Assembly (NCBI GenBank): GCA_904420085.1
Contig: CAJFUA010000021.1
Span: forward strand, 1 to 64,000
DNA: 64,000 bases
Direction: 5' to 3'
DNA from: an uncultured Eubacterium sp.
GTDB taxonomy: Bacteria; Bacillota; Clostridia; Lachnospirales; Lachnospiraceae
Positions 1 through 64,000 of the stretch are shown here, in pieces. A program made the translations under genes and the position numbers. Numbering within the stretch: position 1 is the stretch's first letter; every line of letters starts with the position of its first letter. The notes beneath the pieces were generated by a model that ran no database searches, was not told where the DNA came from, and saw only the letters and a program-made list of their open reading frames with translations.

Positions 1-350
1 CAGCAATACTATAATTCCCAGAAGGAAGCCGCATAGGATACAAAATCCTTGAGGAAAATGTGTCAACTAATCTTGACAAAATCAGAAATTATCATTAAAT
101 TATTTCCTGTAAATAACTCGGAACCATTTAACACAACCATTGCCAGACCTGCCGGAAATACCAATGCACTGACCAGCTTTGCCACCGACGGACTGTCTAT
201 GGTGGAGGAAGCCATGGTTGAAGCCACCCCTGCAAAAGAAATAAACATTCCTGCCATAAAAGCCAGAACAAACATCTTTCCAACCGGCATAGAGGCTTTA
301 TGAATTCCTGCTTCTGAATATTTTACTGTTGTATCTTTCATATTTAACAT
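1..350 (-). pseudogene. Formate/nitrite transporter family protein, frameshifted and cut by the window edge
   Basis: The readable N-terminal 95 residues resemble FocA/NirC-family channels, with the family-typical stretch ELFTGNNLMIIS after two membrane segments. Family members are usually about 250-280 residues, but this frame stops at a TGA (63-65). In another frame the segment GFLLGIIVLL follows, which looks like the next helix (usually GNFxGSxxL). This suggests a small deletion or frameshift rather than a short gene. The start at 350 is sound, with AGAGGT six bases upstream. The rest of the gene lies outside the window, so loss of function is inferred. Confidence 0.55.
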
Positions 351-386
351 TTGTATTACCTCTTTTTTATTGTGTTGAGCCGTTAT

Positions 387-415
387 ATTCTAACATATTC
401 AAGGTAAAATGTCAG
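387..415 (-). promoter_or_regulatory. Sigma-A-type promoter for the transporter gene
   Basis: On the minus strand CTGACA is followed after 17 bases by TAGAAT, about 35 bases before the transporter start. It abuts the stop codon of the upstream oxidoreductase gene. Confidence 0.45.
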
Positions 416-1399
416 TTACTTTATTTGGTCTGCCGGAAAAATGATTCCCTGCTGTTTTCGTGCCATGTCCATAACTTTCAGACTCATGAGGGAATATCTA
501 CTGTGTCTGTCGGTATAATCCTTGTTCTGAATCATTCGTGCCCATTCCTGCGCCTCATATCCCATATTGTTACTAACGTCTTGAATCGGAAATTTTTCAA
601 CGCTTCCGTCACGATATATAATCTCCACCTGTCTGGGGCTTGCAATATCTTTAATAATCACGGTTCCTTTCTCTCCCTGTATCTGACTCGGTATATGACC
701 GTCCGATATTTTGGAATAAGTAAGTTCCGCAAGCATATCGGCATATTGGCAGATAATTGTTCCCTCTCCGTCGATACTGTCCGGCAGAATCAAGGCCTGC
801 GCTTTGATATCTTTCGGCATTCCGAATAATTTCATCAATGGGTGAACACAATAAACACCAATATCCATCAGGGCACCGTTGGATAATGCAGGATTAAAGG
901 CATTTTCAATAATACCGTTTTTGAACTTATCATATCTGGAAGAATACTGGCAATACTGAAAACCGGCTCTTCTCACAGGCGCAATTTTTTTCACAGCTTC
1001 CTCTATCGCCTGAAATCCTTCGTCAAATACGGAACGCATTGCTTCAAACAATACCACTTGATGATTTTTTGCCATTTTAATTAATGTTTCCACTTCCCAT
1101 GCATTGCTTGCCATCGGTTTTTCCAACAGAACATGCTTGCCATGTTCTATCATCAGTGCTGCCTGGGAATAATGCTTTGAAGTAGGACTCGCAATATAGA
1201 CAGCATCTATCTGTTTGCATTCCGCTAATGCTGTTAAATCATCAAAAAACAGGCTGCTTCCGTATTTCCCTCCAAAGGTTTTTGCCTTTTCCATGCTTCG
1301 GGAATAAGTTCCGACATACTCTAAATCTGCGCAGTCTTTTGCTGCTTCCAAAAACCAGTCCACAACAAAATTAGTGCCAATGGTAGCAAATCTAATCAT
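416..1399 (-). CDS. Gfo/Idh/MocA family NAD(P)-dependent oxidoreductase
   Basis: This 327-residue protein starts MIRFATIGT, the N-terminal strand and turn of a Rossmann dinucleotide fold, and carries the family hallmark EKPMA (LLEKPMASN), whose lysine is usual at the active site. The length fits the family of dehydrogenases acting on sugars, inositols or related polyols. The substrate cannot be told from sequence. I chose ATG 1399 because AAGGAG lies seven bases upstream; an upstream TTG in frame would put that ribosome site inside the coding region. It has its own promoter and is followed by the broken transporter gene. Confidence 0.85.
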   Translation of the reverse strand: MIRFATIGTNFVVDWFLEAAKDCADLEYVGTYSRSMEKAKTFGGKYGSSLFFDDLTALAECKQIDAVYIASPTSKHYSQAALMIEHGKHVLLEKPMASNAWEVETLIKMAKNHQVVLFEAMRSVFDEGFQAIEEAVKKIAPVRRAGFQYCQYSSRYDKFKNGIIENAFNPALSNGALMDIGVYCVHPLMKLFGMPKDIKAQALILPDSIDGEGTIICQYADMLAELTYSKISDGHIPSQIQGEKGTVIIKDIASPRQVEIIYRDGSVEKFPIQDVSNNMGYEAQEWARMIQNKDYTDRHSRYSLMSLKVMDMARKQQGIIFPADQIK

Positions 1400-1430
1400 A
1401 ATTTCTCTCCTTGACAATTACTTTATTAGA

Positions 1431-1459
1431 ATTATACCGTTGGCACTATTTTATTTCAA
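1431..1459 (-). promoter_or_regulatory. Sigma-A-type promoter for the oxidoreductase gene
   Basis: TTGAAA, a 17-base spacer and a perfect TATAAT on the minus strand, about 32 bases before the start codon. Confidence 0.7.
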
Positions 1460-1508
1460 TTTCTTGTTAATATATTTTTTTCACCAGTCACTTCTTCTGC
1501 AAGTGTAT

Positions 1509-2936
1509 TTAGATTTCACTGTATGTCTTCGGAAGTTCAATATAGAACATAACTCCTCTGTCCGTGTTTTCAAAACCATATCTGCCATGATGCAGTTCCA
1601 CAATACTTTTTACCAGATAAAGCCCTAAACCACTTCCTTTCTGTCCATTTAACGTATATGCATCATTTCCCTGATAGAACATATCCCATATATTGTTTTT
1701 CCTCTGCCCGTCAATATGACTGCCCTCATTTTCCACCTCCACTCTGATGAAATCATCCAAAGAAAATACTCTGACAAAAATATTGCCCTCCTCGGAACAA
1801 TGTTTAATTGCGTTGGTCAGATAATTGCTGACTGCCTGCGTGAAAAACTTTTCATTCACCCAGGCCGTACATTCCTCAGGATATTGTTCGTGAATGGAGA
1901 ATTTTTTTGCCTCAATCAGTTTATCATAGTCTCTGCATGTAAACTCTACCAATTCATTAATATCGGAACAGGATACTGTCATGTTTTCCTCATCGCTCTG
2001 AATGGAATAAACCATAATCATATCATTGATCATCTCAGCCATATTGTCCGTCTCTTCTATAATAGACTGACAATATTCTCTCTTTTTTTCTTCATCATGA
2101 AGTAATTCCAGCATTTCTACCTGATTTGAGATAATCGCAAGCGGAGTTTTCATCTCATGGGATACATTGTTTACAAACTGGCGGCGCAGATTTTCCGAGT
2201 TGGTCTTTCTCTGTATTTCCCTCTCTAAACTATTAATCTGCTCCCTTATTTTTGCCATCATCTTGTTAAAACTTCTTGCAAGTTCCGACAATTCTTTAAA
2301 CTTCTGCTTTTCACTGATGTCAATGCTGTAATTGTTATCCGCCGCTTCCCTTGTTTTTTCTTCAAACTGTTTAATCGGTCTGCATATCCGGTTGGAAATA
2401 ATAATCGAAACAATCATGCCCACCAGAGCAGTTAAAACGACAATCACCGCAAAAAAGAGATTATAATATGAAAAATGTATTTTGGTATTTGGTTTTAATT
2501 CTTCAACATACACATAATAACTGTGTTCCTTCTGAGTTATAATACCTCTTCCCAGAATTTTATTGTTTAAATTTTTTGTTTTTATCTGATTAACAGGATA
2601 TTTTTCTTTTTTATTGATAATCTTACTTTTAATCTTGGTTTTAACACTGATAACATTATTACGTTTCGTTGTCACATAAACAGGTGTAAAATCTTCATCA
2701 CATATAATAAAGCGAAGTTTTTGTTCCTCAAAAGCTAAAATGGATTTGCTTGCATTAGAAATTTTGCTCATATCCTGCTTGGACAATACTTGAAATGAAC
2801 TTTCAATGGCTTTCAATTTTCTGCTGAAATAATAATCTTCCGCAAAAACACTGAATACCACAAACATAATTCCCAAAATAAGAAAAATCAGTGCTCCCTG
2901 CATAATTATCATTTTACTTCTGATTGTTTTAAACAT
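1509..2936 (-). CDS. Sensor histidine kinase
   Basis: A membrane kinase of 475 residues. One membrane helix lies near residues 9-31, followed by a lysine- and asparagine-rich extracytoplasmic segment, a second helix near 160-182, a HAMP linker, and an H-box NNVSHEMKTP with phospho-acceptor His260. The ATP domain shows the N-box NYLTNAIKH and the G-box GSGLGLYLVK. It follows the response regulator directly, so the two form one two-component system. Two starts are possible: ATG 2936 just after the regulator stop (chosen, translational coupling) or ATG 2966 overlapping it. Neither has a good ribosome site. The signal sensed is unknown. Confidence 0.9.
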   Translation of the reverse strand: MFKTIRSKMIIMQGALIFLILGIMFVVFSVFAEDYYFSRKLKAIESSFQVLSKQDMSKISNASKSILAFEEQKLRFIICDEDFTPVYVTTKRNNVISVKTKIKSKIINKKEKYPVNQIKTKNLNNKILGRGIITQKEHSYYVYVEELKPNTKIHFSYYNLFFAVIVVLTALVGMIVSIIISNRICRPIKQFEEKTREAADNNYSIDISEKQKFKELSELARSFNKMMAKIREQINSLEREIQRKTNSENLRRQFVNNVSHEMKTPLAIISNQVEMLELLHDEEKKREYCQSIIEETDNMAEMINDMIMVYSIQSDEENMTVSCSDINELVEFTCRDYDKLIEAKKFSIHEQYPEECTAWVNEKFFTQAVSNYLTNAIKHCSEEGNIFVRVFSLDDFIRVEVENEGSHIDGQRKNNIWDMFYQGNDAYTLNGQKGSGLGLYLVKSIVELHHGRYGFENTDRGVMFYIELPKTYSEI

Positions 2937-2937
2937 A

Positions 2938-3615
2938 TTAAATTTCAAAAATATATCCAATTCCATAAATTGATTTTATGTATGGACATTCCTCTCCCAG
3001 TTTAATCCTTATCTGTTTGATAATCGTATCGACCGTCCGGTAAGTACCCTCATAATCTACACCCCACACGGCATCTAAAATCTGCTCCCGCTTCAGTGTC
3101 ACGTTCTGGTTTTGTATAAAAAAACTTAACAAATCAAATTCTTTCGGCGTGGTCACAACATATGTACCGTCTACATAAATTTTTCTGGCTTTACAGTCCA
3201 GCTTCAATTTGCCTGCCGTCAGTTCTTCAATACCGTCATCATCGCTGCTTGTACGTTTCAGCACTGCCTCTACTCTGGCTTTTAACACTGCCAGCATAAA
3301 CGGTTTTTTAATATAGTCATCTACACCATTTCCAAAACTTTTTATCTGTTCATAGTCCCCGGATTTTGCCGTCATCATAATGACCGGAACTTTTGAAATT
3401 TCTCTGATTCTTTTTAATACATACTGTCCGTCATAGACCGGCAGCATGATATCAAGCAGCACTAAATCGATTTGATTGATGTTTTCTTCAAATTGGGTTA
3501 TTGCAACCTCTCCATCTTTCGCTTCAATGATTTCATAATCATATAATTTCAAAAAATCAGATACGGTCTCTCTTAACTTATCTTCATCTTCAACTATCAA
3601 AATTGTCTTTTTCAT
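2938..3615 (-). CDS. OmpR-family response regulator
   Basis: A 225-residue regulator with an N-terminal receiver domain (acidic pair D10 and D12, phospho-acceptor Asp55 in LLDIMLP, Thr82, Lys104) and a C-terminal winged-helix DNA-binding domain ending RTVDTIIKQIRIKLGE...GIGYIF. It overlaps the end of trxB by four bases (ATGA) and precedes its partner kinase. GGAGAG lies eight bases before the start. Linkage to thioredoxin and thioredoxin reductase suggests, but does not show, a link with redox or envelope stress. Confidence 0.93.
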   Translation of the reverse strand: MKKTILIVEDEDKLRETVSDFLKLYDYEIIEAKDGEVAITQFEENINQIDLVLLDIMLPVYDGQYVLKRIREISKVPVIMMTAKSGDYEQIKSFGNGVDDYIKKPFMLAVLKARVEAVLKRTSSDDDGIEELTAGKLKLDCKARKIYVDGTYVVTTPKEFDLLSFFIQNQNVTLKREQILDAVWGVDYEGTYRTVDTIIKQIRIKLGEECPYIKSIYGIGYIFEI

Positions 3616-4550
3616 ATTCTTTCTCTCCTGCTTTTTGTATCAATATAGGAACAGGCAGCGAGGGATGCCACGGCACCGTCTGATGCTGCTGTTGTCAACT
3701 GCCGTACTGTCTTCGTTCTGCAGTCCCCTGCCACAAAAATTCCTTCACAACTGGTTTTACAGTCCTCTCCTGCTAAAATATATCCATGGTCATCCAAAGT
3801 TACGATATCAGAAAAAGCGCCATTATCCGGTACCTGCCCTACTGCAATGAACACTCCGCTGACCGGAATGGTTCTCGTTTTATTTTGTACTTTGTTCCTT
3901 ACCTGAACAGATTCCAGCATTGTTTCGCCATTCAACTGCTCCACCACGCTGTCCAGCACAAACTCCACATTTTCTTTTTCGCGCAACGTATCAGCCAGAT
4001 GACTCTCACCACGGAATGTATCTCTTCTGTGGATAATATACACTTTGCTGCAATAATTGGATAAAAACATTGCATCTTCCAAAGCCGTGTTTCCACCGCC
4101 TACCACCGCCACATCTTTATTTCTGAAAAACATGCCGTCACAAGTGGCACAATAAGACACGCCTTTTCCTATCATTTCCTTTTCATTTGGAAGATTTAAC
4201 GACCTGTTTTTTGCACCGGTGGCAATAATAACTGCTCTTGAAATATAACTGTGATCATCTGTCACAATTTTTTTTGTGTTACCACAGTCTTCAATTTTCT
4301 TTACCTGTGCAGTCATATACTCTGCTCCCAGCCCTTTTGCCTGATGATAGAGATTCGTGGCAAAAGATGCCCCGGATATGGATTCAATTCCCGGATAATT
4401 TTCCACCTCCGGCGTATTGATAATCTGACCTCCATACATCTTTTCTTCCATTAAAAGAACGGATTTTCCTGATCTTACTCCATATATAGCCGCTGTCAGA
4501 CCTGCGGTGCCTGCACCAATGATGATTATATCATAATCTACATTACACAT
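3612..4550 (-). CDS. trxB: Thioredoxin-disulfide reductase
   Basis: A 312-residue flavoprotein that reduces thioredoxin with NADPH. It has the FAD-binding GAGTAG motif (residues 12-17), the redox-active CATC (Cys134 and Cys137), the NADPH-binding GGGNTALE, and the C-terminal GIFVAGDCR FAD motif. The length is normal. ATG 4550 was chosen because AGGAG is six bases upstream; the longer TTG reading would include that site. Thioredoxin lies just upstream, so substrate and reductase are co-transcribed, followed by the two-component pair. Confidence 0.95.
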   Translation of the reverse strand: MCNVDYDIIIIGAGTAGLTAAIYGVRSGKSVLLMEEKMYGGQIINTPEVENYPGIESISGASFATNLYHQAKGLGAEYMTAQVKKIEDCGNTKKIVTDDHSYISRAVIIATGAKNRSLNLPNEKEMIGKGVSYCATCDGMFFRNKDVAVVGGGNTALEDAMFLSNYCSKVYIIHRRDTFRGESHLADTLREKENVEFVLDSVVEQLNGETMLESVQVRNKVQNKTRTIPVSGVFIAVGQVPDNGAFSDIVTLDDHGYILAGEDCKTSCEGIFVAGDCRTKTVRQLTTAASDGAVASLAACSYIDTKSRRERI

Positions 4551-4643
4551 ATTAATCTCCTGATGTTTCAACAAAGAACCTCTGTCGTTTTCGTTGATGA
4601 CCTATTAGAAATATTATAGTTACCAAAATTGATATAAATATAA

Positions 4644-4952
4644 TTATTTTACCAATGCCAGAATTTCTTCTTTTGATACCACGCCTACGGATTTGTTTAC
4701 TTCCTTTCCGTCTCTGATAACTACAAGAGTTGGAATGCTCATCACGCCGTATCTTGATGCAAGTTCCGGTTCATCATCCACATTTACTTTGCATACTTTC
4801 AATTCTGTCTGCTCCTCTGCGATTTCATCGATTACCGGACTCAACATTTTACATGGTCCACACCAGTCTGCAAAAAAATCTACCAGAACAGTTCCTTGCG
4901 CATTTAATACCTCTGTTTCAAAATTCTCCTTATTTATCTTTAATACCGACAT
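4644..4952 (-). CDS. trxA: Thioredoxin
   Basis: A 102-residue thioredoxin with the standard active site WCGPCK (Cys31 and Cys34), the cis-proline region SIPTLV, and normal length. It donates electrons to ribonucleotide reductase and to oxidised proteins and is re-reduced by the neighbouring TrxB. An AAGGAG and a second AGGAG precede the start, and a sigma-A-type promoter lies about 35 bases upstream. Confidence 0.96.
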   Translation of the reverse strand: MSVLKINKENFETEVLNAQGTVLVDFFADWCGPCKMLSPVIDEIAEEQTELKVCKVNVDDEPELASRYGVMSIPTLVVIRDGKEVNKSVGVVSKEEILALVK

Positions 4953-4983
4953 CTCCTGTCTCCTTTCCTATTATTTTGTATAT

Positions 4984-5012
4984 AGTATAACCATTTTCCC
5001 TCTAAAAACCAA
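4984..5012 (-). promoter_or_regulatory. Sigma-A-type promoter for trxA-trxB and the two-component genes
   Basis: TTGGTT, 17 bases, then TATACT on the minus strand, ending about 31 bases before the trxA start. Confidence 0.55.
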
Positions 5013-5054
5013 CATTATTTTTTATATAATAGAAAATTCCAAGTTCATACTCTT

Positions 5055-6770
5055 TTATTGGAGCAGACTGTCCCGCAGACACAAAGCGCCCCATCCTGCC
5101 AGCCGGCTTGGATACCGGTCGATTCCCGGCAGATGTCTGGCTCCCCGAATCAGATATGCTTTCACTTTTTCTCCATATAAAAACGGGTCGTTTCCTCTTA
5201 CAATGCCCCATTCCATCATCAGAGCTGCACTTCCCGCCACAAAAGGTGCTGCCATGGATGTTCCGCTTCTTGTGGTGGTCCCTCCTGTATTGGAAGCCGA
5301 CAGAATATTTACTCCCGGAGCCACAAGGTCAGGTTTTATCTTATCATTTTCTCTTGTAAACCCTCTTCCTGAAAATGTGGCTATGGTATCATTGTTACTA
5401 TTGTAAGCGCCTACGGTTACGGCTCTGGATGTTGCCGAGGGAACCGTCAGTGTGATAAACGGATCCGGCGTCAGAAATCTGGTATTTTCATTGATAATTC
5501 CGCTGATTGGAAGCCAAAGGTCATAGCGCCCGTTTACCGTCCGTTCTGACATAATATGAATGGTCCATATTCCGCTTTTTACATGTCTGTCCCGAGGAAT
5601 CAGGTTGATATATACTTCCTGATATCTGCTGTACGGTTTTGGTGTTCCGTACAAAATTTTTATCGTCGTATTATCCAGTTCATAAGAAAATATATATCCG
5701 TCTTTACTCACCTGTGATGTGGATGCCCCCGATGGCGCCGTAAGTCCTACGCTCCACACATCCACATAATTTTTCCATAGCTGTATGCTAAATGCCCCCT
5801 GGTATTCAGATACCTGAAATTCTATACTCTGTCGGGAACCCTCAGCATCGTCCATATATCCGCCTACATGCCCTGCACTGTCCCCTTCATTACCCGAACC
5901 AATGACCATCACTGTCCGGTTACCATCAATAATGGAATCAAAATAAGTAGAAATCAAAGAAGTTCCGTCATGGGAACCATATGTGTTTCCAAAACTGATA
6001 TTGATGACAAAAGGCATTCCATACTCGTTTGCCTGTTTTACGATAAAATCAACAGCTTCCATTAACTGTGTGGTTTTGGGAAATGAGTTTTCCGCAGGTT
6101 CCGCCATTTTTACAATAATCAGTCTGCTCTTTGTTGCTATGCCCAGATTTCCATTTTTATCTTCCGAAAAATTCCCCGCGGCAATTCCTGCCACATGGGT
6201 TCCATGACCCGATACATCTCTTGAATTTACTATCTGATATGGATTTGCCGATTGCAACGCTTCATTTATCTGTTTCTCATCAAAAACCGTATCCGTGACC
6301 TGATCCCATAATTTGAGAATTCTTGTTGTATTATCTGCATTTTTGAAAGCACTGTTTGTATAATCGATACCGCTGTCTGCAATACCGATAATCACCCCTT
6401 CCCCAAAGAGCCCACTGACACCGCCAATCAATGAGCCGGGTACCTGAACCTGATTGACACAGGAGACTCTCTTTTCGTTCAACACGCTAAATTCAAGACT
6501 TTTCGGTTTTTCTACGAAAATAATTTCCTCCAGATTAGAAACCGTGTCCACCAGAAAATCCGGTACGCGCAAAATGGCATATCCGTTGGACAATTCACTG
6601 ACCGTCACTCCCAAAGCTCTTGCACCGTCCAGACTTCCCTGATATCTGACAATTAAATCCCATGAATTATCTGATTGGTTAAAGCCTACGGACAATTCCC
6701 GGGATTTATTTAACTGCTCCGGTGTCAGCTCCAACGCCAGATTCAATTGATTATCCTGTTTTTCATTCAT
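5055..6770 (-). CDS. Subtilisin-family (S8) serine protease, CspABC-like
   Basis: A 571-residue protease with a complete catalytic triad: Asp132 (IADSGIDY), His189 (GHGTHVAG) and Ser505 (SGTSMAAP). Between His and Ser lies a roughly 200-residue insertion (about 300-440) resembling the jelly-roll insert of clostridial Csp germination proteases. There is no signal peptide; the first 90 residues could be a prodomain-like segment. In Clostridium perfringens CspB relatives activate the cortex hydrolase SleC. Here the gene stands alone and no sleC is near, so a germination role is only a possibility. The start has AAGG nine bases upstream. Confidence 0.8.
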   Translation of the reverse strand: MNEKQDNQLNLALELTPEQLNKSRELSVGFNQSDNSWDLIVRYQGSLDGARALGVTVSELSNGYAILRVPDFLVDTVSNLEEIIFVEKPKSLEFSVLNEKRVSCVNQVQVPGSLIGGVSGLFGEGVIIGIADSGIDYTNSAFKNADNTTRILKLWDQVTDTVFDEKQINEALQSANPYQIVNSRDVSGHGTHVAGIAAGNFSEDKNGNLGIATKSRLIIVKMAEPAENSFPKTTQLMEAVDFIVKQANEYGMPFVINISFGNTYGSHDGTSLISTYFDSIIDGNRTVMVIGSGNEGDSAGHVGGYMDDAEGSRQSIEFQVSEYQGAFSIQLWKNYVDVWSVGLTAPSGASTSQVSKDGYIFSYELDNTTIKILYGTPKPYSRYQEVYINLIPRDRHVKSGIWTIHIMSERTVNGRYDLWLPISGIINENTRFLTPDPFITLTVPSATSRAVTVGAYNSNNDTIATFSGRGFTRENDKIKPDLVAPGVNILSASNTGGTTTRSGTSMAAPFVAGSAALMMEWGIVRGNDPFLYGEKVKAYLIRGARHLPGIDRYPSRLAGWGALCLRDSLLQ

Positions 6771-6842
6771 ATGTCTGCCTTAATTTCTTTCCTTATAAGT
6801 AATTATGCAGATATTTACTTTCTTATTACTTTGCCCTCATCA

Positions 6843-8291
6843 CTATTTTATCTTTGATTTGGTCAGCAGTTCCCGCTTCACGTTCCACAATTTTTCAGAC
6901 AAATCAACGTAATAGGTATGGGGATTTTCAAAACGTTTTACCTCATCCCACAGCAGCTCTACCTGTTCTGCACAATATTTTCGGATGTCCTTTAACTTTG
7001 GCGATTTGTAGATGCATTCGCCATTTTTAAAAATCGGAACAAGAAGTTCTCTTGCCGTAAACTCCGTCAACGTTTTTGTCTTCCATGTGGCGTTGGGATC
7101 AAACACCGTATGCGGCATATTTTCATCTACAGTTTCATTGTACAGACACAGTTCATCGGCTAATGCCTTGCCGCTTTCTCTGTCATAATAACGGTAAACC
7201 TTTTTGAAGTGAGGGTTCGTTATCTTACCGGTATTTTCACTGACTTTAATTTTCGGAATAATCTCTCCCCTGTCATTTTCCACTGCCGTTAATTTGTACA
7301 CGCCTCCAAACACCGGGGCGCTTTTTGCGGTAATCATCCGCTCTCCCACGCCAAAGATATCAATTTCTGCTCCCTGCATCATCAAATCCCGAATCAGATA
7401 TTCATCCAGAGAATTGGACGCCACAATTTTACACTGTGTAAGCCCCGCTTCGTCTAACATTTTTCTTGCTTTCTTGGACAGATAGGAAATATCCCCGGAA
7501 TCTAAGCGGATTGCAAAATCCGTGATTCCCTGAGGCAACAGCACCTCCTTAAATGCCCGTATGGCATTGGGTACACCGCTTTTTAATGTATTATAAGTAT
7601 CTACCAGCAATGTAGTATTCTGAGGATACATCCGACAGTAAGTCTCAAAGGCCTCATATTCGCTGTCAAACATCTGCACCCATGAATGAGCCATGGTTCC
7701 GCCTGCCGGAACTTTGTACATTTCATCTGCCAGCGTACAGGCTGTTCCCTCACATCCCCCAATATATGCAGCTCTTGCTCCAATCAAGGCACCGTCCGCT
7801 CCCTGCGCCCGCCGTGATCCAAACTCCAATACCGGTTTTCCCTGTGCCGCCCGGACAATTCTGTTTGCCTTGGTGGCTATCAGAGACTGATGATTAATTG
7901 CCAGTAGTAAATAAGTTTCAATCAGTTGCGCCTCTATCGCCGGTGCTTTTACTGTCAGAATCGGTTCGTGAGGAAATACCGGTGTTCCTTCCGGCACGGC
8001 ATAGATGTCGCCGGTAAACCGGAAATTTTTCAGATAATCTAAAAATTCTTCATCAAACATATTTTTGGAACGGAGATAGGCGATGTCTTCCTCTGAAAAA
8101 TGCAGTTGTTTAATATACTCGATAATCTGTTCCAGCCCGGCGGCAATGGCAAATCCTCCGCCATCCGGCACTGTCCGGTAAAACACATCAAAATAAGTGA
8201 TCTTCTTATAAAATCCATTCTTTAAATAACCATTGCTCATAGTCAGTTCGTAAAAATCACAGAGCATTGACTGATTCCATTCTTTCATCAT
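6843..8291 (-). CDS. pncB: Nicotinate phosphoribosyltransferase
   Basis: A 482-residue enzyme that joins nicotinate to phosphoribosyl pyrophosphate, giving nicotinate mononucleotide for NAD salvage. It opens with the family pattern DFYELTMSNGYL, has FEFGSRRAQG-type residues (LEFGSRRAQGADGA), the conserved GGTMAHSWVQ histidine region, and VDTYNT and RLDSGD motifs. Its length is usual. Two adjacent ATGs (8291 and 8288) occur; spacing from AGAGGG slightly favours the second. It lies 43 bases downstream of pncA, whose product supplies nicotinate, so the pair forms a salvage unit. Confidence 0.95.
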   Translation of the reverse strand: MMKEWNQSMLCDFYELTMSNGYLKNGFYKKITYFDVFYRTVPDGGGFAIAAGLEQIIEYIKQLHFSEEDIAYLRSKNMFDEEFLDYLKNFRFTGDIYAVPEGTPVFPHEPILTVKAPAIEAQLIETYLLLAINHQSLIATKANRIVRAAQGKPVLEFGSRRAQGADGALIGARAAYIGGCEGTACTLADEMYKVPAGGTMAHSWVQMFDSEYEAFETYCRMYPQNTTLLVDTYNTLKSGVPNAIRAFKEVLLPQGITDFAIRLDSGDISYLSKKARKMLDEAGLTQCKIVASNSLDEYLIRDLMMQGAEIDIFGVGERMITAKSAPVFGGVYKLTAVENDRGEIIPKIKVSENTGKITNPHFKKVYRYYDRESGKALADELCLYNETVDENMPHTVFDPNATWKTKTLTEFTARELLVPIFKNGECIYKSPKLKDIRKYCAEQVELLWDEVKRFENPHTYYVDLSEKLWNVKRELLTKSKIK

Positions 8292-8334
8292 ATTCCCTCT
8301 CTCTTATCTGAAATTTATGTACGGTTCCTGATAT

Positions 8335-8874
8335 CTAATCTTCTGTATCTTCAGTTACAACCTGAATCTGCATACTTTTCATAACCTGCAGTGCTGCTTT
8401 GTTTAACGCTTCATCATTGGAAGCCACGCAGGAACTATCTACCAGAATATCCATCTCCGGCTGTGCTGTTTTTGCAAGTATTACGTTTGAAATCACACAG
8501 ATGTCTGTCACAACACCCACAAATTCCATGCTCTTGTACATAGTACCTTTGAGATATTCATACAACTCTTTGGAGCCAAAAGTATTTTTTTCAAAACACC
8601 GGTCTTCTTTCCGCAGGCTTTTTCCTGTTTTTCCATATAGCTCGTGCCCCTCTGTTCCTTTGATACAGTGTTCTATGGGAAGATAATGCCCTTCTCTTGT
8701 ATTCAGGTAATCTGTTCCATGTGTATCAAAAGTAAAAATCACATCATCACCGTTTTGATGATATTTTTTAATTTTATGGGAAATTTTCTCATCCAGTTTC
8801 TTTGCCCCTGGAAATCCCAGCGTTCCGGAAACAAAGTCATTCTGATAGTCCACCACAATTAAACATTTCTTCAT
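8335..8874 (-). CDS. pncA: Isochorismatase-family nicotinamidase
   Basis: A 179-residue hydrolase with the cysteine-hydrolase triad Asp9 (VVDYQNDF), Lys97 (FEKNTF) and Cys126 (VTDICV). Such enzymes turn nicotinamide into nicotinate and ammonia; adjacency to pncB supports this over other isochorismatase activities. ATG 8874 is preceded by AAGGTGG at five bases. The longer reading to 8949 would run back into the terminator of the preceding suf genes and was not used. Confidence 0.85.
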   Translation of the reverse strand: MKKCLIVVDYQNDFVSGTLGFPGAKKLDEKISHKIKKYHQNGDDVIFTFDTHGTDYLNTREGHYLPIEHCIKGTEGHELYGKTGKSLRKEDRCFEKNTFGSKELYEYLKGTMYKSMEFVGVVTDICVISNVILAKTAQPEMDILVDSSCVASNDEALNKAALQVMKSMQIQVVTEDTED

Positions 8875-8928
8875 AATTTCCACCTTTTTACTTTCTCTGC
8901 ATCTTCTTTTTGTTTTATGTGAATACAC

Positions 8929-8956
8929 AAAAAGAGCAGATATATCCACTCTTTTA
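8929..8956 (-). terminator. Intrinsic terminator after sufB
   Basis: A near-palindrome with arms AAAAGAG and CTCTTTT around a GATATATC core, followed on the minus strand by a T run. It lies between the sufB stop and pncA. Confidence 0.65.
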
Positions 8957-8973
8957 TGCTTATATCGCTTCTA

Positions 8974-9891
8974 TTATCTTAAAAAACCATTGACAATCTG
9001 CTCTTCCGCCTCTTCCTCAGTCAGCCCCAGTGTCTGCAGTTTGATTAACTGCTCTCCTGCAATCTTTCCGATGGCCGCCTCATGAATCAGGGAAGCCTCC
9101 AAATCATTGGCTGTGATTTCCGGAATGGCACTGATTTTTGCATTATCCATAATGATGGCGTCACACTCGGAATGTCCGCTGCATTTTGCATTGCCATTAA
9201 TCACGGAATAAAAAACCTGCTTAGAGTTGTCCTTTGCCACGGAGCGGGAAATTACATTGGCACTGGAACCGTCGCCATCCATATCCACATCAAAACGGGT
9301 TGTGGCAGTCTGATTTCCATGGGTCATCAGCCGTTCCGTGATGACAATTTTTGCATCTTTTTTCAATTTTCCTCTGGTCACTCTGTCCGTGGAATCCACA
9401 CCTTTAATCTGCACGGTCTCCATCTCCATAAATCCGCCTTCTTCAATATTTACCACAGTGGTAGGATTCATAACGTTTTCTCCGTTACCGTCGCCTTTTC
9501 CGTAATGTTTCTCCACATACTTCACTTTTGCATTTTTTCCGATATAAAACGTGTGAATACCGTCGTGCCGGGAACGCTTATCGCCACTGTTGTGGATTCC
9601 GCAGCCCGCCACAATCAGCACGTCCGCGCCTTCTCCTATGTAAAAATCATTATATACGCATTCTTCCAATCCTGTCTTACTGATAACAACCGGAATATGG
9701 ACACTCTCATTTTTCGTTCCCGGTTTTACGTAAATATCAATACCGTCTTTGTCATCCTTTGTGACAATATCTATATTTTCCGTGGTGTTCCGACTGTCCT
9801 TCTGACTGTTTGCCCTGATATTGTAAGCTCCGGCAGGAATCTCATGAAGACCTGTCAGCTGCTCAAATAATTCCATCTGTATTCTATCCAT
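8974..9891 (-). CDS. sufB: SufB/SufD-family Fe-S cluster assembly scaffold
   Basis: A 305-residue beta-helix scaffold protein. The C-terminal part has the SufBD pattern DLEASLIHEAAIGKI, with the conserved Glu/His region, then a helical end (LQTLGLTEEEAEEQIVNGFL). It is shorter than enteric SufB (about 495 residues) and is the only SufBD protein here, which matches reduced SufCB pairs of anaerobes. The partner ATPase SufC lies ten bases upstream, and GGAGG precedes the start. No SufS, SufU or second scaffold gene is in the window, so sulfur delivery must come from elsewhere. Confidence 0.88.
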   Translation of the reverse strand: MDRIQMELFEQLTGLHEIPAGAYNIRANSQKDSRNTTENIDIVTKDDKDGIDIYVKPGTKNESVHIPVVISKTGLEECVYNDFYIGEGADVLIVAGCGIHNSGDKRSRHDGIHTFYIGKNAKVKYVEKHYGKGDGNGENVMNPTTVVNIEEGGFMEMETVQIKGVDSTDRVTRGKLKKDAKIVITERLMTHGNQTATTRFDVDMDGDGSSANVISRSVAKDNSKQVFYSVINGNAKCSGHSECDAIIMDNAKISAIPEITANDLEASLIHEAAIGKIAGEQLIKLQTLGLTEEEAEEQIVNGFLR

Positions 9892-9901
9892 GGTTTCCTC
9901 C

Positions 9902-10630
9902 TTACGCCTTTAATTTTTCACACACACCATTGGTATTTGTTCCCAAAACCATAGGCATAATCTCTTCTTTACTGCCGTGGGCTTTGATTACGCCATCGGA
10001 AAGCAAAATAATCTCATCTGCGATATCCAATATTCTCTCCTGGTGAGATATAATCAAAATGGAGTTTTTGTTGTTTTTCTGCATCTTCTCAAATACTTTA
10101 ATCAGGCTGTTAAAGCTCCACAGATCAATTCCGGCCTCCGGTTCGTCAAAAACGGAAAGTTCTGTGCCTCTGGCAATAATTGTGGCAATCTCGATTCGCT
10201 TTAACTCACCGCCGGAAAGACTTCCGTCCACTTCACGGTTAATATAATCTCTGGCACAAAGTCCCACTTCCGATAAATACTCGCAGGCTTCGCTGATGGT
10301 CAGCTGCTTTCCTGACGCCATTCTGAGCAGATCAATGACCTTGATTCCCTTAAACCGTACCGGCTGTTGGAATGCAAAGCTGATTCCCAGTTTGGCTCTC
10401 TCTGAAATGGACATGTGAGTAATATCCGTACCGTTATAAATAATCTGTCCCGCCGTAGGAATAAAAATTCCCACAATCAGTTTTGCAAGGGTGGATTTAC
10501 CACTGCCGTTGGGACCGGTAATTGCCACAAATTTGCTTTCATCTATGTGTAGATTTACACCATTGATGATGTTTTTCGTCTGTCCGTTGTCATCTGTTAC
10601 ACTAAATTTAATGTCTCTTAATTCAAGCAT
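9902..10630 (-). CDS. sufC: Fe-S cluster assembly ATPase
   Basis: A 242-residue ABC-type ATPase that drives the SufB scaffold. It has Walker A GPNGSGKST (residues 39-47), the signature LSGGELKR, Walker B SVFDEPEAGID and the switch histidine in ILIISHQE. The start overlaps the ldcA stop by eight bases; AGGAG lies nine bases upstream. sufB follows after ten bases. Confidence 0.93.
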   Translation of the reverse strand: MLELRDIKFSVTDDNGQTKNIINGVNLHIDESKFVAITGPNGSGKSTLAKLIVGIFIPTAGQIIYNGTDITHMSISERAKLGISFAFQQPVRFKGIKVIDLLRMASGKQLTISEACEYLSEVGLCARDYINREVDGSLSGGELKRIEIATIIARGTELSVFDEPEAGIDLWSFNSLIKVFEKMQKNNKNSILIISHQERILDIADEIILLSDGVIKAHGSKEEIMPMVLGTNTNGVCEKLKA

Positions 10631-11633
10631 ATTCTAAAACTCCTTTTCCTCCTTCACTGGTTACCTTTGCCACCGCTCCTTCTATCAAGGAAAACTGTGG
10701 TCCTTTATGTCCTATATCCGCATCAAATATCACAGGTACATCCAAATCACCTAAAATAGACATGACAGCTTCTTTGTATGGCTGTTCTATCCACGTATTA
10801 TACATGAAAGGTCTTCCAAACACAAATCCTCTGGCATTTTTAAAATATCCACGCTGTTTCATCTGCCACAGATGGGTAATCAGCACCACATCTTCCATAT
10901 TAAAACTCTCCAAAGTCCAAATTATTCCATCATCTGCATATTTTCTGATAAACTGCTCCGTACCGTCGTATTTCGTTCCAAGAAGAAATACAATCACGTC
11001 CAGACACCCGCCTAAAATTCTACCGGATATTTCTATTTTATCCTCTCCTCTGGCATTTATCCACTGAACCTGCCCGTCGCTGTAATATCCCTCATATCCC
11101 GTCACATATTCATGCCGCTGAGACTCATAAAATGCATAAGACTCCAGCTTTTTCTTTGTTCCCTCCAAAACGCCCAAAGCATCTTCCACCGGCTTCTGCC
11201 ATGGCTTCATTCCAAAATCACCGATATGACATCCGTAAACTGCTGCCATATCACAGGTTGTCACAATGGGATAAACCAGTCCGGTGTTGTCGGAAAACCC
11301 CTGAAACCACTTTGGATTTGCCTTTAATTTTTCAAAGTCCACATCATCCAGCATCTCCATCAGGTAATCCCCACCGGCTGCCGAGATAATGCATGTGACA
11401 TCTTCATTGGACAATAAATCATTCAACTGCCTTGCTCTTGTCTTTCCGTCACTGCTGCATCCCCTCCAGTCTGCCTGATATAAATTGTCTGTACAAAGCA
11501 CATTATATCCCTTTTCTCTCAACTGTACTGTTGCATTTGCAACTCTTTTCTGTTTTAATTCATTAGTAATTCCACTGGATGTGGCTGTCACCCCTATGGT
11601 ATCGCCTTTTTGTATATACTTTGGAATAATCAT
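10623..11633 (-). CDS. S66-family LD-carboxypeptidase
   Basis: A 336-residue serine peptidase of the LdcA/MccF family, which removes the terminal D-amino acid from murein tetrapeptides or cleaves microcin-like adenylates. The unusual Ser-Glu-His triad is visible: Ser114 in GFSDNT, Glu242 in WTLESF and His309 in DIGHKGPQ. There is no signal peptide, which fits cytoplasmic murein recycling. It lies 38 bases after addA and overlaps sufC, so it is probably in the same transcript. Whether it recycles murein or gives peptide-antibiotic immunity cannot be told. Confidence 0.87.
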   Translation of the reverse strand: MIIPKYIQKGDTIGVTATSSGITNELKQKRVANATVQLREKGYNVLCTDNLYQADWRGCSSDGKTRARQLNDLLSNEDVTCIISAAGGDYLMEMLDDVDFEKLKANPKWFQGFSDNTGLVYPIVTTCDMAAVYGCHIGDFGMKPWQKPVEDALGVLEGTKKKLESYAFYESQRHEYVTGYEGYYSDGQVQWINARGEDKIEISGRILGGCLDVIVFLLGTKYDGTEQFIRKYADDGIIWTLESFNMEDVVLITHLWQMKQRGYFKNARGFVFGRPFMYNTWIEQPYKEAVMSILGDLDVPVIFDADIGHKGPQFSLIEGAVAKVTSEGGKGVLEYA

Positions 11634-11671
11634 TTCTGCCTCCTGTATTTGACTAAAAATTCAATGTTTTT

Positions 11672-14600
11672 CTATATCTTTATTTCATCTCCTAAATGTA
11701 CGGAATAGAGAATCATCTCCGACACCTCCATTCCCGTAATTTTTTCAAGAGCAAGTTTGTAACACTCTAACTGTTTTCCATACATTTCTTTTAATTTTTC
11801 TAACTGCTCTACTCTGTCTGTCTTATAATCCACGATAACATATTTGCCGTCTTCTATAAAGCAGACATCGATAATTCCCTGAATAATCATGGTCTCTTTG
11901 GATTCACAGTCCTTCTTTATTTCATTTGCCGGAACACCCAATAAAAATTTACGCTCCCTGAATAATTCTCCTCTCTCATATGCCGACTTCATTCTTAAAA
12001 AAACATCCGATGTGCAGAATTTTGCAATATCAGCGACAGCAATACAGTCCGCCTGTATTTTTGACAATTTTTTATCGGCTGCCATCTGTTCCAACATATG
12101 GGAAACTGTTTCCTCTCCATAATTTTCTTTCTCCATATCCAAAAGTTCAAAAACTCTGTGATAGGCAGTTCCCCGCTCTGCCCCTGCCAATGTTTCTTCT
12201 TTTGGAATTTCCTGCACAAATTTCGGCATAATGATTTCCGTATTTTTGCTTTTTTCAAATAAATCTTCCGCCTCTTCCTCTTCCATGCTTTCTTTTTTTA
12301 ATTCCGTCACACTGGCTTTTGCACATAAACTGATTTCTTCCATATGAGGATAGGTAAATTGAAAATTGGAAAGAATGGTCTCATAAATATCTTCAGGAAC
12401 TTCTACTTTATCCCACTGTTTCAGCATACTCTTTTTCAGTTCTTCCCGGACTGCCTGGTCTGCCTGTTCTATCTTTATTTCCTCTTCTTCTACCTGATTA
12501 CATTTTACAATGTTATTTTCCCGGTTAAAAATCAATGACATCCACTGAAATAACGAGGAGTGATTCATTAACTGGCTATAAGATAAAACTTCGCTTTTAT
12601 TACCGCTGATTAGCTCGCATTCTTTTTGATATTTCGCCATATTACTTACTTTTCCGGTAATATAAAGTTTTTCCTTCGCCCTGGTCAGAGCCACGTAAAG
12701 CAGTCTCAGATATTCTGCCCGATTTTCCCGGTTATTACTGTTTTTAATATATTTGCGAAACATAGGCGTCATGGACACTTTCATGTCCGGATATACTGCA
12801 TCCAAGCCGATTTGTCCGTCATCAGAAATATCCACTGCATCCTTATCTGACACAAAGGTGCTGTTTGTATCACACAGAAAAACCACCGGGAACTGAAGAC
12901 CTTTACTTTTATGAATGGTTGATATTCTGACAATATTGTCATTTTCATTGACTACTGATGCCTCTCCCTGATCTTTATCCAGTTCTTTGATTTTCTCGAT
13001 ATACCGGACAAAGTTGAACAGTCCCCGATAACTGGTCTTTTCATATTGAATGGCTTTTTCTTTTAAATTTTCAATGTTTAAAAATCTTCGTTTTCCATTA
13101 GTTAATGCAGAAATATAATATCCAAACCCGGTCTGCTCCAATATTTCATGAATCATTTCATATACCGAATGTGTATCATTAAATTTTCTGAAATATGTCA
13201 GCAGGTCAAGAAAATGTTTTACTTTTTCCACCAGTTTTAAATCTTGTCCATTGTCTGCATACCCTTTTACATTGTCATAAAAGGAAATATAACTGTTTTC
13301 TGATTTGATCATTGCCAGTTCGTTATCCTGAAAATGAAACATAGCGCCGGTCATCACACCCCCTAAGGGAATATCCTGTCTCGGATTATCAATAATGCGA
13401 AGCATATCCATAATGGTTCTGATTTCCAAAGACTCAAAATAACCACTCTTGGACTCGGCATATGCCGGTATTCCTGCATTTTCCAAGGCTTCCAGATAGA
13501 TATTTGCATTACTTTTAATTCCACGCATCAGTATGACAATATCTTTATACTGTACCGGACGCATGGTTTTGTCTTTGCCTTCCACCTTCAATCCCGTTTC
13601 CGGGTCTGTAATTTCCTTTATTTTGCCCGCCACAAAGGCTGCTTCCATCTCCTTTTTATCCGTACCTATTGCGATAAATTCAGTCCGGTTATCCTGATTT
13701 TTAGGAACTTCCTTATAGTCAGCACCCAAGGTCAGTCCGTTACCGTCCCTGTAATCAATCCCTCCCAATTCTTTTGACATAATATGATTGAATAAAAAAT
13801 TGACACTGTCTATTACTTCTTTTCTGCTTCTGAAATTCTGATCCAATATAATTTTACAGTCCGAAACTTCCGTGTTTTCCTCATAGGTATCAAACTTGTC
13901 CAGAAACAATTTGGGTTTGGCATTTCGAAAACGGTAAATGCTCTGTTTGACATCCCCTACCATAAACATATTGTTTACGCCAAAGCCATTGGCAACACTG
14001 GTTAAAACAGCCTCCTGCACAAAGTTGCTGTCCTGATATTCGTCAATCATAATTTCTTTGTAGGATTTTGCCATCTGCCTTGCCACTTCAGTAGGATGCG
14101 GATTTCCTTCCTCATCAATATCATTTAAAATATTCAGTGCCATATGGGCAATGTCGTCAAAATCCGCAATTTTCTTCTCCTGCTTTGCTTCCTCCAGCCG
14201 TTTCATCAGTTCCATTGTTAATTCGGACAACATATGCACGGATTCTGCACAGTTTTTTGCATTCCCATACATGTCCGCCACCGGTTCGGAGAAAAAAGTT
14301 TCCGACAGGTTCTTTATGGTATCTCTCACGGATGTAATACGTTCTTTGGCAGCCTGTCTGACTTCCGGCATTCCCTTTCTCTTTCTTGACATGACAGGCA
14401 GTGTGCACTGACTGATCACCTCATGTAACTGCCGATAATCCCTGCATTCCATCATCCTGTCAGCCACTGCCATAAATTCTTTGGCATTATCCGCCAGATC
14501 AGATACATCTGCGTCTCCTCCTGCAATTTCTACAGCATCACGCAATTTGTCCTTACATTCCAGCAGTTGTTGAAAGCACAACTGATACACTTCTTTATAA

Positions 14601-15226
14601 AACCCGCTGTGAAACATTTCTTCATCGTTTTGAAAATCATAACTGCGCTGTAAATTTTTTACCCACTGCAAAGGCGCCACTTCACTTTTTGCCTTTTTAT
14701 AAATACAGTCTGTCATTTTTAAAATGTTGTCATAGACTTTTCCACCGGAATATTTTTTTGCCAGATTGGTAAAGGATTCTGAATCTTCCAGATAATACTC
14801 TTCCAGCAATTCCTCCAAAATATCATTTTTCAGCAGGTCAATTTCTGTCTCATCCGCCAGACGGTATCCCGGATCTAAATCAATCTTATCAAAGTTTTCT
14901 TTCACAACTTTTGCACAGAAACTGTCAATAGTAGTAATCGTTGCATGATTTAACAATGCCAACTGAGTTGCAATGTAATCTCCCGGTGTCTCTTCCATTA
15001 TTTCTTCCAGTCTGTCTCTTAAACGCTCTTTCATTTCAGATGCCGCTGCCCTCGTAAACGTAACAACCAGCAGTTCATCCACATGAACCCCCAGCGATTC
15101 ATCTGTAATCATCTGAATGATCCGCTCCACTAACACGGCAGTTTTTCCTGAACCTGCCGCTGCTGAAACCAGAATATTTCTATCTCTTGTATGAATCACT
15201 TTTAACTGTTTATCCGTCCACTTCAT
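11672..15226 (-). CDS. addA: ATP-dependent helicase/nuclease subunit A
   Basis: An 1184-residue UvrD-type helicase with a C-terminal nuclease, the motor subunit of the AddAB double-strand-break resection complex. Visible motifs are Q-motif and Walker A (AAAGSGKT, residues 22-29), IDEYQDSN (motif II), GDVKQSIYRFR (motif III), ISTIHKSKGLQFPVV (motif V), LLYVALTRAKEKLYI (motif VI), and a RecB-type nuclease core with IIDVCF and VDYKTD. Its start overlaps the addB stop by 17 bases and has AGGAG eight bases upstream. The length matches Bacillus AddA. Confidence 0.97.
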   Translation of the reverse strand: MKWTDKQLKVIHTRDRNILVSAAAGSGKTAVLVERIIQMITDESLGVHVDELLVVTFTRAAASEMKERLRDRLEEIMEETPGDYIATQLALLNHATITTIDSFCAKVVKENFDKIDLDPGYRLADETEIDLLKNDILEELLEEYYLEDSESFTNLAKKYSGGKVYDNILKMTDCIYKKAKSEVAPLQWVKNLQRSYDFQNDEEMFHSGFYKEVYQLCFQQLLECKDKLRDAVEIAGGDADVSDLADNAKEFMAVADRMMECRDYRQLHEVISQCTLPVMSRKRKGMPEVRQAAKERITSVRDTIKNLSETFFSEPVADMYGNAKNCAESVHMLSELTMELMKRLEEAKQEKKIADFDDIAHMALNILNDIDEEGNPHPTEVARQMAKSYKEIMIDEYQDSNFVQEAVLTSVANGFGVNNMFMVGDVKQSIYRFRNAKPKLFLDKFDTYEENTEVSDCKIILDQNFRSRKEVIDSVNFLFNHIMSKELGGIDYRDGNGLTLGADYKEVPKNQDNRTEFIAIGTDKKEMEAAFVAGKIKEITDPETGLKVEGKDKTMRPVQYKDIVILMRGIKSNANIYLEALENAGIPAYAESKSGYFESLEIRTIMDMLRIIDNPRQDIPLGGVMTGAMFHFQDNELAMIKSENSYISFYDNVKGYADNGQDLKLVEKVKHFLDLLTYFRKFNDTHSVYEMIHEILEQTGFGYYISALTNGKRRFLNIENLKEKAIQYEKTSYRGLFNFVRYIEKIKELDKDQGEASVVNENDNIVRISTIHKSKGLQFPVVFLCDTNSTFVSDKDAVDISDDGQIGLDAVYPDMKVSMTPMFRKYIKNSNNRENRAEYLRLLYVALTRAKEKLYITGKVSNMAKYQKECELISGNKSEVLSYSQLMNHSSLFQWMSLIFNRENNIVKCNQVEEEEIKIEQADQAVREELKKSMLKQWDKVEVPEDIYETILSNFQFTYPHMEEISLCAKASVTELKKESMEEEEAEDLFEKSKNTEIIMPKFVQEIPKEETLAGAERGTAYHRVFELLDMEKENYGEETVSHMLEQMAADKKLSKIQADCIAVADIAKFCTSDVFLRMKSAYERGELFRERKFLLGVPANEIKKDCESKETMIIQGIIDVCFIEDGKYVIVDYKTDRVEQLEKLKEMYGKQLECYKLALEKITGMEVSEMILYSVHLGDEIKI

Positions 15227-18200
15227 TCTGCTTCTCCTGTAATAACTCCCCTATATTTTGATAGGTTACTTTTTCTAAGTCCCGGTACCTGTCTCCCAGT
15301 GACTTGTCAAACTTGCAGATTCCTTTATAAGCACAGTAAGTGCAGGCTCCTTCCACCGGATTTAAACGGATGTTTCCATGATATAACTGTTCCTTCATTG
15401 TGTCTGCTTTCTCCGAGACGTATCGAATCAGTTCCATATATGTTTCCAAATCCAATGCATGACTGTTGGCGTCCGGCGTGCCGTCCTGTTTTTTCTTTAG
15501 TTTCACAATCTGAGACCCTTTTCCCTCTGAAAGTGCTTTGTCCACCGCAGTGACAACCTGCTCCTGTGTGTTGATGATACCGGACATTTGAAATTTTGAA
15601 AGTTGTTCTTCGAAAACAATCTTCTTGCACACTTCTTCATCGGTTCTCTTATCCTCCGGATGAAGGGCTTTATATTCTTTTACCATATTGGTAATATTTT
15701 GTATCTGCACATAAGGGTCCTGAATATGAAAATACAGCCCTGCTGCCGGAAGTACTTCCTTGCTGCTTTTTTTCTTTTCAAAATTGATGGCGTCATTTAA
15801 ATAGACAAGCAACTGCATCTGGATGCCGTGATATGCCTTAGTAATATCAAAGGTCACATTCCCTGATTTATAATCAATAACCTTCACATATAATTTGTCG
15901 TCAGTCTCGTAAGTGTCAATGCGATCCACGATACCATGTTCCAATGGTATTTCGTATTCTGCCGGCTGAAACTTTCCTGATTGAATATGATTTACCAATA
16001 CCTTGGCAGTTTTGGCTGCAATTTCCCTGACCTGCCCTGTAATAAATGAGTTTCTTGCAGACCCTTCTAATGCCTCATTTTCATAACTTTCCAAAACTTT
16101 GTCCACAGCCACGGAAATCATCTCCTGATTTTTTTCATCAGTCAGTTTTCGCCAGTCGGTCTTTTCTTCCTCCGCAATCTGAAAAAATTTCTGGATGGAC
16201 TGATGATACAGATTTCCAATATCGTAGGCTGCTATGGAAAATGTCTCTCTCTCTTTCAATTTCAAACCGGAAGACAAAAACTGGGAATATGCACATTTGG
16301 CATACCCTTCCAGTCTTGTGATACCTACGTTTCCCGGAAGTCCGTAAAGCCGTCTTGCAAATTCATCTAACAGTCTCTCTTTTTGGTTGTTATAAAATCC
16401 TGCTTCCACAATCAGATCCATCATTTTTTTTGTGTCGGCATTGGAGCGCAGAATATTACTTAGATAAATAAAAAGTTCATTCTCTCTCTCCCTGTTGTTT
16501 CTGAATGTATTCATATTTTCTGCAATATATTGCAGTGCCACCCTCCTGTTTGTAATATGCTCAGGAGATGTTTCCATCTGTTCCATATGTTCTTCTTTGA
16601 CTTTCGGGAACATATTTAACAAAGTTCCAATAATATAGGACTTTCTAAGTGCCGCACCATCAGTTCCCGTCTGACTGAAGCAGAGAATCATCTGCTCTAA
16701 AGGTTTGGCAAACAGTGAATATAAATAAATTCTCTGTCTGAAAATATTATCTCTTGTAGTTGGGGCTAACTGAAAATTCCTGACAGTTAGCAAATCCCGC
16801 TCACTGTCCGTAATCATACCTCCGCCCGTACCGGTATTTGGCACAATGCCATCATTCATCCCCACAAAAAACAATACCTTTTTTGTATCTTTCAGACGGG
16901 TTCTCTCAATATTTCCCACCATTACCGTATCGATCCCCGGCGGAATAATTCCAATCTTAACCTGTGCAAATCCCGCCTGAAGAATATCCATATACTCTCT
17001 GACGGAAACGATTTCATCTCCCATCAGCGAAACCAACCGGTCAAAAACATTCATCACTGCCTGTGCTATCTGACTGTACTCCTTTTCCTGTTCTGTAAGG
17101 CTTTCTGCTTTAAAATAAGAAATATCTCTTTGAATTTTTTCCTGCATCTGATGTTTTACCGTAAACTGATACAAGGCCTCTGTCTTCTCAAGCACTGTTG
17201 ATTTTTTGTTTACAAACACTTCTCTGAGTTCGTAAAAACCCTCTGTCAGCTCTTTTCTTATATTGTTTACGATTGCCAGATGATCTTCTTCTGCCCTCTG
17301 TCCGTCATTTTGTAAAGAATCCACCTGTTCCATAAATCTGTATACACGCTGCCATTCTCTTGTGTAACTCTTATAGCCTCTTCTGTTGGATTTTAAAATA
17401 TAATTTTCAAAAATATCGCAGGCTTCCTCTTCCAAATCCATAAAATGAAGACGAAGGAACCGCATGACTGACTGATGGGAAAAATCTTTTTCGATAACAT
17501 CCAAAGCCGCCAGTATTCCATCTACGTATTTATTAGATAAAATATCCTCTTTGTGGTCAATAAAACATGGAATATCATATTTGGCAAAAGCCTGACGGAT
17601 ATATTGGTGGTAGCCCTCCATATCTCCCGCAATCACCGCAAAATCATGAAACCGGTATTTTTTGTTTTTCACCATTCCGGATATCTCACCTGCCACATAC
17701 TCAGCCTCCGACTTTGGGTTACTGAGCGCACAGACCTTTACCGCCTCTGTTTCTTTCGGATATTTTTCCTGATTTCTGAAAATATGGGATTCCACAAAGG
17801 ATAACGCTTCATGAATGTTTCCAAGCCTTGACTTCTTTGCCTGTTCTTTGTCAATTTTAAGGTCAATGACCTTATCCGGCAAAATTTCCACACTATTTCT
17901 GATTGCCAGTTCTCTCGTCTTTATAATCGTTTCTTTACTTAATGCAAACAGTTCAAAAGGATTTACCCCCTGAAACCCGGCTTCGTACTCCGGCAGTGTT
18001 ACAGACATGACAACCATGGGACTGTATCGCATAATCTGCTCCAGCACCTGATACTGTACCGGTGTAAATCCGGTGAAACTGTCAAAATAAAAGTATGTGT
18101 TTTTTATCAAATCAGACTTAGGAATATATTGGCACAAAAGAGGAAGAAGTTCTTCATTAATTACTGCTTTATCCTGAATATAATTATAAAATGCATCATA

Positions 18201-18686
18201 AATAATGGAAATATCTTCCAATTTCATTTGTAATGACGGGGAGTCCTCTGTTTCTTCACACATTCTATGCAGCTCTTCTTTTCCGATATTGTACTGCTTA
18301 AATTCTGAAATCACGGATTTTACTTTCTCTGTAAATCCCATCATGGAAGTCTTACTTTTATATACTTTCAGGTTTTCTTTGCACTCTTCTAAAACCTTAC
18401 GGATAACCAAAGTTTTCCCCAAATCATCCATAATGTTTAAGTCCGTAATGCCCTGCTCCTCAAAAATTTCATAGGCAAGTCTTATAAGACTTGTCACTTC
18501 AATATTAAAACATCCTCCTCTTGGATGCAGGGTCAATATTTCTTTTTGTGTCTCCATGGAATACTGTTCCGGAACCACCGCCACAAACTTTTTCTGCGGC
18601 ATTTTTTGTGACTTATCAATCATATCTTTGATAAGTGTATTTGTTTTCCCCACACCGGCTCTTCCTAAAATAAATTGTAATGCCAT
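15210..18686 (-). CDS. addB: ATP-dependent nuclease subunit B
   Basis: An 1158-residue partner of AddA. The N-terminus has a Walker A site (GRAGVGKT, residues 8-15); the C-terminal nuclease has VIDYKSG, and a cysteine set (a cysteine in YAKCAYSQF, then CTYCAYKGIC) matches the AddB iron-sulfur cluster that holds the nuclease domain together. ATG 18686 was chosen for GGAGG five bases upstream; the ORF can be read to 18743 without support. A sigma-A-type promoter lies just upstream and addA follows with overlap. Confidence 0.96.
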   Translation of the reverse strand: MALQFILGRAGVGKTNTLIKDMIDKSQKMPQKKFVAVVPEQYSMETQKEILTLHPRGGCFNIEVTSLIRLAYEIFEEQGITDLNIMDDLGKTLVIRKVLEECKENLKVYKSKTSMMGFTEKVKSVISEFKQYNIGKEELHRMCEETEDSPSLQMKLEDISIIYDAFYNYIQDKAVINEELLPLLCQYIPKSDLIKNTYFYFDSFTGFTPVQYQVLEQIMRYSPMVVMSVTLPEYEAGFQGVNPFELFALSKETIIKTRELAIRNSVEILPDKVIDLKIDKEQAKKSRLGNIHEALSFVESHIFRNQEKYPKETEAVKVCALSNPKSEAEYVAGEISGMVKNKKYRFHDFAVIAGDMEGYHQYIRQAFAKYDIPCFIDHKEDILSNKYVDGILAALDVIEKDFSHQSVMRFLRLHFMDLEEEACDIFENYILKSNRRGYKSYTREWQRVYRFMEQVDSLQNDGQRAEEDHLAIVNNIRKELTEGFYELREVFVNKKSTVLEKTEALYQFTVKHQMQEKIQRDISYFKAESLTEQEKEYSQIAQAVMNVFDRLVSLMGDEIVSVREYMDILQAGFAQVKIGIIPPGIDTVMVGNIERTRLKDTKKVLFFVGMNDGIVPNTGTGGGMITDSERDLLTVRNFQLAPTTRDNIFRQRIYLYSLFAKPLEQMILCFSQTGTDGAALRKSYIIGTLLNMFPKVKEEHMEQMETSPEHITNRRVALQYIAENMNTFRNNRERENELFIYLSNILRSNADTKKMMDLIVEAGFYNNQKERLLDEFARRLYGLPGNVGITRLEGYAKCAYSQFLSSGLKLKERETFSIAAYDIGNLYHQSIQKFFQIAEEEKTDWRKLTDEKNQEMISVAVDKVLESYENEALEGSARNSFITGQVREIAAKTAKVLVNHIQSGKFQPAEYEIPLEHGIVDRIDTYETDDKLYVKVIDYKSGNVTFDITKAYHGIQMQLLVYLNDAINFEKKKSSKEVLPAAGLYFHIQDPYVQIQNITNMVKEYKALHPEDKRTDEEVCKKIVFEEQLSKFQMSGIINTQEQVVTAVDKALSEGKGSQIVKLKKKQDGTPDANSHALDLETYMELIRYVSEKADTMKEQLYHGNIRLNPVEGACTYCAYKGICKFDKSLGDRYRDLEKVTYQNIGELLQEKQNEVDG

Positions 18687-18710
18687 ATATTCCTCCAAAA
18701 TTCTATTACA

Positions 18711-18740
18711 ATTATAGTTGATTTCAGGGGCAGATTTCAA
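18711..18740 (-). promoter_or_regulatory. Sigma-A-type promoter for addB-addA
   Basis: TTGAAA, 18 bases, TATAAT on the minus strand, about 25 bases before the addB start. Confidence 0.6.
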
Positions 18741-18848
18741 CAATATTTTCTGGCTTATTTAAGCATTATTTTCTGATTCATTTAAGCATACTTTACAGAT
18801 TTTTATAATAGATTAAAATATAGAAAATTTATTCAATAAGGAGTCAAT

Positions 18849-19313
18849 ATGGGAAAAAGTCCAAAATTTATGGTATTTCATTTAAGGGAGCTTATATACA
18901 CCGTCGTATTTGTACTCCTTGGTATTGTACTGATAATTTCTTTAATATTTATGTTTTTAGGTAAAAACCAAGGAAAAAAAGAAGACGAAACTACATCCGG
19001 CAAGTTTGAAGCCGGTGTTTATACTTCAAATGTAACATTAAATGGCAATCCTATGGAAATATCCGTCACTTTAGACAACAATCACATCAACGCCATCACA
19101 GTGGACAATGTCAATGACACCATTGCTACCATGTACCCTCTTGTGGAACCTGCATTTGAAGATATTGCGAAACAAATTGTAGACACACAGTCTGTGGAAA
19201 ATATTAAATTTTCAGAAGACAGCCAATATACATATTCCATGCTGTATGATGCAATTGTTGAAACCATCAATAAAGGTGTAAAAGGAAGTGAAATCGGCAA
19301 AAAAACGGACTGA
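18849..19313 (+). CDS. Membrane-anchored FMN-binding-domain-like protein
   Basis: A 154-residue protein, one of only two plus-strand genes here. Residues 16-38 form a single membrane helix. The outside part (about 53-150) resembles the FMN_bind fold: GVYTSNVTLNGNPMEISVTLDNNHINAITV, then an extended helix-loop ending YSMLYDAIVETINKG. The usual S-G-A-T flavinylation or binding motif is replaced by SEDSQYTYS, so flavin binding is doubtful. AAGGAG lies seven bases before the start and a strong terminator follows. It is divergent from addB. Confidence 0.6.
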   Translation: MGKSPKFMVFHLRELIYTVVFVLLGIVLIISLIFMFLGKNQGKKEDETTSGKFEAGVYTSNVTLNGNPMEISVTLDNNHINAITVDNVNDTIATMYPLVEPAFEDIAKQIVDTQSVENIKFSEDSQYTYSMLYDAIVETINKGVKGSEIGKKTD

Positions 19314-19317
19314 TGCC

Positions 19318-19362
19318 AAAGAGAAGGTACCACCCTTTCGGCAGTACCTTCTCTTTGTTTTT
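19318..19362 (+). terminator. Strong intrinsic terminator
   Basis: A perfect 13-base stem (AAAGAGAAGGTAC with its complement), a 13-base loop and a T-rich tail follow the plus-strand gene. It sits between convergent genes and may also stop minus-strand transcription of nadE. Confidence 0.85.
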
Positions 19363-21409
19363 ATCTTTCCAGTTCTTCCAGCCATTCTCTCACACAAGCA
19401 TCGCTTGGCATTCTCAAATCCCCTCTCGGAGATACCGCCACGGTTCCCACTTTTGGGCCGTCCGGCAGACAGCTTCTCTTAAACTGCTGGGAGAAAAATC
19501 TTTTATAAAATACTTTCAGCCACTTTAAAATCATCTCACGGTCATAGATTTCCTGAAATGCTTTTTCCGCTAAAAACAAAATTTTTTTCGGTGCATATCC
19601 GAATCTCAGAACGTAGTACAGGAAGAAATCGTGTAATTCGTAAGGACCTACTAAATCTTCTGTTTTCTGAGCGATTTTTCCATTCTTTGGCGGAAGCAGT
19701 TCCGGGCTGACCGGCGTATCCAGCACATCATTCAGCACTTCTGTCAATTTCCGCTCCTCCGTGGTGTCTGCAAAATATTTTACCAGGTGTCTTACCAGTG
19801 TCTTTGGTACACCTGCATTGACGCCATACATGGACATATGATCGCCGTTGTAGGTTGCCCAGCCCAGCGCCAGTTCCGACATATCTCCGGTACCGATTAC
19901 CAGTCCGTTATACTCATTTGCAAAATCCATCAACAGATAGGTCCTCTGTCTCGCCTGAGCATTTTCATAAGTGACATCCCGAATATTCATATCATGTCCG
20001 ATTTGTTTGAAGTGCAGTTCCACTGCCTCTGCAATATTCACTTCTTTCAGTTCACATCCCAGAACCCGGATCATTTTCAACGCATTGTTATAAGTTCTGT
20101 CCGTAGTACCGAATCCCGGCATAGTTACTGTAATAATCCCTTTCCGGTCAAGCCCTAAACTGTCAAATGCCCTGACCGTCACAAGCAGTGCCAAAGTAGA
20201 ATCCAACCCGCCTGAAATACCGACTACCACATGTTTACACCCGGTATGTTCCAACCGCTTTTTTAATCCCATGGTCTGAATAGACAATATTTCTTCACAT
20301 CTCTTTTCTCTTTCCGATTCATTGACCGGAACAAAAGGTGACTTATCTATCTTTCTTTCAAAAACAAACTTTCTTTTCTGCAATTCAATTTCAATCTCTT
20401 CATACTCGGAATCCGCTTCCCTTGTAGGTTGAAATGTACTGATTCTTGCTCGTTCCGCCGCCAGTTTGTCCAAATCAATTTCCGCATATACCGTCTCATT
20501 AGTAAATTTTTCTGCTTCTGCCAGAATGGTTCCATTTTCTGCTATCAGATTGTGGGCGGCAAACACCAAATCCGTGGTGGATTCTCCTTCTCCTGCATCC
20601 GCATAAATATATGCGGAAACGGTGCGGGCAGACTGCCCGGAAACAAGATTTTTCCGATAACTGTCTTTTCCAACCGTCTCATCACTGGCAGATAAATTGG
20701 CAATGACGGTAGCACCCGCCAAGGCATGTCCCGTGCTGGGAGGATTGGCAACCCATAAGTCTTCGCATATTTCCACTGCAAAGGTAAAGTTCTTTATATT
20801 TGTACATTGAAACAGCAGATTGGTTCCAAAAGGAACGGAGTCTTCCCAATATTCTCCCTCATCATCATATTCACCGTCATATTCGTCATCATATTCACTA
20901 TCCTGTCCCAGTTTAAAGTTTTTGATAATGTAGGAACCTGCCACAATCGGCTTTTCTTCTTCCTCTTCATCATAATAATTGATATGCTGATATCCTTCCA
21001 CTCCCACACCAGAAGAAAAGTGACGTGCCTCGTAGAACTCTGAATAATTGGGAATATGAGATTTTGGCACAAATCCTGCCACCTCGCCGTCATAAATAAC
21101 GGCTGCCACATTGTATAATTTTCTCTTAAAAAGCATTGGCAGTCCTACAATGACAGCAATCTCCTTATCTTTTGTAAATGGCACCACGATTCTTAACAAA
21201 GAATCGAGCGCCTTATCCAGCATGGACTGCTGCCAGAACAAATCTCCGGCAGTATAACCGGTAACACAGAGTTCAGGAAATACCACTAACTGTACTCCCT
21301 GCTGATAAACTTCTTCAATCCGTCTGCAAATTTCCTTGCAGTTATATCCGCAGTCTCCTACTTTAATTTTCGGCGTTGCTGCTGCTACTTTTATAAATCC
21401 ATTTTTCAT
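19361..21409 (-). CDS. nadE: Glutamine-dependent NAD+ synthetase
   Basis: A 682-residue two-domain enzyme that amidates nicotinate adenine dinucleotide with glutamine nitrogen. The N-terminal nitrilase-type glutaminase has Glu46, Lys116 and Cys215 (VEICEDLW). The C-terminal synthetase has the P-loop SGGLDS (residues 399-404) and IGTGDMSELALGWATYNGDHMSMY. An odd acidic insert (about residues 146-190) rich in Asp, Glu and Tyr interrupts the glutaminase domain. Together with pncA and pncB in this window it covers the ends of the NAD salvage route. Confidence 0.95.
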   Translation of the reverse strand: MKNGFIKVAAATPKIKVGDCGYNCKEICRRIEEVYQQGVQLVVFPELCVTGYTAGDLFWQQSMLDKALDSLLRIVVPFTKDKEIAVIVGLPMLFKRKLYNVAAVIYDGEVAGFVPKSHIPNYSEFYEARHFSSGVGVEGYQHINYYDEEEEEKPIVAGSYIIKNFKLGQDSEYDDEYDGEYDDEGEYWEDSVPFGTNLLFQCTNIKNFTFAVEICEDLWVANPPSTGHALAGATVIANLSASDETVGKDSYRKNLVSGQSARTVSAYIYADAGEGESTTDLVFAAHNLIAENGTILAEAEKFTNETVYAEIDLDKLAAERARISTFQPTREADSEYEEIEIELQKRKFVFERKIDKSPFVPVNESEREKRCEEILSIQTMGLKKRLEHTGCKHVVVGISGGLDSTLALLVTVRAFDSLGLDRKGIITVTMPGFGTTDRTYNNALKMIRVLGCELKEVNIAEAVELHFKQIGHDMNIRDVTYENAQARQRTYLLMDFANEYNGLVIGTGDMSELALGWATYNGDHMSMYGVNAGVPKTLVRHLVKYFADTTEERKLTEVLNDVLDTPVSPELLPPKNGKIAQKTEDLVGPYELHDFFLYYVLRFGYAPKKILFLAEKAFQEIYDREMILKWLKVFYKRFFSQQFKRSCLPDGPKVGTVAVSPRGDLRMPSDACVREWLEELER

Positions 21410-21496
21410 AAATTACCTCACACGTTTTTATAATGTCTTTTTACTGTATAATTTGCCTAATATTGTAACATTTTATCCCGTGAAATACAAATCCGC

Positions 21497-21535
21497 AAAA
21501 AAATTCAAGGGTATTGCAGAATCAACACCCTTGAA
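21497..21535 (-). terminator. Intrinsic terminator after the amidase gene
   Basis: Stem TTCAAGGGT with its complement and a 14-base loop, followed on the minus strand by a run of seven or more T residues, upstream of nadE. Confidence 0.8.
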
Positions 21536-21571
21536 ACTTCTGTTTACAAGAAAATTTTTCCATTTTTCATT

Positions 21572-22339
21572 TTAACTTCTGATAAATGTATTATATCCCA
21601 ATGTTCTCAATCTCTGTTCCGTCATTACTGCATTGTCCAGTTTTTCAAAATCTCCAACCACAACTTTGGAAAGTCCGTCTTCTGTTACGACCGTCGCCTG
21701 AAATCCCTGATTTTTCAACTGTGTCATCAGATTGTTTGCCAGACGGGCATTTTTAAATGCACCTACCTGTACTCTGTAAAGAGAACTGTCCGAGGCATTT
21801 ACTCCCTGAGTATTCAATGTATCAATAATTCCATCAGCGATTGCCTGTGCAATTTCATCAAACTTTTCGTCAAACAACGCATTATCTTTCTCAGAATTAA
21901 TAAATCCCACTTCTAACAGTGCAGCCGGCATTTTTGTTCTTTTTAATACCACCAAGTTTGGTCTCTCCACAACGCCTTTATCTTCAAAACCAAGAGCCAC
22001 CAGGTTTTCATTAATATTTCTGGCAAGCTGTGCTTTCAGACCTTCATCATTGTAAACCAGTGTCTGAATACCGCTGTAATTTCCCGGTATTGCCGAAGAA
22101 TTTCTATGAAAAGATACAAATAAATCCCCGCCTGCATTATTTGCAATGGTTGCTTTCTCAAACGGTGTGTTATATACATCTGTTGTCCTTGTATAGACTA
22201 CATCATATCCTGCGTTGCTTAATAATTCACCCACGGCCATGGCAAGCGCCAGAGCATCATCTTTTTCCTGTCTTCCATTAAAAGTTGCTCCCGGATCGGA
22301 CCCGCCATGCCCCGGGTCTATAACAATTCTATTCGCCAT
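21572..22339 (-). CDS. N-acetylmuramoyl-L-alanine amidase with SPOR domain, CwlC-like
   Basis: A 255-residue Amidase_3 protein that cuts the bond between muramic acid and the stem peptide. Zinc ligands are His11 (DPGHGG), Glu25 and His78 (SFHRNS); catalytic Glu143 is in LLEVGF. Residues about 187-255 form a SPOR domain that binds denuded glycan. There is no signal peptide, as in Bacillus CwlC, which acts from inside the mother cell during lysis. A sigma-E-type promoter just upstream supports that role. I chose ATG 22339 because the predicted transcript would start only a few bases before the alternative ATG at 22354. Confidence 0.88.
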   Translation of the reverse strand: MANRIVIDPGHGGSDPGATFNGRQEKDDALALAMAVGELLSNAGYDVVYTRTTDVYNTPFEKATIANNAGGDLFVSFHRNSSAIPGNYSGIQTLVYNDEGLKAQLARNINENLVALGFEDKGVVERPNLVVLKRTKMPAALLEVGFINSEKDNALFDEKFDEIAQAIADGIIDTLNTQGVNASDSSLYRVQVGAFKNARLANNLMTQLKNQGFQATVVTEDGLSKVVVGDFEKLDNAVMTEQRLRTLGYNTFIRS

Positions 22340-22367
22340 ATTTACCTGATACATTCTTTATCATCAT

Positions 22368-22396
22368 AATATATGACCTGCGAAACTTAAATATTA
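22368..22396 (-). promoter_or_regulatory. Predicted sigma-E (mother-cell) promoter of the amidase gene
   Basis: On the minus strand TAATATT (sigma-E -35 form KMATATT) is followed after 14 bases by CATATATT, seven of eight matches to CATACAnT. It overlaps the stop codon of the preceding lipoprotein gene. Confidence 0.6.
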
Positions 22397-22720
22397 CTGA
22401 TTATTTTGTTTTTTGTTTGTTGTATTGTTTTTATTACCATTGTTATTATTATTGTTGTCTCCATCCACATCATCTACTATATCGCTGACGCCGTCTTCAA
22501 TGTCATCACCAATATCATCAATGACACCATTATCTGTAGCATCGTCTACATTTCCCGCATTTCCATTATTATCCATGTTTTCTGTTGTGTTATCATTGAT
22601 TACGTTTTCCGTTGTCTCCTCTACTGATGTAGTTTCATCTTCGTTATTTCCACATGCTGCAAAAGTAAATACAGACAGCATCAGTGTTAATACTAATAAG
22701 TAATTTCTAAAATGTTTCAT
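22394..22720 (-). CDS. Small acidic lipoprotein, unknown function
   Basis: A 108-residue protein beginning MKHFRNYLLVLTLML with a lipobox-like FAAC, so it is likely lipidated at that cysteine and held on the outer face of the membrane. The rest is low complexity: acidic in the middle, rich in Asp, Asn and Thr, then an asparagine-lysine tail. No domain is recognisable. ATG 22720 has GGAGG eight bases upstream; the longer frame to 22810 has no support. It lies between dapB and the amidase gene. Confidence 0.75.
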   Translation of the reverse strand: MKHFRNYLLVLTLMLSVFTFAACGNNEDETTSVEETTENVINDNTTENMDNNGNAGNVDDATDNGVIDDIGDDIEDGVSDIVDDVDGDNNNNNNGNKNNTTNKKQNNQ

Positions 22721-22808
22721 AATAAAATCCTCCAAATTATAATGTTCAGTGCACTTTGTGTGCAAAATCTGTATGACTTTATTATTTTCAAAAATATTTT
22801 TTTTATGC

Positions 22809-22876
22809 AAAAAACAGAAGTCATTTTTATCAGTTTTGCAAGTAAAACGCTTTCCTGTAAAGTGACTTCTGTTTTT
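22809..22876 (-). terminator. Terminator after dapB
   Basis: Arms AAAACAGAAGTCA and TGACTTCTGTTTTT enclose about 39 bases with a small inner hairpin; T runs flank both sides, so it may work in both directions. Confidence 0.7.
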
Positions 22877-22895
22877 ATCACAATTTTAAAATTAT

Positions 22896-23651
22896 TTAAT
22901 TAATTACGTCTGACATATCATACATACCCGGCGCTTTTCCTGCCAAAAACTTTGCGGCATCAATAGCGCCTTTCGCAAAAATTGCTTTCGAATAGGCTGT
23001 ATGTTTTATTTCGATTACCTCATCGGTTCCTGCAAAAATAACTTCATGTTCTCCCACGATGGTTCCGCCTCTGACGGCAGAAAGACCAATTTCTTTCTTT
23101 TTTCTTTTTTCACGAACCGTGCTTCTATCATATGTATAGTCATATTCATTATCCAATACCTGATTGATACAGTCCGCCAATGCCAATGCCGTTCCACTGG
23201 GTGCATCCACCTTCTGATTGTGATGTTTTTCCACAATCTCGATATCAAATCCTCTGTCAGCCAATACATCCGTTGCAATTCTGAGTATTTTCATCAATGT
23301 ATTAATTCCAAGAGACATATTTGCCGAGCGGAGGATTGCCACATGTTTGCCGGCTTCATTGACTTTCTCCAACTGTTCCGCCGACAGTCCTGTAGTACAC
23401 ACGACTACCGGCGTATCGGCACTGACCGCATAATCCAGCAGATCATCAATAGCTGTCGTCACTGCAAAATCAATGATTGCATCTGCCTTTACGTTACATT
23501 CCCTGATGGAACGGAATACCGGATATTCATTAGCTATTCCTGTATATGCATCAACCCCGGCTACGATTTGAACATCTTCATCCTGACTGACAAGCTCTGT
23601 AATGACTCTTCCCATTTTGCCATTACAGCCATGCATAATAACGTTAATCAT
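22896..23651 (-). CDS. dapB: 4-hydroxy-tetrahydrodipicolinate reductase
   Basis: A 251-residue enzyme reducing the DapA product with NAD(P)H on the path to diaminopimelate and lysine. It has the nucleotide-binding GCNGKMG near the N-terminus and the substrate motif EKHHNQKVDAPSGTA with its paired histidines. Length is normal for the family. AGGAGG precedes the start. It lies 34 bases after dapA and shares its riboswitch control; a terminator follows. Confidence 0.97.
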   Translation of the reverse strand: MINVIMHGCNGKMGRVITELVSQDEDVQIVAGVDAYTGIANEYPVFRSIRECNVKADAIIDFAVTTAIDDLLDYAVSADTPVVVCTTGLSAEQLEKVNEAGKHVAILRSANMSLGINTLMKILRIATDVLADRGFDIEIVEKHHNQKVDAPSGTALALADCINQVLDNEYDYTYDRSTVREKRKKKEIGLSAVRGGTIVGEHEVIFAGTDEVIEIKHTAYSKAIFAKGAIDAAKFLAGKAPGMYDMSDVIN

Positions 23652-23685
23652 TTTTTCCTCCTAATGTCTGAAATGTGCATTGCCT

Positions 23686-24570
23686 TTACAATACGCCATA
23701 ATCCTGTAGTGCTTTTCTCAATCTTTCTTTATGTGCATCCGAAAGTTCCGTTAACGGTGCTCTTAAAGTTCCTGCATCAAATCCCAGCATGTTCATGGCT
23801 GCCTTTACCGGTATCGGATTCACTTCACAAAACAGTGCATCAATCACATCAATCGCCTCCAACTGAAGTTCTGCAGCTTTTTTTACATCTCCATTGAAAA
23901 ATGCGTAAACCATATCATGAACTTTCTTTGGCGCCACATGGGACCAGACAGATATCACACCTTTTCCACCCAGAGACAGAATCGGCAGCACCTGATCGTC
24001 ATTTCCCGAATAAATATCAATACATCCGCCAGCCAAAGCCGCCAGTTTTGCAACTGCTGAAATGTTTCCTGATGCTTCCTTGACAGCTACCACATTTTTT
24101 ACTTCTTTTGCTATTCTGACCGCAGTTTCCGGTTGAATGGTAGTGCCTGTTCTTCCCGGTATATTATACATAATAATCGGAATGTTTACGGCATCAGAAA
24201 TTGCCTTATAATACTGATATAATCCTTCCTGCGTACATTTATTATAATATGGTGTCACACAGAGTAATCCGTCCGCTCCCACTTCTTCTGCTTTTTTAGA
24301 CATATTTACTGCTTCTCTTGTACAATTTGAGCCTGTGCCTGCAATGACCGGAACACGTCCTGCAACCTTTTCCACGCAGTATTTAATGGTTGCAATGTGT
24401 TCTTCATCATCCATGGTGGAAGACTCGCCTGTGGTTCCACAGACAATAATTGCATCGGTACTTCCCGCTATCTGCGCTTCAATAATCTCTCCAAACGCGT
24501 CAAAATTAATGGAACCATCCTCGTTAAATGGTGTAATAATCGCTACACCGGCACCTGTAAAAATTGCCAT
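23686..24570 (-). CDS. dapA: 4-hydroxy-tetrahydrodipicolinate synthase
   Basis: A 294-residue TIM-barrel aldolase joining pyruvate and aspartate semialdehyde. The Schiff-base lysine is Lys164 (VVAVKEASGN), with Tyr135 in MYNIPGRTG and the CGTTGES loop. AGGAGG lies nine bases before the start. It is the first gene of a dapA-dapB operon controlled by the lysine riboswitch upstream, so expression should fall when lysine is plentiful. Confidence 0.97.
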   Translation of the reverse strand: MAIFTGAGVAIITPFNEDGSINFDAFGEIIEAQIAGSTDAIIVCGTTGESSTMDDEEHIATIKYCVEKVAGRVPVIAGTGSNCTREAVNMSKKAEEVGADGLLCVTPYYNKCTQEGLYQYYKAISDAVNIPIIMYNIPGRTGTTIQPETAVRIAKEVKNVVAVKEASGNISAVAKLAALAGGCIDIYSGNDDQVLPILSLGGKGVISVWSHVAPKKVHDMVYAFFNGDVKKAAELQLEAIDVIDALFCEVNPIPVKAAMNMLGFDAGTLRAPLTELSDAHKERLRKALQDYGVL

Positions 24571-24613
24571 ATCACATTTCCTCCTAAAAATATCAATTAT
24601 TTTAGTTAATCAT

Positions 24614-24850
24614 AGTAAAAGGAGCTTAAACATAAGCTCCTTATAAGAATTCTATATAATACTTATAAGTAGCTCTCCATCAATTAGCTCTTCATCAAAT
24701 TGACGACAGTCATATGGCTGTTAACCATATGCCCAGAATAAACAGTCCGGCTGTTTACTCTTCGGCACTCCCTCCTTTCCAATATCATCACCTGTCTCCG
24801 GGACATCCGATATTCTACTGATAAGTCGTGCAACCTCTACTATTATTTAA
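24614..24850 (-). promoter_or_regulatory. Lysine riboswitch (L box) with terminator and antiterminator
   Basis: On the minus strand the aptamer (about 24841 to 24668) shows L-box landmarks: AGAGG after the P1 strand, the AGTGCCGAAG block, the TTCTGGGCATATGG block and ACTGTC. P1 is AGTAG (24837-24841) with CTACT (24668-24672). The second P1 strand lies inside an antiterminator strand (AGCTACTTATAAG) that can pair with CTTATAAGGAGCT; that in turn overlaps the terminator hairpin AAGGAGCTT...AAGCTCCTTTT (24617-24642). This gives a readable switch: ligand-bound P1 frees the terminator. It fills most of the gap before dapA. Confidence 0.93.
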
Positions 24851-24859
24851 CTATTTATT

Positions 24860-24888
24860 ATAATAACACCAGTCATTCATAGTGTCAA
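24860..24888 (-). promoter_or_regulatory. Sigma-A promoter of the riboswitch-dapAB transcript
   Basis: Perfect TTGACA, 17 bases, TATTAT on the minus strand, ending shortly before the riboswitch. Confidence 0.75.
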
Positions 24889-24968
24889 CCCGGCACCATT
24901 TCCAATTTATATAATATATTATATTCAGCAATTCTACTTTTGCTTTTAATTTTGCCATTGCCTGCAAA

Positions 24969-26171
24969 TTATCTGATGATATCCTGTTCACTGTTTTCCT
25001 GCTGTAAACTCTGATTTTTCTCTCCATAGCCTTCCGGCACTCCTAGTTTTTGATAAACTTTCCCCAATCCGGTTATTTTTCCGGTATAGGTATCCAGTAA
25101 AGCAGAACCACTGTTCTTATAGTCAGACTTACTGAAAGAAAACCATGAATACCGTTCCACATATTCCCGCTTATCCAACTCCGGAAGTATAATTTTCATA
25201 TAATTAATGGCGGACTGTCTTGTCTGTTTCGTCCAGTCCGGCACACCGGATAAGGCAAATTCCGTAATCCAAATCGGTTTATGATACATTTCCCATGACT
25301 CGTCCACAATATCCAGAAATGCCTTGGCTCCCTTTTCATCATGCCAATTCCAATAATGGTGCAGTGCAATAAAATCCACATCCATTTTATTTTCTTCCAT
25401 TTTTTCCATAAACGGCTGAAACCAGTCGGTGGAAATAGAAGGCCAGACAGAAACTGCGGGACTTCCCACATATAACCCTTTGTTCAGCAACGGTTTCATT
25501 CCTTCTATTGCCGTATCGACGGACATATTGGACTGATCCGGTCTGTCCGGTTCATTGAAAGCCAAAAGATATTTGTATCCTCTTTTCGGAAGCACCTCTA
25601 CTTCATTTCCATCGGTAGGTGCTGTCGTCCAAAACATTGGTACAAACTGCAAATCCTGAAAAGATGTATAATTATGTTTGCTGATACTCCAGTTATAGTA
25701 CCATGAAACATCCCAGTCAGTGGCATTGACATTGGCAGCCATCTCTTTATTCATACACAATCCTTTTTTATTGACATAAAAGGAAAATATATCCGAATAA
25801 ATCACACCGCCATGTTTTAAATTCGTCTTAATATAAGCATCATGTCTGGAAACCGTTGTTGTATAGTATTCAAAACTTGTTTTGTCACCGGATACCTTCC
25901 CCTGTTTTTCTCCATTCACATAAATTTCATAGCTTTCTACTTCATCCATATCTTCGGCAGAATTCCACTCAATGGTAATATAACCTGCCGGCTGCAGACT
26001 TCCCTTTTGGGGCAATACAATTGCTTCAGTCTTCCACTGATTCTTTAATTTGTTAATCCTGGAAATCCTTTGATTTTTTGCAATGTTCAGCCACAAAATA
26101 CTTCCTATAACAACCACAGCCAATAGGATTCCAAGCCACAAAAACAATTTCTTTTTCTTTGTCTGATTCAT
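24969..26171 (-). CDS. Membrane-anchored GH128-type endo-beta-1,3-glucanase
   Basis: A 400-residue protein with an N-terminal membrane helix (residues 9-29) and no cleavage site, so it is probably tethered outside the cell. Residues about 48-135 form a small beta-sandwich beginning LPQKGSLQPAGYITIEWN, shared with its three neighbours. The catalytic part has clan GH-A/GH128-like glutamates in AFNEPD (Glu207, acid/base) and WITEFA (Glu304, nucleophile), with VDFIALHHY between. ATG 26171 was chosen; a longer frame lacks support. It lacks the basic FN3 tail of its paralogues. Confidence 0.82.
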   Translation of the reverse strand: MNQTKKKKLFLWLGILLAVVVIGSILWLNIAKNQRISRINKLKNQWKTEAIVLPQKGSLQPAGYITIEWNSAEDMDEVESYEIYVNGEKQGKVSGDKTSFEYYTTTVSRHDAYIKTNLKHGGVIYSDIFSFYVNKKGLCMNKEMAANVNATDWDVSWYYNWSISKHNYTSFQDLQFVPMFWTTAPTDGNEVEVLPKRGYKYLLAFNEPDRPDQSNMSVDTAIEGMKPLLNKGLYVGSPAVSVWPSISTDWFQPFMEKMEENKMDVDFIALHHYWNWHDEKGAKAFLDIVDESWEMYHKPIWITEFALSGVPDWTKQTRQSAINYMKIILPELDKREYVERYSWFSFSKSDYKNSGSALLDTYTGKITGLGKVYQKLGVPEGYGEKNQSLQQENSEQDIIR

Positions 26172-26310
26172 ATATTCCAACTCTCCTACAATTATCGTAT
26201 ATTTATCCTGACTACAATAAATCGGACATCTTGAAGCACGGCTTCCCGTTGTGCCCTTACTCGGCAAATGATATTTTATGTAAACACAATATTGCTTGGG
26301 GCTTTTGCTA
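26172..26310 (-). other. Leader region with a small hairpin, function unknown
   Basis: The 139 bases before the membrane-anchored glucanase are more GC-rich in the middle (26216-26265) than other gaps. They can form a hairpin around ACGGgaagCCGT flanked by GCAC and GTGC. No known riboswitch pattern was recognised. Confidence 0.25.
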
Positions 26311-26344
26311 TAAAGAAAAGGGTCTTTTACAACCCTTTTCTTTA
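26311..26344 (-). terminator. Terminator after the second GH128 gene
   Basis: Stem TAAAGAAAAGGGT with its complement and an eight-base loop, ten bases past the stop codon at 26354; the T-rich part lies in the descending arm. Confidence 0.65.
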
Positions 26345-26353
26345 TGTTTCATG

Positions 26354-27880
26354 TTATTTTTTAATTTTAACGCTCTTTACTTTACTCCATGAACCATACA
26401 GTTTTTTCTTTCCATTTTTGGCATAGGCTCTTGCTTTATAGTAATAGCGTTTCTTTTTCTTAAGCTTCTTAAAGGTATAAGTAGTTTTTTTAATGGTCTT
26501 GCTCCAATATCCCCGAAACTTTTTGTTATTACAAATCCGAATCTGGTAACCTGCGGCATTTTTTACCTTTTTCAAGGTGATTTTTACTCTTCTCTTCTTC
26601 AGATTTTTAACAGACTTGATGGTTACTTTTTTCGGTTTCTTAACCTTTTTTGTCGTTGTCACTTTTTTTGCATTGAGGTACTTTGTATCCTGACCCGACT
26701 TTTTCGGATTCGTCAGATTTCCTGCCTTATATTCCGTGGTCGGATTTCCATAATCTCTATAAATTTCCCCTGCCGGTGTTAATGCACCGGTGGCATAATA
26801 CCAAAGTCCCGCATCATCCTGTTTTGTATCACGGGAAGCGGCATCAAAAGAGAAAAATGAATATCGCTCAACGTAAGATCTGGCATCCAATCCCGGTATC
26901 ACTGCCTTTACAAACTCTGCCGTTCCACTTCTGGTAATATACTCTCCCGTGGTAGATAATTCCGTAATCCAAATCGGTTTATGATACTTATTCCAACACG
27001 CATCTACTACCGTAGTTAAGAACCATTCCGCCATTTCGGCTCCCTGATAATTATCCGGATAACAATGTATCGTAATAAAATCAACATCCAGATTCGGATT
27101 TGCATTGATTTGGTTCATAAACGGCTGAAACCAATTTGTAGAATTGGTTGGCCAGATAGCTGTAGCCGGTGATCCCACTCTTACGCCTTTGTTCATAAAC
27201 GCCGGCCAAAAGGAAACGGCATCAGCAACACTCATATTCGCCTGTTTCTTAAAATCCGGTTCATTATACCCTAGCACATATTTTGCTCCGGTGGCAACTG
27301 CCTGATTCACCTTTCTTTCACTATCTGCCAATGAATTGGAATTCCATACCATAGGTACGAATTCTATTTTCTTAAAGTCGTCAGCAAATTCTATTCCCTG
27401 CTGTGGATTTGATTTCAAATTTTCAAACTCTGCTAACCTCCAATTATAATACCAGGATACATTGATCTCATACGGAGCAATATGCCTTCCCATACTGGAA
27501 TCTATACATATTCCTTTTTTGGAAACGCGAAACTTTACCGTATCCGTATATACTTTTTCCCCATTAGAAAGCGTAGCTTCAACCCACGCAGAATGATAGT
27601 TCACCTTTGTCGTATAAAACTCATAGGAAGTTTTTGTAGTGGTAGCTTCCAGTTTACCGTCTACATATAACTTATAAGTTTTTACTTTTCCATAATCATT
27701 TGCATTGGTCCAGTTGATATCGATATATCCGGCTGCTACCAAATTGTTATAAGAGGGACTGGTAATTGCAAACTTCGTAAACGCTTTTACCTCTGTTGAC
27801 AAATTCTTATTTGTCAAATTTACAGAAAAAATCATTGTCAATGCTAATATGAAAGACAATATCTTCTTAAACCCTTTCAT
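26354..27880 (-). CDS. Secreted GH128-type endo-beta-1,3-glucanase with basic FN3-like tail
   Basis: A 508-residue secreted protein. A signal peptide covers about residues 1-33. An N-terminal beta-sandwich (38-122) precedes the GH128-like catalytic domain with Glu207 (GYNEPD) and Glu307 (WITELS). After a short linker, residues about 412-508 form a fibronectin-III-like domain extremely rich in lysine and arginine. There is no LPxTG or S-layer motif, so the basic tail may hold the enzyme on the polyanionic wall (inference). GAGG precedes the start; the next paralogue ends 17 bases upstream. Confidence 0.83.
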   Translation of the reverse strand: MKGFKKILSFILALTMIFSVNLTNKNLSTEVKAFTKFAITSPSYNNLVAAGYIDINWTNANDYGKVKTYKLYVDGKLEATTTKTSYEFYTTKVNYHSAWVEATLSNGEKVYTDTVKFRVSKKGICIDSSMGRHIAPYEINVSWYYNWRLAEFENLKSNPQQGIEFADDFKKIEFVPMVWNSNSLADSERKVNQAVATGAKYVLGYNEPDFKKQANMSVADAVSFWPAFMNKGVRVGSPATAIWPTNSTNWFQPFMNQINANPNLDVDFITIHCYPDNYQGAEMAEWFLTTVVDACWNKYHKPIWITELSTTGEYITRSGTAEFVKAVIPGLDARSYVERYSFFSFDAASRDTKQDDAGLWYYATGALTPAGEIYRDYGNPTTEYKAGNLTNPKKSGQDTKYLNAKKVTTTKKVKKPKKVTIKSVKNLKKRRVKITLKKVKNAAGYQIRICNNKKFRGYWSKTIKKTTYTFKKLKKKKRYYYKARAYAKNGKKKLYGSWSKVKSVKIKK

Positions 27881-27897
27881 CTCACTACCTCACGTTG

Positions 27898-29445
27898 TTA
27901 CTTTGTTTTGACTTTCGCTGAAAGCCGGTTGCTCCAACGGTAATACATTTTCTTACCATTGATTGTTTTGTATGCTCTTACCCTGGCATAATATCTAATC
28001 TTTTTATATTTTTTCGGTTTTTTCTTAATTAACCTTCTCTGTTTCTTTGTAAATTTAATCTTTATCGTTCCGGATGCTTTTTTAACTCTCTTTATTTTTG
28101 CACCTTTCAAACTTTTCTTTGTACCATATTTAACTTGGTAACCGGTTGCTCTCTTAATTTTCTTAAGATTATATTTTAATGCCTTTTTCTTTCCTGTCAG
28201 TCCGAAAAGAGAAGATTTCTGTTTTGCAATACAGCCTTTTACAGATGTATCTGCACTGGTTCCGGAAGCAACTCCATATGTTCTCGCATTGTAACCTGCC
28301 GGGTTGCCAATTTGAGCGTACATTTTTCCTATAGTCGTCAATGCACCTGTTTCATAATCCCAAAGACTGGATGCACTGGCTGAAGTTTCCCTGTAATTTG
28401 GGCAGAACCAGGAATATCTTTCCACATAACTTCTTTCGTTCAATCCTTTACATACAATCTTTAAAAAATTCTGAGCGTTTTTAACAGCCTTTGGATTGGC
28501 TTTATCTGCATTCCACAATGCAAACTCCGTAATCCACATAGGTTTTTTATACTTCTGATAAGTTTCATCAATCAGCATCAGAAATTCATATGCGGTATGC
28601 GTATTATAATTTTCATAATATTTGTGTACTGCAATAAAAGACATGTTCGCCTTATCAGAAGCAGTCAGACCATTCCAGAAAGGTACCCACCATTGTGTTG
28701 ACTCTACAATCGGAGTAGCCGTAGAAATTGCCGGAGAGCCCAATCGCATGTTTCCTTTACTTGCAACAGTGTCTCTCCATCGGTATACCATGGTTCCCGG
28801 CTGCGTATTGGCCTCACTGGATAAATCCGGTTCATTATATGATAACATATATTTGTATCCTTTTTTGTTGGCATAAGCACATCTGTCTTTAATATCCACG
28901 ATATCATTGCCATAAGTCATTGGTACAAATTCCGTATCATAAAATTTTGTGTTTTTATATCTCAAATCTTTAAAGGATTTATAACCCCAGTTATAATACC
29001 AGCCAATATTCATCGCTGCAGGATCCACCGCTGCTCCCATATCCCTGGTATTCACACAGATACCTTTTTTCGTGACATAAAATGTCCGCACGGCCGTCTT
29101 TACGCTGGTTCCGTTTTTAAGATCCGCTACTACCTGAGCTGTATGGGCTTTTACTTCTGTCGTATAAAATTCACAAGCCATTGTTTCCCCGCCCGGTGCA
29201 ACCGTCTTCTTTAAAGCACCATCCACATAAACTTTATACTGTTTTACGTTATCAAGTGAATTGCTCCATTTTACATCAATATAACCTGCACCTACTAATT
29301 TTCCCTGCTGTGGACTGACAATCCCTGTACTCTGCCACTCGGAAACAGTAGTCGCACTAACATTTTTTACGGCCGGAATAGTCATTCCTGAAAACAGCAT
29401 TGCAAATGCGATGGTCATAGTAACTATTTTTTTTATTATTTTCAT
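27898..29445 (-). CDS. Secreted GH128-type endo-beta-1,3-glucanase with basic FN3-like tail
   Basis: A 515-residue paralogue of its neighbours. Signal peptide residues 1-31, beta-sandwich about 40-127 (VSPQQGKLVGAGYIDVKW), catalytic domain with Glu205 (SYNEPD) and Glu307 (WITEFA), then a basic FN3-like domain from about 420 to the end. ATG 29445 has GGAGG five bases upstream; the TTG at 29457 would absorb that site. It is probably co-transcribed with the next GH128 gene. The role is predicted to be endo-cleavage of beta-1,3-glucan chains outside the cell. Confidence 0.83.
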   Translation of the reverse strand: MKIIKKIVTMTIAFAMLFSGMTIPAVKNVSATTVSEWQSTGIVSPQQGKLVGAGYIDVKWSNSLDNVKQYKVYVDGALKKTVAPGGETMACEFYTTEVKAHTAQVVADLKNGTSVKTAVRTFYVTKKGICVNTRDMGAAVDPAAMNIGWYYNWGYKSFKDLRYKNTKFYDTEFVPMTYGNDIVDIKDRCAYANKKGYKYMLSYNEPDLSSEANTQPGTMVYRWRDTVASKGNMRLGSPAISTATPIVESTQWWVPFWNGLTASDKANMSFIAVHKYYENYNTHTAYEFLMLIDETYQKYKKPMWITEFALWNADKANPKAVKNAQNFLKIVCKGLNERSYVERYSWFCPNYRETSASASSLWDYETGALTTIGKMYAQIGNPAGYNARTYGVASGTSADTSVKGCIAKQKSSLFGLTGKKKALKYNLKKIKRATGYQVKYGTKKSLKGAKIKRVKKASGTIKIKFTKKQRRLIKKKPKKYKKIRYYARVRAYKTINGKKMYYRWSNRLSAKVKTK

Positions 29446-29485
29446 ATTTACCTCCAAAAAATTGTTCTACAACCCTTCCAATCCT

Positions 29486-29528
29486 ATAAAAGGGCGGAAT
29501 AAGCTATGAATATATAACTTTTCCACCC
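29486..29528 (-). terminator. Terminator after the 29551 gene
   Basis: Stem GGGTGGAA with TTCCGCCC (one G-U pair) followed by TTTTAT on the minus strand. Confidence 0.6.
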
Positions 29529-29550
29529 TCTCATTTTTACTTAATCATCA

Positions 29551-30918
29551 TTATTTAACTTTAACTGACTTTTTAAGAACTTTCTTACTGTAAACTTTCT
29601 TTCCTGCTGAGTCAATGTTATATCCTCTGATACGGAAATATGTTCTCTTCTTAGATTTAAGTCTCTTAATTGTAATTGTTTTCTTTGTGGTTATCTTTGT
29701 TTTTGCCTTCTTCATTTTCTTATTGTTGGCATATTTAATCTGATAACCTTTACAGTTCTTAATTTTCTTTAAAGTTAATTTAACCTTTTTCTTCTGCGCT
29801 TTAAACTTAACTTTCGCTTTTGCCGGCTTTGGAGTATTCACATATACACATTTTAAAGTTGTATTTGCATAAACCGGTGTGGAAAGACTGTAATTTGCTG
29901 AACCTTTCTTATAGCGTTTGAAAGTCTTTCCTTTTACTTTAAACTTATGACCTGAAGCTTTTTCTCCACTGTTCACATATTCCGTGTATGAGCGTTTGCC
30001 ATATGTATACTTAACCGCATACTGTGTTCCTGCTGTCATCTTGACATCTCTTAAATAAAGACTTCCTGACATTGCCAACTCATCCGGATAAGTCACAACA
30101 TAGGAACCTAATGCGAACTGAATAGCTACAGATGTTCCTGCATATGTCTTAGGAACTTTAAATGTAACAGAAATGGTCTGCTCTCCCTTTGTAGAGTCTG
30201 CCACAAAATATCCGGCAGATGTACATCCACTATATGCAATAAAGTCCAAACCGTTGTTATTTGAAGGGTTAATTACGCTTAAATTAATATGTTTCTGGAA
30301 ATTATCTTCCTGGACATCATTTCCGTTTGCATCTTTTTCCGGAATCTTATTTCCATTTTCATCTAATATGAATTCACCGTCTGCATCTTTTTGGTAGATA
30401 GTTTTTTTACCTTTTAAATCACTTCTATATTTAAAGGAAAGTGTATAACTACGTCCCTTTTCTACCGCAATATTGGATGAATATAATCTTAATCCCCAAG
30501 GATTGTCACCAACTAATGAACCGTCACGGTCATTATATTCTCCATCCCATCCGGTGTTTGCAGCGAAAAATTGTACCGTAGATGCTGTAGAACCAGGAAC
30601 AACCCAACCCTGAGTTGCAAAATCTTTTCCCGGAACCTGTCCGTTTGGATACTTTTCTGTATTAATATGTTTCAATGCATGATACCAGCAATATGGATGT
30701 TGCCTGGAACCATCTTCTCCTGCAACATGTCCATTGTGCTTTTCATCCAATGACGCCTCACCATCTAATGGCATCAAAGAAAACCAATCCCATGTAATAT
30801 TAGAAGCAACATTGGCACCGTTTGCAGCATGTGCTGCCGATACTCCATTTACCATACCCACTACCATTGTCAAAGACATTACAGCAGCGGCAAATTTCTT
30901 TAAAAATTCTCTTCTCAC
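29551..30918 (-). CDS. Secreted carbohydrate-binding-type protein with basic FN3-like tail
   Basis: A 455-residue non-catalytic protein. It starts at GTG (GGGAGG six bases upstream) with a signal peptide ending near VSAAHA. Residues about 85-290 form a beta-jelly-roll with NTGWDGEYN and NPWGLR, similar to family-4/9-type carbohydrate-binding modules and shared with two proteins nearby. A segment near 295-365 (TYGKRSYTEYV...STPVYANTTLKCVYV) resembles InlB B-type repeats. The end is a basic FN3-like domain. Its place among glucanases suggests a surface glucan-binding role, not shown directly. Confidence 0.68.
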   Translation of the reverse strand: MRREFLKKFAAAVMSLTMVVGMVNGVSAAHAANGANVASNITWDWFSLMPLDGEASLDEKHNGHVAGEDGSRQHPYCWYHALKHINTEKYPNGQVPGKDFATQGWVVPGSTASTVQFFAANTGWDGEYNDRDGSLVGDNPWGLRLYSSNIAVEKGRSYTLSFKYRSDLKGKKTIYQKDADGEFILDENGNKIPEKDANGNDVQEDNFQKHINLSVINPSNNNGLDFIAYSGCTSAGYFVADSTKGEQTISVTFKVPKTYAGTSVAIQFALGSYVVTYPDELAMSGSLYLRDVKMTAGTQYAVKYTYGKRSYTEYVNSGEKASGHKFKVKGKTFKRYKKGSANYSLSTPVYANTTLKCVYVNTPKPAKAKVKFKAQKKKVKLTLKKIKNCKGYQIKYANNKKMKKAKTKITTKKTITIKRLKSKKRTYFRIRGYNIDSAGKKVYSKKVLKKSVKVK

Positions 30919-30949
30919 TTTAGTCCTCCCGGCTTTTTATGTAAATATA

Positions 30950-30980
30950 CAGTAACCCAATGCTAATGCATTGGGTACTG
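30950..30980 (-). terminator. Hairpin between two carbohydrate-binding-protein genes
   Basis: Arms CAGTAACCCAATGC and GCATTGGGTACTG with a four-base loop, but only a weak T run follows on the minus strand. It could be a terminator or an RNA processing site. Confidence 0.45.
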
Positions 30981-31007
30981 CAATTTAATTATGTAACCAA
31001 TCAACAA

Positions 31008-32150
31008 TTATTTCTTAATCTTAATCTTCTTTGTAGCCCATGCACCTGTCTTATATCCGGCAGCTTTTGCTCTAACTTTAACAGTATATCTTCTGCCTTT
31101 TTTAAGTTTTTTAACTGTCAATTTAACTTTCTTTGTTGTGTATGTCTTCTTTCCAACTTTTACCTGATAAGATTTTGCCTTAGAAACTTTCTTCCAAGTA
31201 ATCTTAATTGTACGTTTCTTTGTGTTCTTAACTTTCAGTTTTTTAACTTTTGCTAATTTCTTCTTTGCTTTAACAGCCGGAGCTTTTGTAGTAGCAGTAG
31301 TAGGAGCCTTTGTTGTTGTGTTCACATTCTGGCTCGGTGTTGTAGGCTGAACAGTTGGTTTGTCCGGTGCCTCCACAAAATCTTTATTCTGACCTTCATC
31401 TACAACAGAAAAGTCTGATACAATAACAGTACCACTCCAATTATTCTCTATTTTATAATCTTCAATATATGTACTCATAGGTTCGCCTGCATATCCATAT
31501 TCAGCATCAAAAGCTCCGAGCATAAGTGATACAGAGATTTGTTTTGCTGAAATCCAGTTAGTGAACTTATATGTATATGTCTGTGGTGTTGTTGTTATTT
31601 TGATTGCCTGATAATTACTTCCATCTTCTAAACCAGCTGTATCAAATGGTGGAACAGACCCTTCATCCGGATTATCCGGATTATTTAACACATCACTTCC
31701 AAAGCCAATATAAGCGTATTTTGTTTTGCTTGCTTGAGCTGTAAATGTAACTGTGTATGTGTGACCTGCTTTTGCTGCAATATTTTTCATAGAAGCTTCA
31801 ATAGCCCATGGATTAATCTGGTTAGGGGTAACGTTCCATTGAGCATCCCAACCAGTATTACCAATATCAATTGTAAAGCCATCTGCTACAGAACTTGCTG
31901 TTTTTTCTTCTATCGGTGCCCCTGCTCCGGAACTCCAACCTGTAATACTTTCATCAGCACTGGTTTTTACACTATTAATAATACCATAATTATTTGGCTG
32001 ACCCGCATAATCTCCACCTGCTTTAAACGTCCATGTACCTAATGATACCTCGTCTGCCTTTGCTGTTGTGGCGCCAATTCCAACTGCCAATGTGGCAACC
32101 AACGCTACTGTTGTAACGCCTGCTAATATTTTGTTGAAAACCTTTCTCAT
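31008..32150 (-). CDS. Secreted carbohydrate-binding-type protein with Thr-Pro linker and basic FN3-like tail
   Basis: A 380-residue protein with a signal peptide (1-32, TTAKA), a jelly-roll domain (about 35-255) containing NTGWDAQWN, NPWAIE and TYTVTFTAQAS, a Thr/Pro/Ala-rich linker (about 265-292), and a basic FN3-like domain (about 297-380). The arrangement is binding module, flexible spacer and wall-associated tail. AAGGAGG precedes the start. It has its own promoter with two palindromes, unusual for this window. Confidence 0.68.
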   Translation of the reverse strand: MRKVFNKILAGVTTVALVATLAVGIGATTAKADEVSLGTWTFKAGGDYAGQPNNYGIINSVKTSADESITGWSSGAGAPIEEKTASSVADGFTIDIGNTGWDAQWNVTPNQINPWAIEASMKNIAAKAGHTYTVTFTAQASKTKYAYIGFGSDVLNNPDNPDEGSVPPFDTAGLEDGSNYQAIKITTTPQTYTYKFTNWISAKQISVSLMLGAFDAEYGYAGEPMSTYIEDYKIENNWSGTVIVSDFSVVDEGQNKDFVEAPDKPTVQPTTPSQNVNTTTKAPTTATTKAPAVKAKKKLAKVKKLKVKNTKKRTIKITWKKVSKAKSYQVKVGKKTYTTKKVKLTVKKLKKGRRYTVKVRAKAAGYKTGAWATKKIKIKK

Positions 32151-32178
32151 TTTAATTCTTCCTCCTTTACTTCTTCAC

Positions 32179-32198
32179 TTGAAAACTATTATTTTCAA
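32179..32198. promoter_or_regulatory. Palindrome downstream of the 31008-32150 promoter
   Basis: A perfect inverted repeat, TTGAAAA and TTTTCAA with a six-base centre, lies just after the predicted start of transcription. It is a candidate operator. Confidence 0.45.
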
Positions 32199-32206
32199 CT
32201 GTCATT

Positions 32207-32235
32207 ATTATAGCATAAGAAAATTGTTTATACAA
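32207..32235 (-). promoter_or_regulatory. Sigma-A promoter of the 31008-32150 gene
   Basis: TTGTAT, 17 bases, TATAAT on the minus strand, about 57 bases before the start codon. Confidence 0.65.
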
Positions 32236-32257
32236 TGTGAAAATGTTATTTTTCACA
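32236..32257. promoter_or_regulatory. Palindrome abutting the -35 box
   Basis: A perfect inverted repeat, TGTGAAAA and TTTTCACA with a six-base centre, lies directly upstream of the -35 box. It shares its centre spacing and GAAAA/TTTTC core with the palindrome at 32179. Confidence 0.5.
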
Positions 32258-32354
32258 ATAAAAACTGTTTTATTTCTCTATTTATAACAATTTTATACAT
32301 ATGTAAATATAATCATCTGAATATCCAATGTGATTTTGAATTATTTTTTTTTAT

Positions 32355-34064
32355 TTATTTCTTTATTTTCACCATTTTGACTTTTGACCACTTGCCATAT
32401 CTTCGATTATTTTTTGCTCTGACTCTAAAATAATACTTCTTTTTTTTCAATTTTTTTATTTTTATGTATGTTTTTTTTGTGATTTTAGTCTTTGCTTTTT
32501 TAAATTTTTTATTTGTAGCGTATTGTACCTGATATTTTTTCGCTTTAGAAATTTTTTTCCATTTCAAACTAACTGTTCTTTTCTTGATATTTTTTGCTTT
32601 TCTAATTACAACTTTTCCAGGTTTTACACTACTATATTTTTCTTTAGTCGACGTTGTGGTAATGTTATCTTTTGTCGTTTCTTCTTTTTTGACAGAAGTC
32701 CCTTCAGGTACCGTAGTTTCTGTTTCCGGTTCTACATATACAAACATTTCTTCATCTGATATGGTTTGTGCAGCGTAACCCTCCGGATTTCCCATGTTGC
32801 AATACATTCTGCCTAATTCGGTATACGCACCTGTATCATAATCGAACATCGCCGTAGCACCAGAGCCATCATAATCGTCAATTTCATTTTTACTATCCAC
32901 ATTATAAGGGAACCAGCAATATCGCTCAACATAAGGTACCTTGTCCAAATATTCAACAATACCTGTCAGATATTCTGCCATTTCTTGTCTTTTCTCTGGA
33001 ATTTCATAACTATAATCTGTTGATGTTCCTTTTTTCCCAAAAACTCCTGTTTCTGTTATCCAAATAGGTTTATGATAAGTATCCCATAGTTTTTGAACAG
33101 CATTTTTTAACCCATTTAAGTCTATCCGATCCATATAATAGTGTAGAACAACTGAATCGATTTCTTCTCCTATGCCCGCAACCCATGTTTTTGATGCTTC
33201 ATCAAGATAATCATGATATAATCCCCACGAGCCGTCATTTAAAAAATTATTCAAGCATATATAATCACCATTCATAAATCTTTGCAACCAAGCAGAATCC
33301 CCACCCGGTGCGGCCGGTGCCGGAGAACATTTTCTTATTTTCAATGGAGATATGTACTCTTTCCAAATTGGAATTGCATCCCAAAAATTCATATTAGCCT
33401 GTGATTGTATATCCGGTTCATTAAAACCTAATATATAATTTGAATCGGTGCTGAAACTTTTCATCATTTCTAAATTATCTTCTCCACCGCCCCACATCAT
33501 CGGAATATGGTCCACTCCTTCATCAATACTGTTATTAAAAGCTTCCGTTGCCCAATTATAGTACCATGAACAGTTAAGTTTCTGTAACGAAACCTTATCA
33601 CTCATATCTCCACCTAAAGCTAAACCTTTTTTAGAAACATAAAATGTGCGTACTTCTGAAACATACTCATTTGTTCCGTTATCGGCTTTTATGATAATTT
33701 CATGTTTGCTCACTGTCGTCGTATATACTTCTGTTTTCCCTTCATCCTCTGAAGTAAAAGTCTTTATTTCAGCTTCTCCCGTGATTTCCTCTCCAATATC
33801 TGTTTTAACAATATTATTGTCAATCCAATACATTGGTTTTCCATCCAGATAAACCGTATATGTATATCCTTCCATAGAATTGTCAAATTCCACGTCAATG
33901 TAACCAGCTCCAATCAATTCTCCTTCTGCCGGAACTGTTATGGCATTTTCTTTCCACAAATCCACATCTGTAGCTGCTTCAACATTTTTTGTATAAGTAA
34001 TTCCGCCTGCCATAAGACCAAATACAAGTATTAACGAAATCACTTTTTTAAACACTTTTTGCAT
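32355..34064 (-). CDS. Secreted GH128-type endo-beta-1,3-glucanase with basic FN3-like tail
   Basis: At 569 residues this is the largest of the four paralogues. Signal peptide 1-30; beta-sandwich about 42-145 with an extra acidic insert near 80-112; catalytic glutamates Glu216 (GFNEPD) and Glu338 (WITETG); a longer loop region between them (about 250-300) than in its paralogues. A Thr/Glu-rich linker (about 445-480) joins the basic FN3-like domain. AAGGAG lies seven bases upstream of the start and a sigma-A promoter about 40 bases upstream. The longer loops may give a different chain preference (inference). Confidence 0.83.
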   Translation of the reverse strand: MQKVFKKVISLILVFGLMAGGITYTKNVEAATDVDLWKENAITVPAEGELIGAGYIDVEFDNSMEGYTYTVYLDGKPMYWIDNNIVKTDIGEEITGEAEIKTFTSEDEGKTEVYTTTVSKHEIIIKADNGTNEYVSEVRTFYVSKKGLALGGDMSDKVSLQKLNCSWYYNWATEAFNNSIDEGVDHIPMMWGGGEDNLEMMKSFSTDSNYILGFNEPDIQSQANMNFWDAIPIWKEYISPLKIRKCSPAPAAPGGDSAWLQRFMNGDYICLNNFLNDGSWGLYHDYLDEASKTWVAGIGEEIDSVVLHYYMDRIDLNGLKNAVQKLWDTYHKPIWITETGVFGKKGTSTDYSYEIPEKRQEMAEYLTGIVEYLDKVPYVERYCWFPYNVDSKNEIDDYDGSGATAMFDYDTGAYTELGRMYCNMGNPEGYAAQTISDEEMFVYVEPETETTVPEGTSVKKEETTKDNITTTSTKEKYSSVKPGKVVIRKAKNIKKRTVSLKWKKISKAKKYQVQYATNKKFKKAKTKITKKTYIKIKKLKKKKYYFRVRAKNNRRYGKWSKVKMVKIKK

Positions 34065-34103
34065 AATAATTCTCCTTCTCTTTTTCTCTTTTTCTATGTT
34101 TCC

Positions 34104-34132
34104 ATATTACGTTAATATAACCAAAATGTCAA
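34104..34132 (-). promoter_or_regulatory. Sigma-A promoter of the 32355-34064 glucanase gene
   Basis: Perfect TTGACA, 17 bases, TAATAT on the minus strand, about 39 bases before the start codon. Confidence 0.65.
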
Positions 34133-34164
34133 AGTATTTTTCTCTTGAAATGTACATTTTGCAT

Positions 34165-34203
34165 ATAAAAAGGTTTAGCCCAGATATTCATCAGGCTAAA
34201 CCC
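34165..34203 (-). terminator. Terminator after the SSB-like gene
   Basis: A perfect nine-base stem GGTTTAGCC with its complement, a 13-base loop, and a T run on the minus strand, just after the stop at 34212. Confidence 0.8.
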
Positions 34204-34211
34204 TTTCTATA

Positions 34212-34841
34212 TTAATCTTCTATATACTCTAACTTGCTTACCGACACTTCATAAGCAACATGCTTTTCACTTTCTTCCTCGTTGATTTTCTTAATATATT
34301 CGCGGCTCTGTACCCTGCCCCATATCTGTACATGTCCGCCAACCTCGAATGTGGAGGCGTATCTTGCATTTCTTCCCCATGCGATGCAAGGAATATAATC
34401 TGATTTGCCATACGGACGGTTTACTGCAATAAGCAAATCTGCAATTTCACGTCCTAAAGGTGTTTTTCTATAAATCGGCGGTTTGCATATATATCCATCC
34501 AGAAAAATCTGATTTGTCTTTCCTACTTCCAGATTTTCTTCTACTTCTTCCCACTCTCTCACAAATATGGAAAGCACTAACTTATTTTTCGTTCCTTCAT
34601 GGCGGTTATACGACCGAAACTGACCTGACACTTCTATCAGTTTTCCCATACAGTCCTCATTCACATCAACCAGTCGTTCGGACACCATCAGCGGAATCAC
34701 ATCGGTCAGTTCACTCAATCTGTCTACGGATATATCTACTATGTAGAATCCTTCTCCAAACACCTCGTGGCTGAACCGGAACTCCGATACAATCTCCCCT
34801 ATAATGCTCACTCTGTTGTTTTCAATTACTTTGTCAATCAT
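34212..34841 (-). CDS. Single-stranded DNA-binding protein-like, two OB-type domains
   Basis: A 209-residue cytoplasmic protein. The C-terminal half (about 105-205) has an SSB-like OB fold: NQIFLDGYICKPPIYRKTPLGREIADLLIAVNR, then SDYIPCIAWGRNARYA and GGHVQIWGRVQSREY. The N-terminal half (about 8-98) looks like a second, divergent OB fold (NRVSIIGEIVSEFRF...GKLIEVSGQFRSYN). It lacks the acidic C-terminal tail of replicative SSB, so it is probably an accessory paralogue. A good AAGGGGG site precedes the start. It interrupts the glucan-related genes with its own terminator. Confidence 0.75.
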   Translation of the reverse strand: MIDKVIENNRVSIIGEIVSEFRFSHEVFGEGFYIVDISVDRLSELTDVIPLMVSERLVDVNEDCMGKLIEVSGQFRSYNRHEGTKNKLVLSIFVREWEEVEENLEVGKTNQIFLDGYICKPPIYRKTPLGREIADLLIAVNRPYGKSDYIPCIAWGRNARYASTFEVGGHVQIWGRVQSREYIKKINEEESEKHVAYEVSVSKLEYIED

Positions 34842-34960
34842 TGTATTTCCCCCTTTACCATACTTTGGTTTATTATTTTTTTATCACTATAATTATATGA
34901 CATTTTTACTAAAATATGTAAAAAATCGTTCGACTTCTATCGCCTTTTCTCGTCTGTCTG

Positions 34961-35019
34961 ATAAAACAGAAACAGCCATTCAACCGTGCCTGCACGATGA
35001 ATGACTGTCTCTGTTTTAT
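34961..35019 (-). terminator. Long terminator after the 35050 gene
   Basis: Interrupted stem ATAAAACAGA/ACAG/CATTCA paired with TGAATG/CTGT/TCTGTTTTAT over 59 bases; the minus-strand arm ends CTGTTTTAT. Confidence 0.7.
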
Positions 35020-35049
35020 GTATCGCCATCCGACTCATTGTCTATGCGA

Positions 35050-35922
35050 TTATTTTACTTTTACTCTCTTTGCCTTGCTGTATGCACCTGCTACATTTGA
35101 TGACTTAGCGATTGCTGCAACCTGAACTTTAACTCTCTTCTTTGATTTTGCCTTTACTGTTAATGTTGCTTTCTTTGTCTTGTATACTTTTGAACCAACT
35201 TTAACTTTGTATGACTTAGCACCCTTAACTTTACCAAACTTAACGGTTACTTTGCCTTTCTTTCTTGACTTAACAGATTTCAGTTTTGGCTGCTGAATTA
35301 ATGTAAACTTAGTTACTGTAAGAACTGTAGCTGCTGTAAAATCTCCATTAGCATCTTCTGCCAATCCGTCTACTGCAGACATCTTAAACTGATTCTGGAA
35401 TACGCCATATCTTACCGGAGCATCTGCATCAGTTGTTACATTTTCTCTGTCGCCCACATCTCCTCCTACACCAAAGTAAATGGAGTTTGCATTTGCTTTC
35501 GCTTTAAACTTAACGTTAACTTTTTTTGTTTTGTTTGCCGGAACTTTTACCCATGTTGAGTAAGCAAGCGTCTCACCTGTGGCAACCTTTACATATACGA
35601 ACTTTGTAACATTAGTAGCCTTAATAGAGAAAGAAAGAGTATATGTCTGCCCTTTCTTAACGCTGATGTTTCTGGCGTTATCGCCCTTTGAGCCGTCAAT
35701 ATAAATCTGGCCTCCCCAGATGCCGCCCCAGCCTACAGCGTCAACTGCTGCAGTAAAGCCTGATGCCTTGTTTGATGTTAACTTTCCTTCAGCACCTTCA
35801 TACCATCCTTGTGAAGCACCGAAGTAACTTCCCCATGTTGCACCAAAACATGTAGTTCCCATAGCTACTACAAGAGTAAGAGCCATGATTGATGCTGCAA
35901 TTTTTTTTACCAATCTTCTCAT
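35050..35922 (-). CDS. Secreted carbohydrate-binding-type protein with basic FN3-like tail
   Basis: A 290-residue protein: signal peptide about 1-27 (ending CFGA), a jelly-roll domain about 28-210 with VGWGGIWGGQIYIDGS and KGQTYTLSFSIKATN, then a short basic FN3-like domain (about 212-290). The jelly-roll aligns by eye with the two other non-catalytic proteins nearby. AAGGAGG precedes the start. It has its own promoter and a hairpin at the mRNA 5' end, and it ends the surface-protein group. Confidence 0.66.
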   Translation of the reverse strand: MRRLVKKIAASIMALTLVVAMGTTCFGATWGSYFGASQGWYEGAEGKLTSNKASGFTAAVDAVGWGGIWGGQIYIDGSKGDNARNISVKKGQTYTLSFSIKATNVTKFVYVKVATGETLAYSTWVKVPANKTKKVNVKFKAKANANSIYFGVGGDVGDRENVTTDADAPVRYGVFQNQFKMSAVDGLAEDANGDFTAATVLTVTKFTLIQQPKLKSVKSRKKGKVTVKFGKVKGAKSYKVKVGSKVYKTKKATLTVKAKSKKRVKVQVAAIAKSSNVAGAYSKAKRVKVK

Positions 35923-35953
35923 GATTGTTCCTCCTTAAAAATAATTTGTTTCA

Positions 35954-35986
35954 TACAATCCGGAGAGTTTTCTCCGATGCATTGTA
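35954..35986 (-). promoter_or_regulatory. 5'-end hairpin of the 35050-35922 transcript
   Basis: CGGAGA-aaac-TCTCCG, flanked by TACAAT and ATTGTA, lies immediately downstream of and partly within the -10 box. It could protect the mRNA 5' end or end the upstream transcript. Confidence 0.4.
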
Positions 35987-36009
35987 CTAGATAATGTGTT
36001 TTAATCCAA
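35981..36009 (-). promoter_or_regulatory. Sigma-A promoter of the 35050-35922 gene
   Basis: TTGGAT, 17 bases, TACAAT on the minus strand, about 59 bases before the start codon. Confidence 0.55.
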
Positions 36010-36024
36010 CACCCCTCTTGTTCT

Positions 36025-36978
36025 CTATTCTATAACATTTATAGGGGTTCCTGCAAGCCATTTTTTTAAATTTTTTGAAACGATTTCCATCAACCGTGTT
36101 CTTGTCTCTATCGGAGCCCATGCGGCATGAGGTGTTATCACAATATTCTTAGCCTTTAGCAACGGGCAATCCTGTATCATCGGCTCCTGATCAATCACAT
36201 CCAGTGCGGCATAACCTATAACATTTCCGTTTAAAGCGCTCACTAAATCTTCCTCATTTACTACGCCTCCCCGGGATGTATTAATAAACAGACTGTCACG
36301 TTTCATTTTATTGAAAAACTCTTGATTACACATCTTTTCTGAATCTTTGTTTAATGGGCAGTGTATGGTGACAATATCAGAAACCGATAAAATCGTATCT
36401 ATATCTGTAAATTGTATGTTTCCAATTTTTTTTATTTCTGTACTTCTGCTGCAAGCCATCACATTCATGCCAAAAGCCACAGCTATCTGTGCTACTTTTT
36501 TTCCTATGGAGCCATATCCGATAATGCCTATGGTCTTTCCGAAAAGTTCCTTCATTTCCATAAATGGCGAGAATTTGTTGGTATGTATCCACCCATCTTG
36601 TTTTACAAATTCATCATACTTTGTAATTGTGTTGTAATAATGAAGTATAAAGGCAAATACATGTTGGGCAACAGCTTCCGTAGAATAATTTCCGGCATTA
36701 CATACCGTGATTTTATGTGCTCTTGTATAATCTAAATCAATATTGTTGTAACCCGTTGCAAAAAGCCCGATATATTTCAGTTTTTTCGCTCCGCTCAAAT
36801 TTTCCCGATTCATCGGTGACTTGTTACATAACACAATATCTGCATCTTTGATCCGCTCCGCTACTTCTGAATCTTTTGTGGACTGATAAATGGTCACCTC
36901 TCCATATTCATCAAATATGGAAAAATCCATATCATTGTTAATGGTAAGAGTTTCTGCATCCAGAATTACAATTTTCAT
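36025..36978 (-). CDS. D-isomer 2-hydroxyacid dehydrogenase
   Basis: A 317-residue NAD-dependent dehydrogenase with the nucleotide motif GYGSIG (154-159) and catalytic Arg236 (NTSRGG), Glu265 (DQEP) and His284 (TPHAAW). The His followed by Ala-Ala-Trp and the overall length are like hydroxypyruvate or glycerate dehydrogenases, so glycerate/hydroxypyruvate interconversion is plausible; D-lactate or another 2-oxoacid is possible. AAAGGAGG is four bases from the start. A 19-codon reading frame ends on its ATG (see 36975-37034). Confidence 0.88.
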   Translation of the reverse strand: MKIVILDAETLTINNDMDFSIFDEYGEVTIYQSTKDSEVAERIKDADIVLCNKSPMNRENLSGAKKLKYIGLFATGYNNIDLDYTRAHKITVCNAGNYSTEAVAQHVFAFILHYYNTITKYDEFVKQDGWIHTNKFSPFMEMKELFGKTIGIIGYGSIGKKVAQIAVAFGMNVMACSRSTEIKKIGNIQFTDIDTILSVSDIVTIHCPLNKDSEKMCNQEFFNKMKRDSLFINTSRGGVVNEEDLVSALNGNVIGYAALDVIDQEPMIQDCPLLKAKNIVITPHAAWAPIETRTRLMEIVSKNLKKWLAGTPINVIE

Positions 36979-37034
36979 AAAACCTCCTTTTGAAAGTCTT
37001 CGACTTTCTTGCTCGCAGGGCTGCGCAAACTCAT
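36975..37034 (-). CDS. Putative 19-residue leader peptide overlapping the dehydrogenase start
   Basis: ATG 37034 follows AGAGG by eight bases and opens a short frame, MSLRSPASKKVEDFQKEVL, that ends in TGA overlapping the dehydrogenase ATG (ATGA). Most of it is encoded by the 35-base repeat copy at 36992-37026. Ribosomes ending here could re-start on the dehydrogenase. Translation is inferred from the ribosome site and the coupling geometry only. Confidence 0.35.
   Translation of the reverse strand: MSLRSPASKKVEDFQKEVL
36992..37026. repeat. 35-base direct repeat, copy 1
   Basis: Identical over 35 bases to 37075-37109. It contains the small palindrome GAAAGTC-ttc-GACTTTC followed by TTGCTCGCAGGGCTGCGC. 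Confidence 0.85.
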
Positions 37035-37074
37035 AATTTTATCCTCTTTATCATTCTAAGCCGTGCGCAAGCGC

Positions 37075-37109
37075 GAAAGTCTTCGACTTTCTTGCTCGCA
37101 GGGCTGCGC
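37075..37109. repeat. 35-base direct repeat, copy 2
   Basis: Second identical copy of the repeat at 36992-37026, 83 bases further on, inside the inverted-repeat-bounded segment. Confidence 0.85.
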
Positions 37110-37121
37110 CCTATAAAACTC

Positions 37122-37169
37122 AAGAAAAGGAGATTTCCGAATGCATGCATTCTGAAATCTCCTTTTCTT
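37122..37169. terminator. Terminator after efp
   Basis: Perfect 16-base arms AAGAAAAGGAGATTTC and its complement enclose a palindromic centre GAATGCATGCATTC, making a near-perfect 48-base hairpin just past the efp stop. It lacks a long T run outside the stem. Confidence 0.65.
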
Positions 37170-37183
37170 TCCTTTTGCACGGC

Positions 37184-37741
37184 TTAGACTCTTTTCGAAT
37201 ATTCGCCGGTTCTTGTATCGATTACAATTGTTTCACCCTGTTCTACGAACAAAGGAACATAAACGGTTGCTCCTGTCTCAACAATCGCAGGCTTTGTTGC
37301 ATTTGTCGCTGTATTTCCTTTGAATCCCGGCTCTGTTTCTGTAATCTGAAGTTCCACGGTAATCGGTGGTTCAATCGCAAAAACATCACCTTTACAGGAA
37401 CATATTTTTACAGTTTCATTTTCTTTTACGAATTTTAATGAATCCCCAACCTTGTCTGCTCCTACTGCTATCTGGTCGTATGTCTCGCCGTCCATAAAGT
37501 AGTAAAGGTCTCCGTCATTATATAAATACTGCATATCTTTTCTGTCAATATGTGCATTTTCAAACTTTTCAGTCGGTCTGAATGTTGTTTCTACAACACC
37601 GCCACTTTTAATATCCTTTAATTTTGTTCTAACGAATGCTGCGCCTTTTCCTGGTTTTACATGCTGAAATTCGATAATCTGACAAATCTTTCCTTCGTAT
37701 TCAATCGTAATACCATTTTTAAAATCGCCTGCTGTTACCAT
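37184..37741 (-). CDS. efp: Elongation factor P
   Basis: A 185-residue protein that relieves ribosome stalling at polyproline stretches. It has the three OB/KOW-like domains of the family; Lys32 in KPGKGAAF is at the site that is modified in many bacteria; the C-terminus has the signature region [25 protein letters not shown]. Length is exactly usual. AGGAGG precedes the start and a sigma-A promoter lies upstream. No modification enzyme is nearby. Confidence 0.97.
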
Positions 37742-37787
37742 AATTTTTCCTCCTAAAAGTTCATCTGTGATAAATCACGCTTGTTTC

Positions 37788-37816
37788 ATTATAATTTATA
37801 TTCAGATTAATTTCAA
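37788..37816 (-). promoter_or_regulatory. Sigma-A promoter of efp
   Basis: TTGAAA, 17 bases, perfect TATAAT on the minus strand. A perfect palindrome GTGAT-aa-ATCAC (37767-37778) follows in the leader. Confidence 0.7.
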
Positions 37817-37872
37817 CCACTTTATCTTATACCATGGTTTACTTATGTCGCAATTTATCTCCACTAATAGTC

Positions 37873-38499
37873 TCAGTTCACGATTTCAAACATGACAGTA
37901 ACATTCTCTTTCCCGATTGCCTTTGTATATCGGTACTGACCCGGAATGACACCTTCATAATAACTATGAATTGGAACGGATAAAATTTGTTTTTGATTAC
38001 CTGACAGAACATATGCAATATCTATCCAGGCAATATCCTGTTTTTGTTTTAACTGAACCCATTTATTACCTGATTTTCTCTCAAGTATTCCCGGTTCCAA
38101 TCCATAATAGTATGTTTTTGTTCCTTTTGATTCTAACCGGATTTCCAAATTATCTGTCATTGAAATTTTATAATTTACTGCGGTGCCGTAAATTGTACCC
38201 ATGGGGATTTTTTTCTTTGGTTTCACAGTAACTCTGATTCTGTATTTTTTGCCTCCGCATTTTGCTGTAATAACACAATTTCCCTTTTTTATTCCCCTCA
38301 GAGTAACAACATTGTTTTTCGCTGATGCATTTCCATCCTGTACATACATGGTACTGCATAACGCCATCACAAGTATCAGACACGCCAACGTCTTCCTTTT
38401 CATATCGCCTTTCTCTTCTTTTCGCTGCTCTTTTTGCAGTTTCAATTGTTTCGCATAAGGATTTTTAATTCCCTTAGAAAAATCGTAATTCTTTTTCAT
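37873..38499 (-). CDS. Ig-like-domain protein with an unusual antitoxin-like N-terminal extension
   Basis: A 208-residue protein. Residues 1-20 (MKKNYDFSKGIKNPYAKQLK) resemble the start of a family of small clostridial RHH antitoxins. They are followed by a basic linker and a hydrophobic segment (MKRKTLACLILVMALC, from about residue 33) like a signal peptide. Next come a short Big_2-like end (NNVVTLRGIKKGNCVITAK...) and a C-terminal Ig-like domain with YYYGLEPGILERKSGNKW. The strong GGGAGGTGA site favours ATG 38499. Start at the internal ATG near 38403 would give an ordinary secreted protein. Function unknown. Confidence 0.6.
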   Translation of the reverse strand: MKKNYDFSKGIKNPYAKQLKLQKEQRKEEKGDMKRKTLACLILVMALCSTMYVQDGNASAKNNVVTLRGIKKGNCVITAKCGGKKYRIRVTVKPKKKIPMGTIYGTAVNYKISMTDNLEIRLESKGTKTYYYGLEPGILERKSGNKWVQLKQKQDIAWIDIAYVLSGNQKQILSVPIHSYYEGVIPGQYRYTKAIGKENVTVMFEIVN

Positions 38500-38615
38500 C
38501 AAATCGTCACCTCCCTAAAATTCATAATACTGCCTTGTTTCCTGCTCATATACCTTTCCAATGATATTATTTCAATTATGCTTTTGCACCTTATTATATA
38601 ACAAATTTGACAGAC

Positions 38616-39854
38616 TTACGGAATCAGCAGATACCCTCTCTTTTCCAATTCCGTAATAATATGATAGCATGTAAGAACTCTGTCATTCGCATCAACATTC
38701 ACAATAACATCCGCCACCTCCTGATATCGGGGCTCTCTTTGGGACATCAGTTCTTTTATGTGTTCTAAACTCATATCACTATTTAAAATGGGTCTGTGGG
38801 TGTGGTCTTTTACCCTTTCAAAGACAGTCTCCGGCGTGGCAGTCAGCAGAATGATAATTCCTTTTTCCTTTAATATTTTAACATTTTCATCTCTTAACAC
38901 AGCACCCCCGCCACAGGAAATAATCTGACCTTCCTTTTCTGAAATATCCTTCAGGGCATTTGTCTCTAAATTTCTGAAAAATGCCTCTCCTTCTTTTTCA
39001 AAAATTTCGCTGATGCTTCTTCCCTGTTGTTTTACAATATATGCGTCCGTATCAATTTCCTGAAATCCGGTGATAGCAGACAATGCTTTGGACACTGTAG
39101 TTTTCCCTGTGCCCATAAATCCGATTAAAACAATATTTCCTTTCAGATGGCATCCTTGATTTATTTTTATTAACTTCCTTGCCATAGTTATATCAATCTG
39201 TCCCGGCGCCGAAGATTGAATACCTGTGGCAAATGTAATGCAGGAACCTGTCTGCTTTGTACACACTCTGGAGATAGAACCCAACTCTCCCATAGACATG
39301 GTAATAATCCGTACGGAAATCATATCCTTTAGTTTTTCTGATACTTTCATAAAACGTTCCACGTCCTCTTTTACCTGAGGCATGACTGCCATTTTACAGA
39401 TATCTGCACCTGCACTTTCCATTCTCTTCATAATTTCAATGATTTCTTCATCATCCGGTGTTCTGTCAAAATGATGATTAGAACCGATAACCTTTGCTCC
39501 TGCCCTTTGTATGTCAGGAATCATTTTTTTTGCCACGTCAAAATATCCTGCGACTTCCACATCCACATAATCACAAACGGGTGCCGCTGTCAGACACAGA
39601 TTTTCATAATCTGATACGCTGATTTCGCTCTCGCCGCCTTCTGCTTTCGTGCGGAATGTAAATATAAGTTCTATGTTTCCTATGTTTTTTTTGATAGTAT
39701 TTAATATCTCCGCAATATTTCTGCGACTGCTTTCGTCAAGATAATCTGCCCGAAACTCTATGATATCAGGATTCATTTCAGATACTTTTTCTGTCTGTTC
39801 CAACACTGTTTTCTTATCTTGTCCCATAATTGGGACGCATACTTTTGTACTCAT
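38616..39854 (-). CDS. aroDK: Fused type I 3-dehydroquinate dehydratase and shikimate kinase
   Basis: A 412-residue fusion for two non-adjacent steps of aromatic amino-acid synthesis. Residues 1-235 are a type I dehydroquinase with Schiff-base Lys154 (ICKMAVMP) and catalytic His127 (SNHHFDRTP). Residues 240-412 are shikimate kinase with the P-loop GFMGTGKT (245-252), DTDAYI, the FRNLE arginine and the GGGAV loop. GGAGG precedes the start. It is transcribed divergently from aroE, which performs the intervening step, so three consecutive activities are encoded here. Confidence 0.94.
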   Translation of the reverse strand: MSTKVCVPIMGQDKKTVLEQTEKVSEMNPDIIEFRADYLDESSRRNIAEILNTIKKNIGNIELIFTFRTKAEGGESEISVSDYENLCLTAAPVCDYVDVEVAGYFDVAKKMIPDIQRAGAKVIGSNHHFDRTPDDEEIIEIMKRMESAGADICKMAVMPQVKEDVERFMKVSEKLKDMISVRIITMSMGELGSISRVCTKQTGSCITFATGIQSSAPGQIDITMARKLIKINQGCHLKGNIVLIGFMGTGKTTVSKALSAITGFQEIDTDAYIVKQQGRSISEIFEKEGEAFFRNLETNALKDISEKEGQIISCGGGAVLRDENVKILKEKGIIILLTATPETVFERVKDHTHRPILNSDMSLEHIKELMSQREPRYQEVADVIVNVDANDRVLTCYHIITELEKRGYLLIP

Positions 39855-39882
39855 TCAAACCTCCAAAATTAACAATATTTCA

Positions 39883-39911
39883 AGTATATACTCCACCGTA
39901 TTTTTAGTCAA
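39883..39911 (-). promoter_or_regulatory. Sigma-A promoter of aroDK
   Basis: TTGACT, 17 bases, TATACT on the minus strand, back-to-back with the aroE promoter. Confidence 0.7.
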
Positions 39912-39920
39912 TTTAAAAGG

Positions 39921-39949
39921 TTTACTTTTTCAGAATAAAATCTTATACT
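39921..39949 (+). promoter_or_regulatory. Sigma-A promoter of aroE
   Basis: TTTACT, 17 bases, TATACT on the plus strand. Its -35 box lies nine bases from that of aroDK. Confidence 0.65.
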
Positions 39950-39998
39950 TTAGAGGAGCAAAATATTGATTATTAATTTTTATAGATGGAGGTACTTT

Positions 39999-40880
39999 AT
40001 GGGATGTATTCATGAAATTACCGGTCATACAAAACTGACCGGTCTTTTAGGAAGTCCTGTGGCGCACAGCATATCTCCCCTGATGCACAACGAATCTTTC
40101 AAAATGCTGGGGCTTGACTATGTTTATCTGTGTTTTGATGTTCCTGAAGATAATTTAGAAACGGTTTTTAACGGTTTAAAAAAGCTGAACATTGCAGGAT
40201 TCAACTGTACAATGCCGGATAAAACGCGAATCTGTCAGCTGGTAGATGAACTTTCTCCTGCCGCTTCCATGATCGGCGCTGTCAATACGGTTGTAAATGA
40301 CAACGGAAAATTCATCGGTCATAACACGGACGGAATCGGATATATGCAGTCTGTAAAAGATGCCGGATATGATATTACCGGAAGCACCATGACCCTTCTC
40401 GGGGCAGGCGGTGCGGCTTCATCCATATTCGTACAGGCAGCACTGGATGGTGTAAAAAATATCAACATATTCAGTATCAAAGACCGTTTTTGGGAAAAGG
40501 CGGAACGCATGGTGGAAGCCGTCAATAAAAATACTGACTGCACTGCCAGACTGATGGAACTGGGAGATGATGCCCTATTGGCTGATTCCATTGCAGACAG
40601 TCAGATTCTGACCAACGCCACTTCCGTAGGCATGGCGCCAAATGTCGATGGCTGTATTGTTTCTGACAATTCCATGCTTCCTGAAGGGTTAATTGTATCG
40701 GATGTAATTTACAATCCAATGGAAACAAAATTACTGAAAATGGCAAAGGAACGGGGATGCAAAACTTTTAATGGCATGTATATGCTTTTATATCAGGGGG
40801 CAGAGGCATTTAAAATCTGGACCGGCAGGGAAATGCCTGTAGAACATATTAAAAAACTGTATTTCAATAAAAATCAGTAA
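39999..40880 (+). CDS. aroE: Shikimate dehydrogenase
   Basis: A 293-residue NADPH-dependent reductase turning 3-dehydroshikimate into shikimate. It shows the substrate loop GSPVAHSISPLMHN, catalytic Lys75 in FNCTMPDK (usually N-V-T-x-P-x-K), the nucleotide motif GAGGAA, and IYNPxxTKLL-like VIYNPMETKLL. ATG 39999 follows GGAGG by seven bases; a longer frame to 39966 lacks support. It is one of two plus-strand genes in the window. Confidence 0.95.
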   Translation: MGCIHEITGHTKLTGLLGSPVAHSISPLMHNESFKMLGLDYVYLCFDVPEDNLETVFNGLKKLNIAGFNCTMPDKTRICQLVDELSPAASMIGAVNTVVNDNGKFIGHNTDGIGYMQSVKDAGYDITGSTMTLLGAGGAASSIFVQAALDGVKNINIFSIKDRFWEKAERMVEAVNKNTDCTARLMELGDDALLADSIADSQILTNATSVGMAPNVDGCIVSDNSMLPEGLIVSDVIYNPMETKLLKMAKERGCKTFNGMYMLLYQGAEAFKIWTGREMPVEHIKKLYFNKNQ

Positions 40881-40897
40881 TTCTAAAATTCATTTTG

Positions 40898-41003
40898 AAG
40901 CAAAAACGGTATCTGTTTCTGCACACATTGAAAATTCATCTCGTCATTTTTTTATTACAAATAACGAATTATTGAAGTGTACAGAAATAGATACCGCTTT
41001 CTT
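40898..41003. repeat. Long imperfect inverted repeat between convergent genes
   Basis: Arms 40898-40926 and 40976-41003 pair imperfectly (ACGGTATCT with AGATACCG, TTTCTG with CAGAAA, ACAC with GTGT). The aroE and yqeG genes converge here, so it may be a two-way terminator or a remnant of a small element. Confidence 0.5.
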
Positions 41004-41005
41004 GA

Positions 41006-41521
41006 TTATAAATTATTATTTCTCTTTTTTTGTTTTCTTTTCCATGCCCACAGCACAAACTTTTCAGGAATACGCTTTAAGACAATTTGGATTTCTTCTT
41101 TGGGATGTATCTTTTCAAGCATAATGGAATGTATCCCTGCCCGATTGGCGCCCCATATATCCGTAAATATCTGGTCTCCTAAAAATAATGTGGATTTTTT
41201 GTCCGTTTCCATCAGTTCCATGGCTTTTAAATAACTTTTTCTGCCGGGTTTATGGGCATCATATATGTATTTTGACTGTACCGCCTCTGCAAAAGGTTTC
41301 ACTCTCGGCTTCTGATTGTTGGATATCAGACAGGTATCTATGCCAAGGGCATGTATCTTTTCAAAAACTTTTATAATATGTTCATCCGCAGGAAATCCGT
41401 GAGGCACCAACGTATTATCAATGTCTGAGATAATTCCGCGTATTCCCTGCCGATAGTATCGTTCAAAATCAATCCGGTCAATGGATTTTAAATATTCATC
41501 CGGGTAAAATCTGTTCAGCAT
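41006..41521 (-). CDS. yqeG: YqeG-family HAD IIIA phosphatase
   Basis: A 171-residue HAD-superfamily hydrolase with the nucleophile motif DIDNTL (Asp33 and Asp35), motif II LISNNQ, the lysine in HKPGRKSY and motif IV FLGDQIFTDIWGANRAG. The family is conserved near aroE in Firmicutes, as here; its physiological substrate is not settled (phosphatidylglycerophosphate phosphatase activity is known for related proteins). AAGGAG precedes the start. Confidence 0.9.
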   Translation of the reverse strand: MLNRFYPDEYLKSIDRIDFERYYRQGIRGIISDIDNTLVPHGFPADEHIIKVFEKIHALGIDTCLISNNQKPRVKPFAEAVQSKYIYDAHKPGRKSYLKAMELMETDKKSTLFLGDQIFTDIWGANRAGIHSIMLEKIHPKEEIQIVLKRIPEKFVLWAWKRKQKKRNNNL

Positions 41522-41547
41522 ATTCCTCTCCTTACCACTGCATACAG

Positions 41548-41997
41548 CTATTTCAATAACTTTGTCAACTCATCCATAAAAGTATTGACGTCTTTAAACT
41601 CTCTATATACAGAAGCAAACCGGACATATGCCACCTGATCTAATTTTTTTAATCTTTCCATGACAAGTTCGCCGATAATGGTACTGGATATCTCTTTTTT
41701 CTCCATGTTGAATATGGCATTCTCAATATCTTCCACAGCCGACACAATCTGCTCATAGGACACCGGCCTTTTATGGCAGGACCTTAAAATTCCCGCCTCA
41801 ATTTTTCCTCTGTCATATTGCTCGCGGATATTGTCTTTTTTTATGACAATCAAAGGAATGGTTTCTACCTTTTCATAGGTCGTAAATCTTTTTTTACATT
41901 TTTCACACTGCCTTCTGCGCCGAATGGCATTATTCTCCTCTGCCGGTCTGGAATCAATTACCTTTGTATTTTCTTCTCCACAATATGGACATTTCAT
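41548..41997 (-). CDS. nrdR: Transcriptional repressor NrdR
   Basis: A 149-residue repressor of ribonucleotide reductase genes. The N-terminal zinc ribbon uses Cys3, Cys6, Cys31 and Cys34 (MKCPYCGEE and CEKCKKRF). The following ATP-cone (about 49-139) senses ATP/dATP. Length is as usual. No nrd genes are in the window. GGAGG precedes the start; yqeG lies 26 bases downstream. Confidence 0.97.
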   Translation of the reverse strand: MKCPYCGEENTKVIDSRPAEENNAIRRRRQCEKCKKRFTTYEKVETIPLIVIKKDNIREQYDRGKIEAGILRSCHKRPVSYEQIVSAVEDIENAIFNMEKKEISSTIIGELVMERLKKLDQVAYVRFASVYREFKDVNTFMDELTKLLK

Positions 41998-42068
41998 TGG
42001 CCTGCCTCCTACAACATCTTGTTATTTTAGTTCACATAACATCATTATAAAGAAACAAACCATTTCGG

Positions 42069-42332
42069 TCAAGATATTTTAATCTTATGCTTTACTTCTT
42101 TTTCATTCACTTTTACCAGAATAATGTCAGGTCCCACCTGTACGATACATTGAAATGGGATGACAAATTCAAACTCACTGCAAATCAGTCCGCACCATTT
42201 GCTGGGTCCCTGCACAATGATGGCTCTGATACATCCGGTGCAGATATCAAATTCCAAATCGTTGACCCGTCCCAGAATTTTGCAGTCACAACTGTTGATT
42301 ACTTCTTTACATCTCAGTTCTTCAATCCGCAT
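42069..42332 (-). CDS. ymxH: YlmC/YmxH-family PRC-barrel-like sporulation protein
   Basis: An 87-residue protein beginning MRIEELRCKEVINSCDCKILGRVNDLEFD, the typical start of the YlmC/YmxH family, in which PRC-barrel-like domains are associated with sporulation in Firmicutes. It follows sigG in the sporulation block, as expected. The start at 42332 has no clear ribosome site. Function remains unknown. Confidence 0.82.
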   Translation of the reverse strand: MRIEELRCKEVINSCDCKILGRVNDLEFDICTGCIRAIIVQGPSKWCGLICSEFEFVIPFQCIVQVGPDIILVKVNEKEVKHKIKIS

Positions 42333-42446
42333 ATGAATACCATTTTTTATTTATAATATTCATCTCCGGTCACTTTGTTTCATTTCTGACTGTCCAGCAT
42401 TTTCCTTGCGTGGTCATATTATTACTTTTTGGATTCAATTCATTTA

Positions 42447-43223
42447 TTACTTAATATAATTCCGCATACTTTCAATAGCGTTCTTTTCCAGCCTGCTTAC
42501 CTGTGCCTGGGAAATTCCTATTTCATCTGCAATCTCCATCTGGGTTTTTCCGTTGAAAAATCGCATGTCGATTATCTTTCTTTCCCGCTCATTTAATCCG
42601 TCCAACGCTTCTCTCAGCACAATATTTTCCACCCAGTTTTCTTCTTTATTTTTCTTATCGCTGATCTGGTCCATGACATACAGCGTATCTCCCCCCTGGT
42701 CGTATACCGGGTCGTATAAAGATACCGGACTTTGAATGGCGTCCAGCGCATAGATGACCTCGTCTGTTGTTGCGCCGATACTTTCCGCAATTTCGCTGAT
42801 GGTCGGTTCCCTGTTACTTGTCTTCATAATATTTTCTTTACAGTAAATCGCTTTATATGCCGTATCTTTAATGGAACGGCTGACTCTGATTGCCGCATTG
42901 TCCCTCAAAAATCTTTTTAATTCTCCGGATATCATCGGTACCGCATAGGTGGAAAATTTTACGTTCAGCGTATCATCAAAATTGTCCACTGCCTTAATCA
43001 GTCCGATACAGCCTATTTGAAATAAATCATCCACATTCTCATTGCTGTTGGAAAACCGCTGTAAAATACTTAATACAAGCCTCAGATTGCCTCGGATATA
43101 CTTTTCTCTTGCTTCCATATTTCCTTTCTTAATTTCCGCAAACAGTTCCTTTTTTTCCTCTTCCGTCAATAGGGGTAATTTTGATGTATTAACGCCACAT
43201 ATTTCCACTTTAAAAAGAGCCAT
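42447..43223 (-). CDS. sigG: Forespore sigma factor SigG
   Basis: A 258-residue sigma-70-family factor for late forespore transcription. It starts with the SigG-specific VEICGVNTSKLPLLT (anti-sigma contact region), has region 2 (DDLFQIGCIGLIKAVDNFD), region 3 and region 4 (NGKTQMEIADEIGISQAQVSRLE). A predicted sigma-F/sigma-G promoter precedes it, consistent with control by sigma-F and autoactivation. It follows sigE, the arrangement found in Bacillus and Clostridium. Confidence 0.97.
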   Translation of the reverse strand: MALFKVEICGVNTSKLPLLTEEEKKELFAEIKKGNMEAREKYIRGNLRLVLSILQRFSNSNENVDDLFQIGCIGLIKAVDNFDDTLNVKFSTYAVPMISGELKRFLRDNAAIRVSRSIKDTAYKAIYCKENIMKTSNREPTISEIAESIGATTDEVIYALDAIQSPVSLYDPVYDQGGDTLYVMDQISDKKNKEENWVENIVLREALDGLNERERKIIDMRFFNGKTQMEIADEIGISQAQVSRLEKNAIESMRNYIK

Positions 43224-43257
43224 ATTATTTCCTACTTTCCATACTTTTCTCTTAAAT

Positions 43258-43286
43258 ATGTTGTCCGAAATATTGGCTCTTTATAC
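43258..43286 (-). promoter_or_regulatory. Predicted sigma-F/sigma-G promoter of sigG
   Basis: GTATA, 15 bases, then GGACAACAT on the minus strand, matching forespore consensus GYATA-N15-GGnnAnAnT, about 35 bases before sigG. Confidence 0.65.
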
Positions 43287-43327
43287 TTTATTTACATATA
43301 TTTTTCTTGAAGTTTTTACATTTTTTC

Positions 43328-44053
43328 CTACTCATATTTTACGATTTCTCTTTTTAACCGCTGAATAATCTTTTTTTCCAGTCTGGATATGTATGATTGG
43401 GATATTCCCAAACTGTCCGCCACCTCTTTCTGTGTCATTTCCTCTCCGTTTACATTGTTCAGTCCATATCGCATTTCCACAATCACCCGTTCTCGCTGAT
43501 TTAATTTTTCAATGGCTTTATATAAAAGTTTTTTCTCGACTTCATTTTCAATATCTTTGTAAATTACATCTTCCTCTGTGCCTAAAATGTCCGATAACAG
43601 TAATTCATTGCCGTCCCAATCCACATTTAACGGCTCGTCAATGGAAACTTCCAGTTTTGTCTTATTATTTTTTCTCAAATACATCAATATTTCATTTTCA
43701 ATACATCTTGAGGCATAGGTTGCAAGCTTAATATTTTTTGTGGGATTAAATGTGTTAATTCCCTTAATTAATCCAATAGAACCGATGGAAATCAAGTCTT
43801 CCACTCCCACCCCTGTATTATCAAATTTTTTTGCAATATAAACCACAAGCCTTAAATTATGTTCAATTAATTTTGCACGGCTGTCCTGATCATTCTTTTC
43901 TATCACATTTTTGATACACATAGCCTCTTCCTCCCCTTCTAAAGGTGGCGGCAGTATATCATTCCCCCCTATGTAATATATTTCTCCCCTGCTTTCATAA
44001 AACAATCCTTTGATTTTAAAATAAAATTCTTTTAAGTTTGCAATATTAATCAA
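43328..44053 (-). CDS. sigE: Mother-cell sigma factor SigE, pro-protein
   Basis: A 241-residue sigma factor made as an inactive precursor. The N-terminal pro-sequence (about 1-28) is followed by [20 protein letters not shown], the conserved segment around the SpoIIGA cleavage point. Regions 2 and 4 are clear ([37 protein letters not shown]). I chose TTG 44053, six bases after GGAG and overlapping the spoIIGA stop; this gives the usual length. An upstream ATG at 44107 would lie within spoIIGA. Confidence 0.95.
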
Positions 44054-44825
44054 TATTCTCTCCCCCTGATTCAAATAATTTTGGATGTAAAATGATATGA
44101 TATTCATTATTGGAACTTAATTTTCCCTCAAACAGACCAAGTATGACATTTCTATATATTATGCCCTCTACCTCCATCTGCTCCATGATACATGCCTTCA
44201 TAAGTCCATTGCTTTTTCCCACGGACTGATATGGCACATACAGCATTTTGGTTTCTTCTGAAATCAATCCGTTCAGCTTTTCTTTTTCTATGATGGAAAC
44301 CGGCTTTTTCGTCAACGGATCCATTAATTGATTTCCCGTATCTTTTAATCCCCTGACACATATCGTCTGATTTCCTTCTGTTATTTTTGCATAATATATG
44401 ACGGACTGACGTCCTATCACTGCAAGAACTTTTCTGATTCCCACCGTCAACAGCCCGCATGCTCCAAAGACGATAAACAGTACTTTCCACATATTACCAC
44501 CGATTTGAAAAGCATTGATGATTCCGTTCAATAAAAATGCCGTAAAATAAATAAACAAAAGGATTTTTAGATTTTCTTTCCATGATACTTTACCAAAAGA
44601 AATCAAAATCATCACTTCCAACGCAATGATATATGTCATAAATATACCTGCCGCTGCCATATGGGGCACAAGCATTTCTACTACCGCATACAAGCCGCCA
44701 AACCCGGCAGATAAAATCAATCGGAAAACTGATTTTTTTATTTTTAATACACTGCGCACCACATATAAAACAGAAAAATCCAGAATGAAATTATAGAAAA
44801 AATAAACGTCTAAATATATGTATAT
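44046..44825 (-). CDS. spoIIGA: Sporulation sigma-E processing protease SpoIIGA
   Basis: A membrane aspartic protease that cleaves pro-SigE. The coding frame runs from codon ATA 44823-44825 and gives 259 residues: N-terminus [20 protein letters not shown] (first helix), several further helices, then a cytoplasmic domain with the catalytic motif DTGN ([13 protein letters not shown]). No ATG, GTG or TTG occurs in frame before GTG 44765, which would remove the first helix. GGGGTGA lies five bases before the ATA, so an AUA start is the best reading. The next gene, sigE, overlaps its stop. Confidence 0.8.
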
Positions 44826-44847
44826 TTATCTCACCCCTTTGACAGAT

Positions 44848-44913
44848 ATTATATATCATGAACGAAAAATTTTCTGTCGAAGTGAGAACAAATCCTCTTA
44901 AAACCATTCGACA
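44848..44913 (-). promoter_or_regulatory. Spo0A-controlled spoIIG promoter
   Basis: On the minus strand two perfect Spo0A boxes, TGTCGAA (44907-44913) and TTCGACA (44875-44881), precede TATAAT (44848-44853). The -35-like TTCGAC inside the second box lies 22 bases from the -10, the same unusual spacing as Bacillus spoIIG; a normally spaced -35 is absent. Confidence 0.8.
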
Positions 44914-44975
44914 AAAAAGCTTATATGCACCTGCATCATATGAAATAAAAATATAAAATAAGCAGGATTCAGACA

Positions 44976-45024
44976 ATAAAAAGGAACCATATCAATCATG
45001 TTTATGATATGATTCCCCTTTATT
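44976..45024 (-). terminator. Terminator after the GH81 gene
   Basis: GGGGAATCATATCA paired with TGATATGGTTCC around a 10-base loop, followed by TTTTTATTG on the minus strand. It separates the glucanase gene from the spoIIG promoter. Confidence 0.8.
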
Positions 45025-45038
45025 TCTTATGATATTGC

Positions 45039-48000
45039 CTATGGTATCATATTAAATTGAACCGGTTTCATGATATCCGACCAGTCTTTATCAACATATG
45101 CATATCCCGGCTGCACTTTCGTCAGAATTTTTTCATACAGATAATCGTGTTCCTCTTTTGTGCTCATCATCTTATTATCATACAGATAACCTGCCACTTC
45201 AAACACGCTAAACTCTGCCGCATCACTGTATACATATGTTCCGTCTTCCAATAATGCATAAGCTCTTACCTTATACCGCGCAGTAAATGCTTTCACGGTA
45301 AAGGCACCAAATTTCATGATTCTGGCATAATTGGTAGCCGTCTCTGATTCGGAATATCTGTCACTCAATGTTCCGTTGACTGTGGACTCATAAGCCTTCA
45401 CATAATAGTGGTCGTCCCTGACAAACACATCTTCATCGGTAATACCTGTATCTTTGCCGTCCACATTGGAAAGCCCGTAGACCAGCCCCCAATGCTCTAC
45501 TTTCTTATCATTAATTGTGTCTTCTACCGATGCAACAACCCGGAATCCTTCGTGTAAAACGCTAATCTGATATCCTTCAACTTGAATATTCCTATTTGTC
45601 TGAATCTCCTTTTTCATCACTGCTACTTCTGACAGCTGATAACCCCAATTATAATTTCCATTCGTAAGATTTATCCGTACATATTTTACCGTATCCTGTG
45701 AATAACTGCTTACATCTACTTTATCTTCCAATGCTTCCGCATATGTGACTTCTGTTTTATCCAATACTTTCTCATAATGTATTCCATCGGATGAAAACTG
45801 CACATTGTATGCCGTAGCATTGGTATTATCTGCCTTAAATGCCAAAATAATTTCATCAATCAGATACTTGCTGACATTCTCTCCTAAATCAATGGTAATT
45901 ACGGCATTCTGTTTTGCCCACATGGTCTCCACCACGTCCGCCAAATCTTTGGAAATCTTTCCGTCTGTCAGAACCTTGGCATTCTGGCTGCCTTCATTTT
46001 CGTAAATATCTTCCACGAAAACATCTGCACCTTTTGCCAGATTACGCTCAGTATCAATATAATGTACAAGCGAACCGTCTTCTACAAATACCGTTGCACG
46101 CAACGGATCAGAATATTTTCCCTGGTAATAGGACATAGCCTGCAGTTCATGGGTTCCGTAAGATACATTTTTTACAGTGTAAGTACCGGCACCTGTAGCA
46201 TTTTCACTAATACGCTGTCCATCCAGCAGTACAATATATTGGTAGCCTTCCTGTTCTTCTCCTGCCTTGATTGTGTAGGTGATTTCATGAACATTTTCTG
46301 AAACTGCGTAGAATTGTGCCGGAGCCTCACATTTCTGCGTTTCCGTATACTGCAGATTCTGCTCTGTGCTCAGCACCGCCACCTCACGGATCTGGAATCC
46401 CCAGTTTTTATGTCCGGTCATAATAATTTTTACATATCTGGTCTTCCCGGTTAATTCCGCTGCCTGCGCTGTATCTATTTTTACTGTATAAGTTCCCTCA
46501 TCTGTATCTTCATAACTCACACTGTCTGTCTTTGCCACCGTAAAAAATTCCACTCCGTTTTCTGAATATTGGATTTCATAATCGTTACAGAAAGTAGATT
46601 CATTTACAAACTTTAACATAACCATATCAAGGCCTGCGGTTTCATAATCGGCTCCCAAATCAATCAGCAGATATTCCTCTGTACGTGACTGATCCCAATC
46701 TGTAGATACATAAGAGCCTTCCAAATCTCCATCTGTCAGCACATCCGTATCCTGACTGCCCTCTCCTGCATAAATGGATGAAATCGTCACTTCTTTCCCA
46801 AGAGCCGCATTGTATAATTCATCAGAAACCATCTCTTCCACCGTGGCCGCCGGTCCCACCGTGATATGACAGCTTGCCGTATAATCACCCACTGTCACCG
46901 TCACTGTGGCTGTTCCTTCCTTCTTTGCAGTAACCGTACCAAAACTGTTTACCGTCAGTACTTCCGTATCGGATGAGACCCATGTGGCTGTGGTATCGTC
47001 TGTCGTATCTTCCGGGTATATCATAAGCTCCAATGTCTGCGTGGATTTGTTTTTCATGGTAAGTTCGGACGGTGAAAGTTCAATCTTTTCAATATGTATC
47101 GGAGGCGTTACCGTAATCTTACATACAGCCTTTTCACCATTTGAAATCGTCGCTGCAATCTCTACAGTTCCCTCTTTTATTCCTGTAACCAGTCCCGTAT
47201 CGTCCACGGTAGCAACTTCTTCATTGCTGCTGCTCCATGCTACTTTTTCATCTGTAATCGCTGCCAGCTGCATAGTTCTTCCTATGGCAATATTTTCTTC
47301 TGTTTTACTAAGGGTAACAGTTCCTTTAATGATAATGTCTGCCTGCACCACATCCGACAGAATCATTCCTTTCCGGTAAGTTACCGCCTTGACAATGGAT
47401 GATTTTTCAATGACAACCGGTTCCGTATAGGAAGGAGAGTTTTCTGTAGGATCACTGCCATCCAGCGTATATTTAATTTCTGCTCCCTTTACCGGCGTGG
47501 ACATGGTAATACTCTGTGGCGTATCATAAACGCCGCTGAGCGTTGAGATTGCCGGCATATCTGCCTTGCGGGCGCCATATATTTCAAATTCATATAGAGA
47601 ACTTCCATACTGGGTCGCTCTTTTTTTGGTCTGCATTTTCACATATCTGGCATTGACCGCCTCGAAAGTTGTTTCCACATAACCTTCAGTCCCTGTCTCC
47701 GATGCTACTTTTTCCCATTCTTTTCCATCTATGGAAACAAGAATATCGTAAGCGCCGGCATAGGCTGCCTCCCATTTGATTTTTACGGTATTGACTGTCT
47801 CCGTTTTTCCTAAATCTACCCAGACTGACTCACCAACATCATCTGTGGCAGACTGCCATCTGGTATTTTCCTTTCCATCTGTCACATTCATGGCAGTATC
47901 AGCACCATTTTCCGTGCTTGCCATTGCAGTTTTCCCAAGTGCAAGATTTTCCTGATTTTGAATGGTATCGCCATCAATCTGAATCGTAGCCGCTCCATAA

Positions 48001-51000
48001 GACGAATCAATACATCCCTCTTTCACGGCAACTGCCTTAATGACCGTATCCGTGGAAACGAGTATCTTCTCTCCTGTCTCATACCGAATGGAATCCGTTG
48101 TCGGCGCTGTTCCGTCTGTTGTGTAATAAATCAGGGCATCTGAATCATTGCAGGACAACTCAATCAACTGTGTGTCGTCAAACCTGTGGACACCGGATAC
48201 ATTTTCTTCTACGGTCCCCGCTGTCAAGGAAGTTGCCTTAATGGAAGGCGTGGACAACTGTGTATAAGCAAATGTATTGTCTTCATCAATGGTAAAACTG
48301 ATTAACGATTTTGGTGCTGCCGTCACGGTTCCTGCAACTGTTCCGTCTTCTTTTCTGACTGTAGCCACTCTGTTTTTCTCCGTAGGATTGTATACCTGCG
48401 CCGTATATTTATTTTCTGATTCCTGATAGTAAACAGAACCGGAAACGCCGTCTCCAGTTACTTTATATTGGGAACTTCTGACACCATTTTCTTTTAATGC
48501 ATTGATATACCAGTAAGTCATTGCCGTGTCCGTGTTCTGTACCTTACTGTCATTGGCAAGAAACTTCTCCATGGCACCGTCCGGATCGGTCAGAGCCAGA
48601 AACGGCCACGTAATATGCTGCCAGCCGTTATCCGCCTGAGGATAATCCTGAAGTATTTTATCAATTTCTTCCTGTGTCTTTCCTTCGTTTTGCGCTGCCT
48701 CCACTGCTTTATCCATTGCGATATCTGTATCATCCAGCAGCCCCTGATATATCTCCGCACACCGTTTCTGCTCTGTTCCATAATATGTCAGATATTCCGA
48801 TATGGGCAGCCACTGAATACCATAGCAGTATAGCGGCTGTCCTCCAAAAAATGTTCCATAAAAGTTAATTCCACCATATACCTGCGCTACTACATCATAT
48901 GGCCATGCCTCTACCCAGTTATCACCATCATAGTCAAACCAGTATTGCTTTACTGCTTCCATCTCATTGGTGAACCCGAATACACCTGCATCTCTGTATG
49001 TATCATTTTCTGTAAGAACGCCCCAAAGATACATGCTGACCCAACTAAACAATGACTCGCTGGCAGATTCCTGATTATTTCCGGAATCATTGTCCGCATA
49101 ACCGCCTGCCCAGGAATGTCCTTCATATAAGTCATATGCCCTGAATCTGCAATACTCCTCATCTTTTACCGGATTTGCATAATCCCGGATCAGCATATCG
49201 ATCATATCTTTGTAATCGTTGTAAAATTCTTTGTCATATGTGGCAAGCACTACTGCGCCAAACACAAAGTATCCATATGTAAAATGATGGTCGCAGATGG
49301 CAGCATTGGCGCCAAATTCACTTTCTTTATAATAAATGGTTCCCCAACCGGGATTATAGATAAAATAACTGATATCATCCTCTCCGGAATAGGTAAACCA
49401 ATCTGTCAGACGCTCTTTCAGTCTGGCAAGAAACGTATCCCGCAGTTCCGTCTCGCCTATCTGGTCCGCCATAATAACACCCATTCCCAACGGATGCAGA
49501 TTTTTTCCTTCCCAATAAGCATCTGCGGCAGGATTAATGTTCTTTGTAGCGTTTTCTAACTGTTTTAAATAGCCAAGAACCGCCTCGCTGTCAAAGGTAG
49601 TGTTTCCTTCTTTTGTGCCGCCCGGTTTTGCAAATGTGGGCACCAGTCCTGAGAAATCCGACAGCGTCGAAAAGGAATTGCTTTCTATGGCTTTCATATC
49701 TCCTCTGACAGAAGGATATGTGGCAAAAGCCCCTTCATCATCGGATGAGTTTTTCCATTGATGCGGCAGCATACACATCAATGTGGTATCACTGAATCCT
49801 TCTCTTTTAACATTTGTCTCTGCCTGATATACGGATGTTATTTTTGCATTTTCATCATCATAATCATAAGTAACCGCAGTACCGGTAACAAAGGCATAGC
49901 CGTGTTCATGAAACTTCTGCATCTGGTCTTTGGACTGCATGGTACCAAGAGACATATATCTGTCCGCTCCCATAAACGTTACCCGGATATTTTTTCCTAC
50001 TTTTTTGAACACCGTTCCCTCAGGCAGGTTCAAACAATAATAACTTTTGGATGTATCGGTTTTTGCCTGATTGTCATTATCCGTAATTTCCAGCCCGATA
50101 CAGTCCGCAGTAATGGAACCGCTTTCTAAAATTTCAGCACCCTGTCCGTCAAAGACCGATGTAATATTGGGTGAATTGATTGTAAAGGACCGAGTATCTT
50201 TAAAATCTGAATAAATATATGGAGAACCTTTGACAAATGTGTTTTCCATTGCCACATGGTCATCATCACATAATTGTGCCGTCACCGAAAAGTCTCCATA
50301 TCCCGAAACTTTATCACAGGCAGAAGACGTATCTAAATTTTCCGGTACAATATAAAAATCCGTCTGCGTCTCCGAGATGACCGAAAGGTTTACCGCAGTC
50401 TCGTCATGATCCTGCAGCCATCCGTCAGTGGCCGTGAGAACGCTCAATCCTTTTGTTGAGTAACGTGTTTTAAAAGGAAGCGTACACATAACATTTCCAA
50501 ACCGGTAAATCAACATGGACTGCCACCAGTCATTGCTGTCTATTGGCGTTTGAATATCTTCTGTTTTATAATACGGAACTTTTGCCTGCTCAGAATACAT
50601 GTCATTGGAAAGATAGGAACCCTTTCCTTTTTCTACAACTTCCGTATCAGGCAGTGGTGTTATGGTATGGGTAATTTTCTCTTCCCCCTCCTGATATGAA
50701 TATACAGACAATTCTTTGATACCGATACCGCTTCCTTTTTCTACTTTTGTATATCCGTATATACGGACATATCTGACATTTTCCGCATAAACCTGCACAT
50801 GATCTGTGCTATTTGGCACACCTTTCAGATTGCGATATACCGTCTGCCACTTCTGTCCGTCTATAGAGACCTGATAATCGTATACTTTCGCCGCATCACC
50901 TGTCCAGTCAACGATAATACGTCCTACAGTATAAGCCTGTCCCAAGTCAACCGATAACCACTGATTGATATCATTTTTTGATGTGAAAGAAGTATTTTCA

Positions 51001-51989
51001 TCGCCATCTACAGCATTTTCTGCCAACACGGAAGACTGGTCTAAATTGCCTTCTTCATCGGTCATCCACCACTCTTCTCTCAAACCGGAACATTCCACCT
51101 TTTTGTTTAGGGCAATATTTTCTCCATAGTCTTCCGGTCTTTTTACGACGCCATCCTGTCCGTACACCTGAAATTCATAAAAAGAACATCCATAATCTGT
51201 TGCCCGCTCATTACATACAATTTTTACATACCGGGCAGATGTGGCGCTTAATTCTTCTTTTAAGATTGTATGTTTTAAGTTAGCATCTGTATCTATTTCC
51301 ACACCGTTGTTTCCACTGCTTCCATCAGTCACATTCACCTCGCAGATTCCACTGCCGAGTTCCTCCCCGGTAGTCTTGTCCAACGCCACAACCTTTAATG
51401 TGTGAGTACCTTCTTCTAACTGAATTAATCCACCGGCATCTCCATGTCCGGTAAAGGAATAACCGTCCGGTGCCTTGGCAATGTCTTCTCCATCATACAC
51501 TGCATATTTTGCATTTTCTACTGTCGTCCAATTCGCCGATGTCACCAGCACATTGTCATCATTGTAAGCAACACTGTAGGATATCGCCATATTTACATAA
51601 CTTCCCGGTTTATTTCCTCTTGTATATACGGTCTCCCACTGTTCTTCGTCATCTGAAAACTGAATGTCGTAGGATTTAGCATATGCATCTTCCCAATGAA
51701 TATATATGGAATCAATTTCCGTTGTCTTTCCCAAATCCACATAGAACCATTCATTTTCATCACTCTGACTGGCCTGCCATCTGGTATCTTCCCTGCCGTC
51801 TACTCCATTTTCTCCGGAAAGATTTCCATTTTCTGAACTTACATATACAGGTCTGCCCAGTGAAATATTATATGGCTCATCCGCACCTGACGCTGCCTGA
51901 ATATGAAATATTTTTCCACAAGGACATATCGTTACTGTCATGACTGTGGCAAGAACTGCGGCAGTAACTTTTTTCCAAAATTTTGACAT
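45039..51989 (-). CDS. Giant secreted GH81 endo-beta-1,3-glucanase with CBM32/F5-8C and Ig-like modules
   Basis: A 2316-residue secreted enzyme. Order: signal peptide (1-33); F5/8C domain (41-277) split by an inserted beta-domain (about 133-236); second F5/8C (290-432); GH81 catalytic region (about 450-1180) with CDHHFTYGYF (Asp900) and NNQESASESLFSW (Glu974, Glu978); chitobiase-like module (1285-1335); third F5/8C (1347-1480); another chitobiase-like module; two Big_2 domains (about 1565-1725); two F5/8C-like domains (about 1740-1890 and 1985-2120) around an FN3-like one; and a C-terminal domain of about 190 residues. ATG 51989 has GGAGG upstream. It lies between ftsZ and spoIIGA with its own promoter and terminator. 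Confidence 0.9.
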   Translation of the reverse strand: MSKFWKKVTAAVLATVMTVTICPCGKIFHIQAASGADEPYNISLGRPVYVSSENGNLSGENGVDGREDTRWQASQSDENEWFYVDLGKTTEIDSIYIHWEDAYAKSYDIQFSDDEEQWETVYTRGNKPGSYVNMAISYSVAYNDDNVLVTSANWTTVENAKYAVYDGEDIAKAPDGYSFTGHGDAGGLIQLEEGTHTLKVVALDKTTGEELGSGICEVNVTDGSSGNNGVEIDTDANLKHTILKEELSATSARYVKIVCNERATDYGCSFYEFQVYGQDGVVKRPEDYGENIALNKKVECSGLREEWWMTDEEGNLDQSSVLAENAVDGDENTSFTSKNDINQWLSVDLGQAYTVGRIIVDWTGDAAKVYDYQVSIDGQKWQTVYRNLKGVPNSTDHVQVYAENVRYVRIYGYTKVEKGSGIGIKELSVYSYQEGEEKITHTITPLPDTEVVEKGKGSYLSNDMYSEQAKVPYYKTEDIQTPIDSNDWWQSMLIYRFGNVMCTLPFKTRYSTKGLSVLTATDGWLQDHDETAVNLSVISETQTDFYIVPENLDTSSACDKVSGYGDFSVTAQLCDDDHVAMENTFVKGSPYIYSDFKDTRSFTINSPNITSVFDGQGAEILESGSITADCIGLEITDNDNQAKTDTSKSYYCLNLPEGTVFKKVGKNIRVTFMGADRYMSLGTMQSKDQMQKFHEHGYAFVTGTAVTYDYDDENAKITSVYQAETNVKREGFSDTTLMCMLPHQWKNSSDDEGAFATYPSVRGDMKAIESNSFSTLSDFSGLVPTFAKPGGTKEGNTTFDSEAVLGYLKQLENATKNINPAADAYWEGKNLHPLGMGVIMADQIGETELRDTFLARLKERLTDWFTYSGEDDISYFIYNPGWGTIYYKESEFGANAAICDHHFTYGYFVFGAVVLATYDKEFYNDYKDMIDMLIRDYANPVKDEEYCRFRAYDLYEGHSWAGGYADNDSGNNQESASESLFSWVSMYLWGVLTENDTYRDAGVFGFTNEMEAVKQYWFDYDGDNWVEAWPYDVVAQVYGGINFYGTFFGGQPLYCYGIQWLPISEYLTYYGTEQKRCAEIYQGLLDDTDIAMDKAVEAAQNEGKTQEEIDKILQDYPQADNGWQHITWPFLALTDPDGAMEKFLANDSKVQNTDTAMTYWYINALKENGVRSSQYKVTGDGVSGSVYYQESENKYTAQVYNPTEKNRVATVRKEDGTVAGTVTAAPKSLISFTIDEDNTFAYTQLSTPSIKATSLTAGTVEENVSGVHRFDDTQLIELSCNDSDALIYYTTDGTAPTTDSIRYETGEKILVSTDTVIKAVAVKEGCIDSSYGAATIQIDGDTIQNQENLALGKTAMASTENGADTAMNVTDGKENTRWQSATDDVGESVWVDLGKTETVNTVKIKWEAAYAGAYDILVSIDGKEWEKVASETGTEGYVETTFEAVNARYVKMQTKKRATQYGSSLYEFEIYGARKADMPAISTLSGVYDTPQSITMSTPVKGAEIKYTLDGSDPTENSPSYTEPVVIEKSSIVKAVTYRKGMILSDVVQADIIIKGTVTLSKTEENIAIGRTMQLAAITDEKVAWSSSNEEVATVDDTGLVTGIKEGTVEIAATISNGEKAVCKITVTPPIHIEKIELSPSELTMKNKSTQTLELMIYPEDTTDDTTATWVSSDTEVLTVNSFGTVTAKKEGTATVTVTVGDYTASCHITVGPAATVEEMVSDELYNAALGKEVTISSIYAGEGSQDTDVLTDGDLEGSYVSTDWDQSRTEEYLLIDLGADYETAGLDMVMLKFVNESTFCNDYEIQYSENGVEFFTVAKTDSVSYEDTDEGTYTVKIDTAQAAELTGKTRYVKIIMTGHKNWGFQIREVAVLSTEQNLQYTETQKCEAPAQFYAVSENVHEITYTIKAGEEQEGYQYIVLLDGQRISENATGAGTYTVKNVSYGTHELQAMSYYQGKYSDPLRATVFVEDGSLVHYIDTERNLAKGADVFVEDIYENEGSQNAKVLTDGKISKDLADVVETMWAKQNAVITIDLGENVSKYLIDEIILAFKADNTNATAYNVQFSSDGIHYEKVLDKTEVTYAEALEDKVDVSSYSQDTVKYVRINLTNGNYNWGYQLSEVAVMKKEIQTNRNIQVEGYQISVLHEGFRVVASVEDTINDKKVEHWGLVYGLSNVDGKDTGITDEDVFVRDDHYYVKAYESTVNGTLSDRYSESETATNYARIMKFGAFTVKAFTARYKVRAYALLEDGTYVYSDAAEFSVFEVAGYLYDNKMMSTKEEHDYLYEKILTKVQPGYAYVDKDWSDIMKPVQFNMIP

Positions 51990-52038
51990 GATATTCCCTC
52001 CATTTTTTATTCCTTTACCCTTTCCCCATCTATAAAAT

Positions 52039-52067
52039 ATTATAATTTTTTTGAATATAGATAGCAA
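52039..52067 (-). promoter_or_regulatory. Sigma-A promoter of the GH81 gene
   Basis: TTGCTA, 17 bases, perfect TATAAT on the minus strand, about 50 bases before the start codon and downstream of the ftsZ terminator. Confidence 0.65.
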
Positions 52068-52129
52068 TCATAAAAAGATTTTTATTATGTTGTCATTTCG
52101 TAGTCAGAACAGAGTATTTTTCATTGCAT

Positions 52130-52168
52130 AAAAAAGGAATCCCAACAAAACTTTGAGATTCCTTTTTT
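52130..52168. terminator. Terminator after ftsZ
   Basis: Perfect 12-base arms AAAAAAGGAATC and GATTCCTTTTTT with a 15-base loop and T run, ending the dcw transcript before the GH81 gene. Confidence 0.85.
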
Positions 52169-52199
52169 TATGTTTATTTATATTTTTATTGTATTATTC

Positions 52200-53321
52200 C
52201 TATCGATTTCTTAAGAAATCAGGTATGTTCAGCGGTTTTTCTTCCACAGTGCTCTGAGGCTTTGCGGTTGCACCGCCATCCGGTCTTGAAGCAGATGCCG
52301 GAGAAGATGTATTGTATGAAAATGTTTTTTTCACTGTTCCCATGCCAAATGGTGCAGCTTTTGGTGCATCTTTTTCGCCAATACCGGTAGCCATAACTGT
52401 GATAGAACATTCATCCGGATATGCATCATCATATCGCACACCAAAGATAATGTTTGCCTCATCACCGGCAAGCTCCTGTACATAACTGGCTGCTTCATTT
52501 GCCTCAAATAAACTGACATCACCGGTAATATTTATGATGACATTCTTCGCTCCGTCAATCTTCGTCTCAAGCAACGGAGATGTGACAGCCTGCTGTACGG
52601 CTTCTGATGCCTTCTCATCACCGGTAGCTTCGCCAATACCGATATGTGCAATGCCCGCATCTCTCATAACGGTCTGAACATCGGCAAAATCAAGGTTAAT
52701 TAACGCCGGTACGTTAATCAGATCTGTAATACCCTGAACGGACTGCTGTAAAACTTCGTCCGCTTTCTTCAATGCTTCCGGCATTGTTGTTCTCTTATCT
52801 ACGATTTCCAGTAACTTGTCATTCGGAATGACAATCAGTGTGTCTACATTTGGTTTTAATCTTTCAATACCTGCAAGGGCATTGTTCATACGTGCCTTTG
52901 ATTCAAAGCGGAACGGCTTTGTAACGACACCAACGGTAAGTGCTCCCTGCTCTCTTGCAACACGGGCTACAACCGGAGCCGCACCTGTACCGGTTCCGCC
53001 TCCCATACCACAAGTTACAAATACCATGTCGGCACCTTTTAATAACTGTGCCAGTTCTTCAACATTCTCTTCCGCAGCCGCCTCACCAACTTCCGGCTTT
53101 GCTCCTGCACCGAGACCTTTTGTTATCTTTTCACCAATCTGTAATGTAGTCGGTGCCTTACTTCTCTTTAATACCTGCGCATCTGAATTCACGGATATAA
53201 ATTCGACACCACCGATATTTTCATCTATCATTCTATTTACGGCATTGTTTCCTGCTCCGCCAACGCCTACAACTATAATCTTTGCTACCGCTTCACTTTC
53301 GTTTGTAGTAATTTCTAACAA
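52200..53321 (-). CDS. ftsZ: Cell division protein FtsZ
   Basis: A 373-residue tubulin-like GTPase forming the division ring. It has the tubulin signature GGGTGTG (residues 107-113), the nucleotide loop [13 protein letters not shown] and a C-terminal peptide NIPDFLRNR that usually binds membrane tethers. TTG 53321 follows AAGGAGG by eight bases and gives the standard N-terminus; the ATG-started readings upstream add 18-36 unsupported residues. It ends the dcw cluster; no ftsA is next to it. Confidence 0.97.
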
Positions 53322-53431
53322 GAGTTTATCCTCCTTCGTTTTCACATTTAATTTAGGTTGTCCACCATTGGTGGACATAATATTAGCCATATACTCTATA
53401 ATATAATTATTTGAAGAAAATATCAACACTT

Positions 53432-54202
53432 TTATTTATTTTGTTGCGTTTTTTCCTGACTTTTTTTCACTGTATAACTGCCGTCTTCACTTACATGTTT
53501 CATATTCAGGATTCCCTTTTGCTCTATTACCTGACTGTACATATCATGAAATGCCTGCAGTTTTTTATCTATGCTGATATTTTTCCCTAATTGAACCTGC
53601 AGTTTTTTAATGTACATGGATACTTCCAGCAACTTATTAATTGTAATCTTCTTCACTCTATAATTGTATTGCTCCACTTCGGACGCTACGTCCAATACGG
53701 ATTCCAAAGCTTTTTCATCCACCGCCTTTATTTTCTGATACAGTTTTAGTTCTTTACATTCCAACCCTGTTATCTTTGGAATATTTTCCAGTCTTTCCTC
53801 ACCGATTTTCAGAACCGTTCCATGTTCATCAAAATAATAATACAATCCGTCCTGCGCAATGACCCCTTTCAGTTTTTTCTCGTAACCGCTTATCTGTACC
53901 CCGAAGGGAGACAGCAGTTTAACGTCATACTCTTCAAGCAGTTCCATTTCCGTACTATGTCCGGTCTTGTTTTTCAACCATAAAATTAATGTATTGTCAA
54001 TCCCTTTCGCATCCATATAAGCCTTGACTTCCTTGTCGGTAAACTGCCCTAAATCAAGAGATGTTTTCACTGTCTGTAACTGAAAACCATACATCACAAT
54101 CATGACTGCCGCAACAGCGGAAATAAGCACAATGAGAAAAATTTTAAACCCTTTTTTCAACCGCCTTCTTCTTTTTCTTTTTAATTTTCTGGTTTGTCTC
54201 AT
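53432..54202 (-). CDS. ftsQ: Cell division protein DivIB/FtsQ
   Basis: A 256-residue bitopic membrane protein. A strongly basic cytoplasmic start is followed by a membrane helix (about 20-42), a POTRA-like region and the FtsQ beta domain (about 85-215), with a charged tail. Sequence similarity is low, as usual for DivIB; position between ftsW and ftsZ supports the call. GGGAG lies six bases before ATG 54202. It links FtsL-type proteins to the division PBP. Confidence 0.85.
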
Positions 54203-54219
54203 ACACAACTCCCTGATAA

Positions 54220-55398
54220 TTAACGGATTCTTTTAATCCTTTTTGATACAGATAACACCAGCCCCATCTCCAGCATCAGAAACAGTAATGATGTTCCGCC
54301 ATAACTGATGAAAGGTAGAGATACTCCTGTGTTCGGTATAAAATTAGTTACAACGGCTATATTTAAAACCACCTGCAATGAAATATGTGCCAATACCCCA
54401 ACTACAATCATGGACCCAAACAGATCCATAGCATTGCTGGCTATTACCCGCATCCTGCGCAGCATAAAGATAAATAGAGCGATAATGCAGACGGCACCAA
54501 AAATGCCCAATTCTTCACAAATAATGGAAAATATCATATCATTGGTGGCCTCCGGAACAAATCCCAGTTTTTGTGCGCTTTGTCCTAAACCTTTTCCAAA
54601 CAGACCGCCGGAGCCGATTGCATAAAGTCCCTGCATTACCTGATATCCTGTTCCGTCCATATAGGCCTCCGGATTTCTCCACACGGCAATACGGCTGAAT
54701 CTGAATCCCAGATTCGAAAATTCCCCTAAGAAAAACAGGGATACCGTACCTAATGCCAAGCCTCCCATGATCACTCCGGTAAAATATTTTCCGGCTCCCG
54801 CTATCATAATCATAATTGCACCGATTCCAAGAACAATCAGGGCGGAACTCAGATTGGATGTCAATAGAAACAAGAGCGCCCCTCCCAATATGGACACACT
54901 GTATATCTGCCAGCATATCTTTCCATGTTTCAGGGCTGTACTGCCACATTTTGCAAGCATATGGGCAGTCATAATGATGACGGCAATTTTTACCAGCTCT
55001 GCCGGCTGAAACTGCAGAACTTTTAAATCCACCCATCTTCTGGCGCCATTGGCCTCCACGCCTAAAGGCGTAACCACCAGCAAAACCGTGCCGATGGCTC
55101 CGAAATAAATTAACTTATTAAATTTTCTCCAGAATCTGTAGTCAATCATAACAGCCGGTATCATAACCACACATCCCAATACCGTAGCCTGTAACTGTTT
55201 TTTCAAAAAATAAGCGGAATCGTTATATTTATTAAGTGCTGTATAGGAACTGGCGCTGTATAAAAGAACATATCCCAGAAGCATAATAAAAATCCATACA
55301 AAAAGCAGGCTATAGTCAAAATAGCCGTCTGCTCTGCGCTTTTTTGTTTTTGCTACTACTTTTTCCTCACCGGAAACCGGATCATATTCTTTCTTCAC
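54220..55398 (-). CDS. ftsW: FtsW/SpoVE-family peptidoglycan glycosyltransferase
   Basis: A 392-residue SEDS protein with about ten membrane helices that polymerises lipid II together with a class B PBP. Motifs include YSASSYTA, GARRWVDL, FQPAELVKIA, PEATNDMIFSIICEELG and TGVSLPFISYGGTSLL. Between murD and ftsQ it could be division FtsW or spore-cortex SpoVE; sequence alone does not separate them, and the SpoVD-like PBP in this operon keeps both open. GTG 55398 was chosen for spacing from GGAG. Confidence 0.92.
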   Translation of the reverse strand: MKKEYDPVSGEEKVVAKTKKRRADGYFDYSLLFVWIFIMLLGYVLLYSASSYTALNKYNDSAYFLKKQLQATVLGCVVMIPAVMIDYRFWRKFNKLIYFGAIGTVLLVVTPLGVEANGARRWVDLKVLQFQPAELVKIAVIIMTAHMLAKCGSTALKHGKICWQIYSVSILGGALLFLLTSNLSSALIVLGIGAIMIMIAGAGKYFTGVIMGGLALGTVSLFFLGEFSNLGFRFSRIAVWRNPEAYMDGTGYQVMQGLYAIGSGGLFGKGLGQSAQKLGFVPEATNDMIFSIICEELGIFGAVCIIALFIFMLRRMRVIASNAMDLFGSMIVVGVLAHISLQVVLNIAVVTNFIPNTGVSLPFISYGGTSLLFLMLEMGLVLSVSKRIKRIR

Positions 55399-55418
55399 AA
55401 CACTCACTCCAAGATGAA

Positions 55419-56801
55419 TTATTTACTCTTTTTAACCAATTCTTTAAACATGTCTCCCCGCTGTTCATAACTGTCAAACATATCCCAGCTTGCGCATGCC
55501 GGCGACAGCAGCACTGCATCTCCCGGCTCTGCCTTTTCCTTGCTGACTTTCACTGCCTCTTCCAATGACTTTGTAAATATAATTTTCTCAAAACCATATT
55601 TTTGAACACTTTCCGCAATCTGATCTGATGTTTCTCCAAGCAGCACCAGATATTTTATTTTCCCGCCAAAAGAAGCTGCCCATTGGTCAAAAGAAACGTT
55701 CTTATCGTAACCGCCTGCAATCAGTACAGTAGGTCTGGACATTGCCTCAATGGCTTTTATGGATGCGTCTGTATTGGTTCCTTTCGAATCATTATAATAG
55801 ATTACATCATCAATGGTATCCACATATTCTATTCTATGCGCCACTGCCTTGAATTTTGTAATTGCCTTTTTTATAATGTCTGTCGGAACGCCCATCATCA
55901 GGGATATTCCGATAGCCGCCATAATATTTTCAATATTATGTATTCCTACCAGTGTAGTATCTTCTGTGGTCGTGATGACCTGCTTTCCTGATTTTGTGGC
56001 ATAGACAATATTCTTTCCTTCTAAATAAATTCCTTCTTCCAATGCCTGTTTACTGCTGAACCAGATGATTTTATTATGCAGTTTTGGAGCATACGCTCTC
56101 AAAATTTCATCTTCATAGTTCAAAATCACCGGCTCATCCCCACACTGATTTTTTGTAATGCTCATTTTTACATTGGTATAACATTCCATTGTATAATGTC
56201 TGTTTAAATGGTCCGGAGTAATATTTAATACTGCGCTGACGTTTGGATGGAAAGTATGTATGGTTTCTAACTGAAAACTGCTGATTTCCGCCACAGTGAC
56301 TGTGTCTTCTGTGGAATTAAGGGCTGTATGTGTATATGGTATGCCGATATTCCCAACAACGTCCACCTTTTCATAGTACGAAGCCAGAATTTCACCTGTC
56401 AAAGCCGTGGTTGTGGTTTTTCCGTTGGTTCCTGTAATAGCCACAACTTTTCCCTTTCCTGTCACATAGGCCAGTTCCACCTCGCCCCAGATAGGAACTC
56501 CTGCCGCTCTTACTTCATTGACAAAAGGTGCGTCGATGGCAATTCCCGGACTTAAAATCATTAAATCCATATGAGAAACCACGGTCTTTGGAAGTTCTCC
56601 TAAAATCACTTCCACCTCTTCTCTGTTTTCTAATCCGGATAAAACATCCTCCCTGTCCAGATTTTGATTTCCGTCATAAATGGTGACTTTTGCTCCTATT
56701 TTTTTTAATAAATCCGCAGCGGCTATTCCGCTTTTACCGGAACCTGCCACTAAAACTTTTTTATTTTTCAGTTCCATAACCCTTCTCCGTCTTTCTTTCA
56801 T
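55419..56801 (-). CDS. murD: UDP-N-acetylmuramoylalanine-D-glutamate ligase
   Basis: A 460-residue Mur ligase adding D-glutamate to UDP-MurNAc-L-Ala. It has the N-terminal nucleotide-binding GSGKSGIAA, the ATP loop GTNGKTTT, the metal and substrate region around TPDHLNRH, and YYNDSKGTNTDAS. Two starts, ATG 56801 and ATG 56777, each have a GGAG at good spacing; the second (MELKNKKV) is nearer the family's usual N-terminus. It lies 52 bases after mraY. Confidence 0.96.
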   Translation of the reverse strand: MKERRRRVMELKNKKVLVAGSGKSGIAAADLLKKIGAKVTIYDGNQNLDREDVLSGLENREEVEVILGELPKTVVSHMDLMILSPGIAIDAPFVNEVRAAGVPIWGEVELAYVTGKGKVVAITGTNGKTTTTALTGEILASYYEKVDVVGNIGIPYTHTALNSTEDTVTVAEISSFQLETIHTFHPNVSAVLNITPDHLNRHYTMECYTNVKMSITKNQCGDEPVILNYEDEILRAYAPKLHNKIIWFSSKQALEEGIYLEGKNIVYATKSGKQVITTTEDTTLVGIHNIENIMAAIGISLMMGVPTDIIKKAITKFKAVAHRIEYVDTIDDVIYYNDSKGTNTDASIKAIEAMSRPTVLIAGGYDKNVSFDQWAASFGGKIKYLVLLGETSDQIAESVQKYGFEKIIFTKSLEEAVKVSKEKAEPGDAVLLSPACASWDMFDSYEQRGDMFKELVKKSK

Positions 56802-56853
56802 TTTGCTTATCTCCCTATGGCAGACTATCTGTTTTCATAATTGTTTTATCTGG

Positions 56854-57834
56854 CTATAAGGCTGCATATGCCACCAGACAGAGAACTGCTGTCACGATGG
56901 CAAAAGCTGCAACCACCTGCGTTTCTGCATAGCCGCTCTCCTGAAAATGATGGTGTAACGGAGCCATTTTAAATACTCTTCTTCCTTCGCCGTATTTTTT
57001 CTTTGTATACTTAAACCATGACACCTGAATGATATCCGATAAAGCCTCTATCAGATAAATAAATGCAAAAATCACGATGAAAATAGGGATTTTTAACATG
57101 AATGCCATTCCTGCAACAAAGCCTCCAAGTGCAAGTGAACCTGTGTCTCCCATAAATACTCTGGCCGGATAAACGTTATATAAGAAAAATCCCATTAAAG
57201 CGCCTACCAGAGCGGCTGAAATCGGCTCCAGTCCGGTTCCGATGGCAATGGTTGTCAGAAATACTGCAATTATAATTGTAACACTGGTTGCCAGTCCGTC
57301 TAAACCGTCCGTTAAATTTGCACCGTTGACCGTGCCAAGTACAACGATAAATAAAAACGGTATGAACAGCCACAAAGGCATGGTCACTTCCATTCCTCCG
57401 GTAAACGGAATAATGGTGGAAGTCCCCAGATCCGTATATTTTAAAATATAAAAACAAAAGATACCGGTAACCACAAACTGTGCAATGATTTTCTGTAACT
57501 CAGTCAGTCCTAAATTCCGTTTCTTTACTACTTTAATATAGTCATCTGCGAAACCGATAATTCCAAATCCTACAATCATGAATAATACCGGAATAATTTT
57601 TGTATTTTTGCATGCAAACATAAAAACAAGCGATGTGATGATTACACTGGCAAGGATAATCATTCCGCCCATGGTAGGGGTTCCTGCCTTACTCTGATGA
57701 GACTGCGGTCCCTCCTCTCTGATATACTGCCCAAACTTTAATCTTTTTAACATTGGTATGATAATCGGACATAAAATCACGCTTGCTGCGAACGAAATAA
57801 TAATTGCCACAATAATCGTTGTACTTATACTCAT
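56854..57834 (-). CDS. mraY: Phospho-N-acetylmuramoyl-pentapeptide transferase
   Basis: A 326-residue membrane enzyme making lipid I. It has about ten helices and the family motifs GTPTMGG (near 51-57), the catalytic FADDYIKV-like GFADDYIKV, NGANLTDGLDGLA, and the C-terminal HHHFQ (MAPLHHHFQESG). The ribosome site AAGGAG lies in the end of the preceding PBP gene, with one base between genes, so translation is coupled. Confidence 0.97.
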   Translation of the reverse strand: MSISTTIIVAIIISFAASVILCPIIIPMLKRLKFGQYIREEGPQSHQSKAGTPTMGGMIILASVIITSLVFMFACKNTKIIPVLFMIVGFGIIGFADDYIKVVKKRNLGLTELQKIIAQFVVTGIFCFYILKYTDLGTSTIIPFTGGMEVTMPLWLFIPFLFIVVLGTVNGANLTDGLDGLATSVTIIIAVFLTTIAIGTGLEPISAALVGALMGFFLYNVYPARVFMGDTGSLALGGFVAGMAFMLKIPIFIVIFAFIYLIEALSDIIQVSWFKYTKKKYGEGRRVFKMAPLHHHFQESGYAETQVVAAFAIVTAVLCLVAYAAL

Positions 57835-57835
57835 T

Positions 57836-59569
57836 TTACTCTCCTTGTTCTTTTTCCTCCAATAAATACGGAAGAATATTTTTGTATAAACTGCTTATTA
57901 CCGGCGCAGCCACCTGTCCGCCATAATAGATTCCCTCCGGTTCATCTATAATTGCCATGGCAATGACCTGTGGATTATCTGCCGGGGCAAATCCCATAAA
58001 AGAGGCGATATATTTCCCCGACCCTCTGGGAAGTTTCTGTGATGTGGCTGTTTTCCCACCCACTTTATATCCTTCTACCTGCCCCTTGCTTCCGGTTCCC
58101 TCAGATATTACTTTCTCAAGTACATATTTCATTGTATCAGATGTTTCCTTTGATACAACACCTTTTTTCTGCTTATAACTGAATTTTTCCACAACTTCCT
58201 CATCTGCATTGACAGATTTTATGGCAAAATGGGGTGTTACCAAAGTTCCTCCGTTAATAACGGCGCTGGCTGCCACAAGATACTGCATGGGTGTGATTTG
58301 AAACGACTGTCCAAAAGACATGGTAGCCAATTCTACATTTCCCACATTTTTCATCTGGTGAATAATGGTTCCTGCTTCTCCCGGCACATCAATCCCTGTT
58401 TTATCCATCAGCCCCAGTTTGCGCATCTGCTCATAAAACCGTTCCACGCCCACTTTTAATCCTACGTCAATGAAGACCGGATTGCAGGAATTCATTGTTC
58501 CATGTAAGAAATCTTCGCTGCCGTGACCTGTTGTTTTATGGCATCTGATTTTTCTGTCATCCACAATCCGAAATCCCGGACAGCTGAACTGTGTGTCCAA
58601 ATCCACCACGTGATTTTCCAATGCCGCTGTTGCCGTCACCACTTTAAAGGTGGAACCGGGTTCATAAGTATCGTTGGTGCATTGATTTCTCCACATTTTA
58701 TTTAACAAATCCTGTTTCTTTTTGTCAGAAACATTTTCCTCTAACTGGTAATTTAACGTATACGGGTCATTCAAATCAAATTCCGGTGCGTTGACCATGG
58801 CAAGAATTTCACCGTTATTGGGATTCATAACAATAATCGAGACATAATTGGCCTTTTTTGCTTCCAGCGTATTATAGGCAATCTGCTCTGCATACTGCTG
58901 AATATTTACATCCAGACTGGTTACCAGATTGTTTCCCGGCACAGGTTCTTTTCTCTGCTCCAAAGCATTTTCCCTCTCTATGCCCCGGGAATCGGTAGGC
59001 GTCATAATCATGCCGTCCACACCTTTTAAATACTTTTCATACTGTACTTCCAACCCGATAATTCCCTGATTATCCGCCCCGGTAAACCCCAACACTTTGG
59101 AAGCAAGACTCTCATAAGGATAATACCTTTTGTAGTCTTCGTCAACCTTGACTCCCTCCAGATTGTACTCCCGAATCTGGTCGCCGGTTTCTTTTGGCAG
59201 GTTGGACTTGATTTTTTCCCTGATGCTTTTCTTCTCAACTTTTTCTCTTACTTCCGCTTCATCCAGCCCCAATTCTTTGGATAAAACATCTACAACCCTA
59301 TCGGGATTTTTTATCTGATTATATATAACAGAAACGGTACACACTGTCTTATTACTTGCAATGACTTTACCGTTTCTGTCTAAAATCTGCCCTCTGGGAG
59401 CCTTTATTTTTCTTTCTCTTTCCTGTACTTCCAATGCTTTTTTTGTATAATGTTCGGATTTGAAAATCATTAAGTACGCCAGTTTCCCCACCACAAGCAT
59501 ACAAAAAACTGCAACGGCCCAGACATATAGCAGCAGCATTTTTCTATGAATTGTTTTAACCTGATTCAA
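57836..59569 (-). CDS. spoVD: Class B penicillin-binding protein, SpoVD/PBP2-like
   Basis: A 577-residue transpeptidase with an N-terminal membrane helix (about 12-36), a dimerisation region, and the catalytic domain: Ser306 in STFK, SCN (361-363) and K506-T-A. The third motif is KTA rather than the usual KTG. There is no clear PASTA domain at the C-terminus. TTG 59569 follows AGGAG by seven bases; an ATG at 59590 has none. Tandem placement with another class B PBP parallels pbpB-spoVD in Bacillus, so one may serve division and the other the spore cortex; which is which is not certain. Confidence 0.88.
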   Translation of the reverse strand: MNQVKTIHRKMLLLYVWAVAVFCMLVVGKLAYLMIFKSEHYTKKALEVQERERKIKAPRGQILDRNGKVIASNKTVCTVSVIYNQIKNPDRVVDVLSKELGLDEAEVREKVEKKSIREKIKSNLPKETGDQIREYNLEGVKVDEDYKRYYPYESLASKVLGFTGADNQGIIGLEVQYEKYLKGVDGMIMTPTDSRGIERENALEQRKEPVPGNNLVTSLDVNIQQYAEQIAYNTLEAKKANYVSIIVMNPNNGEILAMVNAPEFDLNDPYTLNYQLEENVSDKKKQDLLNKMWRNQCTNDTYEPGSTFKVVTATAALENHVVDLDTQFSCPGFRIVDDRKIRCHKTTGHGSEDFLHGTMNSCNPVFIDVGLKVGVERFYEQMRKLGLMDKTGIDVPGEAGTIIHQMKNVGNVELATMSFGQSFQITPMQYLVAASAVINGGTLVTPHFAIKSVNADEEVVEKFSYKQKKGVVSKETSDTMKYVLEKVISEGTGSKGQVEGYKVGGKTATSQKLPRGSGKYIASFMGFAPADNPQVIAMAIIDEPEGIYYGGQVAAPVISSLYKNILPYLLEEKEQGE

Positions 59570-59601
59570 ATGACAACTCCTGCAGAGCATTTATTATAAT
59601 T

Positions 59602-61467
59602 CTATTCTTTTGCCGTTTTTTCTATTCCCAAATATGGAAGTACCTGTTTCATAATGTATGTCCAAAGTTCCGTATTATAGGCGGTGGCCTCTGCGTTTTC
59701 TTCCGGCGTATCCATCAGTGTATAGCAGACCACCTCCGGATTTTCAATCGGCACGCATCCGATAAAGGATAAGATATACTGATTCTTAATTCTTCCGATT
59801 CCTGTTCCGGATGTATTTACTTTTTCGGCGGTACCTGTTTTTCCACCTACCGTATATCCTTCGATGGCTGCCGTGGTACCTGTACCGGTCAGAACAACCT
59901 GACGCAGACTTTTTTTGATAAACTCTGACGTCTCTTTTGTAATGGTTTCTTTTACCAGAGTCTTCGAATAATTTTTCACTAAACTTCCATCTTCTGTGAC
60001 AATCTGCTTTACTACATGTGGTTCATAATAATAACCGCCATTTACCAGAGAAGAAAATGCCGATACCATTTGAATCATGTTTACCGTAAAGTTCTGCCCG
60101 AAAGAATTTGTTGCAAGGGTAACTTCCCCCATTCCTCTTTCTTTATCGTAGATAATTCCTCTGGTTTCTCCCGGTAAATCAATGCCTGTTTTCATACCAA
60201 AACCGTACCTTGCCTGATATTTCATAAATTCATCAGCGCCAAGCTGACGGCCAATATACATCATGTAATCGTTACAGGACTCGGCAATTGCCTCTTTTGC
60301 ATCAATGGTTCCATGGCCGCTGGTATCATGACATCCGATTTTATAAATGTCTACTTTCTCATAGCCGTCACAGGTAAAGGTGGTATTTTTGTTAATCACT
60401 CCTTCTTCCAGTCCGGCAGCAACCGTAAATGCTTTCGCCGTAGAACCCGGTTCGAAAGAATCCGTAATACAATAATTACTCCAGACGGAGTTTAATACTT
60501 CCGACTGTTTCTCTTTCGAAAGTTTTTTCCATTCCGATTTACTATAGCCTTTATGAGCACTGGTCGGTTTATTGAGATTAAATGTCTGATCATCACCCAT
60601 CGCCAGAATTTCCCCCGTGTTCGGGTCGGCAACCACCACTGCAATTCTTTTTGGTTCATATTTTGCCATATATTTGTCAATGGCATTCTGCACGATACGC
60701 TGAATATTCATATCAATGGAGGAAATAACATTATTTCCATTCTGCGCATCCTTGACTACCATTTCCATGTTATTTTCAGCGTCCATGTAACCATATTCTC
60801 TTCCCTCGACACCATTTAATTCATCACTGTAGCTTGCTTCAATCCCGAGAGATGCCTCATTATTCATATTAGAAAATCCAAGCACGCTGCACGCCAGAGA
60901 ATTATACGGATACATTCTTTTGTACTGTTTTTCAAACCACACACCTTTGGTATTCTGCACTTTTTCTTTTTCTTCATCAGTGTCTGCATATTCCCCCTGA
61001 AGATATGCTTGAAATTCTTCAATTTCCTCATATTGGAGTTCTTTTTTTGCAACCCAGTAGTTTCCGTTTTTATGTTCTTCGATACCGGTCTTTAAATCTT
61101 CTTCTTCAAAATCAAAATACTTAACCAGCGCATCAATAGTCGGTTCCAGATATTTTTCTTCATCAGACATAATCAGTTTCGAATCAATAATCAGATTATA
61201 AACCATAACGCTTGTAGCCAGCACATTTCCGTTTCTGTCTTTAATATCCCCCCGTTTATACGGAATGACTCTGCTGGTAAAACTCTGCTGCTGTAACACC
61301 TGAATGGAATAGTTGTCACCTTTCACAACGTTTAAATAGACAATTTTCCCACACAACACAAATAGAAATCCGACAATTAATGCATAAATGATTCCCAGAT
61401 TTCTACTCATTTTCTTATTAAATCTTAATTTTGGTTTTCTTCTTCTAACTACTCTTCTATCGCTCAT
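59602..61467 (-). CDS. ftsI: Class B penicillin-binding protein, FtsI/PBP2B-like
   Basis: A 621-residue transpeptidase with a basic N-terminus, one membrane helix (about 24-46), a dimerisation domain and catalytic motifs Ser342 in STAK, SCN (397-399) and KTGT (near 543). It follows the ftsL-like gene after two bases and has almost no ribosome site, so translation probably depends on coupling. It cross-links septal peptidoglycan with its FtsW partner. It shares domain order with the PBP gene that follows but is longer in the N-terminal domain. Confidence 0.9.
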   Translation of the reverse strand: MSDRRVVRRRKPKLRFNKKMSRNLGIIYALIVGFLFVLCGKIVYLNVVKGDNYSIQVLQQQSFTSRVIPYKRGDIKDRNGNVLATSVMVYNLIIDSKLIMSDEEKYLEPTIDALVKYFDFEEEDLKTGIEEHKNGNYWVAKKELQYEEIEEFQAYLQGEYADTDEEKEKVQNTKGVWFEKQYKRMYPYNSLACSVLGFSNMNNEASLGIEASYSDELNGVEGREYGYMDAENNMEMVVKDAQNGNNVISSIDMNIQRIVQNAIDKYMAKYEPKRIAVVVADPNTGEILAMGDDQTFNLNKPTSAHKGYSKSEWKKLSKEKQSEVLNSVWSNYCITDSFEPGSTAKAFTVAAGLEEGVINKNTTFTCDGYEKVDIYKIGCHDTSGHGTIDAKEAIAESCNDYMMYIGRQLGADEFMKYQARYGFGMKTGIDLPGETRGIIYDKERGMGEVTLATNSFGQNFTVNMIQMVSAFSSLVNGGYYYEPHVVKQIVTEDGSLVKNYSKTLVKETITKETSEFIKKSLRQVVLTGTGTTAAIEGYTVGGKTGTAEKVNTSGTGIGRIKNQYILSFIGCVPIENPEVVCYTLMDTPEENAEATAYNTELWTYIMKQVLPYLGIEKTAKE

Positions 61468-61469
61468 AA

Positions 61470-61961
61470 TTACTTACTAGGTATATCCCCATATTGTAAT
61501 GTATACCCACTATCACTTGGTTTATAATAAAAAATCTGTTTATCCGTAGCCTGTTTCATTCCCAGTTTCTTTGTTGCCACCTTATATACATGGTCTACAT
61601 TCACATGACTGTTGATGGAATAGTTCAAAGCATTGTTCGTGGACTGAACGGTGCTGATTTCATTTTTCAACTCAGAAATGCTGTCTCTGGTTGCTGTTAT
61701 ATCTGCCTGCACATAAAGGTATGCCACACACATAATAAGGCATACAACGGATACCACTGCCATAAACGCAACATGAGGAGCGCTCATGCTCAGGGCTTTT
61801 GCTCTTCTCAGTTCTTCCTGTGAAACCTGACGTCTTCTCCTCTGTCTGGTTTCCTGTTGTGGATTTTTCCTTGGCTGTACCTGCCCTGCCGTGCTTTGTC
61901 TCCTTACTGTATTTCCATAGACGTATTCACTTGTATAAAATCCGTTTCTTGCCCCGTTCAT
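61470..61961 (-). CDS. ftsL: FtsL-like cell division protein
   Basis: A 163-residue bitopic protein: long basic, glutamine- and arginine-rich cytoplasmic part (1-60), membrane helix (about 62-85), then a coiled coil (about 88-120) and a short C-terminal region. Sequence is poorly conserved in this family; position between rsmH and ftsI is the main support. AAAGGTG lies seven bases before the start, within the rsmH stop region. Confidence 0.82.
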   Translation of the reverse strand: MNGARNGFYTSEYVYGNTVRRQSTAGQVQPRKNPQQETRQRRRRQVSQEELRRAKALSMSAPHVAFMAVVSVVCLIMCVAYLYVQADITATRDSISELKNEISTVQSTNNALNYSINSHVNVDHVYKVATKKLGMKQATDKQIFYYKPSDSGYTLQYGDIPSK

Positions 61962-61964
61962 AAT

Positions 61965-62900
61965 TTAACACCTTTCAAATATTCTTAATTTTGAGCTTTT
62001 TGCTCTTTTATTAACCGCTATCTCATCTTCTGACGGGACAATTGGTTTTCTCGTTATCACCCTGCCTTTTGATTTCTTTCCGCATACGCACACCGGAAAG
62101 TCAGGCGGACAGGTGCATGGATTCTCATTTTCCCTAAATTTTGTTTTTACGATTCTGTCTTCCAGAGAATGAAATGTAATGATACAGATTCTTCCTCCGG
62201 GATTTAACCGTTCTATCATCTTATCAATAGATTCTTTTAAAACAGCCAACTCTCTGTTCACTTCTATTCTGATTGCCTGAAAGGTCTTTTTTGCCGGATG
62301 TCCACCCTTCGCTTTAGCTTTCATCGGAATGGCACTTTGAATGATTTCGCTTAATTCCTGCGTTGTCTCCAAAGGCTTGTCCTCTCTGGATTGAACAATC
62401 TTTTTGGCTATATTTCTTGCAAATCTTTCTTCACCATAGTCTTTTATAATGGTGAACAGTTCATTTTCTGAATACGAATTTACAACATCGGCCGCTGTCA
62501 AACTCTGTCTTGTATCCATTCTCATATCCAGTGGTGCATCTGATTTATAAGAAAATCCCCTTTCCAGATTATCCAACTGGTATGACGAAACACCGATGTC
62601 CAAAAGAATTCCGTCTACTTTCTCTATCCCAAGACTTTCCAACACCCTGTCAATTTCACAGTAGTTGTCTCTGGCCAGTGTGACCTGTTCTCCAAATTCT
62701 TTTAGACGCTGGTCCGCGGCACGTAGCGCCTCTCCATCCTGGTCAATTCCAATCAACCTGCCCTTTGGAGATAACCGTTTCAACACTTCATAGGCATGTC
62801 CGCCACCACCCAGCGTTCCATCTACATATATTCCATCAGGTTTTATATTTAACCCTTCGATTGTTTCATTCAGAAGAACAGATACATGTTTGAAATCCAT
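61965..62900 (-). CDS. rsmH: 16S rRNA (cytosine-1402-N4)-methyltransferase
   Basis: A 311-residue SAM-dependent enzyme methylating C1402 of 16S rRNA. It shows the SAM motif [19 protein letters not shown], the [11 protein letters not shown] motif and [13 protein letters not shown]-terminal [13 protein letters not shown] cysteine cluster is typical for many Firmicutes. AAGG precedes the start. It is the second gene of the dcw operon. Confidence 0.97.
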
Positions 62901-62926
62901 AGAAACCTTCTTTCCACACTTTATAC

Positions 62927-63376
62927 TTAAACACCAAGTTCAGCCATGTAATCAGCTAACTCTTCAATCTTTTCTTCTGCGTCATCGCTTTCAAGATATT
63001 CATTCATCTGTTCGTTCCACATATCTATATTCCAAATCTCAATCCGGTTTCCAACACCTACCCAAACTACTTCATTGTTTAACGATGCGTATTCCCTCAA
63101 TGTAGATGGAACAAGGACACGTCCCTGCTTATCTGCATCAAGGGGTTCCGCACCACCGAGGAAAAATCGATTGAAACTTCTTACCTTCTTATCCGTGAAT
63201 GGCAAACTACTTAACTTCTCCTGCAGTGCATTCCATGAGGATTCCGGATATGCAAAAAGACACTTGTCGATACCTCTGGTAACTACAAGTCTTTCGGCAA
63301 GATTATCTCTAATCTTGGAAGGGATTACGGTTCTGCCCTTCGTATCCATTTTTTGAGTCTGTTCACCTGTAAACAT
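62927..63376 (-). CDS. mraZ: Transcriptional regulator MraZ
   Basis: A 149-residue AbrB-like ring-forming regulator of the dcw cluster, with two copies of the MraZ fold (motifs [14 protein letters not shown] and [16 protein letters not shown]). Other MraZ proteins bind repeats in their own promoter; matching repeats lie just upstream here. ATG 63376 is chosen because AGGTGA lies five bases upstream; a GTG at 63385 would start inside that site. Confidence 0.96.
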
Positions 63377-63420
63377 AAAACTCACCTACTTTTGTCTTTT
63401 ACGTAAAATCCTCCGGCAAT

Positions 63421-63459
63421 TTCACCACTTTTCACCACAAAATGGGGTAATTTCACCAC
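63421..63459 (-). promoter_or_regulatory. MraZ operator: three phased GTGGTGAA repeats
   Basis: Three perfect copies of GTGGTGAA (minus strand) at 63452-63459, 63431-63438 and 63421-63428, spaced 21 and 10 bases, about two and one DNA turns. They lie between the -10 box and mraZ. Confidence 0.75.
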
Positions 63460-63469
63460 TCATGCTTAA

Positions 63470-63498
63470 ATCATATACCATTTTTATCACAATTGCAA
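63470..63498 (-). promoter_or_regulatory. Sigma-A promoter of the dcw operon
   Basis: TTGCAA, 17 bases, TATGAT on the minus strand, directly upstream of the MraZ boxes. Confidence 0.6.
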
Positions 63499-63552
63499 CT
63501 ATTTTTTTATAAAAAACAAAAATATTATTTTGCCATTTTTTCCCATAAACAA

Positions 63553-63604
63553 AAGGAATCCCCACCAGACTTTCTGATAAAAATCAGTCTGGTGGGGATT
63601 TTTC
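63553..63604. terminator. Two-way terminator between lgt and mraZ
   Basis: A perfect 14-base stem ATCCCCACCAGACT with its complement and a 14-base loop; T-rich tails occur on both strands. Confidence 0.88.
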
Positions 63605-63702
63605 CCTAAATTTTATTAAATTTTCAGGTAATAACAATGAAATTTAATTTATTTTCCATTGATACCCTTTAGGTTCATTTTTTTATTCAAAACAAAGAAA
63701 TT

Positions 63703-64000
63703 TTATTTTCCTCCTGCTTTTACTTTTTTTCTAATTCTCATTCTTTTTACGACAACCACCGACAATGCTGTTACTGAAAGTATAATGGACAATGCCTGCG
63801 ACACCGGCCATCCAATTACGGGCATTATCAGTTGGTCCGTTCGCATGCCCTCTATGACTGCTCTTCCGATACCATAACCGATGAAATACCAGAGGAGAAT
63901 TTCTCCATCGAATTTTTTCTTTTTTCTAAAAACAATCATAAGAATTAAAACAAACACATTCCACAAAGATTCATAAAGGAATGTCGGCTGTACCTGTATA
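63703..64000 (-). CDS. lgt: Prolipoprotein diacylglyceryl transferase, C-terminal part
   Basis: The last 99 or so residues of Lgt, which adds diacylglycerol to the lipobox cysteine of prolipoproteins. The frame continues to the window edge with VQPTFLYESLWN, a characteristic C-terminal Lgt motif, followed by a membrane helix, then GYGIGRAVIEGMRTDQL with the conserved Arg and Glu, another helix and a basic tail. The start lies outside the window; the internal ATG at 63966 is not the start. Confidence 0.93.
   Translation of the reverse strand, partial: IQVQPTFLYESLWNVFVLILMIVFRKKKKFDGEILLWYFIGYGIGRAVIEGMRTDQLIMPVIGWPVSQALSIILSVTALSVVVVKRMRIRKKVKAGGK

Follow-up and report, generated by a model that had tools for sequence, protein, structure and literature searches.

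Beta-1,3-glucan is a main glucan of fungal walls, callose and laminarin, and several described systems resemble the locus analyzed here in part. In the GH161-GH94 clusters of Gram-positive bacteria, as set out in the available portion of the source, the GH161 gene adjoins a GH94 gene of the laminaribiose-phosphorylase type, the ABC transporter genes can lack an ATPase, and the clusters have been proposed to serve the stepwise breakdown of beta-1,3-oligoglucans (PMC6484121). The Gram-positive polysaccharide utilization locus (gpPUL) of Blautia producta for mixed-linkage glucan, like the system proposed below, combines an endo-acting enzyme, a transporter and a regulator with CBM4 modules for glucan and phosphorolysis inside the cell, and gpPULs are said, in the accessible part of that report, to lack surface glycan-binding proteins and to have CBMs attached to enzymes instead (PMC10318527). 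Surface glycan-binding proteins are found in Bacteroidota, as exemplified by 7kwb and 7kwc of B. thetaiotaomicron; here, in contrast, the host is Gram-positive and no SusC/D partners were seen. The laminarin genes of Maribacter are likewise dispersed across the genome rather than held in one locus, although these are Gram-negative marine bacteria with SusC/D and other enzymes, according to the excerpted text (PMC11345257). The literature on GH128, GH81 and GH161/phosphorylase in Lachnospiraceae, covered in excerpt and mostly outside subscription journals, yielded no description of the present locus, and that joining lysine-rich fibronectin type III (Fn3) domains to Lachnospiraceae, again mostly outside subscription journals, yielded no report.

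The window, a stretch of 64,000 nucleotides from an uncultured Eubacterium sp. of the Lachnospiraceae that is likely a gut bacterium, carries a core block at 24969-35922, in which four GH128 genes are accompanied by three that encode non-catalytic proteins, termed JRa, JRb and JRc. A second locus is present on another contig of the same assembly, C8. We consider it probable that the two loci form a Gram-positive beta-1,3-glucan system, likely held at the surface, in which the genus-wide GH128/CBM4-like block would hold and cut the glucan and the C8 products would import and phosphorolyse the fragments. Sequence establishes the family assignment of the proteins, the synteny, the presence of the second locus and the JR fusions of sister genomes. 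The features of the window are as follows.

24969..26171, minus strand: GH128a, 400 aa from ATG (open frame up to 26267); PF11790 159.8 bits; in 11 of 20 sister stretches
26354..27880, minus strand: GH128b, 508 aa, Lys-rich C-terminal tail; PF11790 157.6 bits; in 16 of 20 sister stretches
27898..29445, minus strand: GH128c, 515 aa from ATG (open frame up to 29457), Lys-rich tail; PF11790 148.9 bits; in 20 of 20 stretches
29551..30918, minus strand: JRa, non-catalytic, 455 aa, Lys-rich tail; CBM4-like via homology to JRb; in 19 of 20 stretches
31008..32150, minus strand: JRb, non-catalytic, 380 aa; predicted CBM4-like jelly roll and Lys-rich Fn3 tail
32151..32354, no strand: intergenic gap of 204 bp 5' of JRb; probable promoter region, judged from coordinates
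32355..34064, minus strand: GH128d, 569 aa, Lys-rich Fn3 tail; PF11790 137.2 bits, and fn3; in 18 of 20 stretches
34212..34841, minus strand: gene for a single-strand DNA-binding protein, within the block; PF00436 58.5 bits
35050..35922, minus strand: JRc, non-catalytic, 290 aa; predicted CBM4-like jelly roll and Lys-rich Fn3 tail
45039..51989, minus strand: GH81 enzyme, 2316 aa, outside the core block; PF17652 142 bits

The genes JRb, JRa, GH128c, GH128b and GH128a probably form one run, with the promoter region in the 204-bp gap, since the gaps within the run are just 17-93 bp. Promoter and terminator predictions in 24500-36100 were at the level of shuffled sequence (42 against 41.1, and 5 against 6.6 in shuffles). 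The single-strand DNA-binding protein gene is a passenger outside the proposed function. Profile scans of the window covered the genes of 24969-44762, plus GH81 and FtsZ, and the names of dapA, dapB, cwlD and divIB were read from their sequences.

All four GH128 proteins matched PF11790 (137-160 bits, cut-off 21), and each contains one NEPD and one WITE. GH128b found its best relative among solved structures in 6uaq (E 7.4e-30), which we take to be a GH128 enzyme of subgroup I; both motifs aligned to that enzyme, and in entry 6ufl the second catalytic glutamate site of the alignment with GH128b is occupied by Q. Family profiles and alignments with solved enzymes thus support the GH128 assignment made in an earlier note on this DNA, including the two motif glutamates. 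The beta-sandwich that the note placed before the cores was seen in GH128b as a Big_7 match below cut-off (21 bits, cut-off 24.1), and in none of the others. Compared with 6uaq, 6fop and BH0236, the GH128 and GH81 proteins have the same catalytic units and motifs, whereas the domain sets differ and the genes cluster here with stand-alone JR proteins. Because the GH128 and GH81 cores match solved beta-1,3-glucanases, including their acidic motifs, a beta-1,3-glucanase role is proposed for them, and GH128a-d would be endo-cleaving enzymes. The start of GH128a is more likely the ATG at 26171, which would give a strong hydrophobic segment.

GH128b, c and d are 33-39% identical to GH128a and lie close to it, as expected if the four genes were recent local duplicates with no common role beyond dosage. 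In a quick tree without bootstrap, however, positions a, c and d each formed one genus-wide clade across the named relatives (support 100, 100 and 99), although the groups had been labelled by best BLAST match and the tree is therefore partly dependent on those labels. The clades suggest that these duplications are not recent; GH128b (support 28) was mixed with dispersed copies, and GH128d is the most divergent of the four. Moreover, GH128a has a predicted N-terminal membrane segment and no Lys-rich tail, and the gene order is kept. We therefore regard the recent-duplicate explanation as extremely unlikely, and recent in-place duplication as the sole origin of GH128 a, c and d is unsupported. 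The duplication proposed in the earlier note stands in part, with the splits of a, c and d being old. Two further GH128 genes lie elsewhere in the genome, giving six in total.

The non-catalytic proteins were compared by profile with the C-terminal tail removed, which gave 98.6% for JRa-JRb, 96.3% for JRb-JRc and only 90.4%, over 49 columns, for JRa-JRc, whose homology is weakly suggested. The predicted structures of JRb and JRc are CBM4-type jelly rolls, and both fit 1gui. The common jelly roll claimed for the three proteins is consequently upheld as a shared domain, CBM4-like in the models of JRb and JRc and by homology in JRa. A Pfam scan of JRa and JRb returned no CBM family, as did an NCBIfam scan of JRb; JRc gave a CBM_4_9 match below cut-off, the JRb profile matched 3p6b (E 1.3e-4), and the sister protein L176, with JRb domains, exceeded the CBM_4_9 cut-off (32.8 bits). 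The ligand cannot be read from the fold, since CBM4 modules other than those of laminarinases reach scores equal to that of 1gui: 3k4z matched the JRb model at the same Foldseek E, and 3k4z, 3p6b and 1gu3 came within 1 Z of 1gui for the JRc model. The structural comparison rows for the JR models are mostly Fn3 matches to the tails, and the absence of a family from them is no evidence. Outside the genus, the JR matches among those listed covered the tail only (model positions 239-387).

In sister genomes, GH128 is fused to JRb in L179, where the frame is cut by the contig end, JRb, JRa and JRc are fused in L178 and L181, and JRb and JRc are fused in L180. Through these fusions the JR domains are linked with GH128 as well as with one another. 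JRa, JRb and JRc are predicted to grip beta-1,3-glucan. Lys-rich Fn3 tails are present on the six block proteins other than GH128a, and a simple pattern search found no LPXTG-like motif in the block proteins. Surface retention may be brought about by the GH128a membrane segment together with the Lys-rich tails, which differ from the lipid anchor of 7kwb and 7kwc, the function of the JR proteins being a prediction.

GH128 and GH81 were found in 22 of 22 sister genomes and were rare in 37 sampled outsiders. The block adjoins dapA in 19 of 20 sister stretches; of the 20 sisters compared, 19 have GH128 genes beside JR genes, and the block is kept also in genus genomes of 1.3-1.7 Mb. The recurrence of the block order, which the proposed comparison of neighbors in related genomes bore out for the block, indicates an arrangement beyond chance.

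The C8 locus is headed by a relative of JRc with a C-terminal hydrophobic segment (hhalign E 3.1e-54) and contains importer genes (a solute-binding protein and permeases), a LacI-type regulator, GH16, GH161 and a laminaribiose phosphorylase. The phosphorylase matched 6ggy (1061 bits, over 5-872) and the GH161 protein matched 9qqk (808 bits, over residues 8-1056); among curated NCBIfam models, that for GH149 gave 115 bits for GH161, below its cut-off of 1150, and none was found for the laminaribiose phosphorylase. Since no ATPase domain was detected among the 16 C8-type proteins scanned, the importer appears incomplete at this locus. The gene order is the same in sister stretches, and a full-length match to the JRc relative occurs in 19 of 23 genus genomes, with two pieces in G016 and G008. 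GH161 (at least 79% identity) and the laminaribiose phosphorylase (at least 71%) were each found in 20 of 22 sister genomes, in some as fragments only; G015 keeps the block, but neither enzyme was found there. The assembly has 7.7% contamination, and C8 could in principle be foreign to this genome; this is countered by counterparts of the C8 genes, 89-92% identical, in the sisters G012, G013 and G022.

The earlier note had also stated that transporter, regulator and exo-acting enzyme were missing; this is true of the block and untrue of the genome, which has the C8 genes and a GH3 gene on contig C3. Pathway gaps should therefore not be read from a single locus. The co-location of regulator, degrading enzyme and transporter that characterizes gpPULs is absent from 24969-35922, which has enzymes without transporter or regulator, and present at C8 (LacI, GH16, permeases and solute-binding protein, with no ATPase gene seen there). 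Unlike in the gpPULs described in the accessible text, the CBM4-like proteins are encoded by separate genes and the degrading block lies apart from the transporter locus (PMC10318527). The C8 locus is similar to the GH161-GH94 clusters in its GH161, its laminaribiose-phosphorylase-type enzyme and its ABC transporter genes possibly without an ATPase; those clusters, in the part of the source available, comprise intracellular and uptake genes only, whereas here they go together with a putative surface block at another site, present across the genus, and the C8 locus encodes a relative of that block's binding proteins (PMC6484121).

Taken together, the proposed system would work as follows. GH128a-d would endo-cleave beta-1,3-glucan bound by JRa, JRb and JRc, and the proteins may be retained by the GH128a membrane segment and the Lys-rich Fn3 tails, with acidic wall polymers as a possible site of attachment. 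The glucan would pass to the JRc relative anchored next to the importer, and the imported fragments would then be phosphorolysed by GH161 and the laminaribiose phosphorylase to laminaribiose, glucose and glucose-1-phosphate, with the LacI-type regulator possibly controlling the system. CG-centred palindrome scans of the C8 locus and of the regions 5' of JRb and JRc revealed no demonstrable shared operator. A palindrome of 12 bp, with 5 or more of 6 matched, was present upstream of JRb in 7 of 16 stretches, upstream of JRc in 1 of 13, and at neither place in the window; AAAACGTTTT, allowing one mismatch, had 7 occurrences in the window, where 5.8 were expected. Co-regulation of block and C8 is not claimed.

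Retention of the block throughout the genus, even in the genomes of 1.3-1.7 Mb and amid housekeeping genes, would also suit enzymes that trim the bacterium's own beta-1,3-glucan (capsule, biofilm or store), with the binding proteins holding it on the cell. We judge this very improbable, as uptake for food is indicated by GH161, the laminaribiose phosphorylase, the LacI-type regulator and the importer genes with their JRc relative. The same phosphorylases bear on the idea that the block serves mainly the mixed-linkage (1,3/1,4) glucan of cereals and grasses, with beta-1,3-glucan as a side substrate: both match laminaribiose phosphorylase or GH161 by a wide margin, and full-score Pfam GH94 (E < 1e-175) was found in 4 of 23 genomes, this one not among them. 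That idea, which we hold to be improbable, draws on the sources of the relatives (ruminants and other herbivores), on a weak match of the C8 GH16 to an endo-1,3-1,4-beta-glycanase model (72.8 bits, cut-off 700) and on the Gram-positive mixed-linkage locus of Blautia producta, as given in the excerpted report (PMC10318527). The beta-1,3-glucan target proposed earlier is supported on sequence grounds; that the same assembly encodes GH161 and a laminaribiose phosphorylase strengthens it.

If the two-locus reading holds, the genus would be a specialist in which every step, from capture at the surface to glucose-1-phosphate, can be named, and it would possess stand-alone capture proteins of the kind that gpPULs reportedly lack, as far as the consulted part of that work goes (PMC10318527). 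A broader proposal, which we advance tentatively and at somewhat less than an even chance, is that an entire genus of Lachnospiraceae from herbivore guts is organized around beta-1,3-glucan. A vertically inherited surface apparatus, made up of stand-alone capture proteins of CBM4 type and GH128 enzymes and held by the Lys-rich Fn3 tails, would pass glucan to a membrane-anchored sister capture protein at the importer; it would be to Gram-positive bacteria what the surface glycan-binding proteins are to Bacteroidota, kept even where adjacent sporulation genes are gone.

The GH81 frame of the window encodes 2342 aa if read from TTG and 2316 aa if translation begins with the ATG at 51989, the choice of start being a judgement. 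It carries F5/8-type, CHB_HEX_C and Big_2 domains and aligned to 6fop (E 4e-75) and BH0236, including the DHHF and NNQES stretches, in agreement with the 2316-residue GH81 enzyme noted earlier. That note had taken 24969..51989 as one locus, which stands for the block but not for GH81: about 9 kb of housekeeping genes separate the two, and among nine genomes spanning the site GH81 is there in two (the window and G013) and missing in seven. GH81 was accordingly rejected as a member of the core block. L169 (G016), which does not cover the site, is outside the nine.

Five further GH81 genes lie elsewhere in the genome, and the resulting sets of six GH81 and six GH128 genes would fit a narrower form of the two-locus reading, in which fungal cell walls are the specific target, GH81 and GH128 opening glucan and a chitinase opening chitin during grazing on gut yeasts or anaerobic fungi. 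The genome also encodes a 1855-aa GH18 protein that carries a CBM5/12 module; the C-terminal regions of this protein and of the window GH81 share 43% identity. Strong GH18 matches (E < 2e-63) occur, however, in just 10 of 23 genus genomes, against GH128 and GH81 in all, and callose or algal glucan suits the core set equally, so that we consider this narrower form possible but rather unlikely. At the GH81 site itself, spoIIGA is also absent in four of the seven stretches that lack GH81 (G020, G008, G002 and G021), and G011 has three other open frames there.

The four GH128 proteins (GH128a–d) and the three non-catalytic proteins JRa, JRb and JRc, of which JRb and JRc are modelled as CBM4-like jelly rolls, are encoded together on contig C21 of an assembly of 2.57 Mb in 156 contigs (95% complete, 7.7% contaminated):

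24969-35922, minus strand: block with the transcription order JRc, single-strand-binding protein gene, GH128d, JRb, JRa, GH128c, GH128b, GH128a

All four GH128 proteins matched the Pfam profile PF11790 far above its cut-off, and the NEPD and WITE motifs reported for them earlier were each found once per protein. Both motifs line up when GH128b is aligned to the solved enzyme 6uaq; in this alignment, the entry 6ufl has a glutamine at the position of the second glutamate, as would be expected of a mutated nucleophile. GH128a has a strongly hydrophobic segment at its N terminus and lacks a basic tail; the C-terminal 85 residues of GH128b, c and d and of JRa, JRb and JRc contain 26–33 lysines and 0–1 acidic residues. 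The lysine-rich C-terminal part of JRb and JRc is predicted to form an Fn3 domain. One more small protein, with a 43.8-bit match to Big_14, is encoded at 37873-38502, between efp and aroDK, and is not evidently tied to the block.

Conservation was examined in 60 genomes (the window's own, 22 congeners, 13 from other genera of the family and 24 from other families of the order). GH128 was found in 22/22 sister genomes; the 37 genomes outside the genus gave a single strong match, in G033, and a further five that were weak and partial (20–28 bits). For synteny, one stretch was taken from each sister genome except G001 and G006, and the genes in these 20 stretches were assigned by best BLAST match. 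dapA adjoins the block in 19 stretches, the exception (L037) stopping short of the dapA site, and efp flanks the opposite end of the block in 13; of the remaining seven, L028 differs there and six run into a contig or stretch end. GH128c was present in 20/20 stretches, JRa and JRb in 19 each, GH128d in 18, GH128b in 16, JRc in 15 and GH128a in 11, several of the absences being contig ends; absences that fall inside a stretch are those of GH128d in L027 and GH128b in L019, L022 and L024. In a tree of 135 GH128 cores, a single clade with support of 99–100 was recovered for a (12 rows), for c (21) and for d (18), which places the main splits before the spread of the genus; b (16 rows) had a support of 28 and was mixed with dispersed copies. 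GH128 cores are also present in other Lachnospiraceae, Bacteroidota, Planctomycetota and Actinomycetota.

On sequence evidence alone, domain fusions in sister genomes link the JRa, JRb and JRc families with one another and with GH128. A 972-residue frame of G017, cut by the contig end (L179), joins a GH128 core (127–361) to a JRb domain (405–618); single chains in G011 and G007 (L178, L181) carry JRb-JRa-JRc in that order, and another in G007 (L180) carries JRb and JRc. A secreted-looking protein of 2663 residues in G008 (L175, 1283-9274), with no Pfam match, contains ten tandem JRb-type domains and would resemble a multivalent glycan-binding protein; L176 (G017) has three such domains.

The catalytic unit of the giant GH81 (45039-51989, minus strand) can be aligned to 6fop and BH0236, and the DHHF and NNQESASES stretches fall within the match. 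GH81 occurs in all 23 genus genomes, with 1–8 matches each and six in the window's own, and in 1/37 genomes outside the genus (G029). The earlier note had counted this gene as part of the GH128/JR locus. This assignment did not hold: a GH81 lies at this site, before ftsZ, in the window and G013, and none was seen there in G019, G014, G011, G020, G008, G002 or G021, so that the giant GH81 is a neighbour through lineage-specific placement. Its last ~190 residues (45039-45620), which have no Pfam match, recur at 43–47% identity in another GH81 (C65) and in the genome's GH18 protein (C39), with a weaker copy on C26, and so make up a C-terminal domain common to these proteins. In four stretches of other Lachnospiraceae (L079, L083, L084, L086), a GH81 gene directly precedes a GH128 gene, a recurring pairing outside the genus.

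The same assembly holds a second, uptake-type locus on contig C8, with the following genes in order:

1st: JRc relative whose C terminus carries a hydrophobic segment (36% identity to JRc; hhalign E=3.1e-54)
2nd: 560-aa protein whose start we read as lipoprotein-like
3rd: 1042-aa protein with a solute-binding domain
4th and 5th: two permeases
6th: 687-aa NHL/Yip1 protein
7th: 845-aa protein (counterpart in G013, DUF5696)
8th: 373-aa protein, no family matched
9th: third permease
10th: GH16
11th: LacI-type regulator
12th: GH161 (9qqk, 808 bits, nearly whole length)
13th: laminaribiose phosphorylase (6ggy, 1061 bits)
14th: marginal GH17 match (28.3 bits vs cut-off 28.2)

None of the 16 C8-type proteins scanned showed an ATPase domain. 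The single GH3 of the genome (921 aa) lies on C3. Thus, the block does lack a transporter, a regulator and exo-acting enzymes, as noted earlier, but the organism does not. GH161 was found at ≥79% identity in 20/22 sister genomes (not G015 or G017) and laminaribiose phosphorylase at ≥71% in 20/22 (not G001 or G015), some as fragments; among the 37 genomes outside the genus, three have GH161 relatives (43–47%) and one a laminaribiose phosphorylase (63%). The C8 JRc relative has a full-length match in 19/23 genus genomes. In G016 and G008 the match is split in two, G017 has a fragment, and in G015 the tail is missing. The JRc relative and GH161 share a contig in 14 genomes. G015 (91% complete) still has the GH128 block and a single GH81, yet GH161 and laminaribiose phosphorylase are unmatched; either the uptake locus has been lost or the assembly has a gap.

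From what is known of these families, the GH128 enzymes and GH81s would cut the glucan, the JR proteins would keep it close to the cell, and the anchored JRc relative may collect fragments at the importer; GH161 would then shorten the oligosaccharides using phosphate, and laminaribiose phosphorylase would split the last disaccharide. PMC6484121 proposes that GH161 is coupled to laminaribiose phosphorylase and to ABC transporters. Each of the enzyme families is already known, as are dispersed glucan genes (PMC11345257) and Gram-positive glucan loci (PMC10318527). What appears to be new is the combination of a probably surface-held block, kept across the genus and including CBM4-like proteins encoded by genes of their own, and, apart from it, a GH161/laminaribiose-phosphorylase uptake locus carrying a sister of the block's own binding proteins.

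The two phosphorylases point to β-1,3-glucan as the probable substrate inside the cell, and its natural source may be fungal, plant or algal. For the window's species, a GH18 protein with CBM5/12 would favour fungal walls, a reading limited by the occurrence of strong GH18 matches (E below 2e-63) in only 10/23 genus genomes. Named relatives, metagenome-assembled Lachnospiraceae ("Eubacterium sp.", "Lachnospira sp."), come from sources including sheep abomasum, yak reticulum, goat duodenum and reindeer, and from these records we infer that the window's organism belongs to this group and has a gut origin.

In G020, G008, G002 and G021 (1.3–1.7 Mb; stretches L168, L171, L172 and L173), nrdR adjoins ftsZ, in contrast to the window at 42447-44762, and spoIIGA, sigE and sigG had no match in the 20 kb of each stretch. 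Sporulation loss is possible in these four genomes, judged from the 20-kb stretches alone; the GH128 block is kept in all of them despite the absence of the three genes at that site.
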